Shown piece by piece: positions 1-64,000 of a stretch of DNA of 64,000 bases. The stretch's first letter is position 1; the number at the start of each line of letters is the position of its first letter. The DNA comes from Saprospiraceae bacterium. Lineage in GTDB: Bacteria > Bacteroidota > Bacteroidia > Chitinophagales > Saprospiraceae. Made by a program: the position numbers and the translations under genes. The stretch spans positions 62,001 through 126,000 of the forward strand of contig CATQHI010000027.1 of assembly GCA_958295895.1 (NCBI GenBank). Direction: 5' to 3'. The notes beneath the pieces are model-generated. The model saw only the letters and a list, made by a program, of their open reading frames with translations. It was not told where the DNA came from and ran no database searches.

Positions 1-2
1 TG

Positions 3-2255
3 GCTACGAATGGTTCCATTCCGGCTCCTACGCTGAGATTCACGGAGGGAGATTCGGCGCGCATTTACGTGACCAACCGTACGGACCGTACCGTATCCTT
101 CCACTGGCACGGCCTGCTGCTTCCCAACAAATATGATGGGGTACCGATGCTTAACACCACCCTGATTGAGCCGGGCGATACCTACCTCGCGGACTTTCCT
201 ATCATTCAGCACGGTACCTACTGGTACCATTCACATACGGAGCTACAAGAGCAATCGGGGCTTTATGGCTCTATTGTGATCCAACCCAAGTCCGGCACCG
301 CAACCAAGGAAAAAGTCGTCGTACTATCGGATTTCACGGAGCAAAACCCCCACGAGGTACTGCGCCAGATCAAACGGCACACCGACTGGTACGCCATCAA
401 ACGCAATGCCGTGCAGAGCTACGGCAAAGCCCTGGTAACGGGTAACTTGGGTAAGCAAACCTGGCTGGAGTGGAACCGGATGCCGAGTATGGACCTGGCC
501 GATGTCTACTACGATGCCTTCCTGGCCAACGGAAAGATTGCCGACGAATACACTGACTTGACCGCCGGACAAACCATCCGCCTGCGTGTGATCAACGGAT
601 CCGCCTCTTCCCACTTCTGGCTTCAATTTGCCGGTGGGAAGATGCGCGTAGTTTCTGCCGACGGACAGGAAGTAGCGCCCGTAGAGGTCGATAAGCTCCT
701 GATCGCCACGGCCGAGACCTACGATATCGAGGTTACCCTACCCGCCGACGGGCGCTACGAGTTCCGGGCTACCTCCTGGGACCGCTACAAGCATACTACC
801 GTATGGCTGGGCAATGGCACCGAGCATGCCGCCCCCACCCTACCCCCGGTCGACTACTACGCTTTGACTAAAGAAATGAAGGACATGATGGCCGATATGC
901 CCGATATGCAGATGGGCAAGGCACCCAACGACATTCCCGAACCCAAAGTCTACGCCCCCGGAAAAGCTCCCAGTAACGACGACATTCTCATGAAGTCCAT
1001 GATGGATATGGGCATGAAGATGGATATGAATATGGGCATGGGTATGGGCGGTGATGTGGACACTAGCATGCCCGGCATGGACCACAGTAAAATGGACCAC
1101 AGTAAAATGGGTCACGATATGCCCGGAATGAACGAGGGCACCACGTACAAGGCGTCGGAGATGGATAGTAAAACGATGGACATGAAAATGGGAGCCGATA
1201 CTCCCATGGGTGTCATGATGACCGGCTACTACGAGCTGAAAAAGGAGTATCCCGAGGAGACGATCTTCGACTACAACATGCTACGTTCCGAAGAGCCTAC
1301 GGAGCTTAAAGCGGATCGTCATGTGCGCGTCGTCCATCTTTACTTAGGCGGTAATATGCTGCGTTACGTGTGGATGATCAATAATAAGCCGCTGTCCGAA
1401 GCCGACAAGATCATGATCGAAAAGGGCGAAAACGTCCGCTTCGTGTTCCACAACACCACCATGATGAGCCACCCGATGCATTTGCACGGTCACTTCTTCC
1501 GGGTGGTCAACGAGCAGGGAGCATACGCTCCGCTTAAGCATACCGTCAACGTGGCCCCTATGGAGACGACCATCATTGAGTTCGCGGCCACGGAGGACAA
1601 AGACTGGTTCTTCCACTGCCACCTCCTGTACCACATGATGTCGGGTATGGCGCGCATCATCGGCTATCAGGGAAGCTCGGACTTGCTTATTCCCGACCGG
1701 GTCGCCTACGATAAGTTCGCTATGGACGACCGGCAGTACTTCGGGATGGCCAGCGTAAGTGGACTCAGCAATGGGGCCTGGGTGGATTTCGCTTACTTCA
1801 ACAAGCGCAATGAGCTAAGTCTCGAAGGGGAAACTGACTATGATGGCACCTACGAGGTCGAGGGCAAAGCCATGCGTTACCTCGACCCCCGGCAGTACTT
1901 CTCGGCTTACCTCGGCTTCGAATACGATCGGGGGCTAAGCGAAGACCCCGGTAGCGATGCTATACGCCCGCAGAATGAGACGGTGGCCCTGGCCGGTGTG
2001 CGCTACTTTCTGCCGATGATGATCTGGTCCGACCTGCGGGTCGATCACCGGGGACGGTTTGAGCTGCAACTGGAGCGAGAAGACATTCCCATCACCAGCC
2101 GGTGGCGGGCCCTGGCGCAGACGCGATACAATTTCTCCGACCAGGCATTTGAATACACCTTCGGTACCAGCTACATCCCGGGGCAGTACTGGGGGGTGGA
2201 GGCGCGCTACGATAGCGACTACGGACTGGGAGCGGGTATCAAAGTGATGTGGTAG
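3..2255 (+). CDS. Multicopper oxidase with C-terminal CopB-like barrel domain (5' end outside window)
   Basis: Periplasmic or outer-membrane copper oxidase, probably oxidising Cu(I) to Cu(II) as CopA/PcoA-type proteins do. The frame is open from base 3 and the first residues (NGSIPAPTLRF) are the usual start of the first cupredoxin domain, so the true start lies upstream. Copper ligands are visible: HWHG and HSH in domain 1, HPMHLHGHF and HCHLLYHMMSGM in the last cupredoxin domain. A Met/His-rich linker (about bases 870-1200, many MxM and MDHSKM units) resembles copper-scavenging segments. After the last cupredoxin domain about 190 residues (bases 1690-2255) contain strand patterns like CopB outer-membrane proteins (DHRGRFELQLE, ITSRWRALAQ). 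First gene of the copper cluster. The oxidase assignment is firm; the CopB relation of the tail is inferred from pattern only. Confidence 0.9.
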   Translation, partial: ATNGSIPAPTLRFTEGDSARIYVTNRTDRTVSFHWHGLLLPNKYDGVPMLNTTLIEPGDTYLADFPIIQHGTYWYHSHTELQEQSGLYGSIVIQPKSGTATKEKVVVLSDFTEQNPHEVLRQIKRHTDWYAIKRNAVQSYGKALVTGNLGKQTWLEWNRMPSMDLADVYYDAFLANGKIADEYTDLTAGQTIRLRVINGSASSHFWLQFAGGKMRVVSADGQEVAPVEVDKLLIATAETYDIEVTLPADGRYEFRATSWDRYKHTTVWLGNGTEHAAPTLPPVDYYALTKEMKDMMADMPDMQMGKAPNDIPEPKVYAPGKAPSNDDILMKSMMDMGMKMDMNMGMGMGGDVDTSMPGMDHSKMDHSKMGHDMPGMNEGTTYKASEMDSKTMDMKMGADTPMGVMMTGYYELKKEYPEETIFDYNMLRSEEPTELKADRHVRVVHLYLGGNMLRYVWMINNKPLSEADKIMIEKGENVRFVFHNTTMMSHPMHLHGHFFRVVNEQGAYAPLKHTVNVAPMETTIIEFAATEDKDWFFHCHLLYHMMSGMARIIGYQGSSDLLIPDRVAYDKFAMDDRQYFGMASVSGLSNGAWVDFAYFNKRNELSLEGETDYDGTYEVEGKAMRYLDPRQYFSAYLGFEYDRGLSEDPGSDAIRPQNETVALAGVRYFLPMMIWSDLRVDHRGRFELQLEREDIPITSRWRALAQTRYNFSDQAFEYTFGTSYIPGQYWGVEARYDSDYGLGAGIKVMW

Positions 2256-2277
2256 AGTATATAGCAAAATACCAAAA

Positions 2278-2400
2278 ATGAAAGACTGCTGCCAACCCGA
2301 CGCCCCCAAAGGCCGCTTCAAGCGAATCGTGAATACCATCACCACCACCATCATTCTGCTCCTTCTCCTGAGCGGACTGCTGCTGACGCTCCTAAAATAA
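2278..2400 (+). CDS. Small Cys-Cys membrane peptide (40 aa)
   Basis: An ATG at 2278, preceded by an A-rich stretch and no Shine-Dalgarno, opens a 40-residue frame. It begins MKDCCQ, has a basic stretch (KGRFKR), then one hydrophobic helix rich in Ile and Leu, and ends LLK. It sits 22 bases after the oxidase stop and 7 bases before the CopA ATPase start, so it is likely translated as part of the copper operon. The vicinal cysteines at the cytoplasmic end could bind Cu(I). Function is unknown; the gene call rests on operon position, spacing and the clean membrane-peptide layout. Confidence 0.65.
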
Positions 2401-2407
2401 TTACCCC

Positions 2408-4651
2408 ATGGGTGCATCTCCCTCTCCACTGACCCCCGTCTCCGCAGATAAGCGGTCCTTCCCCGTCACCGGCATGAGCTGCGCCAGCTGCGCGGCCAGC
2501 GTCGAGACCATCCTGGCCAAAGTTCCCGGCGTGCGCAGCGTGAGCGTGAACTACGCCAATACCACGGCACAGGTGGATTTTGACGGGGAGCAAATCTCCG
2601 CCGCCGAACTCCGCGCCGCCGTCCAGGCCGTCGGTTACGACCTACTCATCGACACCGAGGACCCCGACGCGGCGCAGGAAGACATCAAGGAGGCCGAATA
2701 CGAGATCATCAAGCGCCGTACCCTCTGGGCTACGGTATTTACGCTTCCGGTTTTCGTGATCGGCATGTTCTACATGGACTGGCCGGCCGGTCGCTGGATC
2801 TCGCTGGTGCTGGCGGCGGTGGTCCTTTTCGTGTTCGGCCGGCACTTTTACGTGGGGGCCTATAGGCAGGCGCGGCACGGGACGGCCAACATGGACACTC
2901 TAGTGGCCCTCAGCACCGGTATCGCTTTTCTTTTCAGCGTGTTCAACACCCTATACCCTGAATTCTGGCTGTCCCGTGGTCTGCAGCCCCATGTCTACTA
3001 CGAGGCGGCCACTATCATCGTCGTCTTCATCTCCCTGGGCAAACTGCTCGAGGAGCGCGCTAAGTCCAACACCTCCTCGGCCATCAAGAAACTGATCGGC
3101 CTACAGCCCAAGTCCGTCCGCGCCGTAGTAGACGGCCAGGAGGTCGAGCTGCCCATCGGAGAGGTGCAGGTGGGCCAGACCCTCATCGTGCGCCCCGGCG
3201 AGAAAATTCCAGTGGACGGGCAGGTCACTGCCGGAGAAAGCTACGTGGCCGAAAGCATGATTACCGGTGAGCCGGTACCGGTACGTAAACACGAGGGCGA
3301 GGCCGTATTCGCCGGCACCGTTAACCAACGCGGCAGCTTCCGCTTTGCCGCCGAAAAGGTAGGTGGCGCTACCCTACTGGCTTCCATTATCCGCATGGTG
3401 CGCGAGGCCCAGGGCAGCAAGGCCCCCGTTCAAAAACTGGTCGACAAGATCGCCGGCATCTTCGTGCCCGTCGTCATCGGTATTGCCATCCTGACCTTTA
3501 TCACCTGGATGATCCTCGGCGGGAAGGACGCTTTTTCCCACGCCCTGCTGGCCTCCGTGGCGGTGCTCGTCATCGCCTGCCCCTGCGCGCTCGGCCTGGC
3601 CACTCCCACCGCCATCATGGTCGGCATCGGTAAGGGAGCCGAGAACAACATCCTCATCAAGGATGCCGAAAGCCTGGAGCTGGGGCATAAGGTAAATGCA
3701 GTAGTCCTCGACAAGACCGGTACCATTACGCAGGGTAAACCTAGCGTCACGGCGGAGCACTGGGAGGGGGTCGCGGACGCGGGTGCGGTGAAGGGCATCC
3801 TTAGAGCCGGCGAGTCGTTGTCGGAGCACCCCCTGGCCCGCGCGGTGGTCGATTGGCTAGAAGACCAGCGCCTGATCGATGCCGAGGTCACCAACTTCGA
3901 AAGCCTGACCGGGCGGGGCATTCGCTTCGTGCACGGCCCCACCACCTACTTCGTCGGCAACCAGCGGCTACTGGACGAGGAGAACATCCGTGCCTCGGAC
4001 GATCTGAAGTCCCGGGCCGATACGCTCCGCGAACAGGCCAATACCGTAGTGTTCATGACCCGCAACCGGGAGGCCATCGGCATCGTAGCCATTGCCGATC
4101 CCATCAAGGAAAGCTCGGCCAGCGCCATCCGGAGTCTGCATGACAAGAATATCGAGGTCTACATGCTCACGGGCGACAACCGGCAGACCGCCGCAGCCGT
4201 AGCCCGACAGGTGGGCCTGCACGACTACCGCGCCGAGGTACTGCCCGCCGACAAGGCCGACTTCGTCAGGGACCTCCAGCAGCGAGGCAAGGTGGTCGCC
4301 ATGGTCGGCGACGGCATCAACGACTCCCAGGCCCTGGCTACGGCCGACGTGAGCATCGCGATGGGTCACGGATCCGACATTGCGATGGACGTAGCCAAGA
4401 TGACGCTCATCACCTCTGATCTGGCCGCCATACCCCGCGCGCTGGAGCTCTCCAAACTGACGGTGCGTGGCATCCGGCAGAACCTTTTCTGGGCCTTCAT
4501 CTACAACCTCATCGGTATTCCGATTGCCGCCGGCCTGCTTTACCCCATCAACGGCTTCCTCCTCGACCCCATGATCGCCGGAGCCGCCATGGCCTTCAGC
4601 TCGGTATCGGTGGTACTCAACAGTCTTCGTTTAAAATCAATCAATCTCTGA
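2408..4651 (+). CDS. copA: Copper-exporting P1B-type ATPase CopA
   Basis: Inner-membrane ATPase that pumps Cu(I) out of the cytoplasm. It is 747 aa, the normal length for one N-terminal metal-binding domain. Domains in order: HMA domain with GMSCASC (residues 22-28), eight predicted membrane helices, actuator loop TGE (ITGEPVPV), the CPC transport motif in [10 protein letters not shown] (around residue 391), phosphorylation site DKTGT (around 435), HP motif (SEHPLARA) and hinge GDGINDS. The last two helices carry the YN and MxxSS signatures (IYNLIG, MAFSSVS) typical of Cu(I) rather than Zn pumps. The start ATG lies 7 bases after the small peptide. The next gene starts 2 bases after its stop. 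Confidence 0.97.
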
Positions 4652-4653
4652 CC

Positions 4654-4875
4654 ATGAAAACCCTACAATTCAAAACCAACATCAACTGCGGTGCCTGCCT
4701 GCGCGGCGTCACCCCCTTCCTCAACGAAAAGGAGGGCATCAAAAACTGGCAGGTTGACCTGCAGAGTGACGATCGCATCCTGACCGTAGAGGCCGAAGAT
4801 TCCGTTACGCCCACTGAGGTACGGCAGACCGTAGCCGAGGCGGGCTTCACCGCGCAGCCGCTCGACCGGCCATGA
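4654..4875 (+). CDS. CopZ-like heavy-metal-associated domain protein
   Basis: A 73-aa single-domain HMA protein with the metal-binding loop NCGACLRG near the N-terminus and a ferredoxin-like beta-alpha pattern. By analogy with CopZ/Atx1 it would carry Cu(I) in the cytoplasm to CopA, encoded 2 bases upstream. The Cys-Gly-Ala-Cys spacing is CxxC as required. Its stop codon overlaps the ATG of the downstream permease (ATGA, 4872-4875), suggesting translational coupling. Confidence 0.88.
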   Translation: MKTLQFKTNINCGACLRGVTPFLNEKEGIKNWQVDLQSDDRILTVEAEDSVTPTEVRQTVAEAGFTAQPLDRP

Positions 4876-6125
4876 ACGGTGATTTCCTGTCCAGCTGGGG
4901 CGAGGCCGCCTACACCACGGTCGGCTTCTTCTGGATGGCGCTGTGGGCCTTTGCCTTTGGCTACATCGTGAGTAGTCTGATCCAGGTACTGGTCACCCAG
5001 CAGCGAATGAAGCGGGCCATGGGCGGCGAGGGCTTCCGGCAGGTGGGCCTCGCCGCCGTGTTCGGCCTCATCAGCTCGTCGTGCAGTTTTGCGGCCCTGG
5101 CCACCACCAAATCGCTCTTCAAGAAGGGGGCGGGCTTCGTGCCTTCCGTAGCCTTCCTGCTGGCGAGTACTAACCTGGTGATCGAGCTGGGCTTCGTCAT
5201 CGCCATCTTTCTTTCCTGGCAGTACGTTGTGGGCGAGTACGTGGGCGGTCTGCTGCTGATCGGGAGTGCCTGGGCCTTCATTCGGCTCACGCGGCCAAAA
5301 AAATTGATCGACCAGGCCCGGGAGCACATTAGCGGCGGAGAGGATGACGACGGGGACAAGGACCTGCCCGACTGGCGGGAGCGCATCCAGCAGTACGACG
5401 CCTGGAAGAAGATCGGCAAGCGCTACCGCATGGAATGGGGCATGGTGTGGAAGGACGTGACGGTGGGCTTCACCATTGCCGGCATCGTGGCGGTCTTCAT
5501 CCCTCCTTCCTTCTACGAGACGCTGTTCATTGGTACGGGCGGGGCCGCAGGTGCGGGGGAAGGCTATTCCTTCCTCCAGATCCTGGAGCACGTGGTGGTC
5601 GGACCGGTCATGGCCTTTCTCACCTTCATCGGTAGCATGGGCAACATTCCCCTGGCCGCCGTGCTCTTCAGTAACGGGGTGAGCTTTGCGGGTGTGATGG
5701 CCTTCATCTTCAGCGACCTGGTCGTGTTTCCGGTACTGCGGATCAACGCCAAGTATTACGGCTGGAAAATGTCGCTGTACATCCTACTGACGCTGTTCGT
5801 CTCCCTGGTCATGACCACACTGATTCTTCACTACGGCTTCTCGCTCTTCGGCATCCTTCCGGAGGGCTCGGGTAAGAGCGGCGGCATCACCGACCGGCAA
5901 TTCTTCCAGCTCGACTATTCCTTCTGGCTCAACCTGGCTTTCCTGCTCCTCTCGGGGGCACTGGCGTGGCTGTCGACGAAGAAGATCGAGGACGAATCGC
6001 TCAGGGGCATGCACGAGATGCCGGACAAGGGCTGGGTAGAGACCGTACTTTTCTGGCTGGCGATGGCGAGCTTTGCCTGGCTGGCGGTGGGGCTGCTACT
6101 GAGGTTTACCGGCCTGGGGGGCTAA
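4872..6125 (+). CDS. UPF0718/DUF318-type permease
   Basis: A 417-aa polytopic membrane protein. The region ISSSCSFAALATTKSLFKKG followed by a hydrophobic segment with ASTNLVIELG is characteristic of the UPF0718 (YraQ/ArsP-like) permease family, which includes organoarsenic exporters and metal-island permeases of unknown substrate. About eight to ten membrane helices are visible, with a charged cytoplasmic loop (EDDDGDKDLPDW) in the middle. It is translationally coupled to the HMA protein and ends the copper operon, three bases before a convergent gene. One copy of the 18-bp interspersed motif (5537-5554) encodes GGAAGA in a loop before a helix. Substrate not determinable from sequence. Confidence 0.85.
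   Translation: MNGDFLSSWGEAAYTTVGFFWMALWAFAFGYIVSSLIQVLVTQQRMKRAMGGEGFRQVGLAAVFGLISSSCSFAALATTKSLFKKGAGFVPSVAFLLASTNLVIELGFVIAIFLSWQYVVGEYVGGLLLIGSAWAFIRLTRPKKLIDQAREHISGGEDDDGDKDLPDWRERIQQYDAWKKIGKRYRMEWGMVWKDVTVGFTIAGIVAVFIPPSFYETLFIGTGGAAGAGEGYSFLQILEHVVVGPVMAFLTFIGSMGNIPLAAVLFSNGVSFAGVMAFIFSDLVVFPVLRINAKYYGWKMSLYILLTLFVSLVMTTLILHYGFSLFGILPEGSGKSGGITDRQFFQLDYSFWLNLAFLLLSGALAWLSTKKIEDESLRGMHEMPDKGWVETVLFWLAMASFAWLAVGLLLRFTGLGG
5537..5554 (-). repeat. Interspersed GC-rich motif, copy 1
   Basis: Read on the minus strand it is GCACCTGCGGCCCCGCCC, an exact match to the consensus. It lies inside the permease gene and adds the loop GGAAGA. Confidence 0.85.
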
Positions 6126-6128
6126 TGC

Positions 6129-6872
6129 TTAGTGGCCGTACATCTGATTCCAGGTATCGGCTGGATCGTCCGCGTAGACGTAGGCGTGGGCCATCCAGCC
6201 GAATACCGTTTCGAGTAGGCGGCCATCCTCGGCGGCGCAGTCGGCTTCGGTGGTGATGGGGCTTTCGGGGCCAAAGATCGGTTGGCCCCGGTCGTCTACC
6301 CGTGCCCAGGCCTTACTGTCCCAGATCGGTTTGGGTACGCAGATGTTACGGTGGAGGTGGTAACGGACCTGGGAGAGTGGCACCCGGGCGTCAAGCTCGC
6401 GTACGGTAGCCGTGACCGGGGCGGTGATCATCGCCCCGATCAACTTCCAGTCCTGACCGTCGTGGGTACGCGCGTAGAGCAGACTGCCGGGCCGGGAGGG
6501 ATCGAAACCGTCTGCTTCGTCCTTAGAGTACTGCTGATTGACCAGGTGGACTATATACATATGCGGAGGCGGGTCGGCGGGGAAAAATTCGTATCCGTCC
6601 TCCTGGGCTACCCCGATGTCCCGGTAGCGGGCTATGCCCTGTTTGATCTGTGCGGCTAGGGTATCGGCTCGCTCCCGATCGCCGGGTAGCTCCGGCTGGA
6701 GCTCGGTCATGATGCCGTGGGGGTCGCCCGGCATGGGCTTGGCGATGTCGGCCGCTACGACCTCCGACTTGTCGGCCGAGATCGCGGAGGTGACCACGCC
6801 ATCGATGAGTTGTCCGCAGCCACTCAGAAACAAGGTGGTCAGAAGGCTTAAACCCAAGATTCGAAGGCCCAT
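6129..6872 (-). CDS. Conserved lipoprotein of unknown function
   Basis: A 247-aa predicted lipoprotein: a short hydrophobic signal ends in the lipobox LSGCGQ. The mature part has a run HLHRNICVP, a cysteine pair (CVP and DCAAEDG) and a C-terminal FGWMAHAYVYADDP, which look like conserved ligand or structural sites; I do not recognise a named domain. It lies convergent with the copper permease (3-base gap) and downstream of the MFS gene, so a role in metal handling is only suggested by location. Confidence 0.75.
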   Translation of the reverse strand: MGLRILGLSLLTTLFLSGCGQLIDGVVTSAISADKSEVVAADIAKPMPGDPHGIMTELQPELPGDRERADTLAAQIKQGIARYRDIGVAQEDGYEFFPADPPPHMYIVHLVNQQYSKDEADGFDPSRPGSLLYARTHDGQDWKLIGAMITAPVTATVRELDARVPLSQVRYHLHRNICVPKPIWDSKAWARVDDRGQPIFGPESPITTEADCAAEDGRLLETVFGWMAHAYVYADDPADTWNQMYGH

Positions 6873-7003
6873 AGTGCATGGTTTGATCCGGCGATAAGAC
6901 GTTTCATCCTCCTTAAATATTATTTCGCTGGTGTTAAAGTGCTGTTAGTGACACGATCGCGTCCCCGCCCGGTGCGTGGCAGGCAAAGTCGGGCCGCTGA
7001 TCT

Positions 7004-8194
7004 CTAAGGGGTACCGGAAGGTGGGGTAGTTACTGAAGAGAGGGAACTAATATATGCAGCAACCAGCAGGCTCAGTACGGCCGTCCCGGCAAACAGCGCA
7101 CTCGCGCCGAAGCTGACCCATACCACGCCGGCCAGGGAACTTGCCACCAAACTAGCGATGCTTTCGCCGGCACTCACCGCACCGATGGCCGTCCCAGTTT
7201 CCCGCAACGGCACCAGCCGGCTGATCCAGGCCTTGGCTACCCCCTCCGTAGCGGCAGCGTAGAGTCCGTAAGCCGCAAATAAAAACCCGAAGTGCCACCA
7301 GGCTACCGCCTGCGGCAGTCCGAAGTAGACCGCAGCGAAGACCAGTAGGCCGCCGATGTATACCCGTTTGGGTCCGAAGCGGTCGGCCAGGCCGCCGAAG
7401 GGATAGGCCAGCACGGCGTACACCAGGTTGTAGAACACGTACCAGCCGATCAGCGCCGTATCGCTCAGCCCCGCCTCCTTCAGCATCAGTAGCAAAAACA
7501 GGTCGGAGCTATTGATGAGCGCAAAGGCGATCAATCCCCAGAACAATCGGCGGTACGGTCCGGCCGCCGTTTTTATGTAGCGGACAAATTCCAGGATGCC
7601 CGGCCGGCCACCCGCCTGCGGCACCACCGGCTGCTCCCGCAGCAAAAAGGTAGCCGCCACCGCCAGGAGCCCCGGTACCACCGAAATGATGAACAGCCAG
7701 CGGTACTGCCCCGGATACGCCCACAAAAAACCTAGGGCCAGTAGCGGCCCCAGCGCCGCGCCGGTCGTATCCATGGCCCGGTGAAAGCCGAAGACCCGCG
7801 CCTTGGTTTCCGGCCTGGCCGCACCGGCCAGCATCGCATCGCGGCCCCCGGTACGGACGCCCTTGCCCAGTCGCTCGGCCGTCCGCGCCAGAAAGACCCA
7901 CCAGGGTGCCGTAAACACGGCCATAAGCGGCTTGGCCAACGCACTGATGCCGTAGCCGATCTGTACGAAGGGGAGCCTGCGGCCGGTCCGGTCCGACCAC
8001 TGCCCGAAGTAGCCCTTGCTCAGCCCCGCCGTGGCCGAGGCCACCCCCTCCAGCACGCCGATCCCGGCCACCGAAAACCCGATAGTTTCCAGGTAGAGCG
8101 GCATGACGGGGTAGAGCATCTCGCTGGCTACGTCGGTCAGTAGGCTCACTGCCCCGAGTAGTACCACCGTACGGGTGATGATCTTTTGCTGCAC
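7004..8194 (-). CDS. MFS transporter
   Basis: A 396-aa, twelve-helix major facilitator. The N-terminal half has DVASEMLYPVMPLYL and the loop 2-3 signature GQWSDRTGRR (the MFS motif A, GxxxDRxGRR); a matching DRFGPKRVY loop lies in the second half, as expected from the internal duplication. It begins 7 bases after the TonB-receptor stop, so the two are probably co-transcribed, which suggests uptake or efflux of the same compound across the inner membrane. Substrate unknown. Confidence 0.9.
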   Translation of the reverse strand: MQQKIITRTVVLLGAVSLLTDVASEMLYPVMPLYLETIGFSVAGIGVLEGVASATAGLSKGYFGQWSDRTGRRLPFVQIGYGISALAKPLMAVFTAPWWVFLARTAERLGKGVRTGGRDAMLAGAARPETKARVFGFHRAMDTTGAALGPLLALGFLWAYPGQYRWLFIISVVPGLLAVAATFLLREQPVVPQAGGRPGILEFVRYIKTAAGPYRRLFWGLIAFALINSSDLFLLLMLKEAGLSDTALIGWYVFYNLVYAVLAYPFGGLADRFGPKRVYIGGLLVFAAVYFGLPQAVAWWHFGFLFAAYGLYAAATEGVAKAWISRLVPLRETGTAIGAVSAGESIASLVASSLAGVVWVSFGASALFAGTAVLSLLVAAYISSLSSVTTPPSGTP

Positions 8195-8201
8195 CGCCGG
8201 C

Positions 8202-10622
8202 CTACTTGAGTTTGTACTTTACCCCCGCCGTGACCACCTGCGTCTCGTAGTAATTGGCCGTGGTGACGGTAAATCCCTCCCCGGTAAATTGCTCGCGGAT
8301 CTGGAAGGTATTGAGTAGATCGGTAGCCGCCAGGCTCAATTCCAACCGCTGAGTGAGTAGTTGCTTGCGTAGGCCCAGATCGAGACTGAAGCGCGAAAGC
8401 GTCTTGCCCTGGGGAATGATGTTCGGCGCGAGGTACTGTGCCGTTACCTGTAGGTCAACCGTCTCATTGATGTCCCCATTGACGTTGAGCTTGCCGTTCC
8501 AGGTGTAGCCGGTACTGCTCGCCACGGAGAAGGGCTGTACGGTAGGATACCGATGTTCGCCGCTGAAGGCATCCAGGTGATTGCGGTACCCACTCAGACT
8601 GGCATCGAAGCGCCACGCCTCGCTCAGCCGCCGGTCGACGATAATCTCCAGCCCGATATTCGTCCCATCCCCAAGATTTTGGGGGATGGTATGAAAGACC
8701 GGAAACTGCCCGCTGCCGTTCGCATCCGTAGTAAGGATGCGGGCGAAAATATTGGTGATCGACCGGTAGAAGACGGCGGCGTAGACCGAGCCCCGGTCGC
8801 CCCCCTGCTTCCAGGCGGCTTCCACCGTCTGGGTGAACTGGGGACGTAGCGCCGGGTTGCCGGTTTTGAGCAGTTCCGGGTCGTCGTACTTGGGAAAGGG
8901 CCGGACAAAGAATTCGCTGGGCCGATCGATGCGACGGTTGTAAAATAGCGAGACCTTTGCACCCGCGGCCCCGCCCCGGTAACTCAGCCGTGCACTGGGG
9001 AAGAGGGGTTGGTAATCGTACCGCTCGTTACCGTAGTAAGCGTTCTCCGGGTCGATGGTGAAGTCAACGACCGTAGGCTCGAAGCGTAGACCGGCCTCCA
9101 GCGTCAGCCGCTCGCCCTCGCGCACATAGTTGCCGTACAGGGCATACACGTCTTCCCGATACTCGGAGTAGCTGCCCAGGTCGGGGTCGAGAATGCTTTG
9201 CTCGCCCGGAAACAGCGTGTAGGTAAGCGGTATGCGCCGCAGACTGGTCTTGCTGCCCAGCTCCAGCGTACCGTTGGCCAGGGGCTTGGTGTAGTCGAGG
9301 CTGATGTTGTTGACGTACTCGTAAATGGTGAGGAAGGTGCCGTCCAGGAAGCGGCCGCCGTTCTTGTTGTCGACGAAGGGGAAGAGCTCGTCCTCGCCCC
9401 CGCCGGTGTAGAGGTAGCTGGCCCGTAGTTCGTGCCCCGGCTGACTGAATTTGTGGTCGAATGCGGCCGAGTAATTGATAAACTTGGTGCGCTCGTCCTC
9501 TATCCAGGTCCAGAGCCGCCGCCGCTCGCCGCTTTCGGCATCGTCGTAGGGTACGTAGCCAAGATCGTTGTGGTATTCATCCTGCCAGAGGGCAAAGACC
9601 GTGAGGGTATTGGCGGGGTCGATGAACCAGTCCAGCCCGCCCTTGAGGTTGTAGAGTTGTTGCTGGCGGTTTTCGAGGAACTGACTCTGAATGTCGCGCC
9701 GGTCGCTGCCGTCGGTGTAGTCGCGCAGGGTGAAGGTGTTGTTGTTCACCCGCCGGCGCACGATGCCGTCGCCCTGGAAGAAGAAGTTGATCTTCTCCTT
9801 GCGGTAGTTGAGGCTGAGGGCGGGATTGAGCTTGGGCGTCCAGGCGTACTTATCGGTGAGGTTCGGGAGGTTGGCCCGCCGCTCGGTCAGTTCTCCGAGC
9901 CCGCCGTAGAGGGCAGCCTCCCCGTTCCAGCCGTCGTTACGGTCTTTTTTGTAGATGATGTTGATCACGCCGGCCAGCCCGCGGGCGTCGTACTTAGCCG
10001 AGGGGTTGTTGATGATCTCGATGCGCTCGATGTTGGCGGCCGGCAGGTTGTCCAGGCCCCGCTGGTTGCCGAACCCGGTCAGGCTGCTGGGCTTGCCGTC
10101 GATGAGCACCGTGACCTGGTCGCTGCCGCGCAGTAGGATCTTGCCCTCCGGGTCCACCGTCACCCCGGGCAGGTTGCGCATGGCCTCGAGGGCCGAGCCG
10201 CCGGCCTGGGAGAGGTTATCGTCCAGCGAAAACACCTTACGGTCGAGGGCGGCGGCCACGGTTTCGCGGCGGCCGGTGACGGTGACCTCCTCCAGTTGGG
10301 CGGCATCGGCTTCTAGTGCGAGGCTACCGAGGTCGAGGGCGGCGGCGGTCTCCCCCACCCGGAAGGGATGGCTGAGCGGCAAGTAGCCTAGATAGGTGAT
10401 TTCGAGCGTGTAGTTGTCGGCGGCCAGGCTGCCGAGTTGGAAGCGGCCCTGCTCATCGGTGAGTACCCCTCCCTGCTGGCTGCCGTCTAGTAGTACGACG
10501 ATGGAGGCAAAAGGTAGGCCCTCCCCCATATCCGAACCTACCACGCGACCGCTTACCTCAGCGGTCTGACCGAAGCTAGTCAGGGAAAAAATTGAAAAAT
10601 ACAAGAACAGCAGTAAGCGCAT
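8202..10622 (-). CDS. TonB-dependent receptor (carboxypeptidase-regulatory-like plug, outer-membrane beta-barrel family)
   Basis: An 806-aa outer-membrane receptor with a signal peptide (to about residue 19), an N-terminal carboxypeptidase-regulatory-like beta-sandwich (SGRVVGSDMGEGLPFASI), a plug domain (LEAMRNLPGVTVDPEGKILLRGSDQVTVLIDG) and a long barrel ending in the aromatic-rich strand TAGVKYKLK. The layout fits the OMP_b-brl_3 type common in Bacteroidota, which import siderophores, metals or other small molecules by TonB energy. Neighbours are an MFS transporter downstream and a PepSY-like lipoprotein upstream. A copy of the interspersed motif (8956-8977) encodes GGAAGA between two barrel strands. 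Ligand unknown. Confidence 0.93.
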   Translation of the reverse strand: MRLLLFLYFSIFSLTSFGQTAEVSGRVVGSDMGEGLPFASIVVLLDGSQQGGVLTDEQGRFQLGSLAADNYTLEITYLGYLPLSHPFRVGETAAALDLGSLALEADAAQLEEVTVTGRRETVAAALDRKVFSLDDNLSQAGGSALEAMRNLPGVTVDPEGKILLRGSDQVTVLIDGKPSSLTGFGNQRGLDNLPAANIERIEIINNPSAKYDARGLAGVINIIYKKDRNDGWNGEAALYGGLGELTERRANLPNLTDKYAWTPKLNPALSLNYRKEKINFFFQGDGIVRRRVNNNTFTLRDYTDGSDRRDIQSQFLENRQQQLYNLKGGLDWFIDPANTLTVFALWQDEYHNDLGYVPYDDAESGERRRLWTWIEDERTKFINYSAAFDHKFSQPGHELRASYLYTGGGEDELFPFVDNKNGGRFLDGTFLTIYEYVNNISLDYTKPLANGTLELGSKTSLRRIPLTYTLFPGEQSILDPDLGSYSEYREDVYALYGNYVREGERLTLEAGLRFEPTVVDFTIDPENAYYGNERYDYQPLFPSARLSYRGGAAGAKVSLFYNRRIDRPSEFFVRPFPKYDDPELLKTGNPALRPQFTQTVEAAWKQGGDRGSVYAAVFYRSITNIFARILTTDANGSGQFPVFHTIPQNLGDGTNIGLEIIVDRRLSEAWRFDASLSGYRNHLDAFSGEHRYPTVQPFSVASSTGYTWNGKLNVNGDINETVDLQVTAQYLAPNIIPQGKTLSRFSLDLGLRKQLLTQRLELSLAATDLLNTFQIREQFTGEGFTVTTANYYETQVVTAGVKYKLK
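8956..8977 (+). repeat. Interspersed GC-rich motif, copy 2
   Basis: TTT followed by GCACCCGCGGCCCCGCCCC; one change (T to C at position 6) from consensus. Inside the TonB receptor, encoding GGAAGA in a barrel turn. Confidence 0.82.
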
Positions 10623-10657
10623 AGGGTGGAGTTAGAGTACATGGTCAACAAGATAGC

Positions 10658-11128
10658 TTAATCGCGGTCCGCTTCCGTCAGGGGTACGCGCTCGACCAGG
10701 GTACCGTCCTCGGTAAACAAGGCATCAAACTTGGCGTCGTCCTTACCTTCCAGTTCGGCTTCGTAGACGATCCTGCCATCCGGGTAGGTGATCCGGGCGG
10801 CTTCCTCGATCTCGTGGCCGGCGAAGTCGCGCGCCAGGGTAGCCAGTACGGCGGCGGGCAGGTCGTTTTTCTTCAGTTCCTGTTCTGTTTCCAACAGGTC
10901 ACCGGCGGCGGAGTAAGTGTCGCTATACTCACGGCCCTCCACCTTGTATTCGGCTTCGTAGGAGCCGTCTTCTTCCGTTTCCCACTCCGCCTTACCGGTA
11001 GTGGGGTGCAAACTTGTGAAGCGGTCGGTGACGGCGGCAGGTATTTCGGTGGCCTTTACCATGTCCCGTTCCAGGGAGCAGGAAGCCAGTAAAAATGAAC
11101 ACAGGGCAGTTACAAAGAAGGTTTTCAT
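10658..11128 (-). CDS. PepSY-like lipoprotein
   Basis: A 156-aa predicted lipoprotein with lipobox LLASCS. Two repeats of the pattern acidic strand then amphipathic helix (VEGREYSDTYSAAGDLLETEQEL and ITYPDGRIVYEAELEGKDD) match PepSY-like periplasmic proteins (DUF2874 type) of Bacteroidota, which are often encoded near two-component systems and TonB receptors. I place the start at 11128 because the hydrophobic signal begins there; the longer frame reads through the interspersed motif. It is 35 bases upstream of the TonB receptor and likely in its operon. Confidence 0.82.
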   Translation of the reverse strand: MKTFFVTALCSFLLASCSLERDMVKATEIPAAVTDRFTSLHPTTGKAEWETEEDGSYEAEYKVEGREYSDTYSAAGDLLETEQELKKNDLPAAVLATLARDFAGHEIEEAARITYPDGRIVYEAELEGKDDAKFDALFTEDGTLVERVPLTEADRD

Positions 11129-11154
11129 GATCAAGAGTTTTATACGTTTCCTTT

Positions 11155-11175
11155 GGCGGGGTCGCAGGTGCAAAG
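11155..11175 (-). repeat. Interspersed GC-rich motif, copy 3 (upstream of PepSY-like gene)
   Basis: On the minus strand it reads TTTGCACCTGCGACCCCGCC, one change from consensus in the core. It lies 27 bases before the PepSY-like start, and its 5' end is part of CAACTTTG (11171-11178), a near match to the TAnnTTTG promoter box. Confidence 0.82.
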
Positions 11176-11220
11176 TTGCCGGGTGAAGTTGGAGAAATAT
11201 TGGTCGGTAGGATATTCCAT

Positions 11221-11910
11221 TTAAATAGAGATATCCGCCCCTATACGCTTTTTCAGAGCGTGATTATACCAACTCAGCAACCCTACCAGCAGCGCTAACC
11301 CGAGCAGAAAACCAGCCAGCACGTCCGTCCCCCAGTGAACCCCCAGATATACCCGGGAAAAGGGCACGGTAAATACCAGGAATAGTGAGAAGACTCCCAA
11401 ACTTGCCCTCGCCTCCGTGGGCCAGCCGGTCATCCGGTAGGCCAGGTACGCTAAAAAGCCGAAGAAAACGGTATAGAACGTCACGTGCCCGCTCGGAAAA
11501 CTCTGAAACTGCGCCTCGTACACTACCCGCACCAGATCGGCCGTGGGCCGCTGCCGGTTCATGATGAGTTTGGCAGCGGCAATGACCGGAAGGCTCAGCA
11601 CCGACAGGAGTATAAACTTTGCTTCCAGGGTTTCGCGGGCGAGGTAAAAAGCCGTGGCCGCGACCGCAATACTAATCCCCGCCCCCACATTGCTCCCAAA
11701 CCAACTGATGGCCCTCATGAGCCAGTCCAGGGCAGGTGACTGATGCTCCTGTACCTCCTCCGAAAACTCGATGTCCAAGACTGAAGTAGGCAGCAGGTAG
11801 ACGAAGACGGTAAGGAAAAGATACCCCACCACCAGGGTCAGCACGAGGTGCAGGGCCAGCCGCTCGTCCCGACGGAGATAGTTCGTTATATTCTTCCAGA
11901 TAGCTTGCAC
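11221..11910 (-). CDS. PAP2-family membrane phosphatase
   Basis: A 229-aa inner-membrane PAP2 phosphatase. All three catalytic blocks are present: KLIMNRQRP (KxxxxxxRP), PSGH, and SRVYLGVHWGTD (SRxxxxxHxxxD). Six hydrophobic helices are visible. The GTG at 11908-11910 is chosen because it is 10 bases after the stop of the ArnT-like gene; the longer frame overlaps that gene and lacks a membrane-protein start. Such enzymes dephosphorylate undecaprenyl diphosphate, phosphatidylglycerol phosphate or lipid A. Following an ArnT-like transferase, a role in lipid A or lipid carrier remodelling is plausible. Confidence 0.87.
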   Translation of the reverse strand: MQAIWKNITNYLRRDERLALHLVLTLVVGYLFLTVFVYLLPTSVLDIEFSEEVQEHQSPALDWLMRAISWFGSNVGAGISIAVAATAFYLARETLEAKFILLSVLSLPVIAAAKLIMNRQRPTADLVRVVYEAQFQSFPSGHVTFYTVFFGFLAYLAYRMTGWPTEARASLGVFSLFLVFTVPFSRVYLGVHWGTDVLAGFLLGLALLVGLLSWYNHALKKRIGADISI

Positions 11911-11920
11911 TGTGAATCGT

Positions 11921-13564
11921 TTAGTTATAGTAGATGTAGTACCTACCCAATCGGTCCTGCCGGCCCAGTCCCTCCAACCAGCCGCGGAGGCTATCCGACG
12001 GCGGGCTGGGGGCAACCACCACGATGGGGGTGCGTTCCCACCGCCGGGATAGTAGGTCGACGGTGGCGGGTGCCGATACGTCGTACCACCGTTCGTGCCA
12101 CTGCAAGTCTACCTGGTGGGACGTATCCCGCGGCGTATCGCCCTCGTACAGCCGCCTCATATCGGTCTCCAGACCGAAGGCCAGCCCGGGCAGCTCCCGG
12201 TTAACTACGTACACCTCGCGGTCACCCAGTCCACGCTCCCTCAGGTAGCGGACCAGGGGGTGCGGACTATTAACTAGCAATTCGTTGTTACTGAGAAATT
12301 CCCGACCGATGGGGATCAGGCAGGTAGCAAAAAGGAGGCTCACGGTAAGTAAGCGCTCCGCTCCGTTGGCGCTGGTAGTGACCGTGTGACGCGGTAACCA
12401 CCAGATCAGCGGCAGTGCGATACTCAGGTAGGCATAGTACCGGACGCCCCCCGCTACCTGAGCGGTCAGCCAGGGAGCTACGAACAAGGCCGCAAGCAGT
12501 AACGTGGTCCATATCTGCATCATGCGTACCCATCGCTGCATCTGGCGTTCACTGGTTTGTTCTTGTTGCAGCCACACCGCCGCTAGCAGGGCAATTCCCG
12601 CATAGGCCGGGAGCACGTACAGCATCAGTTTCGACTGTGCGAAGGAATAAAACAGGATGGGTCCGATGACCCACGCGGCCAACCAAATCATGGTTTTGCG
12701 CCCTGCCCGCATGGCCAGCCACCGACGACCGTACACGATCAATGCCACCCCCCAGGGAAACGTAGTCGCCAGTACGGTCACGAGGTAAAAGTAGGCGGGC
12801 TTAGCGCGCATCCACTGGTCGGAGGTATAGCGGTGTAGGGTCTGCTCCACTACGAAGTAATGTAGTAAGGACGGGTCTTCGAAGATCAGCGCTGCGTACC
12901 AGGAAAGGCCGACTAGCAGAAACACCAGCACACCAACAGCGTGCCGTCCAATCACCTTCCACCAACTATCGGGCGGATACAGCAAATAATACGTGGGCAG
13001 TAGGACGGCCGGCAGGATGACCACCCCCGCCCCCTTGGTCAGCGCCGCCAGCCCCCAACAGGCGTAGGTGAGCACTAGCCAGGGAAGCGGGTGCTGGTCT
13101 TTTTGGGAACGCAGGAAAGCCCAGACCCCAGCCAGGAGAAAGGTGGTCAGGTACAGGTCGGTAGTCAGGTTGTGAGCCCCCAGGAGTACGGCGGGAAAGG
13201 AAGCGTAGATGGCTACCGCCCAGAGGGCGGTCCGGCGGTCAAGGAGTAGTCCGCCGATGCGGTAGACCAGCCAGAACTGGGCCAGCAGAGCAACCTGGAG
13301 AAAGAAGCGTGCCGACCAGGGGGAGACTCCGAAGAGCCGGTAGGCAAGCGCCGTAACGGCGTAGGTAAGCGGTGGCTTATGGTAATGCCGAAGGCCGGTA
13401 AAGGTGGGGTGCAGGTAGTCGCCGCTCAGGTACATCTCCCGGCTCATTTCGGCGTAGCGGGCCTCGCTGGTTTCCAGTACGCCCCAGGAGCCGAGGCGGT
13501 AAAAGAGCAGCAGGCTAAAGAGGACTAGTAGCGCCTGGATGACCCGGCGGGCCGTGAACGTCAT
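11921..13564 (-). CDS. ArnT/PMT-like lipid-linked glycosyltransferase
   Basis: A 547-aa polytopic membrane glycosyltransferase of the GT-C fold (PMT_2/ArnT type). The first periplasmic loop has ETSEARYAEMSREM followed by GLRHYHKPPLTY, the donor-binding pattern of ArnT and its relatives, which move sugars from polyprenyl phosphate to lipid A or proteins. About eleven to thirteen helices and a small C-terminal soluble domain follow. The start at 13564 (MTFTARR) precedes the first helix directly; the ORF extension is spurious. It is in line with the HD gene upstream (60-base gap) and the PAP2 phosphatase downstream. Confidence 0.85.
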   Translation of the reverse strand: MTFTARRVIQALLVLFSLLLFYRLGSWGVLETSEARYAEMSREMYLSGDYLHPTFTGLRHYHKPPLTYAVTALAYRLFGVSPWSARFFLQVALLAQFWLVYRIGGLLLDRRTALWAVAIYASFPAVLLGAHNLTTDLYLTTFLLAGVWAFLRSQKDQHPLPWLVLTYACWGLAALTKGAGVVILPAVLLPTYYLLYPPDSWWKVIGRHAVGVLVFLLVGLSWYAALIFEDPSLLHYFVVEQTLHRYTSDQWMRAKPAYFYLVTVLATTFPWGVALIVYGRRWLAMRAGRKTMIWLAAWVIGPILFYSFAQSKLMLYVLPAYAGIALLAAVWLQQEQTSERQMQRWVRMMQIWTTLLLAALFVAPWLTAQVAGGVRYYAYLSIALPLIWWLPRHTVTTSANGAERLLTVSLLFATCLIPIGREFLSNNELLVNSPHPLVRYLRERGLGDREVYVVNRELPGLAFGLETDMRRLYEGDTPRDTSHQVDLQWHERWYDVSAPATVDLLSRRWERTPIVVVAPSPPSDSLRGWLEGLGRQDRLGRYYIYYN

Positions 13565-13624
13565 GGGGAGGGATTGCCGTGAGCCGGCGAAGTACCCCAC
13601 CAACCCTGTAGAAATATTGGAGGA

Positions 13625-14278
13625 CTAGTGAAGGCCGTAGCGTTCCTTGAGCGGTTGCAGGACGGTCCTTCCGTACCGGGTAAAGTACTGGTGGGCACGC
13701 AGGAACGCCTCGTTTTCCTCGTGCCACTGCTCGTCCGTGTAGGCTTTGGAGAGTATCCGCTTCCACTCTTCGCGTAGCAGCTCCTGTGAATGGGCATACG
13801 TAGGATGGGCAAGGTGGTAGAGATCGGCATCGCATAGGATCTCCTGGGGCTGGGTGCGGGGGTGCTGCGGCATCTGGGTGGCCAGAATGCAGCCTTCCAC
13901 AACGGCGATTTTCTCCGCCGAATAGTCCTCCGTGAGCAGGAAGGCGCGGGCAATTTCAGCGCTTACCGCCTCGTGACCGAGGTAGCGTACAGTCAGCCCG
14001 GTATCGTGAAACCAGGCCGCCAGGATCAAAACCTCCATTTCTTCCAGGGACACGGCCTCCGCCCCGCCGATGGCCAGGACGCCGTGCACCACATCGAGGG
14101 TGTGGTGCAGGTTGTGGTACAGCAGATCGGATGCAAGCCTGGAGATCAGTAGGCGGGAGACGTAGTGGCCGGCACGGTGGGTAATTGTCGGGGTGCGATG
14201 GTGCCACTTAGGTAGCGGGGTATTCATGGTTTTCGGGGGGGCTTCCGCGACGTTCTTCTGCCGATCTTCGTTACGCAT
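13625..14278 (-). CDS. HD-domain phosphohydrolase
   Basis: A 217-aa soluble protein (or 200 aa if it starts at 14227). The metal-binding motif is clear: YHNLHHTLDVV, then AAWFHDTG (the HD pair), then a downstream aspartate in DADLYHLA. Proteins of this type hydrolyse nucleotides or cyclic nucleotides; in Bacteroidota similar HD modules are found alone or fused to adenylate cyclase domains. It sits between the RND permease and the lipid A genes. Whether it belongs functionally to them is not known. Confidence 0.82.
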   Translation of the reverse strand: MRNEDRQKNVAEAPPKTMNTPLPKWHHRTPTITHRAGHYVSRLLISRLASDLLYHNLHHTLDVVHGVLAIGGAEAVSLEEMEVLILAAWFHDTGLTVRYLGHEAVSAEIARAFLLTEDYSAEKIAVVEGCILATQMPQHPRTQPQEILCDADLYHLAHPTYAHSQELLREEWKRILSKAYTDEQWHEENEAFLRAHQYFTRYGRTVLQPLKERYGLH

Positions 14279-14415
14279 TGGGTTGACTTTTTCAAGCGTG
14301 AAAGCGCGTAGTGATGGATCATAGGGCAGGTTTACCCCGCCAGCCCAGCGGGGTTTTGACAAAGTTGCTACGGCATACTGGAGAAAACTTGGAGGGGGTG
14401 CGGTGCGGCAATATT

Positions 14416-17400
14416 TTATGTCTTTTCGATTAGCCGCAACAGCGTCGGCAGCACGAGCAGCAGTAGAGGCAGGGCTACCACCAGCCCCCCGATGACCGCG
14501 ATGGCCAGGGGCTGGTGCATCTGCGCACCCGTGCCCAGGGCCAGGGCAAGGGGGAGCAGGGCCATGATGGCCCCGATGGCCGTCATGAGCTTGGGGCGCA
14601 TGCGGGTAGAGATGGCGTATACGATGGCCTCGTCCCGCCCCTCACGGTGGCGATTTTCGGCGTACTGGAAGTAGGTAAAGATGCTGTTCTCCCCGATGAT
14701 GCCGATGACCATGATGATGCCGATGTAGCTACCTACGTTGAGGGAGGTGCCCGTCAGGTACAAAGCCGCCAGACTGCCGGAAGCGCCGAGCACGGCCAGC
14801 ACCACGATGAGCAGCGCCACCCCGAAGCGTTTGAAGAAAAATAGAATCACCGTAAAGACCAGCAGACTGGCCAGTACCAGTATCTGCAGCAGCTCGCTGA
14901 AGGCCTGCTTCTGCTGGGCGTATTCCCCGCCGTACTCGATCGTGTACCCCGGCGGAAGCGGTATCTGGGCGGCAACCCGGGTACGGATGTCCGCCAGTGT
15001 ACTGCCCAGGTCGCGGCCGCTGAGCCGGGCGGAGACTACGCCCATACTCTTCAGGTTCTCGCGGTTGATCTCCCCCGTGCCGGCCCGTACCGTGACCGTG
15101 GCGAAGCGTTCCAGGGGCAGCAGCCGGCCCTGCGGCGTGAAGAGCAGGGCGTTGCGCAGATCGCGCACGCTGGTCGTCGCGCTGTTAGGATAGACCATGC
15201 GGATGGGCGTAATCTGCTGCGTCTCCGGAATGCCCCCCTCGAGCGTACCCTCCAGCTGAGTCTGGAGCTGAAATTGAAAGTCGGCGGCGGAAAGGCCGTA
15301 CTGCTCCAGCCGGGCCACGTCGGGGTCGACCAGTACGGAAGGCCCGGCGATGGTAATGCCGTCGAATACGTCGGCCGTACCCGGTACCGCTTCGACCACC
15401 GTGGCCACGCGGCGCGAAAGCTCGTCCAGCACCCGCTGCTCGCTGCCGAAGATCTTGATCTCGATGGGCTGTACGCTGGTCATAAGGTCGCCGAGCATGT
15501 CCGTGATGACCTGCCCGAAATCAACCGTCAGCGCCGGGAGAATCGTTTCCACCCGTTGCCGGATCTCGTTGGACACCTCATCCGTCGACAGCTTCCGGTC
15601 CTTGGCCAGCTGGATAAGGTAGTCCCCCCGGTTAGGCTCGGTGATAAAAAACCCCATCTGGGTGCCCGTGCGCCGGGAGTAGGAAACTACCGTGGGGATG
15701 CTGTCCAGAATGGCATCCACCTGCCGGAGCATCAGGTCGGTAGCCTCCAGGGAGGTGCCCGGGGGGGAGTTGTAATCCAGCACGATGGAGCCCTCGTCGA
15801 GCTCGGGCAGGAAGCCGGACGGCAGTAGCGGAGCCACTAGGTAAACGACGGCCCCTAGCAGCACCACGGTCAGGATACTGTAGCCCGGATGACCGATCAC
15901 CGTCTTCACCCAGTGCTTTTCCTCCACGGTCTTTTGCACCTGCGTGCCCGCCCCCTTCCGATTTGCGTTGAGCAGGAGATAAATGACCGGCAGGCCGATC
16001 CAGGTGATGAAAAACGAACACACGAGGGTGATGATCATCGTCTCGGTGAGAATGCGGAAGTAAGCCCCCGCGATGCCCGTCATCAGTACGAAGGGGATGA
16101 AGATGACGATCGTGCTCAGGGAGGAGCCCACCATGGCCGGGAAGAGGTAGCCGATCGCATCGCTCACCAGCTCGCGGGCCGGGGTGTCGGGGTGTTCCTC
16201 GTGGCTGCGGTGCAGCTGCTCGACGATGATGATGGCGTCGTCGATCACCAGTCCGATGGCCGCCGCAATCGCGCCCAGGGTCATGATATTGAAGGCATAG
16301 CCCAGCAGGTAAAGCACCGCGATCGTGAGGCTGAGCGTGAGCGGAATGGTCACCAGCAGTACGGCACTGCTGCGTAGCGAGCGCAGGAATACGATGGCGA
16401 CCAGGATGGCCAGTCCCAGGCCGATCCACAGCACGTCCTGGATGCCCCGCACGGAGTCCTTCACGAAGTCGGCCTGCTGGTAGTAGGGCCGCAGCACCAC
16501 GCCCCGGGGCAGGAGGGTATTGAGGGCGGCTACCTTGACCGCCAGGGAGTCAGCCACGTCGATGAGGTTGGCACTGACCTGCTTGGTGACCGCCACCAGG
16601 GGCACGTCCTGGCCGTTGGCCTTGATCCTGATGTATTCCTTCTGGGCGGTGATGACCACCTCGGCGATATCCTGCACGTGCACCGTGCGCATGGGGGAGG
16701 CAAAGATCACCGTCTGCTGCAGGTCGTAAAGGTCGTTGATGACCGCGTCGGTCAGCGTGAGGTAGAGGCGGTCGTAGTCCTGCAGGTAGCCGTTGGAGTT
16801 GACGAAGTTGGCCCCGGTGAGGACGCTATCGACCATCTGGGGCGTGATGCCCAGCTCGCTCATGCGCTGGGGGCGGAGCAGCAGGTGGTACTCCTTGGTT
16901 TTGCCGCCCGTAACGGATACCTCCGATACCCCCGGCACCTGGGAGAGAAAGGGCTTGACGGTATATAGGGCGATGTCCTTCAACTCGATCTGGCTCAGGT
17001 TGCCCTCCAGGGAGTAGCCCGCGATGGGCAGGATGGAGGGGTTCATCTTCTCGACGGTGAGGCGCACGTCCGGCGGCAGGTCCACGCGGATCTGATTGAC
17101 CAGGCTCTCGACGCGCTGCAGCCCGAGGTCGATGTCGGTGTTCCAGTCGAAGAAGGCGGAGATCTCCGCGCTGCCGCGGCTGGTGGTGCTGCGCACGTCC
17201 TGGATGCCCGGGGCCCGCTTGACGGCCTCCTCCAGGGGGCGGGTGACGGTGAGCATCATCTTCTGCACCGGTTGCTGCCCGTTCTCGGCGATGATCTTGA
17301 CCTTGGGGAAGGTGACGTCGGGGAACAGATCGGACTTCATCCTGCCGTAGCTGTACACCCCGGCCAGCAGCACGATCGCCAGGACCGCGGTGATGGGGTT

Positions 17401-17424
17401 CCGGTAGTTTACGTAGTCGATCAT
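14416..17424 (-). CDS. RND efflux permease (AcrB/HAE-like)
   Basis: A 1002-aa inner-membrane RND pump. Landmarks in order: N-terminal helix (NPITAVLAIVLLAGVYSYGRM), porter domain, TM4 with the proton-relay acids in IGLVIDDAIIIVEQLHR, and the second half with TM7-TM12. The paired acids DD in TM4 fit drug/organic (HAE) pumps better than metal (HME) pumps, but substrate is open. Start at 17424 (MIDYVNYRNP) is 10 bases after the adaptor stop. A copy of the interspersed motif (15933-15955) encodes GAGTQVQ in the cytoplasmic loop between the two halves. Forms a complete tripartite system with the two upstream genes. Confidence 0.93.
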   Translation of the reverse strand: MIDYVNYRNPITAVLAIVLLAGVYSYGRMKSDLFPDVTFPKVKIIAENGQQPVQKMMLTVTRPLEEAVKRAPGIQDVRSTTSRGSAEISAFFDWNTDIDLGLQRVESLVNQIRVDLPPDVRLTVEKMNPSILPIAGYSLEGNLSQIELKDIALYTVKPFLSQVPGVSEVSVTGGKTKEYHLLLRPQRMSELGITPQMVDSVLTGANFVNSNGYLQDYDRLYLTLTDAVINDLYDLQQTVIFASPMRTVHVQDIAEVVITAQKEYIRIKANGQDVPLVAVTKQVSANLIDVADSLAVKVAALNTLLPRGVVLRPYYQQADFVKDSVRGIQDVLWIGLGLAILVAIVFLRSLRSSAVLLVTIPLTLSLTIAVLYLLGYAFNIMTLGAIAAAIGLVIDDAIIIVEQLHRSHEEHPDTPARELVSDAIGYLFPAMVGSSLSTIVIFIPFVLMTGIAGAYFRILTETMIITLVCSFFITWIGLPVIYLLLNANRKGAGTQVQKTVEEKHWVKTVIGHPGYSILTVVLLGAVVYLVAPLLPSGFLPELDEGSIVLDYNSPPGTSLEATDLMLRQVDAILDSIPTVVSYSRRTGTQMGFFITEPNRGDYLIQLAKDRKLSTDEVSNEIRQRVETILPALTVDFGQVITDMLGDLMTSVQPIEIKIFGSEQRVLDELSRRVATVVEAVPGTADVFDGITIAGPSVLVDPDVARLEQYGLSAADFQFQLQTQLEGTLEGGIPETQQITPIRMVYPNSATTSVRDLRNALLFTPQGRLLPLERFATVTVRAGTGEINRENLKSMGVVSARLSGRDLGSTLADIRTRVAAQIPLPPGYTIEYGGEYAQQKQAFSELLQILVLASLLVFTVILFFFKRFGVALLIVVLAVLGASGSLAALYLTGTSLNVGSYIGIIMVIGIIGENSIFTYFQYAENRHREGRDEAIVYAISTRMRPKLMTAIGAIMALLPLALALGTGAQMHQPLAIAVIGGLVVALPLLLLVLPTLLRLIEKT
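15933..15955 (+). repeat. Interspersed GC-rich motif, copy 4
   Basis: TTT then GCACCTGCGTGCCCGCCCCC; two changes from consensus. Inside the RND permease, encoding GAGTQVQ in the central cytoplasmic loop. Confidence 0.8.
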
Positions 17425-17434
17425 CGGGCGGGCA

Positions 17435-18373
17435 TTATAGGTGGGGGACCGCTTTGACGAGGGAGGAGTCCTCCAGTCCGTAGGCACCCGTTACCACGAT
17501 TCGGTCATCTATAGTGAGGGGCGAGTTCAGAATCTCGATGGCGGAATCCGACCGCATACCCGGCCATACCGCCACGCGCACCGCCAGGCTATCGTCGACC
17601 AGCTGCATGACCCAGAAGTCGGTCTGCACCTCGTTGGCCTGTACCGCGGAGGCCGGGACGGTGAGGGCATCGCGGCTCACACGGGCGGGCACGGACACTA
17701 TCAGGTTCAGATTTTCCGGCAGGTAGATCGATGTAGTGAGGGAAACCAGGTAGGGGGCGGTCTGGGAGTTCACGTCCTCGGAGGGCAGCAAGCGGCCTAC
17801 GGTGCCCGAAAGCAGCCGACCGTCGGGTAGCTTCACCCTTACCCGGTTGCCGGCCCGCACCAGGCTGCCCCGTTCGGCGGGGACGTAGAGCTTGATCGCC
17901 AGGGCATCGGGGCGGGTCAGCTCGGCCAGGATATCGCCCTCCATCACAAAGTCGCCGACCAGGTAGTACAATTGGGTGACGATACCGGTATTGCGGCTTA
18001 CGACCGGTACGATGCCGGTGATATTGAGGGTGGAATCGCGCAGCAGCTCCTCGCCCAGGATGGCCGCCTCCCGGGTTTGCAGGACGAACAGTTCCTGGCC
18101 CACGGCGACCGGGGAGCCTACCTGCACCCCGATCCGGTCGACGTAGCCGGTGACGGTGGCGCGGATGTTCTCCCGGTTGGTGTAGGTGGTCACGCCGTTC
18201 ATCACCACCGAGTCCACCAGCGTACGCCGATCCGGATGACCGAGCACTACCTGGGTAGCCTGCGGTACGTCCGGCGCGGCAACGTCCCCCGGTGCGGCCT
18301 GCTTACAGCCTCCGACCAGGGCAGTCGCGATCAACATACAGTAGCGGAGGGAGCGGGACATCGGATGTGGCAT
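17435..18373 (-). CDS. RND periplasmic adaptor (membrane fusion protein)
   Basis: A 312-aa lipoprotein adaptor: lipobox VGGCKQ after a short signal, then a barrel-sandwich hybrid half (NIRATVTGYVDRIGVQVGSPV) without a long coiled-coil hairpin, a second half (GIVPVVSRNTGIVTQLYYLVGDFV) and beta-barrel/membrane-proximal domains. The ATG at 18373 overlaps the stop of the TolC gene (ATGA), so the two are coupled; the permease follows 10 bases later. It links permease to outer-membrane channel. Confidence 0.9.
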   Translation of the reverse strand: MPHPMSRSLRYCMLIATALVGGCKQAAPGDVAAPDVPQATQVVLGHPDRRTLVDSVVMNGVTTYTNRENIRATVTGYVDRIGVQVGSPVAVGQELFVLQTREAAILGEELLRDSTLNITGIVPVVSRNTGIVTQLYYLVGDFVMEGDILAELTRPDALAIKLYVPAERGSLVRAGNRVRVKLPDGRLLSGTVGRLLPSEDVNSQTAPYLVSLTTSIYLPENLNLIVSVPARVSRDALTVPASAVQANEVQTDFWVMQLVDDSLAVRVAVWPGMRSDSAIEILNSPLTIDDRIVVTGAYGLEDSSLVKAVPHL

Positions 18374-19686
18374 CAGTGGTTCCAGTAGTTGATCTCGTTG
18401 ATCGTGAGCAGCCGCTGTACGGTGAGCTGGTTGCGCTGCTGCTGTAGATCGGCCAGGGAGCGGATGACCGTGAGGTAATCCACGACGGAGACCTGCCCCA
18501 TGGCAAATTCCCTCCGGTAGGTGTCCAGCACCCGGTCGTAGTCCTGAATTTGTCGGTCGAGGAGGGCCTGGTTGGCGGCGAAGGTTTGGAGGAGGGCCGC
18601 GCCGTTGGTCCGGTAATTTTCCAGCTGCTGGCGGGTAAAATCGGCGTAGCGGGCGGCGGTCTGGCGGCGGATTTCATTCTCCTGGGCGTTGATGCCGCGC
18701 TGTGCACCGTCGTATAGCACCCAGGACAGGTGCACCCCCGCGCTTACGCCCAGTTTGCGCTGGATATTCTGTACGGTGACCGCATTGAGGCCCCCGTTGG
18801 CAAAGGCCGACACCTGCGGCAGGTACTGGGTTGCGAAGCGGAGCTGGTCGTTCGCCGCGTTCAGGCTATCGAGGCGGTAGGTTTCCGCGAAGACGGAGTT
18901 CGGAGCGGTAAGTTCGAGTTCGATCTGCGGCACGCTGAGCTCGACTTGCGCGGTGTCGCTACTGCCTACCGTGGCGCGCAGGGTTTGTAGGGCCTGCCGG
19001 TACTGGAGTTCGAGGTCGGCGATGAGGTAACCCTGCTTACCGATCTCCAGGTTGAGCAGCTGGAGATCGGTGATGCGCATGACGCCGCGATCGGCCAGGC
19101 GGCGAACGAGCTCCCGCTGCTCCGTCAGCCGGTCTACGGTGGCGCGGTTGTACCGGATCTGCTCCTGTAGCTGTAGGGCGGTGAGGTAGTCGAGGGTCAC
19201 CTGCCGCTGAAGGTCGAGCGCGTTGACCCGCAGCTGGTTATCGGCCGTGCGCCGGGCCAGGAGTTGCTGCTGGACGAGGGGCGTACTGAGCCGGTTACTG
19301 AACAGCTGGTAGTCAACGTTGAGCAGGGCGGCGTAGAGGCCGCCGTTGGTCACACCTACATCGTAGCCGACGGCGGTCTGCGCCGGTGCATCGGAGAGGG
19401 AGAACAGCCGGTGGTTATTGAAGAGGTAAGGGGCGAAGACCACGTCCCCGGTCACCGACACCCGGGGCTTATCGTAGCCGGCCCGGATGCGGTCGATCTC
19501 CAGTTCGGCAATGCGACTTTGGTTCTGGTAATCGGCGAGCTGTGGGCTGAACTGCCGGGCGGTAGCCAGGTAATCAGCCAGCGTCGACTGGGCCTGCCCC
19601 CCGCCGCCGGCAAGCAGTAGAAAAACGACGCACAAAATCTGGTGCAGGCGGGCTACGCGCATCGGTAGATACTGGTGAATCATCAC
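18373..19686 (-). CDS. TolC-family outer-membrane efflux protein
   Basis: A 437-aa TolC-like channel with signal peptide (GGGGQAQ cleavage region) and two long coiled-coil repeats, the second opening with VFAETYRLDSLNAANDQL. An alternative start at 19662 (MRVARLHQ) is possible. First gene of the TolC-adaptor-permease operon, 10 bases downstream of a PAP2 gene. Confidence 0.9.
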   Translation of the reverse strand: MMIHQYLPMRVARLHQILCVVFLLLAGGGGQAQSTLADYLATARQFSPQLADYQNQSRIAELEIDRIRAGYDKPRVSVTGDVVFAPYLFNNHRLFSLSDAPAQTAVGYDVGVTNGGLYAALLNVDYQLFSNRLSTPLVQQQLLARRTADNQLRVNALDLQRQVTLDYLTALQLQEQIRYNRATVDRLTEQRELVRRLADRGVMRITDLQLLNLEIGKQGYLIADLELQYRQALQTLRATVGSSDTAQVELSVPQIELELTAPNSVFAETYRLDSLNAANDQLRFATQYLPQVSAFANGGLNAVTVQNIQRKLGVSAGVHLSWVLYDGAQRGINAQENEIRRQTAARYADFTRQQLENYRTNGAALLQTFAANQALLDRQIQDYDRVLDTYRREFAMGQVSVVDYLTVIRSLADLQQQRNQLTVQRLLTINEINYWNH

Positions 19687-19696
19687 TCAGCAGTGA

Positions 19697-20503
19697 TCAA
19701 AAGGTATAGGAAAAGTACAGCCCCCCGCCGGCTGGTGCCAGGGTCATTCTCCGGCCGGCGAGCGGCTTACGGTGGAGGGCCGGAACGGCGTACCCGATCA
19801 GTGCGCCCAGGGTGTAACCCGCCAGCACGTCGGAGGGATAGTGCCGCCCGGCCCGAATCCTAAGGTACCCCGTAAATGCCGGCAGGCCCGCTCCCAGCAC
19901 CCAGACAATGGGTTTAAACCGCGAATCGGGGTAGTAATCGCTGAATACCCGGGCAAAAAAGAAGCCGCCCGCCGCCGAGGTGCTGGTATGTCCGGACAGA
20001 AAAGCCGCCCGGTCGTTGCCGCGAACGACGGTGGCCGGGTCCAGGTCCTCGTCGAACACGTAGGGCCGGGGTCGCTTCGCCGTAGACTTCACGATGTCGG
20101 TCATTCCCTGATTGAGCAGCATCGTTTCGGCGAACAGGAGGCTAATCTTTCCGATATCGCGGCGGGTCTGCGCCCCGGCAAGGAGCAGGGCAGGTAGTCC
20201 AGCAGAGGCGTACAGGGCGTAATCCGAGTAGGTCCGGGCCGACTCCGAACTGAATTCGGTAGCGACCCGGTCAAAGGCCGGCACGTTCCCCAACCGTAAA
20301 TCGGCCAGCACGATATCCGGTGTTCTACTACGGAGCAAGCTACCGAAGGCTACGGAACCCACCGCCGCCCCACCGTACAGCAGATCACGCTTGAGACTAA
20401 AGTAGTACGGCCCTTCTCCCCTGGAGGGGGCTTGTCCGACCAGCGGAATCGCACCGAGCAGTAGGGACAAAGTAAAGATCCAACAAGACCGGGCAGTAGC
20501 CAT
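19697..20503 (-). CDS. PAP2-family phosphatase, exported or membrane anchored
   Basis: A 268-aa PAP2 protein with a signal-like N-terminus (LSLLLGAIPLVGQ). Catalytic blocks: KSTAKRPRP (KxxxxxxRP), SGHTS (in place of PSGH, Leu-Ser-Gly-His), and RIRAGRHYPSD (Rx5-HxxxD). It has fewer hydrophobic segments than the PAP2 gene at 11.2 kb and is not a close copy of it. It follows the two-component scar and precedes the TolC operon. A CAACTTTG sequence (20529-20536, minus strand) 25 bases upstream may be its promoter. Confidence 0.85.
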   Translation of the reverse strand: MATARSCWIFTLSLLLGAIPLVGQAPSRGEGPYYFSLKRDLLYGGAAVGSVAFGSLLRSRTPDIVLADLRLGNVPAFDRVATEFSSESARTYSDYALYASAGLPALLLAGAQTRRDIGKISLLFAETMLLNQGMTDIVKSTAKRPRPYVFDEDLDPATVVRGNDRAAFLSGHTSTSAAGGFFFARVFSDYYPDSRFKPIVWVLGAGLPAFTGYLRIRAGRHYPSDVLAGYTLGALIGYAVPALHRKPLAGRRMTLAPAGGGLYFSYTF

Positions 20504-20520
20504 CTAAGAAGAGGAGTAGG

Positions 20521-20810
20521 TTATTCTTCAAAGTTGACGGTCGAAGTTGGAGACTTCCTGGATATAGCTACCGCTTACAGATCTCCCCGACGATCAACAG
20601 CCTCAGACCCAGCGACTGGTTATCCGCATCCCCCTTGCCAAATCGTTCGAAGAGCCGTTCCGTACCATTTTCTGCCAGAGGCAACCCGGTGTTACCCACG
20701 GTCAGTGTGCGATTTTGCAGCGTGAGGCTCACCCGCCCGCCGGCCACGTTATGCTTGATCGCGTTGCTCAGCAGGTTATTCAGCAGCACGTCCAGCACTC
20801 CGAGCGGGTC
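20521..20810 (-). pseudogene. Sensor histidine kinase remnant (C-terminal ATPase piece)
   Basis: Only the end of a HisKA/HATPase kinase remains. From about base 20810 the frame reads DPLGVLDVLLNNLLSNAIKHN, the N-box of the ATP-binding domain, followed by NTGLPL (G1 box), LFERFGKGDADNQSLGL (F and G2 boxes). The frame then stops at 20568 just after IVGEICKR; a different frame continues with TSTVNFEE to 20521, like a normal kinase C-terminus, so there may also be a small indel. The sensor, membrane helices and the phospho-accepting His are all missing. It is fused by deletion to the response regulator fragment upstream. Confidence 0.85.
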
Positions 20811-21259
20811 AATCTGACGGGGCGGTCGGCTACGGTAACCTCGTGCTCGCCGGGCCGCACCCGGATCTCGCGGTAGTGTACTTCCTGACTGCCCCCGAAC
20901 TGATTACGGCGCACGAGGGCCTTGATGCGGGCGTTGAGCTCGGCCAGGTGAAAGGGTTTGGGCAGGTAGTCGTCGCTACCGAGCTCGAGCCCGCTGATGC
21001 GATCGTCGATGCTATCCCTGGCCGAGACGATGATGATGCCCGCCCGCTGGTGGTCGGCCTTCAGCTTGCGGACGATCTCCAGTCCGCTGCCGCCGGGCAG
21101 GGTGATGTCGATCAGGATGCAGTCGTAGTTGTAAACCCCGGTCTTGTCCCAGGCCTCGTCGAAGTCGGCGGCTAGTTCGCATACGTTGCCCTCCACCCGT
21201 AGGTACTGGGCTAGGCTCTGGGCTAGTGCCGGTTCGTCTTCGATGATGAGGATTTTCAT
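20780..21259 (-). pseudogene. OmpR-type response regulator, truncated
   Basis: An intact receiver domain (MKILIIEDEPALAQ; phospho-acceptor in DCILIDITLPGGSG; conserved SARDS and DDYLPKPF) is followed by only the start of a winged-helix domain, ending at VRLTRSE. There the sequence jumps to the kinase N-box, giving a frame that ends in CWTCC and stops. About 70 residues of the DNA-binding domain are absent compared with OmpR/CusR proteins of about 225 aa. The product, if made, could be phosphorylated but could not bind DNA. Probably once the metal or envelope-stress regulator of this island. Confidence 0.87.
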
Positions 21260-21288
21260 GGACTAATGCAGCTCACTAGAATCCCACC

Positions 21289-22186
21289 CTACACCTCCAG
21301 CTCCCCGTGTGACTCCCGCTCCCGGGCCGTCTCCAACTCCAGCGTAGCGTGCTCAATGCCGTGATCGTGCAGCCGCTCCTTCACAATCTGCTTGAGCTGC
21401 TGCAATTCCTGTAGCGAACGACTTCCCTCGACCACCAGGTGCACCGAAGCTAGGTGGTACTCCCCATCGAGCGTCCACACGTGTAGGTGGTGGGCATCCT
21501 CTACCCCACTGGTGGCGAGCAGGTCACGCAGGATACGCGCGCAGTCGATGCCCTCCGGCGTGGCCTGCAGGATAACCTTGCCGGCCTTCCACAGCCGGCC
21601 CACTACCCCGTAGAGAATAAACACCGTGATACCGATCGACAGAGCCGGGTCGATCCAGGGCAGGTCGAAGTAGTACATCAGGATACTACCGATCAGCACC
21701 GCTACCCAGCCCAGCACGTCCTCCAGCAGGTGCCAGGTGATGACCTGCTCGTTGAGGCTCTCACCGCCCTTACGGAGGCGAAAAACGGCCGCCCCGTTGA
21801 CCAGGATGCCCAGCACGGCAAGCCAGATCATGCCGGCGGCATCGGTGGGTCGGGGATCGAAAAGCTCCGGGATGGCCTGGGTGAGGATAAACACCGAGCC
21901 CCCCCACCAGCATCGTACCCGTGACGATGGCCCCCAGCGTATTGAAGCGTTTATAGCCGTAGGTGAAGGCCGGCGTTCTGCCCCGTTTGGAGAGCTTCTG
22001 GAAGTACCAGGCCAGGCCCAGCGAGAGACTGTCCCCCAGGTCGTGCAGCGCATCGGAGAGGATGGCGAAGCTGTTCGTCCAGAAGCCCCCGATGATCTCG
22101 ATGACCGTGAAGCTGAGGTTGAGAAAAAAGGCAACACCGATGTTGCTGCCGCCGTGGGCGTGGCCGTGCTGGTGATCGTGACTCAT
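21289..22186 (-). pseudogene. CDF-family cation exporter with one frameshift
   Basis: Two overlapping frames make one cation diffusion facilitator (CzcD/ZitB type). The first part (from 22186) starts with a His-rich MSHDHQHGHAHGG, then SFAILSDALHDLGDS, the TM2 metal site; the second part carries TM5 HLLEDVLGWVAVL and the cytoplasmic domain with DAHHLHVWTLDGEYHLASVHL. They join at a run of seven C on the + strand (21899-21905); removing one base restores MLVGGSVFILTQ. All catalytic residues are otherwise present, so this is either a recent indel, a slippage site, or an assembly error. It would export Zn, Co or Cd to the periplasm. Lies 17 bases after the CzcB gene. Confidence 0.88.
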
Positions 22187-22203
22187 CTGGAGTAAATGTT
22201 GAT

Positions 22204-23385
22204 TTAGTGATCGTGTTCCATGCTCCCCACCCGCGACTGGGCGTACACGAAGTAGGCCCCCTGCGTCACGATCCGCATACCCGCCGGCAGCGAATCGATC
22301 AGGCGCACGGCGGTAAAGCCATCATCGGTGGTGCCCGGGTTGACCAGGAGGCGGGTGAAGGTAACCTCGTCCTCCTGCGTCGTGTCCGGGGCGGCGTAGA
22401 CGTAGCTGGTCTCGCCCTCCCGTACGACGGCCGCTTCCGGCAGGGCCGCTACCGTCTGATCGTCCAGCCAGATACGCGCCTCGGCGAAGCGGCCCTCCAC
22501 GAAGGGCGGCTGTTCCCCACGCAGGTGAGCGTGTACGCGCACGGTCTTATTCTTCGGGTTGAATTCCTTACCGATCACGTGCACCTCCGCCTCGTACTGC
22601 TGGGGCCCCAGCGCCGGTATCCGGTAGCTCACCCGCTGCCCCACCTCCACGCGGGCCACGTCGCGTTCGAAGACCTCCAGCTCCAGGTGCAGATGATCTT
22701 CGTCGATGAGCTCCATCAATTCGGTGCTGGGTTCGACGTACATCCCATCGTGCACGTTGATGGTGGTGATGTAGCCGGAGCGGGGGGCAAACAGGGTGAC
22801 CCGGTCGATGATGTTTGCCGGGGTCACGTCCGCGGCCCGAATGCCCACGTACTCCAGCCGCTGGCTGAGACCGGCCAGCGTGGCCTCCTTCGCCGCGACC
22901 TCCGCGCGCAGGCGTTGCACGGTTTTGAGCACCCCGGCGTCGGCGGCTACCAGTTGCTCCTGCCGCTCCAGTTCCTGGCGTAAGAACTCCAGTTCCGCCC
23001 TCGCCTCCAGCAGGTACTGCTGCTGGTCGATGAAGTTCACGTTTTCCAGGTAGCCCAGCGTGGCCCCCTTGCGCACGTAGTCGCCCTCCACGTAGTTGCG
23101 CACGTCGTGTACGAAGCCGGCGGCGCGGGTGCTCACGGCGGCGTAGGCATTAGGTGGCAGGCCCAGTACGCCGGTGGCACTGAGGTAGTCGTTCAGCTTC
23201 AGGTCGGTGAAGTCGCCGAGGCGGATGTCCATATTGCGCACCTGCTCGGCGGTGAGGTGGATGCCGGCGTCCTGCTGCTGTTCGTGGGGGTCGGGATGTG
23301 GCTCTTCTTCCGGGCCGTCGTTTTCGGGGGCGGGGCCGCAGGTGCAAAGAAGGAGGGTAAGGAGCAATGCGTACGTGGCTTTCAT
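22204..23385 (-). CDS. CzcB/CusB-like RND periplasmic adaptor, lipoprotein
   Basis: A 393-aa adaptor. The signal ends in LLLCTCGPAP, where the lipobox cysteine sits inside a copy of the interspersed motif (23326-23349). A His/Glu-rich stretch follows (EEEPHPDPHEQQQD), then the lipoyl-like halves (ATGVLGLPPNAYAAVSTRAAGFV and VTLFAPRSGYITTINVHDGMYV), a helical hairpin rich in Glu/Arg, and a C-terminal barrel. It precedes the CDF gene and follows the CzcA-CzcC fusion by 11 bases. It would join the pump and its channel and may hand over metal. Confidence 0.92.
   Translation of the reverse strand: MKATYALLLTLLLCTCGPAPENDGPEEEPHPDPHEQQQDAGIHLTAEQVRNMDIRLGDFTDLKLNDYLSATGVLGLPPNAYAAVSTRAAGFVHDVRNYVEGDYVRKGATLGYLENVNFIDQQQYLLEARAELEFLRQELERQEQLVAADAGVLKTVQRLRAEVAAKEATLAGLSQRLEYVGIRAADVTPANIIDRVTLFAPRSGYITTINVHDGMYVEPSTELMELIDEDHLHLELEVFERDVARVEVGQRVSYRIPALGPQQYEAEVHVIGKEFNPKNKTVRVHAHLRGEQPPFVEGRFAEARIWLDDQTVAALPEAAVVREGETSYVYAAPDTTQEDEVTFTRLLVNPGTTDDGFTAVRLIDSLPAGMRIVTQGAYFVYAQSRVGSMEHDH
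23326..23349 (-). repeat. Interspersed GC-rich motif, copy 5
   Basis: Exact consensus on the minus strand, preceded by CTTT. It supplies the lipobox of the CzcB-like protein (CTCGPAP). Confidence 0.85.
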
Positions 23386-23396
23386 GGCGTATCCCC

Positions 23397-26300
23397 CTAC
23401 GGGGTGGTTAGGTAGGTGAGGCGGGCGGCGGCTAGGTTCTGGTTGAGAAGGGCCTCCAGGTAGGTGGCGCGGTTGTCGGCGAGGAAGCGGAGGGCGCTGA
23501 GGAGCTCTAGGTAGCTGAGCTCGCCGGCGCGGTAGTTAAGGCGGGAGACGCGGACGATCTCGGCGTTTAGGTCGGTGAGCAGATCGGCGTAGAAGGTGGC
23601 ATTGGCGGTGGCCTGTTCCAGCTCGCTGGCGGTGGACCGGAACTGCTGCCGGTAGGTGAGTTCCTGGGCGGCCAGGCGGTCCTCGGCCACGACTACACCC
23701 AGGCGCTGGGCTTCGACGCGGCGGCGCGCCGGGCCGGTGAAGGGGTGGAGGATCACGCCAGCCTCCAGTCCGCTAAGGTAGCCGCCCTCGTAGTACTGCT
23801 GGGCGGAGTAGCCCAGGCGGAAGCTCGGTGCGGTCAGCGCCTGTACCGTAGCGATGTCCGCCCGGTTGATGGCTACCTCCTGGGCGGAGAGCCGCACACT
23901 CAGGTTGCCGCCAGCGGTGTCGGACGGCGGGGGGTATGCGACCAGGCGGAGGGTGTCGGACGGGAGCGGGTCGGGGGTGCCCGTGAGCAGGCTCAGTTGA
24001 TCGCTCAGGCTTGCGGTGGCGAGTTGGGCGGTTTCGCTAAGCTGGCGGTACGTCCTGAGGTCGGCTTCGAGGGTGAGGGCTTCCAGGCGGTTGGCCTCCC
24101 CGCTTTCCACGCGGACCTGAGCGATACGGTAGTATTCTTCGTAGGTGGTGCGCAGCGCAGCGTAGTGGCGGAGCAGCGCCTCCTGGTACTGGAGCCGGTG
24201 GTACAGGGAGCTGACCTCCAGGGTAAGCTCGGCGGCGGTGAGTTGGCTACGGATACGGTCGGCGGCTACGGTAGCTTCCTGGAGCGCGTTGGCAGCCCGC
24301 TGGGTGGCCGGGTGATCGAACCGCTGGATGACCGTCAACTGATTGACGAGCTGGTCGGTGGGCTGGAAGAGGCCGTCGCCATTGTAGCTGATGTCGAGGG
24401 TGCCGGGTACGTAGGGGAGGTTGCGGAGCGATTCGCTGCGGAGGGTCTGCCGTTCGGCCGCGCGGATACCGGGGTTAGTGCGGAGGGCAGCCTGCACCAT
24501 GGCCTCCCGTGACGTTCGTTGCACCTGCGCGCCCGCCCAACTGGGTAGTAGGAAGAAGGGAAGTAGCAGCAGGAGGCTTTGGTTGTTCAGCCGGCGGTCG
24601 TGCCAGGTTTCCAGCCAGCTGTAGAGGATGGGCAGGATGATGAGCGTGAGGAAGGTGGCCGAGATGAGCCCGCCGATCACTACCGTGGCCAGGGGCCGCT
24701 GTACCTCCGCGCCGCCCGAGTTGGAAAGTGCCATGGGTAGGAAGCCGAGGGAGGCTACTGCGGCGGTCATGATGACGGGCCGTAGTCTGACCCGTGTGCC
24801 CTCGACGATCCGCTCGCGCACGTCGGTCCATCCTTCCCCCTTGAGCTGGTTGAGGTAGCCGATCAGGACGATGCCGTTGAGCACCGCCACGCCGAAAAGC
24901 GCGATGAAGCCGATCCCCGCCGAGATGCTGAAGGGCATACCGCGCAGCTCTAACGCCCAAACCCCACCGATGGCCGAAAGCGGGATAGCCACGAAAATGA
25001 GTGCCGCCTGCCGCAGGCTGCCGAAGGTGAAGTAGAGCAGGATGAAGATGAGCCCCAGGGCCACCGGCACGGCTACCGCCAGCCGACGGGTAGCCGCCTG
25101 TAGGTTCTCGAACTGTCCGCCGTAGGTGAAGTAGTAGCCGGCGGGCAGCTCCATGCGGCGGTCGAGGGCCTCCCGGATACGGCCCACCAGGGTCTCCGTA
25201 TCAGTGCTGCCACCGACGTTGACGCCGATGACGATGCGGCGCTTGGTATCGTCGCGGCTGATCTGCAGGGGGGCGTCGCGCAGTTCAACCGTGGCCACGG
25301 AGGAGAGGGGTACCTGGGCGCCGTCGGCCAGCGGGAGGTAGAGGTTTTCAACGTCGCTGAGGTCGTTGCGGGCGGTCTCGGCCAGGCGGACGGTGAGATC
25401 GTAGCGGCGGTCCCCCTCGTAGACCGTTCCGGCCGCCGTGCCCGCAAAGCCGGCCCGGATGACGCGGTTGACGTCCCGTACCTGTAGTCCGTACTGCGCC
25501 AGGCGGGCGTAATCGTAGTCGACGATCAGTTGGGGCATGCCCTCGGTCTGCTCGAGCTTCACGGTGCCGACCCCATCCACGCCGCGGATGATGGCTTCGG
25601 CCTCGGCGGCACGGGCGGCCAGCACGTCGAGGTCCTCCCCGTAGAGCTTGATGGCGATATCGGAGCGCGAGCCGGTCATGAGCTCGTTGAACCGCATCTG
25701 GATGGGCTGGGAGTACTCGGAGGCTACGCCGGGGATACTGTTCATGGTGGCCTCCATGAGTTCCATCATGTCCTGGCGGTTATCGGCGCTGGTCCACTCG
25801 GCCTTGGGTTTCATAACGACGATGATGTCGCCCGTTTCGACCGGCATGGGGTCGGTGGGAATTTCGGCGGCCCCGATCTTCGTGACGATCTTTTCGATCT
25901 CGGGGAAGGTCTCCTTCAGTCGGTTCTGAATAACGTAGGACACTTCCACCGACTGCGAAAGCGAGGTGCCCGGCGGTAGGATCTGGTGTAGGGCAATGTC
26001 GCCCTCCTCGAGCGTGGGGATAAATTCCCCGCCCATACGGGTGAACACCCACAGACTGATGCCAAAGAGCAAGACCGTAGCCACCACGAAGGCGGTCCTG
26101 AAGCGAAGGGCGGCGGCGAGCGCGGGTGCGTAGAGGCGCTGGAAAAAGGCGATGATGCGATCGGCTAGCGTCCGTCGGGCGGTCACGGTCTTACCGAGGA
26201 ACAGGGCGGATACCATCGGCACGTAGGTCAGCGATAGCACGAGCGCACCTGCGATGGCCAGCATAACGGTCTGGGCCATGGGGCGGAACATCTTGCCCTC

Positions 26301-27719
26301 GATGCCCACCAGCGCCAGAATGGGTAGGTAGACCATGAGGATGATAATTTCTCCGAAGGCGGCTGATTTGCGGATGTCGATGGAGGCGGTTGTTACCTGC
26401 CGGTCCATGTCCGGCTGCGTTAAGGTCCTCTCCCCCGGCCCCTCTCCGGGGGAGAGGGGGGCACGCAGCCGGTGCACTATCGCCTCGACGATGATCACCG
26501 CCCCGTCCACGATCAGGCCGAAGTCGATGGCCCCCAGGCTCATCAGGTTAGCGGAAATGCCCAGTACGTTCATCATCGAAATCGCGAAGAGCAGCGCCAG
26601 GGGGATCACCGAGGCCACGATCAGGCTGGCCCGCCAGTTGCCGAGTAGCAGCACGAGGATAAAAACGACGATCAGTGCCCCCTCGATCAGGTTTCGCTTC
26701 ACGGTGCCGATGGCGGTGGAGATCAGTTTATCGCGGTCGAGGTAGGGCTCGATGACCACCCCCTCGGGTAGGGACTGTTGTACCTGCACCATGCGCTCCT
26801 TGATGCGATCGGTGACTGCGGCGGAGTTGGCCCCCTTCAGCATCATGACGGTGGCGCTGACGACCTCCTGTCCGTCGGAGGTCGCCGCGCCGTAGCGGGG
26901 CGCGCTGCCGAAGCGGACGGTACCGAGGTCGCGCACCAGGATGGGGCGGCCCTGGCGTACGTCCACTACGATGTTGCCGATGTCTTCCAGGCTACCGGTC
27001 AGGCCGTCGGTGCGGATGTAGTAGGTGCGGGGGTTCTTCTCGATGTAGGCGCCGCCGGTGTTTTCGTTGCTGCGGGAGAGGGCCTCGAAGACCGTGTTCA
27101 TGCTGACGCCGACCGACTTGAGGGCCATGGGATCCACCGCCACTTCGTACTGCTTGAGGTAGCCGCCGAGTGCATTGACCTCCACGACGCCCTCAATACC
27201 GGAGAGCTGGCGGCTGATGATCCAGTCCTGAATACTGCGGAGCTCCGTGGCGGAGTAGCGGTCTTCATAACCCGGAGCGGGGCGTACGATGTACTGGTAG
27301 ATCTCGCCCAGGCCGGTCGAAATGGGAGCCATCTCGGGGGTGCCGAGTCCTGCGGGGATGTTGGCCTCGGCCTCCCGCAGGTGCTCGCTCACGAGCTGGC
27401 GGGCGAGGTACACGTTGGTAGCTTCATCAAACACCACCGTCACTACCGAAAGGCCGAAGCGGGAGATGGAGCGGATCTCCTCCAGGTCCTGCAGATTCTG
27501 TAGCGCCAGTTCTACCGGCGTAGTGATGAACTGCTCGACCTCCTGGGTGGCCAGGGTCGGCGAGGAAGTGATGATCTGCACCTGGTTATTCGTGATGTCT
27601 GGGACGGCATCTACGGGCAGCTGGCGCAGGGAGTACAGGCCCCACAGGATGAGCGCCAGGACGAATAGCCCTACGACTAGCTTATTCCGCACGGAATAAG
27701 CGATGATGGTATCGAACAT
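23397..27719 (-). CDS. CzcA/CusA heavy-metal RND pump fused to a CzcC/TolC-like channel domain
   Basis: A 1440-aa protein in two parts. Residues 1 to about 1040 are a metal-type RND permease: NKLVVGLFVLALILWGLYSLRQLPVDAVPDITNNQVQ at the start is diagnostic of CzcA/CusA, TM4 has DFGLIVDGAVIIVEA with the single essential Asp, and Met-rich sites occur in the porter. After the last helix (LILPILYSWLETWHDRR) comes a second signal-like segment (LLLLLPFFLLPSWAGAQVQ) and about 380 residues of TolC-like coiled coil (AERQTLRSES to RLTYLTTP). Such fusions are common in Bacteroidota. Two insertions are noted: a palindromic repeat in frame near residue 427 (26427-26457) and an interspersed motif copy at the fusion joint (24519-24538). 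Confidence 0.93.
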   Translation of the reverse strand: MFDTIIAYSVRNKLVVGLFVLALILWGLYSLRQLPVDAVPDITNNQVQIITSSPTLATQEVEQFITTPVELALQNLQDLEEIRSISRFGLSVVTVVFDEATNVYLARQLVSEHLREAEANIPAGLGTPEMAPISTGLGEIYQYIVRPAPGYEDRYSATELRSIQDWIISRQLSGIEGVVEVNALGGYLKQYEVAVDPMALKSVGVSMNTVFEALSRSNENTGGAYIEKNPRTYYIRTDGLTGSLEDIGNIVVDVRQGRPILVRDLGTVRFGSAPRYGAATSDGQEVVSATVMMLKGANSAAVTDRIKERMVQVQQSLPEGVVIEPYLDRDKLISTAIGTVKRNLIEGALIVVFILVLLLGNWRASLIVASVIPLALLFAISMMNVLGISANLMSLGAIDFGLIVDGAVIIVEAIVHRLRAPLSPGEGPGERTLTQPDMDRQVTTASIDIRKSAAFGEIIILMVYLPILALVGIEGKMFRPMAQTVMLAIAGALVLSLTYVPMVSALFLGKTVTARRTLADRIIAFFQRLYAPALAAALRFRTAFVVATVLLFGISLWVFTRMGGEFIPTLEEGDIALHQILPPGTSLSQSVEVSYVIQNRLKETFPEIEKIVTKIGAAEIPTDPMPVETGDIIVVMKPKAEWTSADNRQDMMELMEATMNSIPGVASEYSQPIQMRFNELMTGSRSDIAIKLYGEDLDVLAARAAEAEAIIRGVDGVGTVKLEQTEGMPQLIVDYDYARLAQYGLQVRDVNRVIRAGFAGTAAGTVYEGDRRYDLTVRLAETARNDLSDVENLYLPLADGAQVPLSSVATVELRDAPLQISRDDTKRRIVIGVNVGGSTDTETLVGRIREALDRRMELPAGYYFTYGGQFENLQAATRRLAVAVPVALGLIFILLYFTFGSLRQAALIFVAIPLSAIGGVWALELRGMPFSISAGIGFIALFGVAVLNGIVLIGYLNQLKGEGWTDVRERIVEGTRVRLRPVIMTAAVASLGFLPMALSNSGGAEVQRPLATVVIGGLISATFLTLIILPILYSWLETWHDRRLNNQSLLLLLPFFLLPSWAGAQVQRTSREAMVQAALRTNPGIRAAERQTLRSESLRNLPYVPGTLDISYNGDGLFQPTDQLVNQLTVIQRFDHPATQRAANALQEATVAADRIRSQLTAAELTLEVSSLYHRLQYQEALLRHYAALRTTYEEYYRIAQVRVESGEANRLEALTLEADLRTYRQLSETAQLATASLSDQLSLLTGTPDPLPSDTLRLVAYPPPSDTAGGNLSVRLSAQEVAINRADIATVQALTAPSFRLGYSAQQYYEGGYLSGLEAGVILHPFTGPARRRVEAQRLGVVVAEDRLAAQELTYRQQFRSTASELEQATANATFYADLLTDLNAEIVRVSRLNYRAGELSYLELLSALRFLADNRATYLEALLNQNLAAARLTYLTTP
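24519..24538 (+). repeat. Interspersed GC-rich motif, copy 6
   Basis: TT then GCACCTGCGCGCCCGCCC; two changes from consensus. It lies at the end of the internal signal-like segment in the CzcA-CzcC fusion, encoding AGAQVQ. Confidence 0.8.
26427..26457. repeat. Palindromic repeat inserted in frame in czcA
   Basis: A perfect 12-bp inverted repeat (CCTCTCCCCCGG at 26427-26438, its complement at 26446-26457) with a 7-base loop. In the gene it encodes LSPGEGPGER, within an insert of about 14 residues (RAPLSPGEGPGERT) in the cytoplasmic loop after TM4, where CzcA relatives go straight from the helix to LTQ-MDR. Confidence 0.8.
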
Positions 27720-27783
27720 GGGAACAAGCTAGTTAAACCGGGAGGAGGGGACGGGGCGGACCTATCCCGTGTGGGTGGTTTAG

Positions 27784-28119
27784 CTAGGCTCGGGGAGGCT
27801 GCCAGGTAGTATCGGAGGAGAGCAGCGGTGTCCAGCTTCGGTTGTGGGTGGGTACGGTCTTGCCGGTTGGGGGCAGGGGTACTGCTGCGGTGAAGAAAGC
27901 GGCACCGGCCGGGGGTGTCCCGACGACCACGCTGCAACAGCTGCAGCTGCAGAACGGGGTGCAGTGATCCCGGTGCTCCGAATCCCGGTGCTCGTGGTCG
28001 GGGCTGACTTCATGCAGCAGGGCGGGTGAATCATCGGCCAGCACCTCCTTCGTATCGCCGCAGGGCACCAGGGCCAGGGAGAAGAGGTAAGCGGCGAAGA
28101 GGATGATTTGCCAGCGCAT
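27784..28119 (-). CDS. DUF6660-type small Cys/His-rich protein
   Basis: A 111-aa predicted exported protein: hydrophobic N-terminus (IILFAAYLFSLALVPCG), then a His/Asp-rich segment (HEVSPDHEHRDSEHRDH) and a cysteine cluster (CTPFCSCSCC), ending in a Pro-rich tail. The layout fits the DUF6660 family, found directly before CzcA-like pumps in Bacteroidota. It lies 64 bases upstream of the CzcA fusion in the same direction. A metal-binding role in the periplasm is likely from composition but untested. Confidence 0.8.
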   Translation of the reverse strand: MRWQIILFAAYLFSLALVPCGDTKEVLADDSPALLHEVSPDHEHRDSEHRDHCTPFCSCSCCSVVVGTPPAGAAFFTAAVPLPPTGKTVPTHNRSWTPLLSSDTTWQPPRA

Positions 28120-28240
28120 CTTTTTCGGAACGCCCGTCGGTCAGAAAGGTTAGTCGGTGTGTGAGCAAAGCTTGGCGGATGCGGTATCAGACTGGTTGTT
28201 CCCTTTGCCGGTCACCTGCAGTATTTCTTATCTTCACGCT

Positions 28241-28873
28241 ATGACTACGCCGATCACTACCGGGGAGCTTTTTCGGGTCACCACGGCTCCGGCGGAGGCT
28301 CGCCCCCTGCTCTGGACGCTGGAGCGTTATCACAACGCGATTGACTGCGGCGTACTGACTACCGAGGATAGGGTAGAACTTTTATTTGGCCATTTAATCC
28401 CTAAGATGCCTACTGGTGAGCCCCATGCCGTATGCCTGAGTCAGCTCTATGAACTTAGCTATGACCGTTTTGGTAAGCAGTATACCTACCGCGCTCAAGA
28501 CCCCGTAACACTACCCAATCAATCCGAACCGGAACCAGACTTTGTCATCGCCAGACGAAAAGTGTACGGGAAAGCGGTGGGCCACCCTAAACAAGATGAT
28601 ATCCTACTACTGGTTGAGATTTCCCAAAAAACACTTATTTACGACCGAGGAGACAAGTTACGCAGCTACGCCCTAGCAGGCATCGCAGAGTACTGGATCA
28701 TCAACCTGCAACACCGCCAGGTAGAAGTACACCTCGATCCGGACACTGCCGTGGGAGACTACCGACGTACCACCATCTACAGAGAGCAGGATCAGTTCGA
28801 GAGCCCCTTCGGAGGAGATTTTTCCGTACTCGATCTACTTCCACCTCCAGATCAACTAGCTACAGCAGAGTAG
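28241..28873 (+). CDS. Uma2-family (DUF820) putative nuclease
   Basis: A 210-aa protein with the PD-(D/E)XK-like Uma2 fold: RVELLFGHLIPKMP near the N-terminus, EPDFVIARR, and the catalytic-type core DILLLVEISQKTLIYDRGDKLRSYALAGIAEYWIINL. Uma2 genes are abundant in Cyanobacteria and some Bacteroidota and spread by duplication; their role is unknown. The start at 28241 is chosen because TATCTTCA, a weak version of the promoter box, lies 4 bases before it and the extension upstream has no homologous feel. Its codons look less GC-rich than neighbouring genes. Ends 4 bases before the convergent DedA gene. Confidence 0.88.
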   Translation: MTTPITTGELFRVTTAPAEARPLLWTLERYHNAIDCGVLTTEDRVELLFGHLIPKMPTGEPHAVCLSQLYELSYDRFGKQYTYRAQDPVTLPNQSEPEPDFVIARRKVYGKAVGHPKQDDILLLVEISQKTLIYDRGDKLRSYALAGIAEYWIINLQHRQVEVHLDPDTAVGDYRRTTIYREQDQFESPFGGDFSVLDLLPPPDQLATAE

Positions 28874-28877
28874 CCAG

Positions 28878-29531
28878 CTACACCGTACGCCCAGCCCGGC
28901 CCTTAATGATCTTCGTGACCACCGTGATTCCCAGCCCCGTAATAAACACCGCCGCCAGCCCGATCACCAGCAGCCCCGTATGGTCGCGAATGAAGGGCAC
29001 GTTACCCAAAAAGTAGCCGACGCTGATCAGCGAGGTCACCCAAATGCATGCACTCAGTACGTTGTAGCGGGCGAAGCGGACCCGCTCCATCTTGGCTACC
29101 CCGGCTACGAAGGGCACCAACGCCTTTACAATGGGTAGGAAGCGGGACGTGATCAGCGCCGTAGCGCCGAACTTGCGGTAGAAGGCGTGGGAACGGGTAT
29201 AAGCCCGCTTATCCAGCCACTCGAAGCGCTTGAACATGGCCGGGCCGAACTGGCGGCCGAGCCGGTAGCCCGTCCAGGCCCCCAGGGAAGCCGCAACGAT
29301 CAAAAGCCCAATGATGATGAGGGGATGAATAAGCCCGCCGGCCGCCAGCACGCCCACCGCGAAGAGTAGCCCGTCGCCCGGAAAGAAGGGGGCCAGGGGG
29401 AAGAAGGCGGTCTCGGTGTAGATCACCGCGAAGAGCAGTCCGTAGGTCGCTACCGGGTAGGCCAGCGCGGCCTCCCGCAGGCTGACGTCGATGTGCAGGA
29501 AGAAATCCAGGAGTTCGCCCATGTCGCGCAT
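28878..29531 (-). CDS. DedA-family membrane protein
   Basis: A 217-aa inner-membrane protein. The family signature is visible: TETAFFPLAPFFPGDGLLFAVG, then GYRLGRQFGP, FKRF, and SRFLPIVKALVPFVAGVAKM, the F/YxxxxR-GxxxP-type re-entrant segment. DedA proteins recycle undecaprenyl phosphate or move lipids (flippase-like) and support envelope integrity. It is the last gene of a short minus-strand pair with the PepSY-TM gene (33-base gap). Confidence 0.92.
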   Translation of the reverse strand: MRDMGELLDFFLHIDVSLREAALAYPVATYGLLFAVIYTETAFFPLAPFFPGDGLLFAVGVLAAGGLIHPLIIIGLLIVAASLGAWTGYRLGRQFGPAMFKRFEWLDKRAYTRSHAFYRKFGATALITSRFLPIVKALVPFVAGVAKMERVRFARYNVLSACIWVTSLISVGYFLGNVPFIRDHTGLLVIGLAAVFITGLGITVVTKIIKGRAGRTV

Positions 29532-29564
29532 AGAACCGTGGGGCGTGGGCTAATTGTTTCGCGG

Positions 29565-30068
29565 TCAGACAAATAGCAAGATCAGCGTCAGCAAGATGCC
29601 CGCCGCCGAAAACAGCAGCCCCTTACGGAGGATCCGGCTACCGGGCATGAACATCCAGAAGGCCGATACGACAAAAAAGAGCAGCGCCACGCCAAAACTG
29701 ATATTGAAGTAGTACAGCGGGTCCTTGGTGTTGGCCTTGTGCAGCTGGGCCATCTTATTCAGCACGTAGGGCAGTTCCCTGGTGGTCACCACGGCAGCTC
29801 CGGTGGCGGCGTCGTAGCTGCCGCCGGCAAAGTAGATCGTGCCGCCCTCGCTGCGCTCCACGGCGAAGTTCTTGACCTGCAGCACCTTGCCCGCCTCTTC
29901 GGGGCTCAGGTCCTTGGCCACGGTGCGCTCGCGGACCACATCTTGCTTCAAAAAGTCGGTATTGCGAAAGATGAGCACCACGCCGCTGATGGCGTAGACG
30001 GCCATGATACCGGCCAAAAAGAATCCGAGATAGCGGTGCAGCACGCGCATGGTGGCGGAGGTAGCCAT
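29565..30068 (-). CDS. PepSY-associated membrane-helix protein
   Basis: A 167-aa membrane protein: N-terminal helix after RVLHRYLGFFLAGIMAVYAISGVVLIF, a periplasmic PepSY-like domain (LSPEEAGKVLQVKNFAVERSEGG, then YDAATGAAVVTTRELPYVL), and two C-terminal helices starting at DPLYYFNISFGVALLFFVV. This is the short PepSY-TM type seen in Bacteroidota. Alternative start at 30050. Divergent from the GH13 gene. Confidence 0.83.
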   Translation of the reverse strand: MATSATMRVLHRYLGFFLAGIMAVYAISGVVLIFRNTDFLKQDVVRERTVAKDLSPEEAGKVLQVKNFAVERSEGGTIYFAGGSYDAATGAAVVTTRELPYVLNKMAQLHKANTKDPLYYFNISFGVALLFFVVSAFWMFMPGSRILRKGLLFSAAGILLTLILLFV

Positions 30069-30105
30069 AGGGTCGAAATTTGGCGGGCGAAGGTACGACC
30101 CGGCC

Positions 30106-30124
30106 TGTACCCGCGGCCCCGCCC
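30106..30124 (+). repeat. Interspersed GC-rich motif, copy 7 (upstream of GH13 gene)
   Basis: TGTACCCGCGGCCCCGCCC: two changes from consensus. Intergenic, 48 bases before the GH13 start. Confidence 0.75.
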
Positions 30125-30171
30125 AACCTCCCCGCCCGTACCTTGTTTGTCCTTACACTAACCTACCAACC

Positions 30172-31650
30172 ATGCTTTACCGCTTTTGTATCTTGCTTAT
30201 ACTACTGACCGTTTTCGCCTGCGAGCGGCGGGTGGAAGATACCGCGCTTGTGACCTCCCCCTCCGGCGAGGATAGTACGGAGCTGGCCGTAACGCCGAAC
30301 GTACCCGACTGGCAGCAAGACGCCGTCATCTACGAGGTCAATACCCGCATCTATACGCCCGAGGGCACCCTTGCCGCCTTCCAGGAGCACCTGCCGCGGC
30401 TCCAGGAGATGGGCGTCGATCTGCTGTGGTTCATGCCGATCCACCCGGTGAGCGTGAAAAATCGGAAGGGAACACTGGGCAGCCCCTACGCCGTGGCCGA
30501 CTACCGGGCGGTGAATCCCGACTTTGGTACGAAGGAAGATTTTCGCCGTCTGGTCGACGCCATCCACGCCGCCGGTATGCACCTGATTATCGACTGGGTA
30601 CCCAACCACACCGGTTGGGACAACCCCTGGATCACCGAGCACCCCGACTTTTACACGAAGAAAGACGGCCAAATCACCGACCCCATCAATCCCGACACCG
30701 GCGAAAGCTGGGGCTGGACCGACGTGGCCGACCTCAACTACGACAACGCCGAGATGCGCGATAGCATGATCGCTGCCATGGAGTACTGGGTGACGGACAT
30801 GGACGTGGATGGCTTCCGCGTCGACGTGGCCCACGGCGTACCGGTCGACTTCTGGGAGCAGGCCGCCGATAGCCTCTACGAGGTCGAGCCGCTGTTTATG
30901 CTCAGTGAGGGAGAAATACCCGCCATCGTCAACGACGGGGCCTTCGTGATGGACTACGGCTGGGAGATGCACCACACCCTCAACGAAATTGCCAAGGCTC
31001 GCGGCGCGAACCGCGCAGTGAAGACTGATGTGAGCAACATCGCCCGCAGTGAGGGTGAGGAGCAGGAAGGGGTCACGGCCCTAGCCATCGACGAGGTACT
31101 GTCCGATCAGCAGCGGCGCTACGACCGCGGCTACAAGATGCAGTTCACCAGCAACCACGACGAGAATGCCTGGGCGGGTACGGAATTTCAGCGCTTCGGC
31201 GACGGGGCGCAGGCCTTCGCGGTGCTCACCGCCACCTTCGACGGGATGCCGCTGATCTACACCGGGCAGGAGTCGGCCGTGGACCGGCAGTACGAATTCT
31301 TCGAAAAGGACCAGATCGAGTGGGGTGACTTTAAGTACGCCGACTTCTACAAGACCCTCTTCGATCTCAAAGAACGTAACCGTGCCCTCTGGAACGGTGA
31401 AGCCGGCGGCGAGCTCGAAAAGATCGAGACCAGCAACGACGAGATGGTCTACGCCTTCACCCGCGAAAAGGACGGCGATAAGGTAGCCGTGATGATCAAC
31501 CTCAGCGCCGAGCCCCAGAATGTGATGCTAGAGGATGGGGACTTTATGGGCGACTACACGGAGGTGTTCACCGGCGAGCAAAAGGGGCTTTCCGAGGAAA
31601 TGTCGGTAGAGCTGGAGCCGTGGGGGTACCGGGTATATTCGAATAAGTAA
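30172..31650 (+). CDS. GH13 alpha-amylase-family lipoprotein
   Basis: A 492-aa exported glycoside hydrolase: lipobox VFACER, then a TIM barrel with the GH13 blocks in order: DWVPNHTG (region I), DGFRVDVAH (region II, nucleophile Asp), SEGE (region III, acid Glu region) and SNHDENAW (region IV, transition-state Asp). It ends with a small beta domain (VMINLSAEPQNVML). Acts on alpha-glucans outside the cytoplasm. The start follows the signal; the upstream extension crosses a promoter-like TACCTTGTTTG and a motif copy. A glutamine-synthetase-like gene begins 3 bases after its stop. Confidence 0.93.
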   Translation: MLYRFCILLILLTVFACERRVEDTALVTSPSGEDSTELAVTPNVPDWQQDAVIYEVNTRIYTPEGTLAAFQEHLPRLQEMGVDLLWFMPIHPVSVKNRKGTLGSPYAVADYRAVNPDFGTKEDFRRLVDAIHAAGMHLIIDWVPNHTGWDNPWITEHPDFYTKKDGQITDPINPDTGESWGWTDVADLNYDNAEMRDSMIAAMEYWVTDMDVDGFRVDVAHGVPVDFWEQAADSLYEVEPLFMLSEGEIPAIVNDGAFVMDYGWEMHHTLNEIAKARGANRAVKTDVSNIARSEGEEQEGVTALAIDEVLSDQQRRYDRGYKMQFTSNHDENAWAGTEFQRFGDGAQAFAVLTATFDGMPLIYTGQESAVDRQYEFFEKDQIEWGDFKYADFYKTLFDLKERNRALWNGEAGGELEKIETSNDEMVYAFTREKDGDKVAVMINLSAEPQNVMLEDGDFMGDYTEVFTGEQKGLSEEMSVELEPWGYRVYSNK

Positions 31651-31653
31651 GTC

Positions 31654-32991
31654 GTGCGCCTCACGCCCGAAGAACTTGCTGTCCACCCTGCCCCCTTCGT
31701 CAAGGTAGGCGTCACCGACCTCGACGGCGTACTGCGCACCAAGTACCTGAGCCGCGAAAAACTACAGGCTGCCACCAGGGCGGGCAGCGGCTTCTGCAAC
31801 GTCATCTTCGGCTGGGACCTGCAGGACACCGTCTACGGCCCACCCCTCCCCGACCCCGGTTTTGCCGACGCCCGCATCACCATCGACCTCGGCAGCGGAC
31901 GTACCCTGCCCTGGGAAAACGATACCCCCCTGCTGCTGGTCGATCTGCGTGATGATACCGGGCCGGCCGGAAAAGCCTGTCCCCGTAGCCTACTGCTGCG
32001 CACCGTAGCCCGCGCCCGTGATTGGGGCTACAGCCGCAGTTCGGCCCTGAGTACGAGTGGTTTGCCTACCGGGAAACGCCGGCCAGTCTGGAGCGGAAGA
32101 ACTACCGTCACCTCACGCCGCTCAGTCCGGGCATGTTCGGCTACTCCTCCCTACGTACGGGTCAGCATACCGCCTTCTGGCACGACCTAGCCACCCAGCT
32201 CACCGAGATAGGCGTGCCGCTGGAGGGTTACCACACCGAGACCGGCCCCGGCGCCCTGGAGGCGGCGCTGGTTCACCAGCCCCCACTAAAAGCAGCCGAC
32301 CGGGCCATCGTCTTTAAGGAGACCGTCAAGCAGGTCAGCTACCGCCACGGCCTGGTCGCTCAGTTTTATGGCCAAGCCCTCGGCCGAGCTACCGGGCTGC
32401 GGGGGTCACTTGCACCAGTCGGTGTGGCGTGACGGCGTCAACCTCTTCCACGATCCGGCCGGCCGTTACGGCATGAGCCAGGAGGGAGAGCAGTACCTAG
32501 CGGGGCAGTTGCGGCTGCTGCCGGCGCTCATGCCCTTCTTTGCCCCCTTCGTCAATAGTTATAAGCGCTACGTCCCCGGCTCCTGGGCCGCCGTGCGGGC
32601 CAACTGGGGCATCGATAACCGGACCTGTGCGCTGCGCTTCCTACCCGGTGAGCCAGCTTCCTCCCGCCTGGAACTCCGCGTTCCCGGTGCGGATGCCAAC
32701 CCCTACCTGGTCATGGCCGCCGCCCTGGCCGCGGGACTTTACGGTATCAAAAATGCACTTTCCCTGGAGTTGCCCCCGGTGCAGGGTAGTGCGTATGAGC
32801 AGTCCGTGGGTCAGGCACTTCCTGCGGATCTGGGCGGGGCCGCGGGTGCCATGCAGGTCGAACCGCTCCTAGCCAGTCTACTGGGTGAAGATTTCGTGGG
32901 CCACCTCCTTCGCAGCCGGCAGTGGGAGTGGCAGCAGTACCAGCGGGCGGTCACCGACTGGGAGCGGCGGCGTTACTTTGAGCTGACCTGA
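31654..32991 (+). pseudogene. Glutamine synthetase family protein with two compensating frameshifts
   Basis: Three frames together encode one glutamine-synthetase-like ligase of about 445 aa: N-terminal beta-grasp part (VKVGVTDLDGVLRTKYLS), then FGPEYEWFAYRE, ETGPGALEAAL, and the C-terminal domain with PGCGGHLHQSVW, NWGIDNRTCALR and NPYLVMAAALAAGLYGI. A base is missing near 32034 (AGCCG where AGCCCG restores the frame) and one T is extra in the run 32364-32367. Net change is zero, so about 110 residues are read wrongly. Catalytic Glu and ATP-site residues are present when corrected. It could be FluG/PuuA-like, ligating glutamate to an amine. GTG start. A motif copy (32832-32850) encodes GGAAGA near the end. 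Confidence 0.85.
32832..32850 (-). repeat. Interspersed GC-rich motif, copy 8
   Basis: Minus strand GGCACCCGCGGCCCCGCCC: one change from consensus. Inside the glutamine-synthetase-like gene, encoding GGAAGA. Confidence 0.82.
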
Positions 32992-33002
32992 CCGCCCCCG
33001 CC

Positions 33003-34025
33003 ATGAAGAATTATCAGAATATCCTGCGCTACGCCTGGCGCGCCTACGACCATACGCGGGAGATTGCTACCATCGCCGACATCAGCGCCCAGGTATCCAC
33101 CAACCACGTGTACAGACTCGGCATGGCCGACGGCAATACACTGATCGCCAAGGTGACCTTTTTCGGCTCCTATGAGGCCTTTGCCGAGGACCACGTGATC
33201 ATCAACGTGCTGGCCAATAATCTGCCGGTGCGCTACGCCGGGCTACTCAGCAGGGCCCTGATGAAGGGTAACCAGATCTTCTTCCACCGCTACATCGATG
33301 CGGAGCAGGATGCCTGGATCGTGTTCTACCGACCGATCTACGAGCGGGAAAATGCGCCACGCCGGCTGACCGACGCGCAAGCTCGGAATCTGGGTCGCGA
33401 GATGGCCCGCTTTCACTACGACTGCACCCTGGTAACGGAGACCCTGCCCCGCAGCGACCGCAACATGACCACCGATGTCAATGCGCTGCTGGGCACCGCC
33501 CGCACGGAATACCCGGAGTACGTGGAGCTAATCGAGCACCACTGCCGGCTGTTCCTGGAGAATACCTTTCGGATCAACGTATACGGATTTACCAAAATCC
33601 CGGTCTTCGTGGACTGGAACGTCGGCAATTTCAGCCTCGACGATGATGGCCGGCTGAGCAGCCGCTGGGATTACGACTGGTTCCGGCTCTCGACGCGGGT
33701 AGCAGACTTTTATTTTCTGAGCCGCGTGGTAAGCGAGGTGGGTGATAAAACGGTCTTTACCTACGAGGTGGACCGGCTGTTGGAAGATCGTTTTTTGCTG
33801 TTCCTGGAGGCCTACCACGAGGTCTTTCCCCTGACGCGGCCGGAGGTGCTGTTTCTGAAGGAGTCCTACCGCTTCTTCCTGCTGAACTACGTACTCCGGC
33901 TGGGGCGTTTTTTCTTTCGCCCTAAGATCGCCGCTAAACTGGCCCACGACGTACTCACCCTGCACCTGCCTACGCTAGATGAGCGCTTCACCGCCGAGCG
34001 CATGCTGCAAACCCTGCATCTTTAA
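33003..34025 (+). CDS. APH/choline-kinase-fold phosphotransferase
   Basis: A 340-aa soluble kinase-like protein. The catalytic loop is FVDWNVGNFSL (D at the position of the HGDxxxxN aspartate, N six residues on) and the Mg-binding Asp lies in RWDYDWFRL (DYD in place of DFG). A glycine-poor N-lobe carries IAKVTFF, a candidate ATP-site lysine. Such enzymes phosphorylate small alcohols or amines. It starts 12 bases after the glutamine-synthetase-like gene and 4 bases before a HAD phosphatase, so a shared pathway is likely. Substrate unknown. Confidence 0.82.
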   Translation: MKNYQNILRYAWRAYDHTREIATIADISAQVSTNHVYRLGMADGNTLIAKVTFFGSYEAFAEDHVIINVLANNLPVRYAGLLSRALMKGNQIFFHRYIDAEQDAWIVFYRPIYERENAPRRLTDAQARNLGREMARFHYDCTLVTETLPRSDRNMTTDVNALLGTARTEYPEYVELIEHHCRLFLENTFRINVYGFTKIPVFVDWNVGNFSLDDDGRLSSRWDYDWFRLSTRVADFYFLSRVVSEVGDKTVFTYEVDRLLEDRFLLFLEAYHEVFPLTRPEVLFLKESYRFFLLNYVLRLGRFFFRPKIAAKLAHDVLTLHLPTLDERFTAERMLQTLHL

Positions 34026-34029
34026 ACCC

Positions 34030-34878
34030 ATGGAGCGAAGGCCATTTCTGGACATAGCGGCGGACTATCCAGTCATCTTTTTCGACAGCTACGGCGTGCT
34101 ACGCAACCACCGCGGACTTATCCCCGGGGCCGTAGAGACGATCACCCAGCTCCGGGCGGTAGGCAAGCACATCCGCGTACTGACGAACAACGCAGCCCGT
34201 AATCCCGCCGCGGCGGCCGAGCGACTCGCGCACTACGGACTGCCCGGTATTCCCGCCAGCGAGATCATCACCAGCGGGGCCACCACCCGGCACTTCCTCA
34301 CACAGAAAGTCAAAGCGGGGAAGGTAGCCTACCTCGGCACCCGCGCCTCCGCCGATTATATCATTGGGGCGGGGCTAGAAGCCATACCGGTGGCGGAGGT
34401 AGACTTCGAGCGACTGGAGGAGATCCGCGCTGTAGCCTTTCTGGACGATGAGGGCTACGATATGAACACGGACGTCAACCGGGTCATCAATCTGCTGCGC
34501 CGCTGTCGGGTACCCGTGGTGGTAGCCAATACCGACCTATTGTACCCCGTGGCCGCTGATGAGGTGGCCCTGGCCACGGGTAGTATCGCCAAATTGGCGG
34601 AGTACGTACTGGGCCGGCGCTTTGTGAAGTTCGGCAAGCCCACCTCGCAGATGTTCCAGATGGGGCTCGATAGCGTGGCGGCGCAGCTGCCGGGGGTGAG
34701 CCCGGGTGACATCCTAATGGTGGGCGATACTTTGCATACCGATATCCTGGGGGGCAATACCTTCGGCGTGGCGACGGTGCTAGTGCTCAGCGGCAATACC
34801 CGCCCGGATAGCGCGGAACTGGAGATCGAGTCGTCTGGGATCATTCCGGACTACATTTGTACCTCTATTGGAAGCTGA
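34030..34878 (+). CDS. HAD superfamily class IIA phosphatase (NagD-like)
   Basis: A 282-aa HAD phosphatase. Motifs: IFFDSYGVL (motif I, DxYGV of the class IIA group), VLTNNAARNP (motif II), KFGKP (motif III Lys) and MVGDTLHTDILGG (motif IV). A class IIA cap lies between motifs II and III. Family members dephosphorylate sugar phosphates, nucleotides or related compounds. The ATG at 34030 is 4 bases after the kinase gene, implying coupling; the longer frame is rejected because it overlaps that gene. Confidence 0.9.
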   Translation: MERRPFLDIAADYPVIFFDSYGVLRNHRGLIPGAVETITQLRAVGKHIRVLTNNAARNPAAAAERLAHYGLPGIPASEIITSGATTRHFLTQKVKAGKVAYLGTRASADYIIGAGLEAIPVAEVDFERLEEIRAVAFLDDEGYDMNTDVNRVINLLRRCRVPVVVANTDLLYPVAADEVALATGSIAKLAEYVLGRRFVKFGKPTSQMFQMGLDSVAAQLPGVSPGDILMVGDTLHTDILGGNTFGVATVLVLSGNTRPDSAELEIESSGIIPDYICTSIGS

Positions 34879-34883
34879 TTGCT

Positions 34884-35135
34884 ATGCCTAAGTACGCCCC
34901 CGACGACCTCGTAATTATTCGCCAGCTCCGCGCCCACATGGGGGAAGTATGGGCGGAGGCGCGCCCCAGGATTGAAGCCGCACTTCCCGAACACATCGAC
35001 CCCGCCCTGATCGGCAAGTGGGTAGACGAGCGGCCGGAGCCGGGTATTTATATCAACCAATTTGGGGTAGAGCCTAGATTCTACCCCCACCGGACCTCCG
35101 GGCGGCTACTGGAGTTCTACCGGAGTGTGGGGTGA
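34884..35135 (+). CDS. Small conserved hypothetical protein (83 aa)
   Basis: An 83-aa soluble, acidic protein with two helices (DLVIIRQLRAHMGEVWAEARPRIEAAL) and a C-terminal strand region (IYINQFGVEPRFYPHRTSGRLLEFYRS). No domain recognised. It begins 5 bases after the HAD gene and so belongs to the same transcription unit. The chosen ATG (MPKYAPDD) avoids overlap with the HAD stop. Confidence 0.65.
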   Translation: MPKYAPDDLVIIRQLRAHMGEVWAEARPRIEAALPEHIDPALIGKWVDERPEPGIYINQFGVEPRFYPHRTSGRLLEFYRSVG

Positions 35136-35193
35136 GGCGAACAACTCCTCGCGGTAGGAAGTATCGCATGGTACCACCAATTGCTCCCCTAGT

Positions 35194-36138
35194 ATGCAAG
35201 CCTACCTCCTGGACCGCCCCATCGGCCCCGACGGACTCGTCCTCCACCAACTAGCCACCTTTCCCCTCGGCTCCGACGACGTGCTGGTCAGGGTGCGGGT
35301 CATCGGTCTTAATCCGGTGGATGTAGCCACTACCCACGGCAGGGGTGATTTCAGTAGAATCCGTAAGAACTTCGAGCCCCTCATCCCCGGTTGGGACATC
35401 GCCGGCGAGGTAACCGAGGTCGGAGCACCGGACTCGCTGTTCGCCGTAGGCGACCGCGTGTTCGGGATGGTCAACTTCCCCGACCGGGGCAATGCCTACG
35501 CCGAGTACGTCACGGCACCGGCCAGGCAGCTGGCGCGCATCCCTGACGGCGTCAGCTACGAGACCGCGGCGGCTACCACCCTGGCGGCCCTCACGGCCTG
35601 GCAGAACCTGATCGAGCTCGGTCAGTTGCAGTCCGGTCAGCGGGTACTGATCCACGCCGCCGGCGGTGGCGTGGGCCACTTCGCCGTACAGCTCGCCAAG
35701 GAGCGGGGGGCCTACGTCATTGCCACCTCCTCGGCCGATAAGCGCGACTTCGTGCTCGGCCTCGGGGCGGATGAGCACATCGACTATGAATCGGTCAAGT
35801 TCGAGGACGCCCTGGAACCCGTCGATCTGGTACTCGAGGCTTTGGACGAGAATCACCTGAAGCGTTCCCTACGGGTCGTCCGGCGTGGAGGGCACATCTT
35901 CACCCTCTCGGCCGACATCAGCGACCAGCTCAAAGCGGACGCTGACCGGCTGGGCATACTGGTCACCCACCACCTCGTGAAGACCAGCGGCGCGCAGATG
36001 AAGGCCCTGGCCGAACGGCTGGCCGATGGGCGGCTGAAGCCCTACATAGGTAAAACCTTCCCCTTTGCGCAGCTCCCGGAGGCACTCCGGGAGTTGGAGC
36101 AGGAGCATGTAACGGGCAAGGTGGTAGTGGTGGTGTAG
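35194..36138 (+). CDS. Quinone oxidoreductase-like medium-chain dehydrogenase
   Basis: A 314-aa NADP(H)-dependent MDR reductase without structural zinc. N-terminal GroES-like domain (VRVIGLNPVDVATTHGRG, PLIPGWDIAGEVTEVG), then a Rossmann fold with AAGGGVGHFAVQLAKERGAYVIAT (the AxxGxxG variant of quinone reductases). The Cys ligands of alcohol dehydrogenases are absent. Substrate likely a quinone or enone. It ends exactly where a convergent lipoprotein gene ends, with no gap for a terminator. Confidence 0.92.
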   Translation: MQAYLLDRPIGPDGLVLHQLATFPLGSDDVLVRVRVIGLNPVDVATTHGRGDFSRIRKNFEPLIPGWDIAGEVTEVGAPDSLFAVGDRVFGMVNFPDRGNAYAEYVTAPARQLARIPDGVSYETAAATTLAALTAWQNLIELGQLQSGQRVLIHAAGGGVGHFAVQLAKERGAYVIATSSADKRDFVLGLGADEHIDYESVKFEDALEPVDLVLEALDENHLKRSLRVVRRGGHIFTLSADISDQLKADADRLGILVTHHLVKTSGAQMKALAERLADGRLKPYIGKTFPFAQLPEALRELEQEHVTGKVVVVV

Positions 36139-36597
36139 CTAATCTTCACAGGGCACCCTAGCAAGCACAATACCCTGCCCGAATACCAGTCCGCTTGGTG
36201 AGACAAACCGTTGCACCTCACCCACTACCTCGGAGTTACCGTAACCCTCCCGTAGCGTTTCTCCCTGGCGGAGAAAGGCCACCTCCCGCTTACTTGCCTG
36301 CCCTTCGGACTGGAACGTGTACACCCCAAGCAGGGTATCACCGTGGAGCATGCCGGTGAAGGTGCCGATGTTATCGTCCTTTTCGGCAAAGTCATACGCC
36401 AAGGTACCCTCCACGGTCCTGTCCCGAACATCAAACTGAGCCGTGACGCGATCGCCGTTGCGGTCGTAGGAATAGCAACCCGCCGTGTCCTCTACTGACC
36501 CAGGTTGAGACGCGGTTTCACAGGCAGCAAGAAGTACCACAAGCGGGGCAACGACACATAATACGTGCATGGGGTCCTTATTTGAGGGTTTGAACAT
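36139..36597 (-). CDS. Hypothetical lipoprotein
   Basis: A 152-aa predicted lipoprotein: lipobox LLAACET, then a short beta-rich domain (CYSYDRNGDRVTAQFDVRDRTVEGTLAYDFAEKDDN and GTFTGMLHGDTLLGVYTF) in which a substance is described by D/N-rich turns. This strand pattern resembles small lipocalin-like lipoproteins of Bacteroidota but no named family is certain. It may start at 36570 (MHVLCVV) instead. It begins 2 bases after the META-domain gene stop, so the two are likely one operon. Confidence 0.75.
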   Translation of the reverse strand: MFKPSNKDPMHVLCVVAPLVVLLAACETASQPGSVEDTAGCYSYDRNGDRVTAQFDVRDRTVEGTLAYDFAEKDDNIGTFTGMLHGDTLLGVYTFQSEGQASKREVAFLRQGETLREGYGNSEVVGEVQRFVSPSGLVFGQGIVLARVPCED

Positions 36598-36599
36598 AT

Positions 36600-37445
36600 T
36601 TATTCCACCGGTTTAAAGCGCATCAGGGTGGCATCGCCGGCTTGTAGCAGTAAGTTAGCCGACCCGTCGATGCGGTAGCCGTTGACGCGTGCGAGCGTAC
36701 GCAGGAAGTAGCCCTCCCCCTCGCCGCAGTACATCATGGTAGTAGGTCCTGGCTCGCCGAAGGAGAGCTTACCGCCCTCTAGTACGAACGGGGCGGAGTA
36801 GCCGTTGCAGCCGCTGTTACCTTCCACCCTGCCGGCCTCAGCATCGAAGGTGATGCGTGGTTGCTTTTCGGGGAATAGGTCACCGAGTACGCTACCGGGT
36901 TCCGGAAAGTACTCTAGCTCCCAGGTGGTGCCCGAGAATGCTTCGTCAGTTGGCATAGTGCCTGCGTTGTTTGGTCCATCATCCGGTAGCCGCTCCACCA
37001 GGTAAATGTAGGGAGGGTGAAAATGGTGGGCGAAAACGTTAGTGGAATCCTGCGAGTTCCAAGCCCGGGGGTCTTCGGCCAGCTGGTAGGAGAAGGTGTA
37101 CTCATCGCTGACGGTTAGCTCACCGCGTGCCGGCACCATAGCCGCGTAGAAATTGGCCAGCCAGCTCTCGCTGCGCTGGGTGGTGCCGCGTATACTGATG
37201 ACCGCTACCCCGTCTTCCCGTAGGTACAACTCCCATAGATTCTCCAGCCCTACTACGGGCGAGCGGTACCTGAAGGAGTAGCCGTCCGCGACGGGCAGTG
37301 CTGCCCGGTAGGCTGAATCCCCAACCTGGGCCGATACCGTCATCAGATCCAAATACTCCTGCTTGTCGAAGCCGGGCTGGAGCTGAGCAGCTACCGGGCA
37401 CGCCGCTAACCAGAAAAGCAGCACGCAGAGGGGGGGCAACTTCAT
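36600..37445 (-). CDS. Secreted protein: lipase-like N-terminus joined to a META domain
   Basis: A 281-aa exported protein (signal to about AQLQ). Residues 20-130 resemble the start of class 3 lipases (YRSPVVGLENLWELYLREDGVAVISIRGTTQRSESWLANFY) but stop before the GxSxG nucleophile elbow, so no lipase activity is expected. Residues 165-281 are a META (HslJ-like, DUF306) domain: TWELEYF, ITFDAEAGRVEGNSGCNGYSAPF, MMYCGEGEGYFLRTL. The joint lies around residues 130-165. This may be an old deletion fusion of two genes. First gene of a two-gene unit. Confidence 0.8.
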   Translation of the reverse strand: MKLPPLCVLLFWLAACPVAAQLQPGFDKQEYLDLMTVSAQVGDSAYRAALPVADGYSFRYRSPVVGLENLWELYLREDGVAVISIRGTTQRSESWLANFYAAMVPARGELTVSDEYTFSYQLAEDPRAWNSQDSTNVFAHHFHPPYIYLVERLPDDGPNNAGTMPTDEAFSGTTWELEYFPEPGSVLGDLFPEKQPRITFDAEAGRVEGNSGCNGYSAPFVLEGGKLSFGEPGPTTMMYCGEGEGYFLRTLARVNGYRIDGSANLLLQAGDATLMRFKPVE

Positions 37446-37489
37446 ATAGCTAAGCTACGGGAGGTGCAGCAATTTTTTCGGGCAATTTT

Positions 37490-40423
37490 TCAGTCTACGG
37501 CAGAGCGTGGGGGATGCACTACCTCCGCCAACACCTCCGCCGAGTGCCACACCCGCCGCCCCAGCCCATCCTTCACCTGGTGCCGGCAACTCGTGCCCGC
37601 CGCCACGATCACCGTCTCGGCCGAACAATCCCGTAGCTTTGAGTACAACGACTGCTCCGCTATTTGTTGGCTCACCGTATAATGCTCCGCCTCATACCCA
37701 AAGGAACCGGCCATCCCACAGCAGCCGCTATCGAGTAGAGTGACGTTGAAGTTACGGGGCAGAGAAAGCACCGCCGCACACTTACTAGCCTCCCCCAGCG
37801 CCTTCTCGTGGCAGTGTACGTGCAGCACGATCTCCCGTCCGCCGTCCCCAAAATCCCCGGTCCCCACCCTGCCCTCGGTGTACTCCCGGAACAGCCACTC
37901 GTCAAAGGTCATCGCCCACTGGCCCAGCACCTGCGCCCGCGCCGCCAGTTTGCCCCGGAAGAGCTTCGGATACTCATCGCGGAAACCCAGGATTGCCGAG
38001 GGTTCCAGCCCCACCAGCGGAGCGTCCTCCCCCACCCGATCGGCAAATATTTCTACGTTGCGCGCCGCCAGTCGCCGGGCCTCCTTCAGTAACCCTTTAC
38101 TGAGTTGGGCGCGGCCACTCCCGGCATGCTCGGGCCACAGCACCTCGTAGCCCAGCCCCCACCACAGCCGCAGGGCCGCCCGCCCTACCTCCACGTCCTG
38201 GTAGTTGACGAACTCATCGCCGAAGAAGTACAACTTGCCCCGGGCACCCGCTACGGCAGGCTGCTCCCGCTCGAAAAAGCTACGTAACGACTCAGCGGGA
38301 AAACGCGGCAGCGACCGCTCCGCTGCAATACCCAGAAAGCGCTTCACGAGGGGGCCGGTCAGATCTAGCAGCGCATTCGCCAGGGCGGGCACCTTGCCAC
38401 CCAGCCGGTACAGCCATTCGTTGGAAGCCACCAAACGGGTACGCAGCGACACTCCGTCCCGCTCCTGCCGCTGGTGCATGTATTCGGCCTTGAGCGCCGT
38501 CATATTCACCGTGCTGGGGCACTCGCTCGTACAGGCCTTACAGCTCAGGCAGAGATCGAGCGCCTCGGCCAGGGCAGGGTGGCGCCAGGGGTCCTCCTTT
38601 TGGTTCTGGGTAAGCACCTCGCGCAGCACATTGGCGCGGCCGCGGGTGCTGTCCCGTTCGTGCAGGGTGGCCCGGTAGCTCGGACACATAGCCCCACCGT
38701 CGAGTTTCCTACAGTCCCCCGAACCATTACACTTTTCGGCGCTGCGGAGTAGTCCTCCGTCGGCACTGAAGTCGAGGGTGGTATCGTATTCCGGCACTGG
38801 TGCGTCGGCCACGTAGCGTAGCTCCTCGTTCATCGGCGGGGCCTCAACGATTTTTCCGGGATTAAACATGCCCCGGGGATCCCACACTCGCTTGAGGTCT
38901 ATCAGTAGCTGATATACCTCCGGGCCCAGCATCTCCGGTAGGAACTGCCCCCGCACCCGCCCATCACCGTGCTCGCCGCTCAGGCTGCCGCCGTACTTTT
39001 TGACCAGCCGGGCTACATCGCGGGTGATGTCGTGAAAGCGCTGGCGGTCCTCCGTTTTCTTCAGGTTCAGGATGGGGCGTAGGTGCAGCTCTCCAGCCCC
39101 GGCGTGGGCGTAGAAGACCGCGTTTTGCTGGTACAACTGCATCAGCTCCTCTACCTCGGCGATGTAGTCAGCCAGGTCGGGTAGGGCCACGGCGGTGTCC
39201 TCGATACAGGCTACGGCTTTGGTGTCGCCTATGATATTGCCCAGGATGCCCAGTCCGGCGGCGCGTAGGGCCCATACCTTATCGGTCTGCTGCTGGCCGG
39301 GGAGCGCGGGTGCGGCGTAGGCGGGCGTGGCAAGGCCTCCGGGCTCCATCATCGTGCGACCGAGTGCCGTAGCCTGCTGGAGGGCGAGCTCGTCGGTGGC
39401 GGCGCGGTACTCGACCAGTAATAGTGCCCGGGGGTCTCCCTCCACGAAGGCAGCATTCTTGCGCTGGTCGTGATTTTGCAGGGCGAGGTGGAGGATGGTA
39501 TCGTCCATGAGCTCGCACATGAAGGGACTGGTCTCCATAGCCAGTTGGGTAGCGCGCAGACTGGCATCCACCGCCGTGAAGTGTAGCGCTACCACCGCCG
39601 AGCCCCGGGGGGGCAGGGGTAGAACGCGTAGCTTGAGCCGGGTGGTAAAGGCTAGTGTGCCTTCTGAGCCGGCCAGTAGGGTGCAGAGATTTAGGGGGGG
39701 GCCGTCGGGGTTAAAGGGGGCTTGTCGGGACAGCAGGTCGAGGGCGTAGCCGTTGTTGCGGCGGGTGACACTGGCTTTAGGATAAGCGGCTGCGATCAGG
39801 TCGCGGGTAGCGGGATCGGTGAGGTGTTGGTGGAGGAAGGTATGGACGTTTGCTAGTAGTTCATTCTCTTGCACCTGCGAGCGCGCCCCTATATCATGCA
39901 CACTTCCATCGCTTAGCACCACCCGAGCCTCCAGGCTGTGCTCACGTGTACTACCCACCGTAATACTTGTACTGCCACAGCTGTTATTGCCAAACATCCC
40001 GCCGAGGGTGCAACGGTTGGCCGTACTGGTATTGGGGCCGAACCAGTAGCCGTGCTCCCGCAGCGCCGCGTTAAGTTGGTCACGGATCACGCCGGGTTCG
40101 ACGATCGCATAGCCCTCCTCCCGATTGATCTCGATGATGCGCCGCATGTGCCGGCTGATATCCACGATGAGCCCCTTTCCCACTGCCTGCCCCGCCAGGC
40201 TGGTCCCCCCCGCCCGCGGCGTGATGGGCACCCCGTACCGCCCCGCAAAGCGTACGCAGGCCACGATATCTGCCTCCGATCTCGGGAATGCCACGGCCAG
40301 CGGCAGCTCCCGGTACACGCTGGCATCGGTGGCAAAGAGGATGCGGTGCAGGGCATCGGTTTCCAGCTCGCCCTCCAGCTCGGCGGCGAGGGTGGCCCAG
40401 GGCAGCGTGGGGTTGGTGGACAT
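37490..40423 (-). CDS. FAD-linked oxidase with 4Fe-4S and CCG domains (YdiJ/D-2-hydroxyacid dehydrogenase type)
   Basis: A 977-aa cytoplasmic or membrane-associated flavoprotein. Order: FAD-binding PCMH domain (GVPITPRAGGTSLAGQAVG), FAD oxidase C-terminal domain (GGSLSGEHGDGRVRGQFL, the histidine site), a ferredoxin-like pair (CNGSGDCR...CPSY and CLSCKACTSECP), and CCG-type C-terminal domains (HCHEKALGEASKC, SGCCGMAGSFGYE). This is the full layout of YdiJ-like D-2-hydroxyglutarate/D-lactate dehydrogenases, which pass electrons to the quinone pool. Two motif copies lie inside (37927-37943 and 39869-39889). TACCTTCG on the minus strand, 4 bases before the ATG, is a near-perfect promoter box. 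Confidence 0.94.
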   Translation of the reverse strand: MSTNPTLPWATLAAELEGELETDALHRILFATDASVYRELPLAVAFPRSEADIVACVRFAGRYGVPITPRAGGTSLAGQAVGKGLIVDISRHMRRIIEINREEGYAIVEPGVIRDQLNAALREHGYWFGPNTSTANRCTLGGMFGNNSCGSTSITVGSTREHSLEARVVLSDGSVHDIGARSQVQENELLANVHTFLHQHLTDPATRDLIAAAYPKASVTRRNNGYALDLLSRQAPFNPDGPPLNLCTLLAGSEGTLAFTTRLKLRVLPLPPRGSAVVALHFTAVDASLRATQLAMETSPFMCELMDDTILHLALQNHDQRKNAAFVEGDPRALLLVEYRAATDELALQQATALGRTMMEPGGLATPAYAAPALPGQQQTDKVWALRAAGLGILGNIIGDTKAVACIEDTAVALPDLADYIAEVEELMQLYQQNAVFYAHAGAGELHLRPILNLKKTEDRQRFHDITRDVARLVKKYGGSLSGEHGDGRVRGQFLPEMLGPEVYQLLIDLKRVWDPRGMFNPGKIVEAPPMNEELRYVADAPVPEYDTTLDFSADGGLLRSAEKCNGSGDCRKLDGGAMCPSYRATLHERDSTRGRANVLREVLTQNQKEDPWRHPALAEALDLCLSCKACTSECPSTVNMTALKAEYMHQRQERDGVSLRTRLVASNEWLYRLGGKVPALANALLDLTGPLVKRFLGIAAERSLPRFPAESLRSFFEREQPAVAGARGKLYFFGDEFVNYQDVEVGRAALRLWWGLGYEVLWPEHAGSGRAQLSKGLLKEARRLAARNVEIFADRVGEDAPLVGLEPSAILGFRDEYPKLFRGKLAARAQVLGQWAMTFDEWLFREYTEGRVGTGDFGDGGREIVLHVHCHEKALGEASKCAAVLSLPRNFNVTLLDSGCCGMAGSFGYEAEHYTVSQQIAEQSLYSKLRDCSAETVIVAAGTSCRHQVKDGLGRRVWHSAEVLAEVVHPPRSAVD
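37927..37943 (+). repeat. Interspersed GC-rich motif, copy 9 (degenerate)
   Basis: GCACCTGCGCCCGCGCC keeps every position that is invariant among the other copies but changes two variable ones. It encodes ARAQV in the FAD oxidase, in the same frame as copies 4, 6 and 10. Confidence 0.6.
39869..39889 (+). repeat. Interspersed GC-rich motif, copy 10
   Basis: TT then GCACCTGCGAGCGCGCCCC; three changes from consensus. Inside the FAD oxidase, encoding GARSQVQ. Confidence 0.78.
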
Positions 40424-40427
40424 GTAG

Positions 40428-40435
40428 CGAAGGTA
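40428..40435 (-). promoter_or_regulatory. Near-consensus -7 box of FAD oxidase gene
   Basis: TACCTTCG on the minus strand, one base off TAnnTTTG, with 4 bases to the ATG. Fits the leaderless pattern seen at other genes here. Confidence 0.5.
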
Positions 40436-40446
40436 CGGCGATGGCG

Positions 40447-40454
40447 TACCTTTG
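40447..40454 (+). promoter_or_regulatory. Bacteroidota -7 promoter box of DUF3109 gene (leaderless)
   Basis: TACCTTTG, a perfect TAnnTTTG, 5 bases (CCCCC) before the ATG at 40460. In Bacteroidota transcription starts a few bases after this box, so the mRNA would begin at or next to the start codon. Confidence 0.72.
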
Positions 40455-40459
40455 CCCCC

Positions 40460-41035
40460 ATGCTCCTCATCGGCTCCATCTTAGTCAGCGACGACGTCGT
40501 CGAAGAACAGTTCGCCTGCAACCTCACCGCCTGCAAGGGCGCCTGCTGCTGGGAGGGCGACTACGGGGCCCCGCTCGAAGATGACGAGCTACCGATCCTG
40601 GAAGAAATCTACCCCGCCGTAGCCCCCTACCTCACCGAGGCCGGGCGGGCGGCCGTCGCCGCACAGGGCATCTACACGGAAAACGGCGAGGGCCACGACA
40701 CCCCCCTCATCGACGGCGGCCCCTGCGCCTACATGACCCTTGACGGTACCGGCACGGCGCAGTGTGGTATCGAACGGGCCTACAACGACGGAGCGATTAG
40801 CTGGAAGAAGCCGATCAGTTGCCACCTCTACCCCGTCCGCGTAAAGAAGAACCCGCATACCCACTTCGAGGCGCTGAACTACGACGTATGGGACATCTGC
40901 TCGGCGGCCTGTACCAGGGGGGAGCGGAAGCGGATCGCGATTTATGAGTTTGTGAAGCCGGCGCTGGTGCGTAAGTATGGGGAGGCTTGGTACGACGAGT
41001 TAGTTTCTGCTGTGGCGGCCGTACAAAATAAATGA
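40460..41035 (+). CDS. DUF3109 family Cys-rich protein
   Basis: A 191-aa cytoplasmic protein of the DUF3109 (YkgJ-like, zinc/iron-chelating) family. The cysteine pattern is visible: CNLTACKGACCWEGDYG at the N-terminus, CAYM...CGIERAY in the middle, SCHLYPVRV and a C-terminal DICSAACTRG. The family is near-universal in Bacteroidota and of unknown function. The start is fixed by the promoter box 5 bases upstream; the much longer ORF crosses the divergent FAD oxidase gene. It faces the M1 peptidase gene across a dispersed repeat. Confidence 0.92.
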   Translation: MLLIGSILVSDDVVEEQFACNLTACKGACCWEGDYGAPLEDDELPILEEIYPAVAPYLTEAGRAAVAAQGIYTENGEGHDTPLIDGGPCAYMTLDGTGTAQCGIERAYNDGAISWKKPISCHLYPVRVKKNPHTHFEALNYDVWDICSAACTRGERKRIAIYEFVKPALVRKYGEAWYDELVSAVAAVQNK

Positions 41036-41110
41036 ACCGCAGAGGGCGCAGAGCAGCACAGAGAACACCAAATTACGTTCGCCTCTGCGTTTCCCTGTGG
41101 CCTCTGCGGT
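41036..41110. repeat. Dispersed inverted repeat with GCAGAG units between convergent genes
   Basis: Starts with ACCGCAGAGG directly after the DUF3109 stop and ends with its exact complement CCTCTGCGGT; inside are further GCAGAG/CTCTGC units (GCGCAGAGCAG, CCTCTGCGTTTCCCTGTGG). The folded RNA would make a long imperfect hairpin readable in both directions, and so could serve as a two-way terminator. GCAGAG-rich repeats of this look are widespread in environmental bacterial genomes. Confidence 0.75.
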
Positions 41111-41122
41111 GGATCTATACCT

Positions 41123-42790
41123 CTACTCAGAGGCGTCAACCACCCGCCGGTCCACCAAAAACCGCGTCCCATCCACCTCCACCCGGTCCACGGCCAGCCC
41201 CCGGCCCAGCGGCTGCCAGTCCGGCGTCGCATCCACCCGTACCGGCTCCTCGTCGATGAGTAGGCCAAGGGACATCGTGAGGTCCGGCACGTCCGCCGCC
41301 AGTCGGTATTCGACCTGCCCGTCCTGCTCGCGCAGCTCCAGTACCGGTAGCTCGGGATGCTTCAGGTACTGATCGAAGAAGGGCTGTAGATCCCGCTCGG
41401 TGTAGGCGCTGAAGTAGTCGATCACCTGCTGCGTATTGACGATACTGTGCTGGTGGTCCTGGTAGAAGCTGCGGAGCAGGCCGAAGAACAGCGGATCGTC
41501 GTTGAGCACGCCCCGCAGCGTATGTAGCATCCAGGCCCCCTTGTAGTAGTGGTCGCTGGAGCCGAAGGCGGTGAAGTTGACCCCCAGCGGACCCAGGATC
41601 GGCCGCAGGTTCTCGATGAATTTTTTCTGGGTCACCAGGTACCTCCGCGCATCGGCCGCACCCATATGGTACTCCACGTAGAGTGCCTCCATATAAGTCG
41701 TAAACGACTCGTGGATCCACATCTCCGCGTGGTCCGCCACGCTGATCGAGTTACCGAAGTACTCGTGGCCGGCCTCGTGCACGATGATGTAGTCCCACTC
41801 CATATCATCCGGAATCAAGCCCCCCAGGTAGCCCCGCATGTAGCGGTTGCCGTAGGCGATACCGCTCTGGTGCTCCATGCCCAGGTAGGGGGTCTCAATG
41901 AGGGCGAAACCATCGTTCCAGAAGGGGTACTTGCCGAAGTAGTGCTCGTAAGCCTCCAGCATCGGCGTCACCTGCTGGAATTGCTTCCTGGCCTTGGCCA
42001 GGTTATAGTCCAGTACGTAGTAGTCCAGCGCCAGTTCCTCCCCGTCGAAGCTGCGGTACACGTCGTCGAAGTGCACGTAGTGCCCCACGTTTACCGATAC
42101 ATCATAATTGTTGATGGGGTAGCTCACGAACCAGTCGAAGCGCCGCTTACGCTCCCGTTCCAGTGCTATCTCCTTGCGCAGATTCCCGTTGCTGGCCCCG
42201 TACATCCGCTCCGGCACGGTCACACTGATGAGCATGGAATCGGGCTCGTCGCCCAGGTAGTCCTTATTCGGCCACCAGAGACTGGCCCCCTCGCCCTCGC
42301 AGGCCACCCCGACCCAGTAGCGATTTTGCTGATCCAGCGCCCAGACGAAGCCGCCGTCCCAGGGCGCGTTCTTTGCCTCCGTGGGCGTGCCGCCGTAGCG
42401 GATCGTCATCCGGTGCCGGCTGCCGGTATCCACCGGGTGGGGCAGCTCCACAAATACGGCATTGCCCTTGCGGGTAAAGCGCAGCTCCTTTTCTTTCTGA
42501 GTAATCCCGTCGATCTGCAGATTCTCGTACAGGTCCAGTTGCAGGATCGGCAGCTGCCCGGTGATGGTATAGTCCATCTCCACCCGCCCCTCGATGGTCT
42601 GCTCGCGGGGGTCTACGTCTACGTACAGTTCGTAGTAGGTCACGTCATAGTTGGCCCGGGCGGGCAGGAGACTCCCACGCAGCGTATCGGCCTGCGTAAA
42701 GTGGCTCGTGTCATAGTACCCGCTCTCCTGGGCGCGGCCGCAGGTGCAAACACATAGGAACGACAAAAGAAGCACTAGGCGGTGGAGCAT
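41123..42790 (-). CDS. M1-family metallopeptidase, exported
   Basis: A 555-aa M1 aminopeptidase-like protein. Signal ends near CTCGRAQ (a motif copy gives the cysteine pair; it could be a lipoprotein, though the residue before the Cys is Thr rather than a small lipobox residue). Beta-saddle N-domain, then GMEHQSG (equivalent of the GxMEN exopeptidase motif, with His and Gln changes) and the zinc site HEAGHEYFGNSISVADHAEMWIHESFTTYMEALY (HExxH-18x-E). A C-terminal Ig-like segment replaces the usual helical domain. The substitution in GxMEN might alter aminopeptidase specificity. Start set at 42790 (MLHRLVLLL) for the signal peptide. Confidence 0.92.
   Translation of the reverse strand: MLHRLVLLLSFLCVCTCGRAQESGYYDTSHFTQADTLRGSLLPARANYDVTYYELYVDVDPREQTIEGRVEMDYTITGQLPILQLDLYENLQIDGITQKEKELRFTRKGNAVFVELPHPVDTGSRHRMTIRYGGTPTEAKNAPWDGGFVWALDQQNRYWVGVACEGEGASLWWPNKDYLGDEPDSMLISVTVPERMYGASNGNLRKEIALERERKRRFDWFVSYPINNYDVSVNVGHYVHFDDVYRSFDGEELALDYYVLDYNLAKARKQFQQVTPMLEAYEHYFGKYPFWNDGFALIETPYLGMEHQSGIAYGNRYMRGYLGGLIPDDMEWDYIIVHEAGHEYFGNSISVADHAEMWIHESFTTYMEALYVEYHMGAADARRYLVTQKKFIENLRPILGPLGVNFTAFGSSDHYYKGAWMLHTLRGVLNDDPLFFGLLRSFYQDHQHSIVNTQQVIDYFSAYTERDLQPFFDQYLKHPELPVLELREQDGQVEYRLAADVPDLTMSLGLLIDEEPVRVDATPDWQPLGRGLAVDRVEVDGTRFLVDRRVVDASE
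42730..42750 (-). repeat. Interspersed GC-rich motif, copy 11
   Basis: Minus strand TTTGCACCTGCGGCCGCGCCC, one change from consensus in the core. It forms the end of the M1 peptidase signal (CTCGRAQ). Confidence 0.83.
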
Positions 42791-42807
42791 GCGCGAATAT
42801 CGGAGTT

Positions 42808-43587
42808 TTACGCAGTAACCGAGGGGCTCCCCACTCGCTCCAGAAAACCGCCCAGCAGCCGGTTGAACTCCCGGGGCCGTTCCATCATCGGGGCGTGGGC
42901 GCACTGGTCGATGAAGTGGAGTTCGGCGTCGGAAATGAGCTCCTGAAACTGCTCGCCGACGAACGGAGGGGTGATGGTATCCTGCTTACCCCATACCAGT
43001 AGCGTAGGTGCCGTGATGTTGTGTAGTTTATGGGCCAGGTTGTGGCGCACGGCTGACTTGGCCGTCATCACGATGCGGATACCCCGGTTGCGGTCGTTGA
43101 CGGTGTTGTAGACCTCGTCGACCAGTTCCTTACTGGAAGTGGCCGGGTCGTAGAACGTGGACTCGACCTTCTTCTTGATGAAATCGTAGTTGCCCCGGGG
43201 CGGGAAGCTATTGCCCATCGCACTCTCGAAGAGTCCGCTGCTACCGGCCAGGGTGATGGAAGCGATACGGTGCGGCTTATCGAGGGCGTATAGAATACCG
43301 ACGTGCCCCCCCAGGCTGTTACCCATGAGGTGTACCGTGTCGTACCCCTTAAATTCTACAAACTCGGCCAGATGATCCACCAGTCCCGCCAGCGAGACCT
43401 TACGCAGCGGCAGGGTAAACATGGGTAGGGTGGGCAGCACTACGTTGAACCGCCCGCGAAAGGCCTCGATCTGCGCGCCAAAATTGCTCAGACCACCGAA
43501 CAGCCCGTGAAGCAAAAGCAGGACCTCCCCCGACCCCCCCGTTTCCAGGTAGTCGAACTTGCCATCCTTCTTCATTATCAACTCCAT
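42808..43587 (-). CDS. Alpha/beta hydrolase
   Basis: A 259-aa soluble alpha/beta hydrolase. Oxyanion region LLLHGLFGGLSNF (HG), nucleophile elbow GNSLGGH (GxSxGG), catalytic Asp in LLVWGKQDTITPP and His in FIDQCAHAPMMERP. The family includes esterases and lactonases in many pathways; substrate unknown. It starts at 43587 or 43575. Downstream gene on the same strand is the M1 peptidase (17-base gap). Confidence 0.9.
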   Translation of the reverse strand: MELIMKKDGKFDYLETGGSGEVLLLLHGLFGGLSNFGAQIEAFRGRFNVVLPTLPMFTLPLRKVSLAGLVDHLAEFVEFKGYDTVHLMGNSLGGHVGILYALDKPHRIASITLAGSSGLFESAMGNSFPPRGNYDFIKKKVESTFYDPATSSKELVDEVYNTVNDRNRGIRIVMTAKSAVRHNLAHKLHNITAPTLLVWGKQDTITPPFVGEQFQELISDAELHFIDQCAHAPMMERPREFNRLLGGFLERVGSPSVTA

Positions 43588-43627
43588 CGGGGCGGAAATT
43601 ACACTTTCGGCGGCAGTATAGGCCGAC

Positions 43628-43635
43628 TATTTTTG
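43628..43635 (+). promoter_or_regulatory. -7 promoter box of CrtA-like gene (leaderless, TTG start)
   Basis: TATTTTTG, perfect TAnnTTTG, 5 bases before the TTG at 43641. Confidence 0.6.
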
Positions 43636-43640
43636 AACGG

Positions 43641-44387
43641 TTGGCCCGCCGGCTTGGTTTGCCTGCTAAACCTCCCCACCGCATCACCACCCTTACCCTC
43701 TTCCGCTATACCGGTGTACGCCACCGGTTTTGGGCCCTGGCGCAGATGCAGCTCGCCCACGCCCGCCTGTCCGGTACGCCGGGGCTGAGCTTCAATCGGC
43801 TTATGGGTAGCGGTGGCGGCAATGGCTTCAGCCTGACCCCCAACTGGGGGGTCTACGCCTGGCTCGGGCAGTGGGAAGACGGGGCGGCAGCCGAACGCTT
43901 TTTCGCTACGCACGACTGGTATAGCCAAGCCCTCGACCACAGCAGCCAGCACGTCACCTTTTACCTCCAGGCCACCATGAGCCACGGGGAGTGGGGCGGC
44001 AGCAATCCCTTTACCCCCCGCCCGGAGGACTACGACAAGCACGAGCCGGTCGCCGTCATCACCCGCGCTACGATCTACCCCCACAAGCTCCCCGATTTCT
44101 GGCGCTACGTGCCGCGCACCAGCACCTCGGTCTACGAGCGGCCGGAGCGGCTGCTGAGTATCGGCATCGGTGAGTATCCCGTCTTTATGCAGGCGACCTT
44201 CAGCCTCTGGACCAGTGGGGCGGCCATGACCGAATTCGCCTACGCCAGCCCCCACCACCGGGAGGTCGTACAACTCACCCGCAGCCGGGGCTGGTACCGC
44301 GAGGAGCTCTTTACCCGCTTCCGGGTGCTGGACACGGAGGGCAGCTGGCCGGGCCTAGCTGCGAATGTTAAAGTTGTAGAAAAGTGA
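43641..44387 (+). CDS. Spheroidene monooxygenase (CrtA)-like protein
   Basis: A 248-aa protein with the alpha-beta barrel features of CrtA-like/DUF3291 proteins: TLTLFRYTG strand, SFNRLMGSGGGNGFSLTPNWGVYAWLGQW, and the C-terminal TEFAYASPHHREVVQLTRSRGWYREELFTRFRVLDTEG. In phototrophs CrtA adds a keto group to spheroidene; in carotenoid-making Bacteroidota its substrate is not established and no crt genes are seen nearby. The TTG start is supported by the promoter box 5 bases upstream and lack of an ATG near by. Divergent from the alpha/beta hydrolase. Confidence 0.8.
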   Translation: MARRLGLPAKPPHRITTLTLFRYTGVRHRFWALAQMQLAHARLSGTPGLSFNRLMGSGGGNGFSLTPNWGVYAWLGQWEDGAAAERFFATHDWYSQALDHSSQHVTFYLQATMSHGEWGGSNPFTPRPEDYDKHEPVAVITRATIYPHKLPDFWRYVPRTSTSVYERPERLLSIGIGEYPVFMQATFSLWTSGAAMTEFAYASPHHREVVQLTRSRGWYREELFTRFRVLDTEGSWPGLAANVKVVEK

Positions 44388-44440
44388 AATTATCGGGGTA
44401 CCTTAAGTCCTGAAAGTAACCGGCCTCCGGGCCACTCCGC

Positions 44441-44815
44441 ATGCCACAGTACGCGTGGAACATCACCGGCCACCAGGGCACCAACTACAAGCTCGGTCTC
44501 TTCCACGGGGACAAGACGCAGCACGTCGTGCTCCACTGCAACGATAAGGTCGTACAGATCGACTTCGAGGTGCGCGAGTCCAAAACGTACTCCGTCTTCC
44601 TCGACCAGGAGCTCTGTGAGGTGACCATCGACCACACCGGCGGCAACCACTACGACTACAGCTGCCGCATCAACCACGAGGCGCAGACCCCCCTCAATGA
44701 ACTACGCAAATCGCACCGCGCCAGTCAACACCGGGTCGAAAAGACTCGGCTAATTCTAGCCTGCTGTGTAGTACTGCTCGTAGTATTTTTCCTGATTGGC
44801 AGCGCACTGAGCTAG
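44441..44815 (+). CDS. Hypothetical C-terminally anchored protein (124 aa)
   Basis: A 124-aa protein: a cytoplasmic beta-rich domain (AWNITGHQGTNYKLGLFHGDKTQHVVLHCNDKVVQIDF, then CEVTIDH), a basic helix (LRKSHRASQHRVEKTR) and one C-terminal membrane helix (LILACCVVLLVVFFLIG). No named family recognised. Between the CrtA-like and AraC-Ogt genes; not clearly part of an operon with either. Confidence 0.7.
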   Translation: MPQYAWNITGHQGTNYKLGLFHGDKTQHVVLHCNDKVVQIDFEVRESKTYSVFLDQELCEVTIDHTGGNHYDYSCRINHEAQTPLNELRKSHRASQHRVEKTRLILACCVVLLVVFFLIGSALS

Positions 44816-44854
44816 CCTGGGGGCGGAGTAGTTCCGGCTTTCGCAAGATTCGGA

Positions 44855-44877
44855 TTGCACCTGCGGCCGCGCCCCCC
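44855..44877 (+). repeat. Interspersed GC-rich motif, copy 12 (upstream of AraC-Ogt gene)
   Basis: TT then GCACCTGCGGCCGCGCCCCCC; one change from consensus. It ends one base before the promoter box of the next gene. Confidence 0.83.
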
Positions 44878-44878
44878 G

Positions 44879-44886
44879 TAGTTTTG
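44879..44886 (+). promoter_or_regulatory. -7 promoter box of AraC-Ogt gene (leaderless)
   Basis: TAGTTTTG, perfect TAnnTTTG, 4 bases (TGGC) before the ATG at 44891. A motif copy lies directly upstream, in the -10 to -35 region. Confidence 0.7.
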
Positions 44887-44890
44887 TGGC

Positions 44891-45751
44891 ATGCACGATC
44901 CCGCTACCTACCAGACCGTTTCCCGCGCCATTCAGTACCTGCGTGACCACCAGGAGGAGCAGCCCGACCTGGCCGCCGTGGCCGCCCACGTACACCTGAG
45001 TAAGTACCACCTTCAGCGGCTATTTACCGAGTGGGCAGGTGTCTCCCCCAAGACGTATCTGCAATACCTGACCACGGAGCGTGCCAAGGATGCGCTGCGG
45101 GCCGGCCGCTCCACCCTGGCTGCGGCCTACGAAAGCGGCTTATCGGGCAACAGCCGTTTGCACGATCACTTCCTCAAGGTAGCGGGCTGCACGCCGGGAG
45201 ACTTCGGGCGGCGGTGCGCCGGTGCAACGCTCAGGTATGCCGGCTTCCCGACCCCCTTCGGCCCCGCCGTAGCCGTGGAGACGAGCGTAGGCATCGCTCA
45301 CCTAGCCTTTCTGGACGACCGGGAGCAGGCTCTCGCGGAAGGTAAAAAGCACTTCCCTGATGCAGAGTTAGTTGCTCACGCCGGACCGCATACCGAGCGA
45401 GTGATGCAATACTTTCGGGAGCATACCTCCCCGGCACGTCCCATCGGGCTAGACCTACGGGGTACACCGTTTCAGCTCCAGGTATGGCACGCTCTACTCA
45501 GTATCCCGCCGGGGCAGGCGGTGTCCTACGGTGACCTAGCTCAGGCAATCGGCAAGCCTGCCGCGAGCCGGGCGGTGGGTACGGCGGTGGGAAAGAACCC
45601 CATTGCCTACCTCATTCCTTGCCACCGGGTGATCCGGGGGGATGGGGGGACGGGAGGCTACCGCTGGGGGGTGGAGCGGAAGGTGGTGATGACTGGGTGG
45701 GAGAAGGTTAGACAGGCACCACCCGCACAATCCCAGTCCCCTCGATACTAG
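44891..45751 (+). CDS. AraC-type regulator fused to O6-alkylguanine-DNA methyltransferase (Ada-like, no N-terminal Cys domain)
   Basis: A 286-aa fusion. Residues 1-105 are an AraC/XylS double HTH (AAHVHLSKYHLQRLFTEWAGVSPKTYLQYL). Residues 115-280 are an Ogt/Ada C-terminal methyltransferase, with FQLQVWHALLSIPPGQAVSYGDLAQAIGKPAASRAVGTAVGKNP and the active-site PCHRVI. The Zn-binding phosphotriester-accepting N-domain of E. coli Ada is missing. Repairs O6-alkylguanine; it may also regulate its own gene. Its last 44 bases overlap the end of the convergent sugar dehydrogenase. Confidence 0.93.
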   Translation: MHDPATYQTVSRAIQYLRDHQEEQPDLAAVAAHVHLSKYHLQRLFTEWAGVSPKTYLQYLTTERAKDALRAGRSTLAAAYESGLSGNSRLHDHFLKVAGCTPGDFGRRCAGATLRYAGFPTPFGPAVAVETSVGIAHLAFLDDREQALAEGKKHFPDAELVAHAGPHTERVMQYFREHTSPARPIGLDLRGTPFQLQVWHALLSIPPGQAVSYGDLAQAIGKPAASRAVGTAVGKNPIAYLIPCHRVIRGDGGTGGYRWGVERKVVMTGWEKVRQAPPAQSQSPRY

Positions 45752-46871
45752 CGTAGATGTAGCCGTCGGGGCCCATGCGCACGTCCCGCAGCCGGCCGAT
45801 ATTCTTGATGATGTCCTGCTCGCCCGTGACCTCGTCGCCGTCGAGGTGGACAAGTTTGAGGTAGCTGTACTTGAGGCTGCCGACCAGCAGGTCGTTCTCC
45901 CAGCCGGGGTAGCGATCGCCGGTGATGAAGGCCATGCCGCTGGGGGCAATGCTGGGTACCCAGTAGTGCACCGGTTGTTCCATACCCTCCTTGGCCACCT
46001 CCTGGGTGATCTGGCTGCCGTCGTAGTTGATGCCGTAAGTGATCACGGGCCAGCCGTAGTTCTTACCGGCCTCGATGATGTTGACCTCGTCGCCGCCGCG
46101 GGGGCCGTGCTCGTGCTCCCATACCTCGCCGGTCTGTGGATGAACGGTCAGTCCCTGTAGGTTGCGGTGGCCGTAGGAATAGATGGCCTCCTTAGCTCCC
46201 GCTACGCCTACGAAGGGGTTATCGGGGGGTATACTGCCGTCGGCGGCGATGCGGTACACCTTGCCGCCGTCGCGGGTGGTATCCTGCGGGTTCTCGTCGC
46301 GGTTACCCCGGTCGCCGATGGTGAAGTAGAGGTAGCCGTCGTTCGGTCCCCACACCATGCGGCTACCGTAGTGCTGCCCCTTGTCGGTGGCCGGCCCGCC
46401 GTCGTAGAGGGAGGTAAAGTCTTCGAGCTGGCTCCCGTCGTCACTCAACCGGCCGCGCCCCACGGAGGTGAAGCCCTTCTCGCCACCCTCCTCGGAGCGG
46501 CTGTAGGTAAGATACACGTAGCGGTTAGTACCAAAATCTCGGTCCAGTAACACGTCGAGTAGGCCGCCCTGCCCCTCTGTACGTACCTCCGGTGCCCCCG
46601 CGACCTCCGTCGAGGAATCTCCGTCGATCAGCAGCAGCCGTCCATCCTTTACCGTAGCCAGCATCTTGCCGTCGGGCAGCCAGGTGAAGCCCCAGATGAT
46701 ATCCTCAAAGTTGAACACGGTTTCGGTGTCCACGCCGGCGGCGGTCAGCATGGTAGTGGGCTCGGCGTCAGCGGCTCGGTCGGGTGCACTGGTAGTCGTC
46801 TCCGTCGCTTCGGGGGCGGGGTCGCAGGTGCAGAGGAGGAGGGTGAGGGCGATGAATAGGATATAGCGCAT
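45708..46871 (-). CDS. PQQ-dependent sugar (sorbosone/glucose) dehydrogenase, lipoprotein
   Basis: A 387-aa exported beta-propeller. Signal ends LLLCTCDPAP, the same motif-derived lipobox as CzcB. Propeller features of the GSDH/Asd family: FTWLPDGKMLATVKDGRLLLI, DVLLDRDFGTNRYVYLTYS, WGPNDGYLYFTIGDRGNRDENPQD, SYGHRNLQGLTVHPQTGEVWEHEHGPRGGDEVNII and GPDGYIYASIEGTG. The HGPRGGDE loop contains the catalytic His and PQQ/Ca ligands. Oxidises sugars or alcohols in the periplasm. A perfect promoter box 4 bases before the ATG predicts a leaderless message. Confidence 0.93.
   Translation of the reverse strand: MRYILFIALTLLLCTCDPAPEATETTTSAPDRAADAEPTTMLTAAGVDTETVFNFEDIIWGFTWLPDGKMLATVKDGRLLLIDGDSSTEVAGAPEVRTEGQGGLLDVLLDRDFGTNRYVYLTYSRSEEGGEKGFTSVGRGRLSDDGSQLEDFTSLYDGGPATDKGQHYGSRMVWGPNDGYLYFTIGDRGNRDENPQDTTRDGGKVYRIAADGSIPPDNPFVGVAGAKEAIYSYGHRNLQGLTVHPQTGEVWEHEHGPRGGDEVNIIEAGKNYGWPVITYGINYDGSQITQEVAKEGMEQPVHYWVPSIAPSGMAFITGDRYPGWENDLLVGSLKYSYLKLVHLDGDEVTGEQDIIKNIGRLRDVRMGPDGYIYASIEGTGIVRVVPV
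46812..46832 (-). repeat. Interspersed GC-rich motif, copy 13
   Basis: Minus strand TGCACCTGCGACCCCGCCCC, one change from consensus. It supplies the lipobox CTCDPAP of the sugar dehydrogenase, in the same frame as copy 5. Confidence 0.85.
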
Positions 46872-46875
46872 TGGG

Positions 46876-46883
46876 CAAAGATA
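46876..46883 (-). promoter_or_regulatory. -7 promoter box of sugar dehydrogenase gene (leaderless)
   Basis: TATCTTTG on the minus strand, perfect TAnnTTTG, 4 bases (CCCA) before the ATG at 46871. Confidence 0.7.
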
Positions 46884-46887
46884 TGCG

Positions 46888-49653
46888 CTACGGCTTCTTC
46901 ACCGACTCCGTCTTAGCAAAGTCCCCGGCCCGTAGCAGCACCATCTTATCCACGTCGATGTATTTGGCGATGGCGGCATTGACCTGCTCGGGGGTGAGCG
47001 ACATCATCTGTTCTTCGAGCTGCTTATCCCACTGCATCGTACGGTCGAGGTAGGCGTTACTGCCGAGCTCGCTAGCCATGCTCCGGTCCTGAGCGCGGCT
47101 GACGGCCTGATTTTGCTGCCAGCCGCTCTTGGCGGCGGCGATCTCTTCGGCGGTGAAGCCCTCGGTGCGCACCTTATCGATCTCCTCGCGGAAGGCCTTT
47201 TCCAGTGCCTCGCGGTTCTCGGGGTTGTAGATCGCGTAGGACATGAAAGTGCCGATGTCATCAAGCGAACTGGCGTTGAACTGGCTGCCGACGCCGTAGC
47301 TCAAACCATCTTTCTGGCGGATACGAGTAGCCAGGCGGCTATTCAGGAATCCGCCACCCAGCATGTAGTTCCCTAATACAAGCGCGGGATAATCCGGGTT
47401 TTCATCATTGATCTCCAAGCTCTGTACGGCTACGAACCAGGCATTGGCCTTATCGGGGGTTTCGATCTTAACGGCCTCGGGGGTAAGGGTCTTGTATTCG
47501 CGGGCGATACGTGCGTAGTCGGTAGGACTGGTCCAATCACCGAAGTTACGTTCCAGCGCCTCCTTGACGGCATCCACATCCAAATCGCCACTAGCGGAGA
47601 AGGTGATGTTGCCACCGCCGTAGACCTCCGTGTAGTACTGCTTGACCTCGTCTAACTTAAGGGCTTTAAGGGCCTCGACCTCCTCATCGAAGGTCATGGT
47701 GTAGAGGGGGTGCCCCTTGGGATAATCGTTCGTCCGGCGCTGCATCTCGGTAAAGACGATGGACTGGGGGTCGCTACGGCTTTCCTCAATGCTGGAGAGG
47801 TCCTCCTTGATCATCTTGTCGAACTCCGACTGGGGGAAGGTGGGGTGGCGCATCACCTCACCGATCAGGTCGATCACCTCGGGCAGCTTACTGTTCTCGG
47901 TCTCGATACTGGCGAAGGCTCCGTCGGCATCGCCTCCTATATACACGCGGGCCTTGAGCTCGTCGAGCTTGTCCTGTATCTGCTGGCGGGTGTACTTTTC
48001 GGAGCCCATCATGAGCATCTGTCCGGCCTTGGCTCCGGCCATACTACGGTTCATGGCCGCGTCGAGGTTACCGAAGCGCAGGGTAAGCTGGGCGTTGACA
48101 CTGTTACCGCGGGTTTCCTTCGGTAGCAGCGCGTACTCGATGTTGTCGTTCTGGCCCAGGGTACCGCTCACGGTACGGCTGTCGATGTTATCGTAGGCGG
48201 GGTCGAACTCCTCGCCCTCTTCGATCGCCTCGCGACCTTCATAGCCGGAGAGGATGGCATCGAGGTCGTTGACCTCGGGAATATCGGCACGGTCGGGCGT
48301 CTGTACGGGATAGAAGCGGCCGACGGTACGGTTCTGGGGCTTGAAGTATTTCTCGGCAACGCGGACTACGTCCTCGGGGGTAACCTGCTCGACGCGGTCG
48401 CGGTAGATGAAGCCGAGGCGCCAGTCGCCCTGGGCGATGTAGCTGCTCAGGGTGAGGCCGACGCGGTTGGCGTCACGCTGGTTGATCTCGAAATTTTTGA
48501 GGATACCGTCCTTAGCCCGCTTGACTTCCTCCTCGGTGGGGGGGTTCTGCACCAGGCTATCGAGGGTATTCTCCATCTTTTGCTCCACCTCCATCAGGTC
48601 GTTCTCCTTGAGCACGTTGGCGTTGAAGAAGGCAAAGGTGGGCTCGGCCAGGGCGGGGGCGAATCCCCAGATGTAGCTGGCGTTGCCGTTTTCGACCAGG
48701 GCGGTGTAGAGCCGTCCGCTGGGCTCGCTGGTGAGCACGTCCATGAGGACGGAGATAGCAGCGTAGTCGGGGTGGGGCCCGGCGGGCAGGTGGTAGGCAG
48801 CCTGTACGACCTGCACGTCACCGACGCGCTTGAGCTCCACGAAGCGTTCTCCGTCCTGGATGGGCTCGCGGGTATAGGTGGGGTACAGCTCCCGCTCGGG
48901 GCGGGGGATGCCGCCGAACTTTTCTACAACGAGATCGAGGGTAGATGCGGGATCGAATTTGCCGGCTACCACCAGTACGGCGTTGTCGGGCTGGTAGTAT
49001 TTACGGTAGAAGCCCTGTAGCCGCTCGATGGGTACGTTTTCCAGGTCGGCCTTGGAGCCGATGGTAGATTTACCGTAGTTGTGCCAGAGGTAGGCGGTGC
49101 TCAGCACGCGCTCCATGAGCACGCCGCCGGGGTCGTTCTCACCGGATTCATACTCGTTACGCACCACGGTCATCTCGCTATCGAGGTCCTTCTTGGCGAT
49201 GAAGGAGTTGACCATGCGGTCGGCCTCCATATCGAGGGCCCAGTCCAGGTTTTCCTGGGTAGCGGAAAAGGTTTCAAAGTAGTTGGTGCGGTCGTACCAG
49301 GTGGTACCGTTGGGCCGGGCGCCGTGCTCGGTCAGCTCCTGGGGGATATTGGGGTGGTCGGGCGTGCCCTTAAACACGAGGTGCTCCAACAGGTGGGCCA
49401 TGCCGGTCTCGCCGTAGGCCTCGTGGCGGGAGCCCACCTTATAGGTTACGTTAACGGTGATGGTGGGTACCGACTGATCGGGGAAGAGCAGGACGGTCAG
49501 GCCGTTGTCGAGCCGGTACTCGGTGATGCCCTCCACGGCGGTGACCGGTTCGGGGGCGGCGGTATTGTCGGTGGCGGCATCCTGCGCTATGAGGGTAAGT
49601 GGCCCCAGCAGAAGTACCAGGCAGAGATAGCGTAGGGAAATGGGCATGTGCAT
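46888..49653 (-). CDS. M16-family zinc peptidase (two tandem halves), exported
   Basis: A 921-aa M16 (pitrilysin/PqqL-like) peptidase. Signal peptide at MPISLRYLCLVLLLGP-TLIAQ, first half with the inverted zinc site HLLEHLVFKG (HxxEH) and the later Glu in the ENLDWALDMEADRM region, second half catalytically inactive and lacking HxxEH. Such proteins degrade periplasmic or imported peptides. The start at 49653 (or 49647) is set by the signal peptide; the long frame upstream is shadow. Divergent from a TTG-start gene across 228 bases that include a TACTTTCG element. Confidence 0.93.
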   Translation of the reverse strand: MHMPISLRYLCLVLLLGPLTLIAQDAATDNTAAPEPVTAVEGITEYRLDNGLTVLLFPDQSVPTITVNVTYKVGSRHEAYGETGMAHLLEHLVFKGTPDHPNIPQELTEHGARPNGTTWYDRTNYFETFSATQENLDWALDMEADRMVNSFIAKKDLDSEMTVVRNEYESGENDPGGVLMERVLSTAYLWHNYGKSTIGSKADLENVPIERLQGFYRKYYQPDNAVLVVAGKFDPASTLDLVVEKFGGIPRPERELYPTYTREPIQDGERFVELKRVGDVQVVQAAYHLPAGPHPDYAAISVLMDVLTSEPSGRLYTALVENGNASYIWGFAPALAEPTFAFFNANVLKENDLMEVEQKMENTLDSLVQNPPTEEEVKRAKDGILKNFEINQRDANRVGLTLSSYIAQGDWRLGFIYRDRVEQVTPEDVVRVAEKYFKPQNRTVGRFYPVQTPDRADIPEVNDLDAILSGYEGREAIEEGEEFDPAYDNIDSRTVSGTLGQNDNIEYALLPKETRGNSVNAQLTLRFGNLDAAMNRSMAGAKAGQMLMMGSEKYTRQQIQDKLDELKARVYIGGDADGAFASIETENSKLPEVIDLIGEVMRHPTFPQSEFDKMIKEDLSSIEESRSDPQSIVFTEMQRRTNDYPKGHPLYTMTFDEEVEALKALKLDEVKQYYTEVYGGGNITFSASGDLDVDAVKEALERNFGDWTSPTDYARIAREYKTLTPEAVKIETPDKANAWFVAVQSLEINDENPDYPALVLGNYMLGGGFLNSRLATRIRQKDGLSYGVGSQFNASSLDDIGTFMSYAIYNPENREALEKAFREEIDKVRTEGFTAEEIAAAKSGWQQNQAVSRAQDRSMASELGSNAYLDRTMQWDKQLEEQMMSLTPEQVNAAIAKYIDVDKMVLLRAGDFAKTESVKKP

Positions 49654-49881
49654 AGTCGTCGGTAGTGGATAGATAGGTAAAGGTGGTAAAAGCCGTAGTA
49701 AGCTACGGAAAATTTGGATGAACGGCGGTTCTCTTTCTACGATCCGTACCGCGCCACTTGTGTTAAATGTTGCCCGGTATTGCACCTATTGCCCCCGGCT
49801 ACCTACTTTCGTAGTGTAAAACCTGTGTGTTTTACCCTCAGATACACACCAACACTATTCTTACACGCTAATCCATCCGTT

Positions 49882-50454
49882 TTGAAACAAGTCCTACTCC
49901 TGTTGCTGGTTGCCTCCACCCTCCAGCTCTCCGCCGCCGTGGTTTCCCCCGCCCTCTACGTCGCCGACGACGTAGCCATTCTGGTCGATGGCGAAGAAGT
50001 GCTGCTGCGCGCCGGCACGCCGGTAGTCTGTGAGGCCGGTCAGTCCTACACCAGCCGCGAACTCACCGCCGGACAGTCCATCAGCGTCCGCGTCAAATTC
50101 AACGTGGTATCCAAAAAGCAGACGCTGATCAGCGCCGGCGCCCTGGGCTCCGCCACGGTCAGCGACATCCGTAAGCGCGGCATCTTCGGTCGGGCCGGCA
50201 GTATGGAGCTCAGTATCCAGAGCGTGCAGGCCGTCGATGGCCAGCAGGTGCTACTCAGCGGTATCCCTCTGCGGATCGAGGGCAAGAGCAATTCCACGAT
50301 CGCCTGGATTGCCTCCATCGTCCTGTTCCTCACCACCTTCATCGGCGGCGCCATTGGCTTTCTCATCAAGGGAAAGGAGGCGGAATTCCGTGCCGGCACC
50401 CAGCTCAACGCCTCGGTGGCCTCCGACCTGCAGATTGAGGTGGATGAGAACTAG
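49882..50454 (+). CDS. Exported hypothetical protein with C-terminal membrane helix (190 aa)
   Basis: No ATG fits; the TTG at 49882 begins a clear signal peptide (KQVLLLLLVASTLQLSAAVV). The mature part has a strand-rich region DDVAILVDGEEVLLRAGTPVVCEAGQSYTSRELTAGQSI, a segment with GSATVSDIRKRGIFGRAGSMELSIQSVQAVDGQQVLLSGIPL, a membrane helix (IAWIASIVLFLTTFIGGAIGFLI) and an acidic tail. Family not recognised, but this order (two glycine-rich strands then helix) looks like small periplasmic proteins of Bacteroidota. TACTTTCG (49804-49811), a promoter-like box, is 70 bases upstream. Ends four bases inside the convergent PurF-like gene. Confidence 0.72.
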   Translation: MKQVLLLLLVASTLQLSAAVVSPALYVADDVAILVDGEEVLLRAGTPVVCEAGQSYTSRELTAGQSISVRVKFNVVSKKQTLISAGALGSATVSDIRKRGIFGRAGSMELSIQSVQAVDGQQVLLSGIPLRIEGKSNSTIAWIASIVLFLTTFIGGAIGFLIKGKEAEFRAGTQLNASVASDLQIEVDEN

Positions 50455-52341
50455 TACGCCCGCTCCGAGCTTCCCTCCATATAATTGACGAAGGCCCGGT
50501 TCACCACCCGGAAGCCCCCAGGCGTAGGGTAATTACCGCTGAAGTACCAGTCGCCGTTGTTGTTGGGGCAGGCCTCGCGGAGGTCCTCGATGGTTTGGTA
50601 GATCACGTCGATGCGGGGTTTGGTGCCCTTGGGCGTCATGATCTTGGCGATCTTACTACTCACCGCCTCATAGTCGAGCTCATCGTAGAGCTTTTTGACG
50701 ATGTTTTTCTGCTGGGCGTCGGGCTTCTCGAGTTCCTTCTTTGCCCTGCGGTAAGCGGCCTTGAGTAGCTTCTTCTTGCCACCTTCGAGCAGCAGCGCCT
50801 CCATAGCCTTGAAGGCAACGAACTCTCCCATCTTCGACATATCGATGCCGTAGCAATCGGGGGTAGCGAATCTGTGGGGCGGAGCTGACGATGATGATCC
50901 GCTTGGGCTTGAGCCGGCTTACGATCTTGATGATGGAGTCCCGCATGGTGGTGCCCCGCACGATGCTGTCATCGAGTAGCACCAGGGTATCCACCTCGTC
51001 GCGCACGATGCCGTAGGTGACGTCATAGACGTGGCTGACCATATCGTCGCGGCTGGAGGTATCGGCGATAAAGGTGCGGGTCTTACCGTCCTTGACCACG
51101 ATCTTCTCGTTGCGCACCTTGGTCTTGAGCAGCTTGCCAAAACCGTTCTTGCCCTCCCGTTCGCGGCGCTTCATCTTCTTCTTGCGCCAGTGACGGAGCT
51201 CGTCCTCCAGTCCCTCGATCATACCCTGGAAGGCCGTCTCGGCGGTATTAGGGATGTAGCTGAATACCGTGTTGTCGAAGTCGTACTTCACGGCCTTGGC
51301 GATCGACCGGGCCAGCCGCCGGCCCAGCTCCTTTCGCTCCAGGTAGATGTCGCGGTCGTTGCCCCGGCTGAAGTAGATGCGTTCGAAGGAGCAGGCGGCC
51401 CGCGGCAGCGGCTTGGTAAAGGGCTCCATGCTCACCTTCCCACTCTTTTTGATGATGAGGGCGTGCCCCGGCTCCACCTCCCGGATGGTCGAGAACGGGA
51501 CATTGAAGACGGTCTGCAGCGCCGGCCGCTCACTGGCCACGGCCACGAACTCGTCGTTCTCGAAGTAGAAGGCCGGTCGTATCCCCGCCGGGTCGCGCAT
51601 CACGAAAGCGTCGCCGTGGCCGATCATGCCCCCCAGCACGTAGCCGCCGTCGAATTTTTTGCTCGCCCGCTTGAGCAGCCGCTGTACGTCCAGCTCCTTG
51701 GCAATGATGTCGTTGATCTGGATGTTGGTGTAGCCGTCGGGTTTGTGCCAGGTATGGATACGCTGTACCTCGTCGTCCAGGAAGTGGCCGATCTTTTCCA
51801 GTACGGTCACCGTGTCCGATTTCTCCTTCGGGTACTGCCCTAATTCCACCAGTTCCTGAAACAGCTCGTTGACGTTGGTCAGGTTAAAGTTACCGGCCAC
51901 GATCAGGCAGCGGGTCTTCCAGTTGCTCTGCCGCAGGAAGGGGTGGCAAGTTTCTATCGCGTTCGTAGAGTGGGTGCCGTAGCGCAGGTGGCCCATCATG
52001 ACCTCGCCGGTGTAGGGTAGGTTTTCCTTGAGCCATTTGGAGTCGGCTAGCTGCTCGGGCGTCAGGTCCTCGAAGCGGCGGTATACTCCTTGCCAGAGGT
52101 CATCGAGGTAGTTGGCTGCATTAGACCGCTTACGGCTGATGAATTTCTTACCCGGCGGGTGGTCCAGTTTGATGGTGGCCATCCCGGCGCCGTCCTGTCC
52201 GCGGTTGCGCATTTTACGCATCAGCAGTTGGAGGCATTTGAGTCCGTGGAGCGGCGTCCCGTAGGTTTTGTGGTAGTAATCTAGCGGTTTTTTGAGGCGG
52301 ATCATCGCCAGGCCGCACTCGTGGTGGATCGCTTCACTCAT
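50451..52341 (-). pseudogene. Amidophosphoribosyltransferase-like protein (PurF family) with one frameshift
   Basis: One gene of about 629 aa. The N-terminal Ntn glutaminase has the nucleophile Cys in HECGLAMIRL, then MRNRGQDGAGMA and HLRYGTHSTNAIETCHPFLR. The phosphoribosyltransferase half has VLLDDSIVRGTTMRDSI (PRPP loop), IIIVSSAPQIRYP and, in the other frame, CYGIDMSKMGEFVAFKA. The break is in a G run at 50859-50863 (one base too many); dropping one base joins YP to DCYGIDM. The frameshift removes the last 130 residues, including a conserved helical tail. This is the longer paralogue type of Bacteroidota. Promoter box TAACTTTG at 52371-52378. Confidence 0.88.
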
Positions 52342-52370
52342 ATCGGGGGCACCCTTTTGGGGAGAGGGTG

Positions 52371-52378
52371 CAAAGTTA
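52371..52378 (-). promoter_or_regulatory. -7 promoter box of PurF-like gene
   Basis: TAACTTTG on the minus strand, a perfect TAnnTTTG, with a leader of about 29 bases to the ATG at 52341. The leader has GGGTGC and GCACCC that could pair as a small hairpin. Confidence 0.6.
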
Positions 52379-52486
52379 CAACGCGTAGGGTCCTGACTTA
52401 GTCGGGACGGGTGCGGGGTGTTTGGGGAAACTTCTCCACAGGAATTGGGGAAAGTGGTAGGGGTTGAGGTACGGGGCAGGCAAGGC

Positions 52487-52595
52487 GGGAAGCCCTTTCA
52501 GGGAAGCGGGGGCACACCCACCGTCCCCGGAGGGGGCGCCCTAATGGAGCGGAGGGTGAAGTTTTCCGGCGTAGCCGGAATACGTAGCCCTTCGC
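52487..52595 (+). repeat. Intergenic hairpin-rich stretch, repeat-like
   Basis: Between purF and DUF2236. It holds CGTCCCC-GGA-GGGGGCG (7-bp stem, one G-T pair) and TTCCGGC-GTA-GCCGGAA (perfect 7-bp stem) separated by an AATGGAGCGGAGGGTG stretch. The composition looks like a repeat-type element rather than coding or a terminator. The ORF through it is not believable. Confidence 0.45.
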
Positions 52596-52621
52596 GACTC
52601 CAACGCGTTAAGGTAGTTACC

Positions 52622-53419
52622 ATGCCCACCCCCTTCGTCCACCCCCACTCCATCGTGCGCCACATCTGGGGCACCAGCGATACTATCCTGTTCATCTTCG
52701 CCGGAGCGGCGGCCGAGTTCGCGCTGAATAAGGCCGTTGACTGGCTATACTTCACCGGGCGGCTGCCGGCCGATCCACTGGGGCGGCTATTCTCTACGGT
52801 GGGCTACGCGCGGCGGATCGTATTCTCGGACGAGGCCGGGGCGCACCGGGCCATCGACAGCATGGCGCATATCCACGCTGCGGTGGAGGCAAAGCGGGGC
52901 GAGCAGATTCCCGACTGGGCGTACCGCGATGTGCTATTTCTGCTCATCGACTATTCCATCCGTGCCTTCGAGGTACTGGAGCGCCCGCTGAGTCAGGACG
53001 AAAAAGAAGAAATCTTCCGGGTCTTCTACCGCGTGGGGGATCGCATGGGCGTACGGGGCCTACCCGACAACTTTACAGACTGGCAGCGGATGCGGCACCA
53101 GCACCTTCAGCATGACCTGAAGTACAGTCCCTACACCAAAGACCTCTTCCGGCAGTACCGCCACCACCTTGGGCCCCTCCGGTACTTCCTGTTGCGGGAG
53201 GCGCAGGTGCTGGTGGTGCCGCAGCGAGTGCGGGAGCTCCTAGGCTTCCGGAAGTTTTCCCTGATAGCACCCCTGCTCTCGACGTATAGGATCAGTCGTC
53301 GGTTCCGGCTCGACTGGGTGCTGAAGACCTTGATCCTACCACCTGCGTACCGGGAGGAGATCAGGGCACTAGATGAAGCTCCTAGCGATAGTCGGCGGCG
53401 GACGAAGCAAACTGCGTAA
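52622..53419 (+). CDS. DUF2236 (MpaB/oxygenase-type) protein
   Basis: A 265-aa protein of the DUF2236 family (MpaB, latex-clearing type haem-like oxygenases). Landmarks: HSIVRHIWGTSDTILFIFAGAAAEFALNKAVDWLYFTGRLPADPLGRLFSTVGYARRIVFSD, IHAAVEAKRGEQIPDWAYRDVLFLLIDYSIRAFEVLERPLSQ, and C-terminal LLGFRKFSLIAPLLSTYRI. In known members a His near HAxV binds haem iron; IHAAV fits. The ATG at 52622 begins the recognisable family segment; the longer frame crosses the hairpin stretch. Confidence 0.86.
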   Translation: MPTPFVHPHSIVRHIWGTSDTILFIFAGAAAEFALNKAVDWLYFTGRLPADPLGRLFSTVGYARRIVFSDEAGAHRAIDSMAHIHAAVEAKRGEQIPDWAYRDVLFLLIDYSIRAFEVLERPLSQDEKEEIFRVFYRVGDRMGVRGLPDNFTDWQRMRHQHLQHDLKYSPYTKDLFRQYRHHLGPLRYFLLREAQVLVVPQRVRELLGFRKFSLIAPLLSTYRISRRFRLDWVLKTLILPPAYREEIRALDEAPSDSRRRTKQTA

Positions 53420-53448
53420 GCTTCGGCAGATGACTTTCCACGCCCCCC

Positions 53449-53469
53449 TGCACCTGCGGCCCCGCCCCC
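53449..53469 (+). repeat. Interspersed GC-rich motif, copy 14 (upstream of cluster gene A)
   Basis: TGCACCTGCGGCCCCGCCCC, an exact consensus match. Intergenic, 50 bases before the first cluster gene. Confidence 0.85.
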
Positions 53470-53507
53470 TGGCTTTGGCTGCTTACACGAAGCAGTCCGG
53501 TAAAGTG

Positions 53508-53515
53508 TACTTTTC
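53508..53515 (+). promoter_or_regulatory. Near-consensus -7 box of cluster gene A
   Basis: TACTTTTC, one base off TAnnTTTG, 4 bases before the ATG at 53520. Confidence 0.5.
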
Positions 53516-53519
53516 AACT

Positions 53520-54197
53520 ATGTTTCAGGGGACTACTGGGCCGAACTACATCGGTGACTGCCCGCAGGGTCTTTCACATTCCCAGCTGAGTACCTATTTT
53601 CGGGAGCAGATGAGTCACCGCGCTACCCCACCGCTACGGTTTTTCGGCCGCTTACCTCTCGTGGAGCGCCGTCCGTTTCCCGAGTTGGACCCCCTGATCG
53701 TGTCTGCTGGCCTGGTTACGGTCGGATTTGTATTCTTTCAGGACTGGCGCGCGGCCGTATGCATGATCGTATTGATCGGCCTGCTGGTCCTCCTTCCGTA
53801 TCTCGAGGCTGCCATCAAGCGCATCATCTTCGGCCGGGCCAGTCTAGAACTGAGGGGCAAACACCAAAACGAGCTCCGCATCTTACTACGTCTGGCGGGG
53901 CGCGACAAGCTACTCGATGCTACCCTCACCCTCACGGCCAGGGGGCAGCTCGTACATGGGGGCGGGGCCGCAGGTGCAGCGAGCTTTGGGAGGGAGCGGA
54001 TTACGCAGACCGTGCACCTCATCGACCAGCTACTACTGGATGCGGATGGTGGCGATCCTAGCGTCATTTTCCCCTTACCCCCCGTCAATTCCCACGAAGT
54101 AGAGGCTAGCACCTGGCGACTCACCTATACCTACCGGCCGCGTTTTTGGTTTGCGCAGCGTAAGACGTGGGCGTTGAGCCCCCAGCAGCCCGTATGA
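53520..54197 (+). CDS. Cluster gene A: two-helix membrane protein with a beta-rich C-terminal domain (unknown family)
   Basis: A 225-aa protein. The N-terminal 60 residues are polar; then two close helices (LIVSAGLVTVGFVFFQD, VCMIVLIGLLVLLPYLEAAI) and a beta-rich domain. In that domain the order RASLELRG, LLDATLTL, VHLIDQLL, VIFPLPPV and STWRLTYTY recurs in genes B, C and, weakly, D. It may be an arrestin-like beta-sandwich. The start is suggested by a near-consensus promoter box. A motif copy (53958-53977) encodes GGGAAGA in a loop inside the domain. Its stop overlaps gene B's ATG. Function unknown. Confidence 0.72.
   Translation: MFQGTTGPNYIGDCPQGLSHSQLSTYFREQMSHRATPPLRFFGRLPLVERRPFPELDPLIVSAGLVTVGFVFFQDWRAAVCMIVLIGLLVLLPYLEAAIKRIIFGRASLELRGKHQNELRILLRLAGRDKLLDATLTLTARGQLVHGGGAAGAASFGRERITQTVHLIDQLLLDADGGDPSVIFPLPPVNSHEVEASTWRLTYTYRPRFWFAQRKTWALSPQQPV
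53958..53977 (-). repeat. Interspersed GC-rich motif, copy 15
   Basis: Exact consensus on the minus strand. Inside cluster gene A, encoding GGGAAGA in a loop that genes B-D fill differently. Confidence 0.85.
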
Positions 54198-55210
54198 AAC
54201 GTCCCCAGCACCGTCCAGTCACACCGGCGGCTCCGACAACGGTATGGCAGGGGCTAACGCTGAAGCTTACACCCAAGGGTAAACGGTTCCGGATGGGGGA
54301 GCTGGTGGCGGGGGAGTTCGCTCTGCCTGCTTCGCTTAACCTCCGCGGCTACCGCGTACAGCTGGACTATTCACAGCGGGTAGTATCGCGGGAAGCGGAG
54401 CGCGTATACCGACTGGCTAGCGTAGAATACCGGGGCGAGGAACTCGCCCGCAAGTCCGGTCATTCCTTTCGCTTCAACCGGCCGGTGGGGGGCATGGACT
54501 ACCGCAGCACGGAAGTTAGCATCGAATATTACGTCGAGCTATCGGTATACCGCAATACTGCCCCGGCGCTACCCGTCACGACCCGCCGGGCGAGCATCTC
54601 GGTACTGAACAGTGGCATCACCTACGCCGTCGAGCCTGTAGTACTCCCCCTGGCACCGGCCGATGCGGGCACGGCCCTCGGTGCCGCAGTCGGCGTGGTG
54701 TTTATCCTGGCGGCAATGCTGGTATTTACGCCCCTACTGGCCCTCTGGTTTGGGGTGTTGGTGGGGCTCCCGGTGGTGCTGCGCGGACTACACTACGGGC
54801 TATGGCAGCAGCGCTTCGGTAGGGCGAGTATTCGGATCGGACGAACGCGCGAACTGTATGACGTCCAGTTCGACACCGACGGTAAGCCAGCCCTGCTGGA
54901 CGCTACCCTTACCCTGCGGGTACAGGAACGCTACACCCGTACGGACAGCGAGGGCAACGTGCAGCAGCGGCGGCGGGAGGTGTACCGCCAGTCTACCCAC
55001 TTACTCGACGCCGTTGCCGCCGACCCGGCCGGGGAGGGCACCTTTCGCATTCCCCTTCCGCCGCCGGATAGCGTACTGCCTACCTCTACTACGACGCAGG
55101 GGATCGCCTGTTACTGGGAACTAACTTATACCCACAAACTGCCCTACTGGCCGGTGCCGCTGCGGCGGCGGTGGCCGGTGCGGGTGGGGATGAAGGGGCG
55201 GCGGCGGTAA
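54194..55210 (+). CDS. Cluster gene B: paralogue with an extra N-terminal beta domain
   Basis: A 338-aa protein. Residues 15-130 form an extra beta-rich domain (LTLKLTPKGKRFRMGELVAGEF, RVQLDYSQRVV, SFRFNRPVGG, STEVSIEYYVELSVYR) resembling an arrestin-like N-terminal half. Then two helices (AAVGVVFILAAMLVFTPLLALWFGVLVGLPVVL), and the shared C-terminal domain: RASIRIG, LLDATLTLRVQERY, STHLLDAV, FRIPLPPPDSV, CYWELTYTHKLPYW. ATG 54194 overlaps the stop of gene A (ATGA), so the two are coupled. Function unknown. Confidence 0.74.
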   Translation: MKRPQHRPVTPAAPTTVWQGLTLKLTPKGKRFRMGELVAGEFALPASLNLRGYRVQLDYSQRVVSREAERVYRLASVEYRGEELARKSGHSFRFNRPVGGMDYRSTEVSIEYYVELSVYRNTAPALPVTTRRASISVLNSGITYAVEPVVLPLAPADAGTALGAAVGVVFILAAMLVFTPLLALWFGVLVGLPVVLRGLHYGLWQQRFGRASIRIGRTRELYDVQFDTDGKPALLDATLTLRVQERYTRTDSEGNVQQRRREVYRQSTHLLDAVAADPAGEGTFRIPLPPPDSVLPTSTTTQGIACYWELTYTHKLPYWPVPLRRRWPVRVGMKGRRR

Positions 55211-55261
55211 GTACCGAACAAAGCCCCCCCCCACCACATCAACAGACAAAGCCCCCACCCC

Positions 55262-55693
55262 ATGTCCAACAAGAAACTGACCGCCACGACTACCGTACCC
55301 ACCACCCAGTCCGAGACCTGGCACTACTACACCGAGGCCGAGCACGTGATCAACTGGAATTTCGCCTCCGAAGACTGGCACTGCCCCCGGGCCGTGAACG
55401 ACCTGCGGGAGGGCGGTGAGTTCGAAATCACCATGGCCGCTAAGGACGGCAATATGAGCTTCGAGCTGGAGGGTACCTACGACGAAGTGCAGCCCGAGAA
55501 CCACATCGCCTATACCCTCTCGAACGGACAGCAGGTGCAGGTCGACTTCAGTGAGGAAGGGGAAGAAACTACGGTGACCGTCACCTTTGATCCCGCAGAG
55601 GGCAACGGGCCCCACCACCAGGCGGACGGCTGGCAAGCAATTCTGGATAACTTTAAGAAGTATGTCACGCAGATGGAGGGTACGGCGGCGTAA
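55262..55693 (+). CDS. SRPBCC/AHSA1-domain protein
   Basis: A 143-aa AHSA1-like (START/SRPBCC) protein: ATTTVPTTQSETWHYYTEAEHVINWNFASEDWHCPRAVNDLREGGEFEITM and TVTFDPAEG...HHQADGWQAILDNFKKYV, the typical helix-grip fold ending in an amphipathic helix. Family members bind hydrophobic ligands or act with Hsp90-like systems; Bacteroidota have many copies. It sits within the four-gene family cluster; no evidence of a functional link. Confidence 0.9.
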   Translation: MSNKKLTATTTVPTTQSETWHYYTEAEHVINWNFASEDWHCPRAVNDLREGGEFEITMAAKDGNMSFELEGTYDEVQPENHIAYTLSNGQQVQVDFSEEGEETTVTVTFDPAEGNGPHHQADGWQAILDNFKKYVTQMEGTAA

Positions 55694-55752
55694 GCGGTAA
55701 CGTTAGTCGAAAAAAACACCGAAGCACTGGCAGCAGGGCCTATTTTAGGACC

Positions 55753-56361
55753 GTGCCGACTACACTAATTACTACATCATCCCTGCGCATACGCGGTAAA
55801 CGGCAGCGCGGCAAGAACATTCTATACTTCTACTCCCCACTTGCAATAGGCTTCCTTCTAGGAGATATTGCCAAGTACGTGGATGAGGGCCGGTTTTCCG
55901 GTCTATCATTGGTAGCGGTGGCAATTACCGTAGTCATCATACTCGTTATATCTATTATTCGGCACCGGCTCTACCGCGGCGTCGACGTGGAGCTAGAGTA
56001 GACCGTCGACGGCCGAGCCTTTGCCATTATTCATCCGGGTGGTAACTACGGGGCGCTAGACAGTCAGTTGAGCTGGTCGGCGAAATACCGGGACCGCAAG
56101 TGGTTTCAATCCACTAAGAGGGCCACACAAGACTACCTGGGCGTCGGTCTATTCGATGAAGTGCTGCCTAAGGTATTATCCCAAACGCGTACGAAAGTGT
56201 TTCGGGTGCCGCTTGTAAGAAACGGAGGTTCCTCCCCGCAGATGATCCGGCCCGAAACCAGCTACTGGACGGTAGAACTTCACCACAATCGAATGCGAGG
56301 CCTCATCGGAAGGACCTGGGTGATGAAACTGCCCTACGTACCGCCCAGTGGAGACGCATGA
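55753..56361 (+). pseudogene. Cluster gene D: paralogue interrupted by one in-frame TAG
   Basis: One open frame from a GTG at 55753 to the stop at 56361, broken only by TAG at 55999-56001. N-terminal residues (RIRGKRQRGKNILYFYSPL) precede two helices (LAIGFLLGDIAKYV and SLVAVAITVVIILVISI), then YRGVDVELE, the stop, and TVDGRAFAIIHPGGNYGALDSQLSWSAKY, FRVPLVRN, SYWTVELHHN, which follow the layout of the shared C-terminal domain of A-C. The stop truncates it just after the helices. Either a nonsense mutation or readthrough. TATTTTAG (55741-55748), one base off the box, is 4 bases before the GTG. Its end overlaps gene C's ATG. Confidence 0.68.
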
Positions 56362-57017
56362 CCGATCACGAAAGGTACGTCAACATCACTGCTTGGTTAC
56401 CGGCGGGACTTTTCCGGCGCCGCCAACCGGGAGGGGGTATCCTACTCCGCTTCAGTTTACGGAGTTACCTGCGCTCGTTGCCGCCCTACCGTTTCCTTCC
56501 CCTTCCGTTGTTTATACTAGCGATAGTGTTCTCCGGCACGGCAGGCTTAGTGCTGGCGGGCACCGGTCTTGTATTACTTCTCTACTGGGGGGGCATGGCG
56601 TGGCGTAACTACTGGTATTTGCGGGCTACCTACTTTCGCCTATGGGTGACTCCGGAACAGCGATGGCAACTAACGCTTTATCCCCCTACGCGGGAGGCCC
56701 TTGTGGATGGCACCCTCACCTTTAGCGTCGTACGGGAGACCGTCCATGCCGGAGAGGAGCGCCGACGCACCGAGCTGCACCGGCGGGAATACCAGCTGCT
56801 CGATTACCTCCAGCCGCCTACGGAGGATGCACCCCTGCGGATGCTGCTCCCGCCACCCCACCCCAGGCTACCGGGGCCCGGACGCTACCACAACATCTCC
56901 GTAAAATGGCAGTTAATCTACGCACCCCCACACCCATGCCGCGCCCCGACATCCCGACCCTACCTACTGACTCCCCCGAGGAAGCCTTTCAGAACGACAC
57001 TCTCCGGCCTATCCTGA
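56358..57017 (+). CDS. Cluster gene C: paralogue of A and B
   Basis: A 219-aa protein: N-terminal YVNITAWLPAGLFRRR, two helices (RFLPLPLFILAIVFSGTAGLVLAGTGLVLLLYWGG), then the shared domain: TYFRLWV, LVDGTLTFSVV, YQLLDYLQ, LRMLLPPPHP, SVKWQLIYAPPHP. ATG 56358 overlaps gene D's stop (ATGA). The last 25 residues overlap the next gene and may not be conserved. Confidence 0.72.
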   Translation: MTDHERYVNITAWLPAGLFRRRQPGGGILLRFSLRSYLRSLPPYRFLPLPLFILAIVFSGTAGLVLAGTGLVLLLYWGGMAWRNYWYLRATYFRLWVTPEQRWQLTLYPPTREALVDGTLTFSVVRETVHAGEERRRTELHRREYQLLDYLQPPTEDAPLRMLLPPPHPRLPGPGRYHNISVKWQLIYAPPHPCRAPTSRPYLLTPPRKPFRTTLSGLS

Positions 57018-57274
57018 AGGAACAGGACGGGCTGCTACGTACCGTCTTCACGCACTACCTGATCAAGCGAAAAGTCAGACCGGAGCAGTTACCGGCAACC
57101 AAGCGCGCCGAAAAAATCAAGGAGCTCGTCACGCGTGATAACCGCCTCCGGGGGCTGCTTTTCGGCATGGTGATCGGTCACTTTACCCCCGAAGAGGTCG
57201 CCTACTACGTAGAAAACGAGAGCGGTGTGAACCGGCGGATGACCAACTTGCTGGTCGAGCGGCTACAGAGCTAG
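56936..57274 (+). CDS. Small conserved Bacteroidota protein (112 aa)
   Basis: A 112-aa helical protein: LRPILKEQDGLLRTVFTHYLIKRKVRPEQLPATKRAEKIKELVTRDNRLRGLLFGMVIGHFTPEEVAYYVENESGVNRRMTNLLVERLQS. The C-terminal GMVIGHFTxEE and NRRMxNLLxERLQS pattern recurs in a small family widely seen in Bacteroidota, often mislabelled glyoxalase. Start at 56936 (MPRPDIPT) because the longer frame has no distinct N-terminus. It overlaps gene C by 82 bases in another frame. Confidence 0.8.
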   Translation: MPRPDIPTLPTDSPEEAFQNDTLRPILKEQDGLLRTVFTHYLIKRKVRPEQLPATKRAEKIKELVTRDNRLRGLLFGMVIGHFTPEEVAYYVENESGVNRRMTNLLVERLQS

Positions 57275-57316
57275 TGGTTCGCACATACTTTTCCCGCCTC
57301 ACGCGTTCTGCAGGGT

Positions 57317-57853
57317 ATGAAGACGCTCCTCTTCCCCCTCTTCTTATTGAGTACCCTGCTACCCGCTCAGTCCGAACTACCGGCTGACTTTCAGCAGTTA
57401 CTCGATAGCATGGACGTTCGCTTCACCGCACCCCTGGATAGCGATTACCAGCTGGGATCACGGCACGACAACGACTACCTGACCGATCAGTACAGCCTAC
57501 GCTCGCGGCGGGAGAAGTTGGAACTGCGCTTCTACCTGCAGCCGGAAAATGAAACCGACCAGTACTACCGCCGGCCCCACATGGCGGCTACTGCCCTGGC
57601 AATGAACTTAGGTAGCAACGACGAGGACGCCGTAACCGCCGTACACAGTTTTGATGACGAGGAGCTTGACCTTTACCAGGCCGACTGGGCCAAGATGTAC
57701 ACCTTCCGCCCCAAGCGCAGTTTTAGTGATAAGCAGCAGGCCCAACTCATCGCACTCTACCGTGAGGGGCGCGGCATAGCCTACACGGTCCTACTCTTCG
57801 ATGAGGCCCCCATCACGCTCGAGGGCCGGCAACTCTCGCTTCGTTTTCGGTAG
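57317..57853 (+). CDS. Exported hypothetical protein (178 aa)
   Basis: A 178-aa protein with a clear signal peptide (MKTLLFPLFLLSTLLPAQS) and a single soluble domain: LDSMDVRFTAPLDSDYQLGSRHDNDYLTDQYSLRSRREKLELRFYLQPENE, then PHMAATALAMNLGSNDEDAVTAVHSFDDEEL and a C-terminal KQQAQLIALYREGRGIAYTVLLFDEAP. No family recognised; the layout suggests a secreted beta-rich protein. Convergent with the pdeM gene (9-base gap). Confidence 0.75.
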   Translation: MKTLLFPLFLLSTLLPAQSELPADFQQLLDSMDVRFTAPLDSDYQLGSRHDNDYLTDQYSLRSRREKLELRFYLQPENETDQYYRRPHMAATALAMNLGSNDEDAVTAVHSFDDEELDLYQADWAKMYTFRPKRSFSDKQQAQLIALYREGRGIAYTVLLFDEAPITLEGRQLSLRFR

Positions 57854-57862
57854 CTCCGTACG

Positions 57863-58510
57863 CTAGGCCACGGCCAGCACGGTATCCTCTGCTAGCACGA
57901 ACACCTGATCGCCGGGGCGCGCTTTCACCTCCGCACAGCCCGTGAACTCTCCAAAAGCGGGTAGAATACCCTCCTGCTGCCCGAAGAAAAAACAGGGAAG
58001 TTTCATCGCCCCGGTCCGATCTACGAGTTTCACGCAGGGATGCACGTGGCCGCAAAGGTTGTACTTGCCCGGTAGGCGTTGCTCCTCCCGGAGCGGATGG
58101 TGGCTGAGCGAGAAGGGGCCGAGCGCGATAATCTCCTCGTGCATCACCAGCCGGGCCTCCTCATAACACGCCGGCGGTAGAATATCGTGGTTGCCGGGCA
58201 CCAGCTCAAAGGTCAGGTCGGCAAAGGAGGCGGTAAAGGCACAAAACGCTCCCCAGACGTGGTTGTGACCACTGTGAAAGAGGTCGCCGAGCAGTAGTAC
58301 GCGGGCGGGCTGAAACTCCTCGATCAGCCCCCGCAACCGGGCGAAGTTGACATCGCTCACCAGCCGGGGTACCGCGATGCCGGCGCGGCGGAAGTGTGCT
58401 CCCTTGCCCAGGTGCAGATCGGCTAGGAACAACACGCGCCGGGCCGGCCAGTACACCGCCCGATCGGGATGTAACTGAAGCCGCTCGCCCGCCACTATCG
58501 CCTCCTGCAT
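57863..58510 (-). CDS. pdeM: Ligase-associated DNA-damage-response endonuclease PdeM
   Basis: A 215-aa calcineurin-like phosphoesterase. Metal-site motifs: LADLHLGKG (DxH), LLLGDLFHSG (GDxxH), LVPGNHD (GNHD), LSHHP, and CGHVHP. The order and length match PdeM, normally found with an ATP-dependent DNA ligase, a DEAD-box helicase and an exonuclease in DNA repair; those partners are not in this window. Promoter box 4 bases before the ATG predicts a leaderless mRNA. Confidence 0.9.
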   Translation of the reverse strand: MQEAIVAGERLQLHPDRAVYWPARRVLFLADLHLGKGAHFRRAGIAVPRLVSDVNFARLRGLIEEFQPARVLLLGDLFHSGHNHVWGAFCAFTASFADLTFELVPGNHDILPPACYEEARLVMHEEIIALGPFSLSHHPLREEQRLPGKYNLCGHVHPCVKLVDRTGAMKLPCFFFGQQEGILPAFGEFTGCAEVKARPGDQVFVLAEDTVLAVA

Positions 58511-58514
58511 GGAG

Positions 58515-58522
58515 CAAAAGTA
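58515..58522 (-). promoter_or_regulatory. -7 promoter box of pdeM (leaderless)
   Basis: TACTTTTG on the minus strand, perfect TAnnTTTG, 4 bases (CTCC) before the ATG. Confidence 0.7.
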
Positions 58523-58541
58523 CGGCCCAGGATATACAAGC

Positions 58542-58549
58542 TACCTTTG
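58542..58549 (+). promoter_or_regulatory. -7 promoter box of polyprenyl synthase gene
   Basis: TACCTTTG, perfect TAnnTTTG, giving a leader of about 25 bases to the ATG at 58580. Together with the pdeM box it forms a divergent pair only 19 bases apart. Confidence 0.7.
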
Positions 58550-58579
58550 CGGCCCTAATCACCGCTGCCCCACCCCCTG

Positions 58580-59554
58580 ATGGCCCACGGCCTCGACGAG
58601 ATAAAGCGCCCGATCGCTACTGAACTGGAGACCTTCGAGCGGCGGTTCCGCGAAACCCTGCGTTCCCCCGTACCCCTGATGGACCGCATCACCTACTACA
58701 TCGTGCGCCGCAAGGGCAAGCAGATGCGGCCCATGTTCACCTTCTTCAGTGCGCAGGCCTGCGGAGGCATTACCGACGATACCTACACGGCCGCCAGCCT
58801 GATCGAACTGGTACACACGGCCAGCCTGGTGCACGACGACGTGGTCGACGAGAGCTACGAGCGGCGGGGCTTCTTCAGCATCAATGCGCTGTGGAAGAAT
58901 AAGATCGCGGTACTGGTGGGCGACTACTTTCTCTCGCGGGGACTGGCTATCGCCCTGGAGACCAAGCAGTACCGGACCCTGGAAATCAGCTCCCAGGCCG
59001 TGCAGGCCCTGGCCGAGGGGGAGCTGCTACAGATCGAAAAGGCCCGCCGGCTCGACATCGACGAGCGGATCTACTTCGAGGTGATCCGTCAGAAGACGGC
59101 CAGTCTGATCGCGGCGAGTTGCGCGGCGGGGGCGGCCTCTGCCTCCAAAAATGATGCTACGGTAGCACTCATGCACACTTTTGGGGAGAAAATCGGCATC
59201 GCCTTTCAGATCCGCGACGACCTGTTTGACTTTGGCCTCGATGAGGTGGGTAAGCCCCGGGGCATCGACATTAAGGAAAAAAAGATGACCCTACCGCTGA
59301 TTCACGCGCTAAACCAAGCCTCCCGCGGCGAGCGGCGGCGTATGATCCGCACCATTAAGAAGCACAGCGACGAGCCGGAACGGGTCAAGGAGGTGCTGGC
59401 CTTCGTACGCGCCAGTGCGGGTATTGCCTACGCCGAGGCGGCGATGCGGCGCTACCGCGACGAAGCGTTCGAGCTGCTCCACGAGCTCCCCAGTAGCGAG
59501 GCGCGCACCGGCCTGGAACAGCTGGTCAATTTCGTGGTAGACCGCGCTTACTGA
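58580..59554 (+). CDS. Polyprenyl diphosphate synthase (octaprenyl/heptaprenyl type)
   Basis: A 324-aa all-helical prenyltransferase. First Asp-rich motif LVHDDVVDESYERRG (DDxxD), substrate-binding VGDYFLSRG, and second Asp-rich motif QIRDDLFDFG (DDxxD). GKQMRPMFT carries the diphosphate-binding Lys/Arg. The residues before the first Asp-rich motif are small (EL-VHTAS), as in long-chain enzymes that make the quinone side chain. Divergent from pdeM with a shared 69-base promoter region. Confidence 0.94.
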   Translation: MAHGLDEIKRPIATELETFERRFRETLRSPVPLMDRITYYIVRRKGKQMRPMFTFFSAQACGGITDDTYTAASLIELVHTASLVHDDVVDESYERRGFFSINALWKNKIAVLVGDYFLSRGLAIALETKQYRTLEISSQAVQALAEGELLQIEKARRLDIDERIYFEVIRQKTASLIAASCAAGAASASKNDATVALMHTFGEKIGIAFQIRDDLFDFGLDEVGKPRGIDIKEKKMTLPLIHALNQASRGERRRMIRTIKKHSDEPERVKEVLAFVRASAGIAYAEAAMRRYRDEAFELLHELPSSEARTGLEQLVNFVVDRAY

Positions 59555-59631
59555 GGCCATCGGCGGTTGAACAATTTCCCGGAAGCCGTATTTAGTGCCC
59601 TAAGGCGGTCATTCCCCCAATTGTGTTTCAT

Positions 59632-60492
59632 ATGAGTAGTATTAGCTTACTCACGCTAGTGAGTGGGAGGCGGTCGCAGCTGCACAACCTGTTACGGGGA
59701 GTACGGGAGCAATCTACGAAGCCCCGTGAGGTGATCGTCGTGTTCATGAACGAACCGGTGCCCAATGAGCTGCCCGATCCCGGCTGCAAGCTTCACCTTC
59801 ACAGCTTACTTGACCCCAACCATCCCCTGCCCCTAGCGGCCGCCCGTAACCTAGCCGCCGCCCACGCCCGCGGAGATATACTCGCCTTTCTGGACGTAGA
59901 CTGCATCCCCCACCCCGACTATCTCCAGCAACTCTCTCACGTAGTGCTCCTGACGCAGGGGCTGGTGATGGGTGACGTACGCTACCTTCCGCCGGAGGCT
60001 ACCCAGGGCGGCAACTGGAGCTACAACGCGCTGGAGCAGCTAGCAGAGGCCCACCCCCGGCGTCCGGTATTTACCGACGATCGGGCAGTCATTCCGCTTC
60101 CCTACTATCTGTTCTGGTCGCTGACCTTCGGGTTGCGAGCCACCGATTTTGCCCGTCTGGGGGGCTTTGACGAGCAGTACGCCGGCTACGGTGGGGAAGA
60201 CACCGACTTTTCCTTCACCGCCCGCAAGATACGCCTGCCCTTTTTTGGTAGTCGGGCCCGGGTGTACCACCAGTATCACGATAGTTACTCCCCCCCTTAC
60301 AATCACCTGCGGGACATCGTCACTAATGCCAACCGCTTTTATGCTAAGTGGCAAATGTGGCCCATGGAGGGCTGGCTGCGGCAGTTTGAAAAAGAGGGCT
60401 ACATTGATTGGGAGGGCGAGTCCATCAGGGTGATCCGGGAGGTTGATCCGGCCGCGGTAGCTGACGCGCGGTCCAACTCACCCTTCGGCTGA
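59632..60492 (+). CDS. Family 2 glycosyltransferase (GT-A fold)
   Basis: A 286-aa cytoplasmic-type GT2 enzyme. ISLLTLVSGRRSQLHNLLRG at the start, the DxD metal site in FLDVDCIPHP, and the C-terminal galactosyltransferase signature GGFDEQYAGYGGEDTDFSFTARK (GGxDE...GxGxEDxDF). Sugar and acceptor unknown. An alternative GTG start lies 9 bases upstream. It ends 30 bases before the convergent tsf gene, with a poly-C tract between. Confidence 0.9.
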   Translation: MSSISLLTLVSGRRSQLHNLLRGVREQSTKPREVIVVFMNEPVPNELPDPGCKLHLHSLLDPNHPLPLAAARNLAAAHARGDILAFLDVDCIPHPDYLQQLSHVVLLTQGLVMGDVRYLPPEATQGGNWSYNALEQLAEAHPRRPVFTDDRAVIPLPYYLFWSLTFGLRATDFARLGGFDEQYAGYGGEDTDFSFTARKIRLPFFGSRARVYHQYHDSYSPPYNHLRDIVTNANRFYAKWQMWPMEGWLRQFEKEGYIDWEGESIRVIREVDPAAVADARSNSPFG

Positions 60493-60500
60493 TCGGCATA

Positions 60501-60514
60501 CCCCCCCCCCCCCC
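60501..60514. repeat. Homopolymer of 14 C between convergent genes
   Basis: CATA then fourteen C then GTGTG. Such tracts are prone to slippage, but here both neighbours have already ended, so length change would not alter a protein. Confidence 0.9.
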
Positions 60515-60522
60515 GTGTGCAA

Positions 60523-61353
60523 CTAGCCGAGGGCTACATGCTTAAAGTCGGTCACCTTGAGCCCCTTATCAACCGAGTCGAGGTACTGGGCTACGCTCTG
60601 CTTATCGCTCTTCACGAAGGCCTGGGCCTCCAGTGTATTTTCCTTGAAGAACTTATTGAGGCGTCCCTGACCGATCTTTTCCAGCATCGCTTCGGGCTTG
60701 CCCTCCTGGCGGGCAAGGTCCATGGCGATATCGAGCTCCTGGTCGATGGTAGCCTGGTCGATACCCGATTTGTTGACGGCGATCGGCTTCATGGCGGCCA
60801 CCTGCATGGCTACGTCGCGGCCGGCCTCATAGGCAGTATCGTCGTTCTTGTTCAGGGCCACGAGTACGCCGGCGCGGTAGCCGCTGTGGATGTAGGGAGC
60901 CACCAGGGGAGCGCTGAGTTGTTCGTAGGCGGTCACGCTGATCTTCTCGTTGATCTTACCGACCATTTCGGTCACTTTTTCGCCTACGGTGAGTTGGCCT
61001 TCCATGGGCAGAGCGTTAAGGGCATCAAGGTCGGCGGGGCGCTTCTCGAGGGCCAGGTCGGCGATCTTCTGGGCGAAGGCGACGAAGTCATCGTTCTTGG
61101 CTACAAAATCCGTCTCACTGCTCAGGCGCACGACTACACCGTAGTCACTGGCCTCGGTAACCTGGGCGATAACGACGCCTTCCTTAGCCTCACGGTCGTC
61201 GCGCTTGGCGGCTACCTTCTCGCCCCGCTTACGCAGGACCTCGATGGCCTTGTCAAAGTCACCGTCGGCCTCGGCAAGGGCCTTTTTGCAGTCCATCATG
61301 CCGGAACCGGTCATGTCCCGTAGCTTCTTTACGTCTTGGGCTGAGATTGCCAT
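60523..61353 (-). CDS. tsf: Elongation factor Ts
   Basis: A 276-aa nucleotide exchange factor for EF-Tu. UBA-like N-domain ISAQDVKKLRDMTGSGMMDCKKALAEADGD (the TGAGMMDCKKAL-type signature, Ser for Ala), then two Ts core regions (ETDFVAKNDDFVAFAQKIADLAL, IHSGYRAGVLVALN). Downstream of rpsB in the standard order. The first core shows the TDFVAKN Asp-Phe pair that contacts EF-Tu. Confidence 0.98.
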   Translation of the reverse strand: MAISAQDVKKLRDMTGSGMMDCKKALAEADGDFDKAIEVLRKRGEKVAAKRDDREAKEGVVIAQVTEASDYGVVVRLSSETDFVAKNDDFVAFAQKIADLALEKRPADLDALNALPMEGQLTVGEKVTEMVGKINEKISVTAYEQLSAPLVAPYIHSGYRAGVLVALNKNDDTAYEAGRDVAMQVAAMKPIAVNKSGIDQATIDQELDIAMDLARQEGKPEAMLEKIGQGRLNKFFKENTLEAQAFVKSDKQSVAQYLDSVDKGLKVTDFKHVALG

Positions 61354-61456
61354 TGCGTTCTTAAATTATAAAGTTATTAAGTTAGTGGGTGCTCGTCGGC
61401 CAAATCCTTTCTGTAGCGCCCCAAGCACTATAGAAAGTTCGTCCGGCGAGAATAAA

Positions 61457-62221
61457 CTACTCCGCAGCCTCCGTCTCGGTTTCTTCGGCGGCAGCGGGCT
61501 GTTCCCCGCTACTCTCCTGCTGATCCTTGTCTTCGCCGCGCTGGGCCAGGCCCTCCTTGATGCACTCCATGAGGTAGTCGGTAATCACCTTGACGGCCTT
61601 GCTAGCGTCGTCGTTGCCGGGGATGGGATAGTCGACGCTGGTGGGGTCGGCATTGGTGTCTACGATACCGAAGGTGCGCATACCGAGTTTCTTGGCCTCG
61701 GCAATGGCCAGGTGCTCGTGCACGATATCGACTACGAAGATGGCATTGGGGATACGCTGCATATCAGCAATCCCACCCAGCACCTTATTCATCTTGTCGT
61801 GCTCCCGGGTAAGCGTCAGGCGCTCCTTCTTGGTGACGCTATCGAGGGTACCGTCGCCGAGCATACGCTCGATGTTCTGCATTTTGCGAATGGAGCGGCG
61901 AATGGTATTGAAGTTAGTCAGCATACCGCCCTGCCACCGGTCGGTGACGTAGGGCATGTTGACCTCCTGGGCACCGGCAGTGACGATATCACGCGCCTGC
62001 TTCTTGGTGGCTACGAAGAGGATTTTTTTACCCGCACGGGCGATCTGCCGCATCGCGTTTCCGGCGCGGTCGAGGTTCTCCAGGGTACGGTTAAGGTCAA
62101 TGAGGTGGATGCCGTTCTTCTCACTAAAGATATAGGGCGACATCTTGGGGTTCCACTTGCGGCGCAGGTGACCGAAGTGTACGCCGGCTTCCAGCAACTG
62201 CTGGTGGGTGGGCTTTGCCAT
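61457..62221 (-). CDS. rpsB: 30S ribosomal protein S2
   Basis: A 254-aa S2: LLEAGVHFGHLRRKWNPKMSPYIFSEKNGIHLIDL at the start, RWQGGMLTNFNTIRRSI, GIVDTNADPTSVDYPIPGNDDA, and a Glu-rich, low-complexity C-terminal tail (ESSGEQPAAAEETETEAAE) typical of Bacteroidota. Precedes tsf by 103 bases, a region with no clear terminator. Confidence 0.98.
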   Translation of the reverse strand: MAKPTHQQLLEAGVHFGHLRRKWNPKMSPYIFSEKNGIHLIDLNRTLENLDRAGNAMRQIARAGKKILFVATKKQARDIVTAGAQEVNMPYVTDRWQGGMLTNFNTIRRSIRKMQNIERMLGDGTLDSVTKKERLTLTREHDKMNKVLGGIADMQRIPNAIFVVDIVHEHLAIAEAKKLGMRTFGIVDTNADPTSVDYPIPGNDDASKAVKVITDYLMECIKEGLAQRGEDKDQQESSGEQPAAAEETETEAAE

Positions 62222-62284
62222 GGTTGATTTGTTAGAGGGGGGACGAAGAGATGGGGGACGGGGGTACCGCTGCAGGGAGGGGAA

Positions 62285-62674
62285 TTAACGCTTGGAGAAC
62301 TGGAAGCTCTTACGGGCCTTGGGCTTACCGTATTTTTTACGTTCTACCACGCGGGCATCGCGGGTGAGGTACTTCTGCGACTTGAGCGGGCTACGGAAGT
62401 CTTCATTGAGCTTCACCAGGGCGCGGCTGATCCCCATACGGATGGCCTCGGCCTGCCCCTTGTAACCACCGCCGTCGACGTTGACGCGCACGTCGTAAAT
62501 GCCGTTGTCGACCTCGATGGCCTGGAAGGGTTGAGTGATCTTACCCTGTACGTGCGTCTGCGGGAAGTATTCCTTGTAGTCCTTACCGTTGACGATGATA
62601 TTGCCCTTCCCCTGCATGAGGTAGATGCGGGCGACGGCGGCTTTGCGGCGGCCGATGGCGTTGATTTGTTCCAT
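62285..62674 (-). CDS. rpsI: 30S ribosomal protein S9
   Basis: A 129-aa S9: AIGRRKAAVARIYL, INVDGGGYKGQAEAIRMGISRALVKL, and the conserved end KPKARKSFQFSKR whose last Lys/Arg reach the P-site tRNA. Its ATG overlaps the stop of rplM by one base. Confidence 0.98.
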   Translation of the reverse strand: MEQINAIGRRKAAVARIYLMQGKGNIIVNGKDYKEYFPQTHVQGKITQPFQAIEVDNGIYDVRVNVDGGGYKGQAEAIRMGISRALVKLNEDFRSPLKSQKYLTRDARVVERKKYGKPKARKSFQFSKR

Positions 62675-63114
62675 TACTTGAGTTCTTGTGGTTGTTGGGC
62701 GGTGTGGGGGTGCTCGGCACCGGCGTAGACGTACAACTTCTTGTACTGGGCGCGGCCGAGTTTGGTCTTAGGTAGCATCCCCTTAATGGCGTGCTCCAGG
62801 ATCATTTCCGGCTTGCGGGCCATGATCTGACGGGGGGTCGCCTTGCGCTGTCCGCCGGGGTAGCCGGTGTGGCGCAGGTATTCCTTGTTCTGGAACTTGA
62901 GGCCGGTGAAGCGGACCTTGTCGGCGTTGATGACGATGACGTGGTCGCCGTTGTCGAAGTGAGGAGTAAAGTCGGGCTTGTGCTTGCCGCGCAGGACGTG
63001 GGCGATCTTGGTGGCCAGGCGGCCGACGATCTCGCCCTCGGCATCCACGACGTGCCACTTGCGTTCGACGGTGCTGGCGTTGGCCGACTGCGTCTTATAG
63101 GATAGCGTGTTCAC
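62674..63114 (-). CDS. rplM: 50S ribosomal protein L13
   Basis: A 146-aa L13: WHVVDAEGEIVGRLATKIAHVLRGKHKPDFTPHFDNGDHVIVINADKVRFTG is diagnostic, and YLRHTGYPGGQRKATPRQIM is the second signature. Upstream, TACCTTTG on the minus strand (63151-63158) is a perfect promoter box with a 36-base leader, the first gene of the L13-S9-S2-Ts block. Confidence 0.98.
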   Translation of the reverse strand: MNTLSYKTQSANASTVERKWHVVDAEGEIVGRLATKIAHVLRGKHKPDFTPHFDNGDHVIVINADKVRFTGLKFQNKEYLRHTGYPGGQRKATPRQIMARKPEMILEHAIKGMLPKTKLGRAQYKKLYVYAGAEHPHTAQQPQELK

Positions 63115-63150
63115 GGGAACTTAAATTTTTCGTTTCGATAAAAGCGGACG

Positions 63151-63158
63151 CAAAGGTA
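63151..63158 (-). promoter_or_regulatory. -7 promoter box of rplM operon
   Basis: TACCTTTG, perfect TAnnTTTG on the minus strand, about 36 bases before the rplM ATG. Confidence 0.7.
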
Positions 63159-63231
63159 CATAGCTCACGCCATAACTCACTGAAAAACAGTAGAATTTTC
63201 GCTTGGTAAAACGAATGGGCTTCAGGTATAC

Positions 63232-63267
63232 AAAAAACCGCCCCTCGGATACATGCAGAGGGGCGGT
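63232..63267 (-). terminator. Intrinsic terminator after the Dps-like gene
   Basis: A perfect 10-bp GC stem (ACCGCCCCTC at 63237-63246, its complement at 63258-63267), 11-base loop, and on the minus strand a run of T right after it. It lies 22 bases past the Dps-like stop. Confidence 0.85.
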
Positions 63268-63288
63268 GTTGACTCACTGAACGCCTGC

Positions 63289-63864
63289 CTATTTCATGAA
63301 TGAGCGCATTTGCCACAGTTGGTAGTCGATCATGTCCTTGACACTGATGAGCAGGTCCTGGGTCACCAGATCCGTTTCTCCGGTGGCGGTGATCCGCTCA
63401 GCCAAGCGTTCGGTGAGCTGTAGGTGACGCGCACTAAGAATGTCCAGCGATTCCTTATCGGTCGTGAAGCCGGCGGGGGTGGCCGGGCTAAGGTTAGCGT
63501 TCTGGGCTACGGCGGCGGGGCGGTTATCGGCGGCCCGGTCCAGGGCGAGTTTACGCTCGGCCACCTCATCCATCTTCTGAGCGATGGCTTCGTAGAATTC
63601 CTGGTAGAGCTCGTGGAGGCTGATGAAAAGAGGGCCGGTAACATTCCAGTGCAGTTGGTGCACAGCGTAGTACTCATCCGTGAGCTCGTACAGCGTAGCC
63701 TGCAAGTCATCCGCGGTGGGGGGAATATCGATCTCGGCACTGGGTACGCGACTGGCTCCCTCCGCATCCCGGTAGCCGGTGCGGAAGGAGGTGGTATCCT
63801 GGCTTTGCTGGGCGGAGACCAGCAGGGGCAGGATAAGCAATAAAGAACTCAGAATAGTTTTCAT
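63289..63864 (-). CDS. Exported Dps-like ferritin-fold protein
   Basis: A 191-aa protein with a strong signal peptide (MKTILSSLLLILPLLVSAQQ) before a Dps/ferritin fold. The helix pattern QLHWNVTGPLFISLHELYQEFYEAIAQKMDEVAERKLALD matches the LHWNVxGPxFxxLHxxxxELY...DxIAER ferroxidase signature, with the His, Asp and Glu ligands in place. The four-helix core runs to the C-terminus (LISVKDMIDYQLWQMRSFMK). Normal Dps proteins are cytoplasmic, so the signal is unusual. It would store iron or detoxify peroxide outside the cytoplasm. Has its own terminator. Confidence 0.88.
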   Translation of the reverse strand: MKTILSSLLLILPLLVSAQQSQDTTSFRTGYRDAEGASRVPSAEIDIPPTADDLQATLYELTDEYYAVHQLHWNVTGPLFISLHELYQEFYEAIAQKMDEVAERKLALDRAADNRPAAVAQNANLSPATPAGFTTDKESLDILSARHLQLTERLAERITATGETDLVTQDLLISVKDMIDYQLWQMRSFMK

Positions 63865-63874
63865 GGTTGGTAGA

Positions 63875-64000
63875 TTATAAGGTTACTTCTTTCCCACTAT
63901 CGGCGGCACGGTAGATGGCTTGCATAATTGTGACGTCACGCAGCCCTTCCTCACCGGGGGTTTTCGGGGTACGATTTTCGCGGGCGGCCAGGGCCATCTC
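63875..64000 (-). CDS. Gfo/Idh/MocA family oxidoreductase, C-terminal end only
   Basis: On the minus strand the last 41 residues before TAA at 63875 read EMALAARENRTPKTPGEEGLRDVTIMQAIY, then RAADSGKEVTL. GxxGLRDVxIMxAIYRAAxxGxxVxL is the usual C-terminus of Gfo/Idh/MocA NAD(P)-dependent dehydrogenases. The rest lies beyond the window. It is 10 bases upstream of the Dps-like ATG and may be co-transcribed with it. Confidence 0.85.
   Translation of the reverse strand, partial: EMALAARENRTPKTPGEEGLRDVTIMQAIYRAADSGKEVTL

Follow-up and report, generated by a model that had tools for sequence, protein, structure and literature searches.

Results

An 18-bp word repeated within and between genes

The window, which is the whole stretch of 64 kb analysed here, comes from a marine bacterium. 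Copies of a GC-rich word are scattered through its genes, among them those for an ArsP_1-type permease and an RND pump, and between genes (Table 1). The window was scanned with GCACCTGCGGCCCCGCCC, allowing up to 3 mismatches, and 100 dinucleotide-preserving shuffles were used as the control. Seventeen matches were observed, against a shuffle mean of 0.44 and a largest shuffle count of 3. All of the 15 copies listed in a preliminary description of this DNA were found, with coordinates 0-3 bp away from those given there. That copies lie both inside and between genes was also seen again, whereas the earlier tally of 11 genic and 4 intergenic copies became 12 and 3 by the present gene calls. The peptide frames GGAAGA, AxxQV, and CTCxxA named earlier all recurred in coding copies, and APAAPA and LHLRPR were further coding frames.

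Two of the 17 matches were excluded. At 38632 (-), the peptide TRGRAN was kept in 15 of 15 covering orthologues and STRGRAN in 11 of 15. The match at 16871 (-), with 3 mismatches, was weak and probably arose by chance.

Table 1 Copies of the 18-bp word in the window and their surroundings.
Position	Strand	Mismatches	Location	Peptide
5537..5554	-	0	ArsP_1-type permease gene (4872-6125 +)	GGAAGA
8959..8976	+	1	TonB-dependent receptor-like gene (8202-10622 -)	GGAAGA
11154..11171	-	2	Intergenic, C-rich reading towards downstream gene
15936..15953	+	2	RND pump gene (14416-17424 -)	AGTQV
23328..23345	-	0	Signal-peptide part, HlyD-type protein (22204-23385 -)	CTCGPA
24521..24538	+	2	RND-OEP gene (23397-27719 -)	AGAQV
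30107..30124	+	2	Divergent genes on either side
32832..32849	-	1	ORF (32368-32991 +) matching glutamine synthetase catalytic domain	GGAAGA
37927..37944	+	3	FAD-oxidase/Fer4 gene (37490-40423 -)	ARAQV
39871..39888	+	3	Variable-length loop, FAD-oxidase/Fer4 gene (37490-40423 -)
42730..42747	-	1	Signal-peptide part, M1 peptidase-like protein (41123-42790 -)	CTCGRA
44857..44874	+	1	Intergenic by present gene calls
46814..46831	-	1	Signal-peptide part, glucose/sorbosone dehydrogenase-like protein (45708-46871 -)	CTCDPA
53450..53467	+	0	Near start of ORF 53373-54197 (+), no Pfam match	LHLRPR
53960..53977	-	0	Later in ORF 53373-54197 (+)	GGAAGA

Abundance, placement, and orientation in the genome

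In the whole genome, 814 copies with up to 2 mismatches were found, compared with 8 for the reversed-pattern control. Together with the 17 against 0.44 in the window, these counts bear out the earlier statement that chance would give essentially none, and at both scales the copy number was far above what base composition predicts. By contig strand the 814 copies divided into 380 and 434, the draft contigs being arbitrarily oriented. Copies occurred on both strands, in all six reading frames, and between genes. When 165 copies were classified, 80 were genic and 85 intergenic, although the present gene calls leave about 16% of the DNA as non-coding.

Orientation depended on position in the gene. 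Within 864 kb, 15 of the 34 genic copies whose coding-strand reading is C-rich (up to 2 mismatches) began before gene base 100, compared with 1 of the 46 reading G-rich (Fisher P = 3e-6). The rule proposed from the window, namely G-rich in gene interiors and C-rich in signal peptides and ahead of genes, thus holds over 864 kb. Where neighbouring genes run in the same direction, the intervening copies were C-rich in the direction of the downstream gene in 37 cases and G-rich in 12. One of the 15 early C-rich copies sits just ahead of the gene start.

The 18-bp word contains a loose spacer, and weaker preferences extend upstream. C at -11, C at -4, and pyrimidines at -2/-1 led in all 8 context groups, and A at -9 led in 6 of 8. 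Since these upstream preferences recur across context groups, recognition is at the DNA level. The frequent TTGCACC start resembles the Bacteroidota -7 box; a promoter reading was nevertheless set aside, as no TA-type box stood out ahead of TTGCACC and coding copies had the same upstream letters.

The coefficients of variation of the spacing, 0.88 (up to 2 mismatches; simulated range 0.86-1.17) and 0.95, were both inside the simulated ranges, and even spacing was dropped as a reading since the values were not distinguishable from random. Among 199 sites, 8 neighbouring pairs were less than 300 bp apart, and an excess of close neighbours was not found (34 gaps below 1 kb compared with 36.8 at random). 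A terminator reading was rejected as well: the word is non-palindromic and close pairs were no commoner than expected, though 7 of the 8 pairs below 300 bp were inverted. SusC/SusD pairs of low GC content, or else a type I restriction locus, were located in three long motif-free stretches. Motif density climbed with local GC up to 63%, and the sparseness of the motif in low-GC DNA may be a composition effect.

Dialects in the genus and the family

The form found in the window was strongly enriched in 18 of 21 genomes of the genus (161 to 1135 copies, up to 2 mismatches), its two orientations being near-equal in number on the arbitrarily oriented contigs. In 243 sampled genomes of other Saprospiraceae genera, only 0 to 4 copies were found, similar to their controls. 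The window form is confined to the genus.

Loss of the motif in the remaining genomes, G011, G013, and G020, was considered and dropped once other dialects turned up in all three. G013 and G020, a sister pair in the ComEC tree, both have a shifted version of the word. G011 has an unrelated, AT-richer word in 945 copies compared with 1 in the control. N. marina and G012 each carry two dialects at once. The words of the genus include GCACCNGCG-n3-SCGCCC, CCYGCGC-n-CCG-n-CGCC, and GGCTNNCAAAGTAGCAATG, and the dialects agreed with the ComEC tree.

Another word, GCTTNCGCAAAA, is iterated in some other genera of the family. Repeated words were sought in 80-kb samples of five other-genus genomes (G045, G170, G059, G050, and G119). 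The sample from G045 yielded GCTTNCGCAAAA, that from G170 longer structured repeats instead, and those from G059 and G050 nothing comparable. Nothing comparable was found in the G119 sample either, but the G119 genome was enriched for GCTTNCGCAAAA (73 compared with 1). The two g65 genomes (84-88% complete) iterate a word other than the window form.

Gain and loss of sites

In the nearest relative, G008, the motif was kept at 24 of 39 alignable sites, with a flank identity of 77%. In 30 pairs of equal length, identity was 0.95 in the core, 0.59 at the loose positions, and 0.77 in the flanks; the differences between aligned copies cluster at the loose positions. Orthologues keeping the residues and lacking the DNA motif, which would have spoken against a DNA element, were not the pattern observed: the DNA word was kept and the loose positions varied, and constraint on the word was seen in all contexts.

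The preliminary description had also raised the possibility of a mobile micro-repeat. Most aligned differences were substitutions or small gaps. Of 82 aligned sites, some of which are one site viewed from each of the two genomes, 4 had an insertion-like gap of at least 14 at the motif, compared with none of 303 control windows; at another 4 the other genome was longer by 15-24 letters. A comparison of 16 loci gave a gap of at least 15 in 1 of 307 aligned pairs, which were redundant and included the peptide-conserved site. The copy at 37927..37944 was also present in N. maritima (L071), and the 14 other covering orthologues differed by substitutions at constant length. At the place of the copy at 39871..39888, CGCAGGTGC was kept in 9 of 16 orthologues. 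A site inside comEC was spelt in G013 and G020 close to each one's own dialect. These alignments show that copies are gained and lost mainly by substitution at constant length.

Competence genes and candidate receptors

All 21 genomes of the genus encode ComEC. Its presence proves little, because 10 of 14 control genomes, including that of E. coli, gave ComEC matches as well. A profile search with PF00437, the motor family, gave matches in 20 of 21 genomes, each covering no more than 84 of the 370 profile positions; in 11 genomes the match only just reached the cut-off of 24.9 bits, the best score being 25.5. We read these matches as other ATPases. By this search, no convincing PilB/PilT-type type IV pilus motor was found in the 21 genomes, and a ComP-type or type IV pilin receptor is accordingly unlikely.

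DUF5689, a domain of one essential protein described for Riemerella anatipestifer (PMC8459023), was matched in 1 of 21 genomes of the genus, the odd-dialect genome G011. As the receptor for the G011 word it was rejected as confounded: it is spread over 194 of 248 genomes of the family, the G011 gene adjoins MbnP/MauG genes, and no match was found in the two g65 genomes (84-88% complete) despite their iterated word. Retention of DUF5689 in G011 may reflect a basal position of this lineage.

Discussion

The word is GC-rich and encodes the common residues Ala, Gly, and Pro, and its density rises with local GC, as would be expected if GC content and codon usage had produced it. This origin has virtually no chance of being correct and is refuted by the controls: shuffles and the reversed pattern gave almost none, half of the copies are intergenic, and the AT-richer word of G011 is equally iterated. 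A mobile micro-repeat inserting exact copies would account for the very high copy number and for the four insertion-like sites. It is largely contradicted, and made very improbable, by alignments in which sites differ mostly by substitutions or small gaps, large gaps are rare in the 16-locus comparison, and a single site is spelt differently from species to species.

Two further explanations invoke a protein acting inside the cell. The word could be the binding site of a chromosomal protein, such as a nucleoid or architectural protein, a global regulator, or a DNA-modifying enzyme, selected genome-wide and co-evolving with it. Conservation at the DNA level across contexts and the intergenic enrichment with a favoured orientation towards downstream genes fit such a site, and evolution of the binder would give dialects. 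However, the spacing is compatible with random, and we know of no such system with about 1000 long non-palindromic sites in ordinary genes and in all frames. DNA modification motifs are normally much shorter than an 18-bp word, which speaks against an enzyme of that kind. We regard a chromosomal-protein site as unlikely. A Chi-like recombination signal that acts intracellularly on exonuclease-recombinase complexes could likewise be abundant, genus-specific, and present in both coding and intergenic DNA. Chi sites are 5-8 bp long and biased to one replication strand, whereas the word here has 18 bp, a loose spacer, and extra upstream preferences. This makes a Chi-like role quite improbable. The near-equal numbers of the two orientations, counted on arbitrarily oriented contigs, are also compatible with a replication bias.

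The motif is probably an uptake-signal-like word, part of a Bacteroidota uptake system with species dialects. An uptake signal was among the possibilities named in the preliminary description, and copy number, orientations, genus limit, dialects, retained sites, and genic bias support it strongly, the uptake step itself being predicted. From these observations we infer a receptor, biased uptake, and competence of these species. In the proposed mechanism, a surface DNA receptor would read the sequence and favour fragments bearing the word; these would enter, one strand passing via ComEC, and recombine into the chromosome. Alleles matching better would be taken up more often, so that the word would accumulate through point mutation and recombination where genes tolerate it, in intergenic DNA, signal peptides, and loops. 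Drift of the receptor's preference would gradually respell the set of sites and give rise to species dialects.

The core of the Pasteurellaceae USS is flanked by weaker preferences, and the word here likewise has a core with weaker flanking preferences. As in the Pasteurellaceae, more than one sequence type occurs per family. The orientation and position bias of copies inside genes resembles that described for the USS (PMC2346458). Unlike the Pasteurellaceae, the genus belongs to another phylum, no common sequence was noticed, and no convincing pilus motor was matched. In the available account of the Neisseriaceae DUS (PMC3630211), hundreds to thousands of copies occur, the dialects follow phylogeny and share a core, and S. 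muelleri has two dialects at once. Copy number, dialects following phylogeny, and a shared core within differing dialects are similar here, and N. marina and G012 are comparable to S. muelleri. In contrast to the DUS of 10-12 bp described there, the word here is GC-rich, has 18 bp with upstream preferences, and comprises two conserved parts with a loose spacer whose length varies by dialect; moreover, the word of G011, within the same genus, is an unrelated one. Close pairs are no commoner than random, unlike the frequent close inverted pairs of Neisseria, and, unlike in Neisseria and Haemophilus, uptake is here predicted from sequence, with no convincing type IV pilus motor matched. Riemerella anatipestifer is, similarly, a member of the Bacteroidota with ComEC, and has been described to possess unique natural transformation machinery including envelope proteins of unknown function (PMC8459023). 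The terms "uptake sequence", "DUS", "sequence-specific", and "uptake signal" do not occur in the available main text of that report.

For the Saprospiraceae, we see about an even chance that DNA uptake is sequence-specific and proceeds without type IV pili through an outer-membrane receptor, with words switching between species, even to unrelated ones, and between genera. To our knowledge, the Pasteurellaceae and Neisseriaceae are the only groups with established uptake signal sequences; both are Proteobacteria with type IV pilus machinery. No report of a Bacteroidota uptake signal was found in the open-access literature among the matches listed (the best 10 of 1,107 for one search). If true, the present system would be the first in Bacteroidota. 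Recognition of self-DNA would then have arisen here independently, in genomes where no convincing pilus motor was matched; we know of no more than two earlier independent origins, and this would be the third. It would predict competence in cultivable marine species and imply a new class of receptor that reads DNA sequence. The dialect switches, including the different word of G011, would offer a natural series for the co-evolution of a receptor with a thousand sites, and the dialects could mark conspecific versus foreign DNA in metagenomes.

Number and form of the motif

The 18-bp GC-rich motif was searched in the window as GCACCTGCGGCCCCGCCC with up to three mismatches, and 17 places were matched; dinucleotide-preserving shuffles gave a mean of 0.44. 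All 15 copies named in the preliminary description were recovered, at positions differing by 0-3 bp. In the whole draft genome (4.77 Mb, 35 contigs), 814 copies with up to two mismatches were observed, 380 and 434 on the two strands, versus 8 for the reversed control. Letter-by-letter reading covered about 18% of the genome, and the remainder was counted by pattern; the detailed set was 864 kb, comprising stretches of contigs C1 and C2 and the window. It contained 51 exact copies, 57 with one mismatch, 57 with two and 34 with three; the reversed control gave 6 with three mismatches. Positions 5 and 9 (numbered from 0) were loose, and positions 10-12 were variable too in relatives.

Furthermore, upstream letters were preferred in the 864 kb: C at -11, A at -9, T at -6, C at -4 and pyrimidines at -2 and -1. 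Among eight context groups, coding and intergenic, both C preferences and the pyrimidines were leading in all eight, A at -9 in six and T at -6 in five. Because it is common to different reading frames and to intergenic copies, this preference is a property of the DNA, not of protein or promoter.

Features located in the window and in related genomes
Feature	Sequence	Position	Strand	Observation
Additional motif match	window	38632	-	encodes peptide TRGRAN, conserved in 15/15 aligned FAD-oxidase orthologues covering the site
Additional motif match	window	16871	-	weak
FAD-oxidase site 1	window	37927
FAD-oxidase site 2	window	39871
Motif-bearing 1440-aa ORF	window	23397-27719	-	RND pump (ACR_tran) fused to a C-terminal outer-membrane efflux (OEP) region
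Motif-bearing 207-aa ORF	window	32368-32991	+	matches only positions 138-344 of 344, glutamine synthetase catalytic domain; gene may be split or frameshifted
Barrel/DUF5689 pair	genome G011, L137	5673-10601		barrel-type outer-membrane protein (933 aa), then three-domain DUF5689 lipoprotein
Tandem-like array	Lewinella sp. IMCC34191, L103	3700-5550		period near 93 bp, units GGAGCTCCAG
Short tandem array	G011, L092	19590-19810		7-bp unit CCCGACT
Short tandem array	G011, L096	2930-3100		7-bp unit CCCGACT

Position relative to genes

Genes were called with a codon-based caller of our own making, which is cruder than standard annotation, so that the calls are approximate; 84% of the 864 kb was called coding, and 85 of 165 copies (up to two mismatches) were intergenic (P = 2e-25). 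Coding copies occupied all six frames. The coding frames described previously were seen again, reading GGxAGA, AGxQV and CTCxPA, and APAAP and LHLRPR were added to them. The earlier statement that copies in signal peptides read C-rich also held: copies C-rich on the coding strand clustered at gene starts, and CTCxxA was found in signal-peptide-like starts. Fifteen of 34 C-rich genic copies began before base 100 (one of these just ahead of the start), as did 1 of 46 in the opposite orientation. A comparable orientation and position bias within genes is described for Pasteurellaceae uptake sequences (PMC2346458).

Spacing of the motif along the 864 kb was compatible with random. Eight neighbouring pairs lay within 300 bp, seven of them in opposite orientation, six of these being minus then plus. 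Four long motif-free stretches were listed, and ten proteins from three of them, picked by eye, were scanned; these included three low-GC SusC/SusD pairs and a type I restriction locus, and one of the ten gave no match. Since the motif becomes denser as local GC increases (93 per Mb under 54% GC and 250 per Mb at 61-63%, then 140 per Mb above 63%), composition may explain part of these stretches.

Distribution and dialects in the genus

As the preliminary description had proposed, relatives were scanned, and the window's form was present in 161-1135 copies (up to two mismatches) in 18 of the 21 genus genomes, named Neolewinella species among them. The low counts were 6 in G011, 4 in Lewinella sp. 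IMCC34191 and 34 in N. xylanilytica (controls 1, 5 and 2). Two of the 21 genomes were recognised as N. agarilytica and N. antarctica by identical motif places, and those of Lewinella sp. IMCC34191 and N. xylanilytica by identical counts. In the sample from the family's other genera (243 genomes), counts were 0-4, similar to those of the controls. At three mismatches, genomes sampled elsewhere in the family (248, G011 excluded) had at most 56 copies each, with controls up to 45, and several genomes topped their own control, e.g. 44 vs 5 in G239. With the broader pattern GCACCNGCGNNNSCGCCC (up to one mismatch), copies vs control in the named genomes were, for example, 1639 vs 20 in N. persica, 1440 vs 38 in N. 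aurantiaca, 1002 vs 23 in the genome under study, 81 vs 36 in N. xylanilytica and 25 vs 22 in Lewinella sp. IMCC34191.

The consensus varied between species: GCACCtGCGgCCCCGCCC in the genome under study, GCACCTGCGgCCgCGCCC in G009 and the N. persica locus, and GCACCtGCGGCAGCGCCC in G010, with N. marina and G012 showing dialect mixtures. Lewinella sp. IMCC34191 had the dialect ttTaCCTGCGCtCCGcCGCC (CCTGCGCTCCG 18 times in 203 kb vs 0.31 expected) and N. xylanilytica had gctCCcGCGCnCCGgCGCC, with a spacer two letters longer. G011 carried an unrelated word, TTTGGCTNNCAAAGTAGCAATG; GGCTNNCAAAGTAGCAATG gave 945 copies there (up to two mismatches) vs 1 for the control, and each of the remaining 20 genus genomes had 0-2. 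In a midpoint-rooted ComEC tree of the 21 genomes, Lewinella sp. IMCC34191 and N. xylanilytica grouped as sisters with support, both main groups used the GCACC word, and G011 stood apart on a long branch, its placement being unsure.

Substitution versus insertion

FAD-oxidase site 1 was present in the genome under study and N. maritima, and the other 14 covering orthologues differed by substitutions at constant length. Site 2 lay in a variable-length loop, with CGCAGGTGC kept in 9 of 16 orthologues. The comEC gene of the genome under study contained an exact copy (TTG CAC CTG CGG CCC CGC CCT); the same codons read TTA TAC CTG CGC CCG TCG CCA in Lewinella sp. IMCC34191 and CTG CAC CTG CGC CCG GCG CCC in N. 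xylanilytica, spellings near their own dialects with a spacer one letter shorter.

We also compared 864 kb of the genome under study with 400 kb of its nearest relative by ComEC (G008; 74% identity). Of 189 sites, 39 were alignable: 24 kept the motif, 4 were degraded without a gap, 10 had other gaps and 1 was insertion-like. From the G008 side, in a set overlapping with the former, 43 of 88 were alignable (24 with the motif kept, 10 degraded, 6 with other gaps and 3 insertion-like). Insertion-like cases numbered 0 of 303 in control windows, and at four further motif sites the other genome was longer by 15-24 letters, a class left uncounted in control windows. Given a flank identity of 77%, chance would leave 13 of the 14 fixed letters intact at about 13% of sites, vs 62% observed (P = 3e-12; P = 9e-4 with 85% identity assumed). 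In 30 equal-length pairs of the 39, core letters were 95% identical and loose positions 59%, lower than the flanks. What is retained at the aligned sites is the DNA word.

Candidate uptake machinery

All 21 genus genomes encoded ComEC, and 10 of 14 control genomes matched too. PF00437 (PilB/PilT/GspE family) matched in 20 of 21, with 11 just reaching the curated cut-off (best score 25.5 bits vs 24.9); each match spanned at most 84 of 370 positions and was read as another ATPase. Consequently, a type IV pilus or type II secretion motor was not evident in the 21 genomes by this search. Transformation in Riemerella anatipestifer requires ComEC, DprA, ComF and RecA together with four further proteins whose function is unknown, two of which are from one predicted operon including a DUF5689 protein (PMC8459023); four uptake-sequence terms were absent from the main text of that paper. 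In the genus, DUF5689 occurred in G011 alone (1/21), beside MbnP and MauG genes, and the best matches of its barrel-type partner in the other 20 genomes were short (up to 34 bits). A tie between this pair and the G011 word is suggestive, as a lead only; the domain is common in the family (194 of 248 genomes), and its presence in G011 may be mere retention.

Possible mechanism

We consider a putative uptake-signal system the most likely mechanism, and a fairly probable one. The motif resembles the DUS of Neisseriaceae in copy number, in lying both ways round inside and between genes, in changing by point mutation and in having dialects that follow phylogeny (PMC3630211), and its features agree with the explanation of uptake sequences by molecular drive (PMC1939737). 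The motif system would work like DUS/USS and probably belongs to neither, because one feature of the known systems, pilus machinery, was not evident in the motor search. No report of a comparable system was among the matches listed in the open-access literature.

Rival readings are a binding site for a chromosomal protein, which we regard as rather unlikely, and a Chi-like signal, which seems less likely again. The mobile micro-repeat suggested earlier, with orthologue alignment as its check, fared poorly: a few insertion-like sites were found, site differences were mainly substitutions or small gaps, and this reading is now very improbable. Composition, set beside the GC-dependent density on one side and the shuffled and reversed controls on the other, is a practically negligible explanation for the motif as a whole.

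Iterated words elsewhere in the family

In an 80-kb sample of G045 (L114-L117), k-mer counts revealed a shorter 12-letter word, GCTTNCGCAAAA, iterated in genus g26 (929, 1081 and 907 copies vs 2-3 for the control), enriched in g28 (202, 687), g37 (285, 373) and g65 (140, 514), and less so in others. Nothing comparable was found in 80-kb samples of G059 and G050. In a 43% GC sample of G170 (L122-L125), longer structured GC-rich repeats occurred every few kb, with sub-units such as CAGGGCCGAGC and GACCTGCGAGC; they seem to form a distinct family of dispersed elements. The word GCTTNCGCAAAA may represent a further dialect of a similar system, and iterated words of the motif's type may be frequent, but not universal, in the family.
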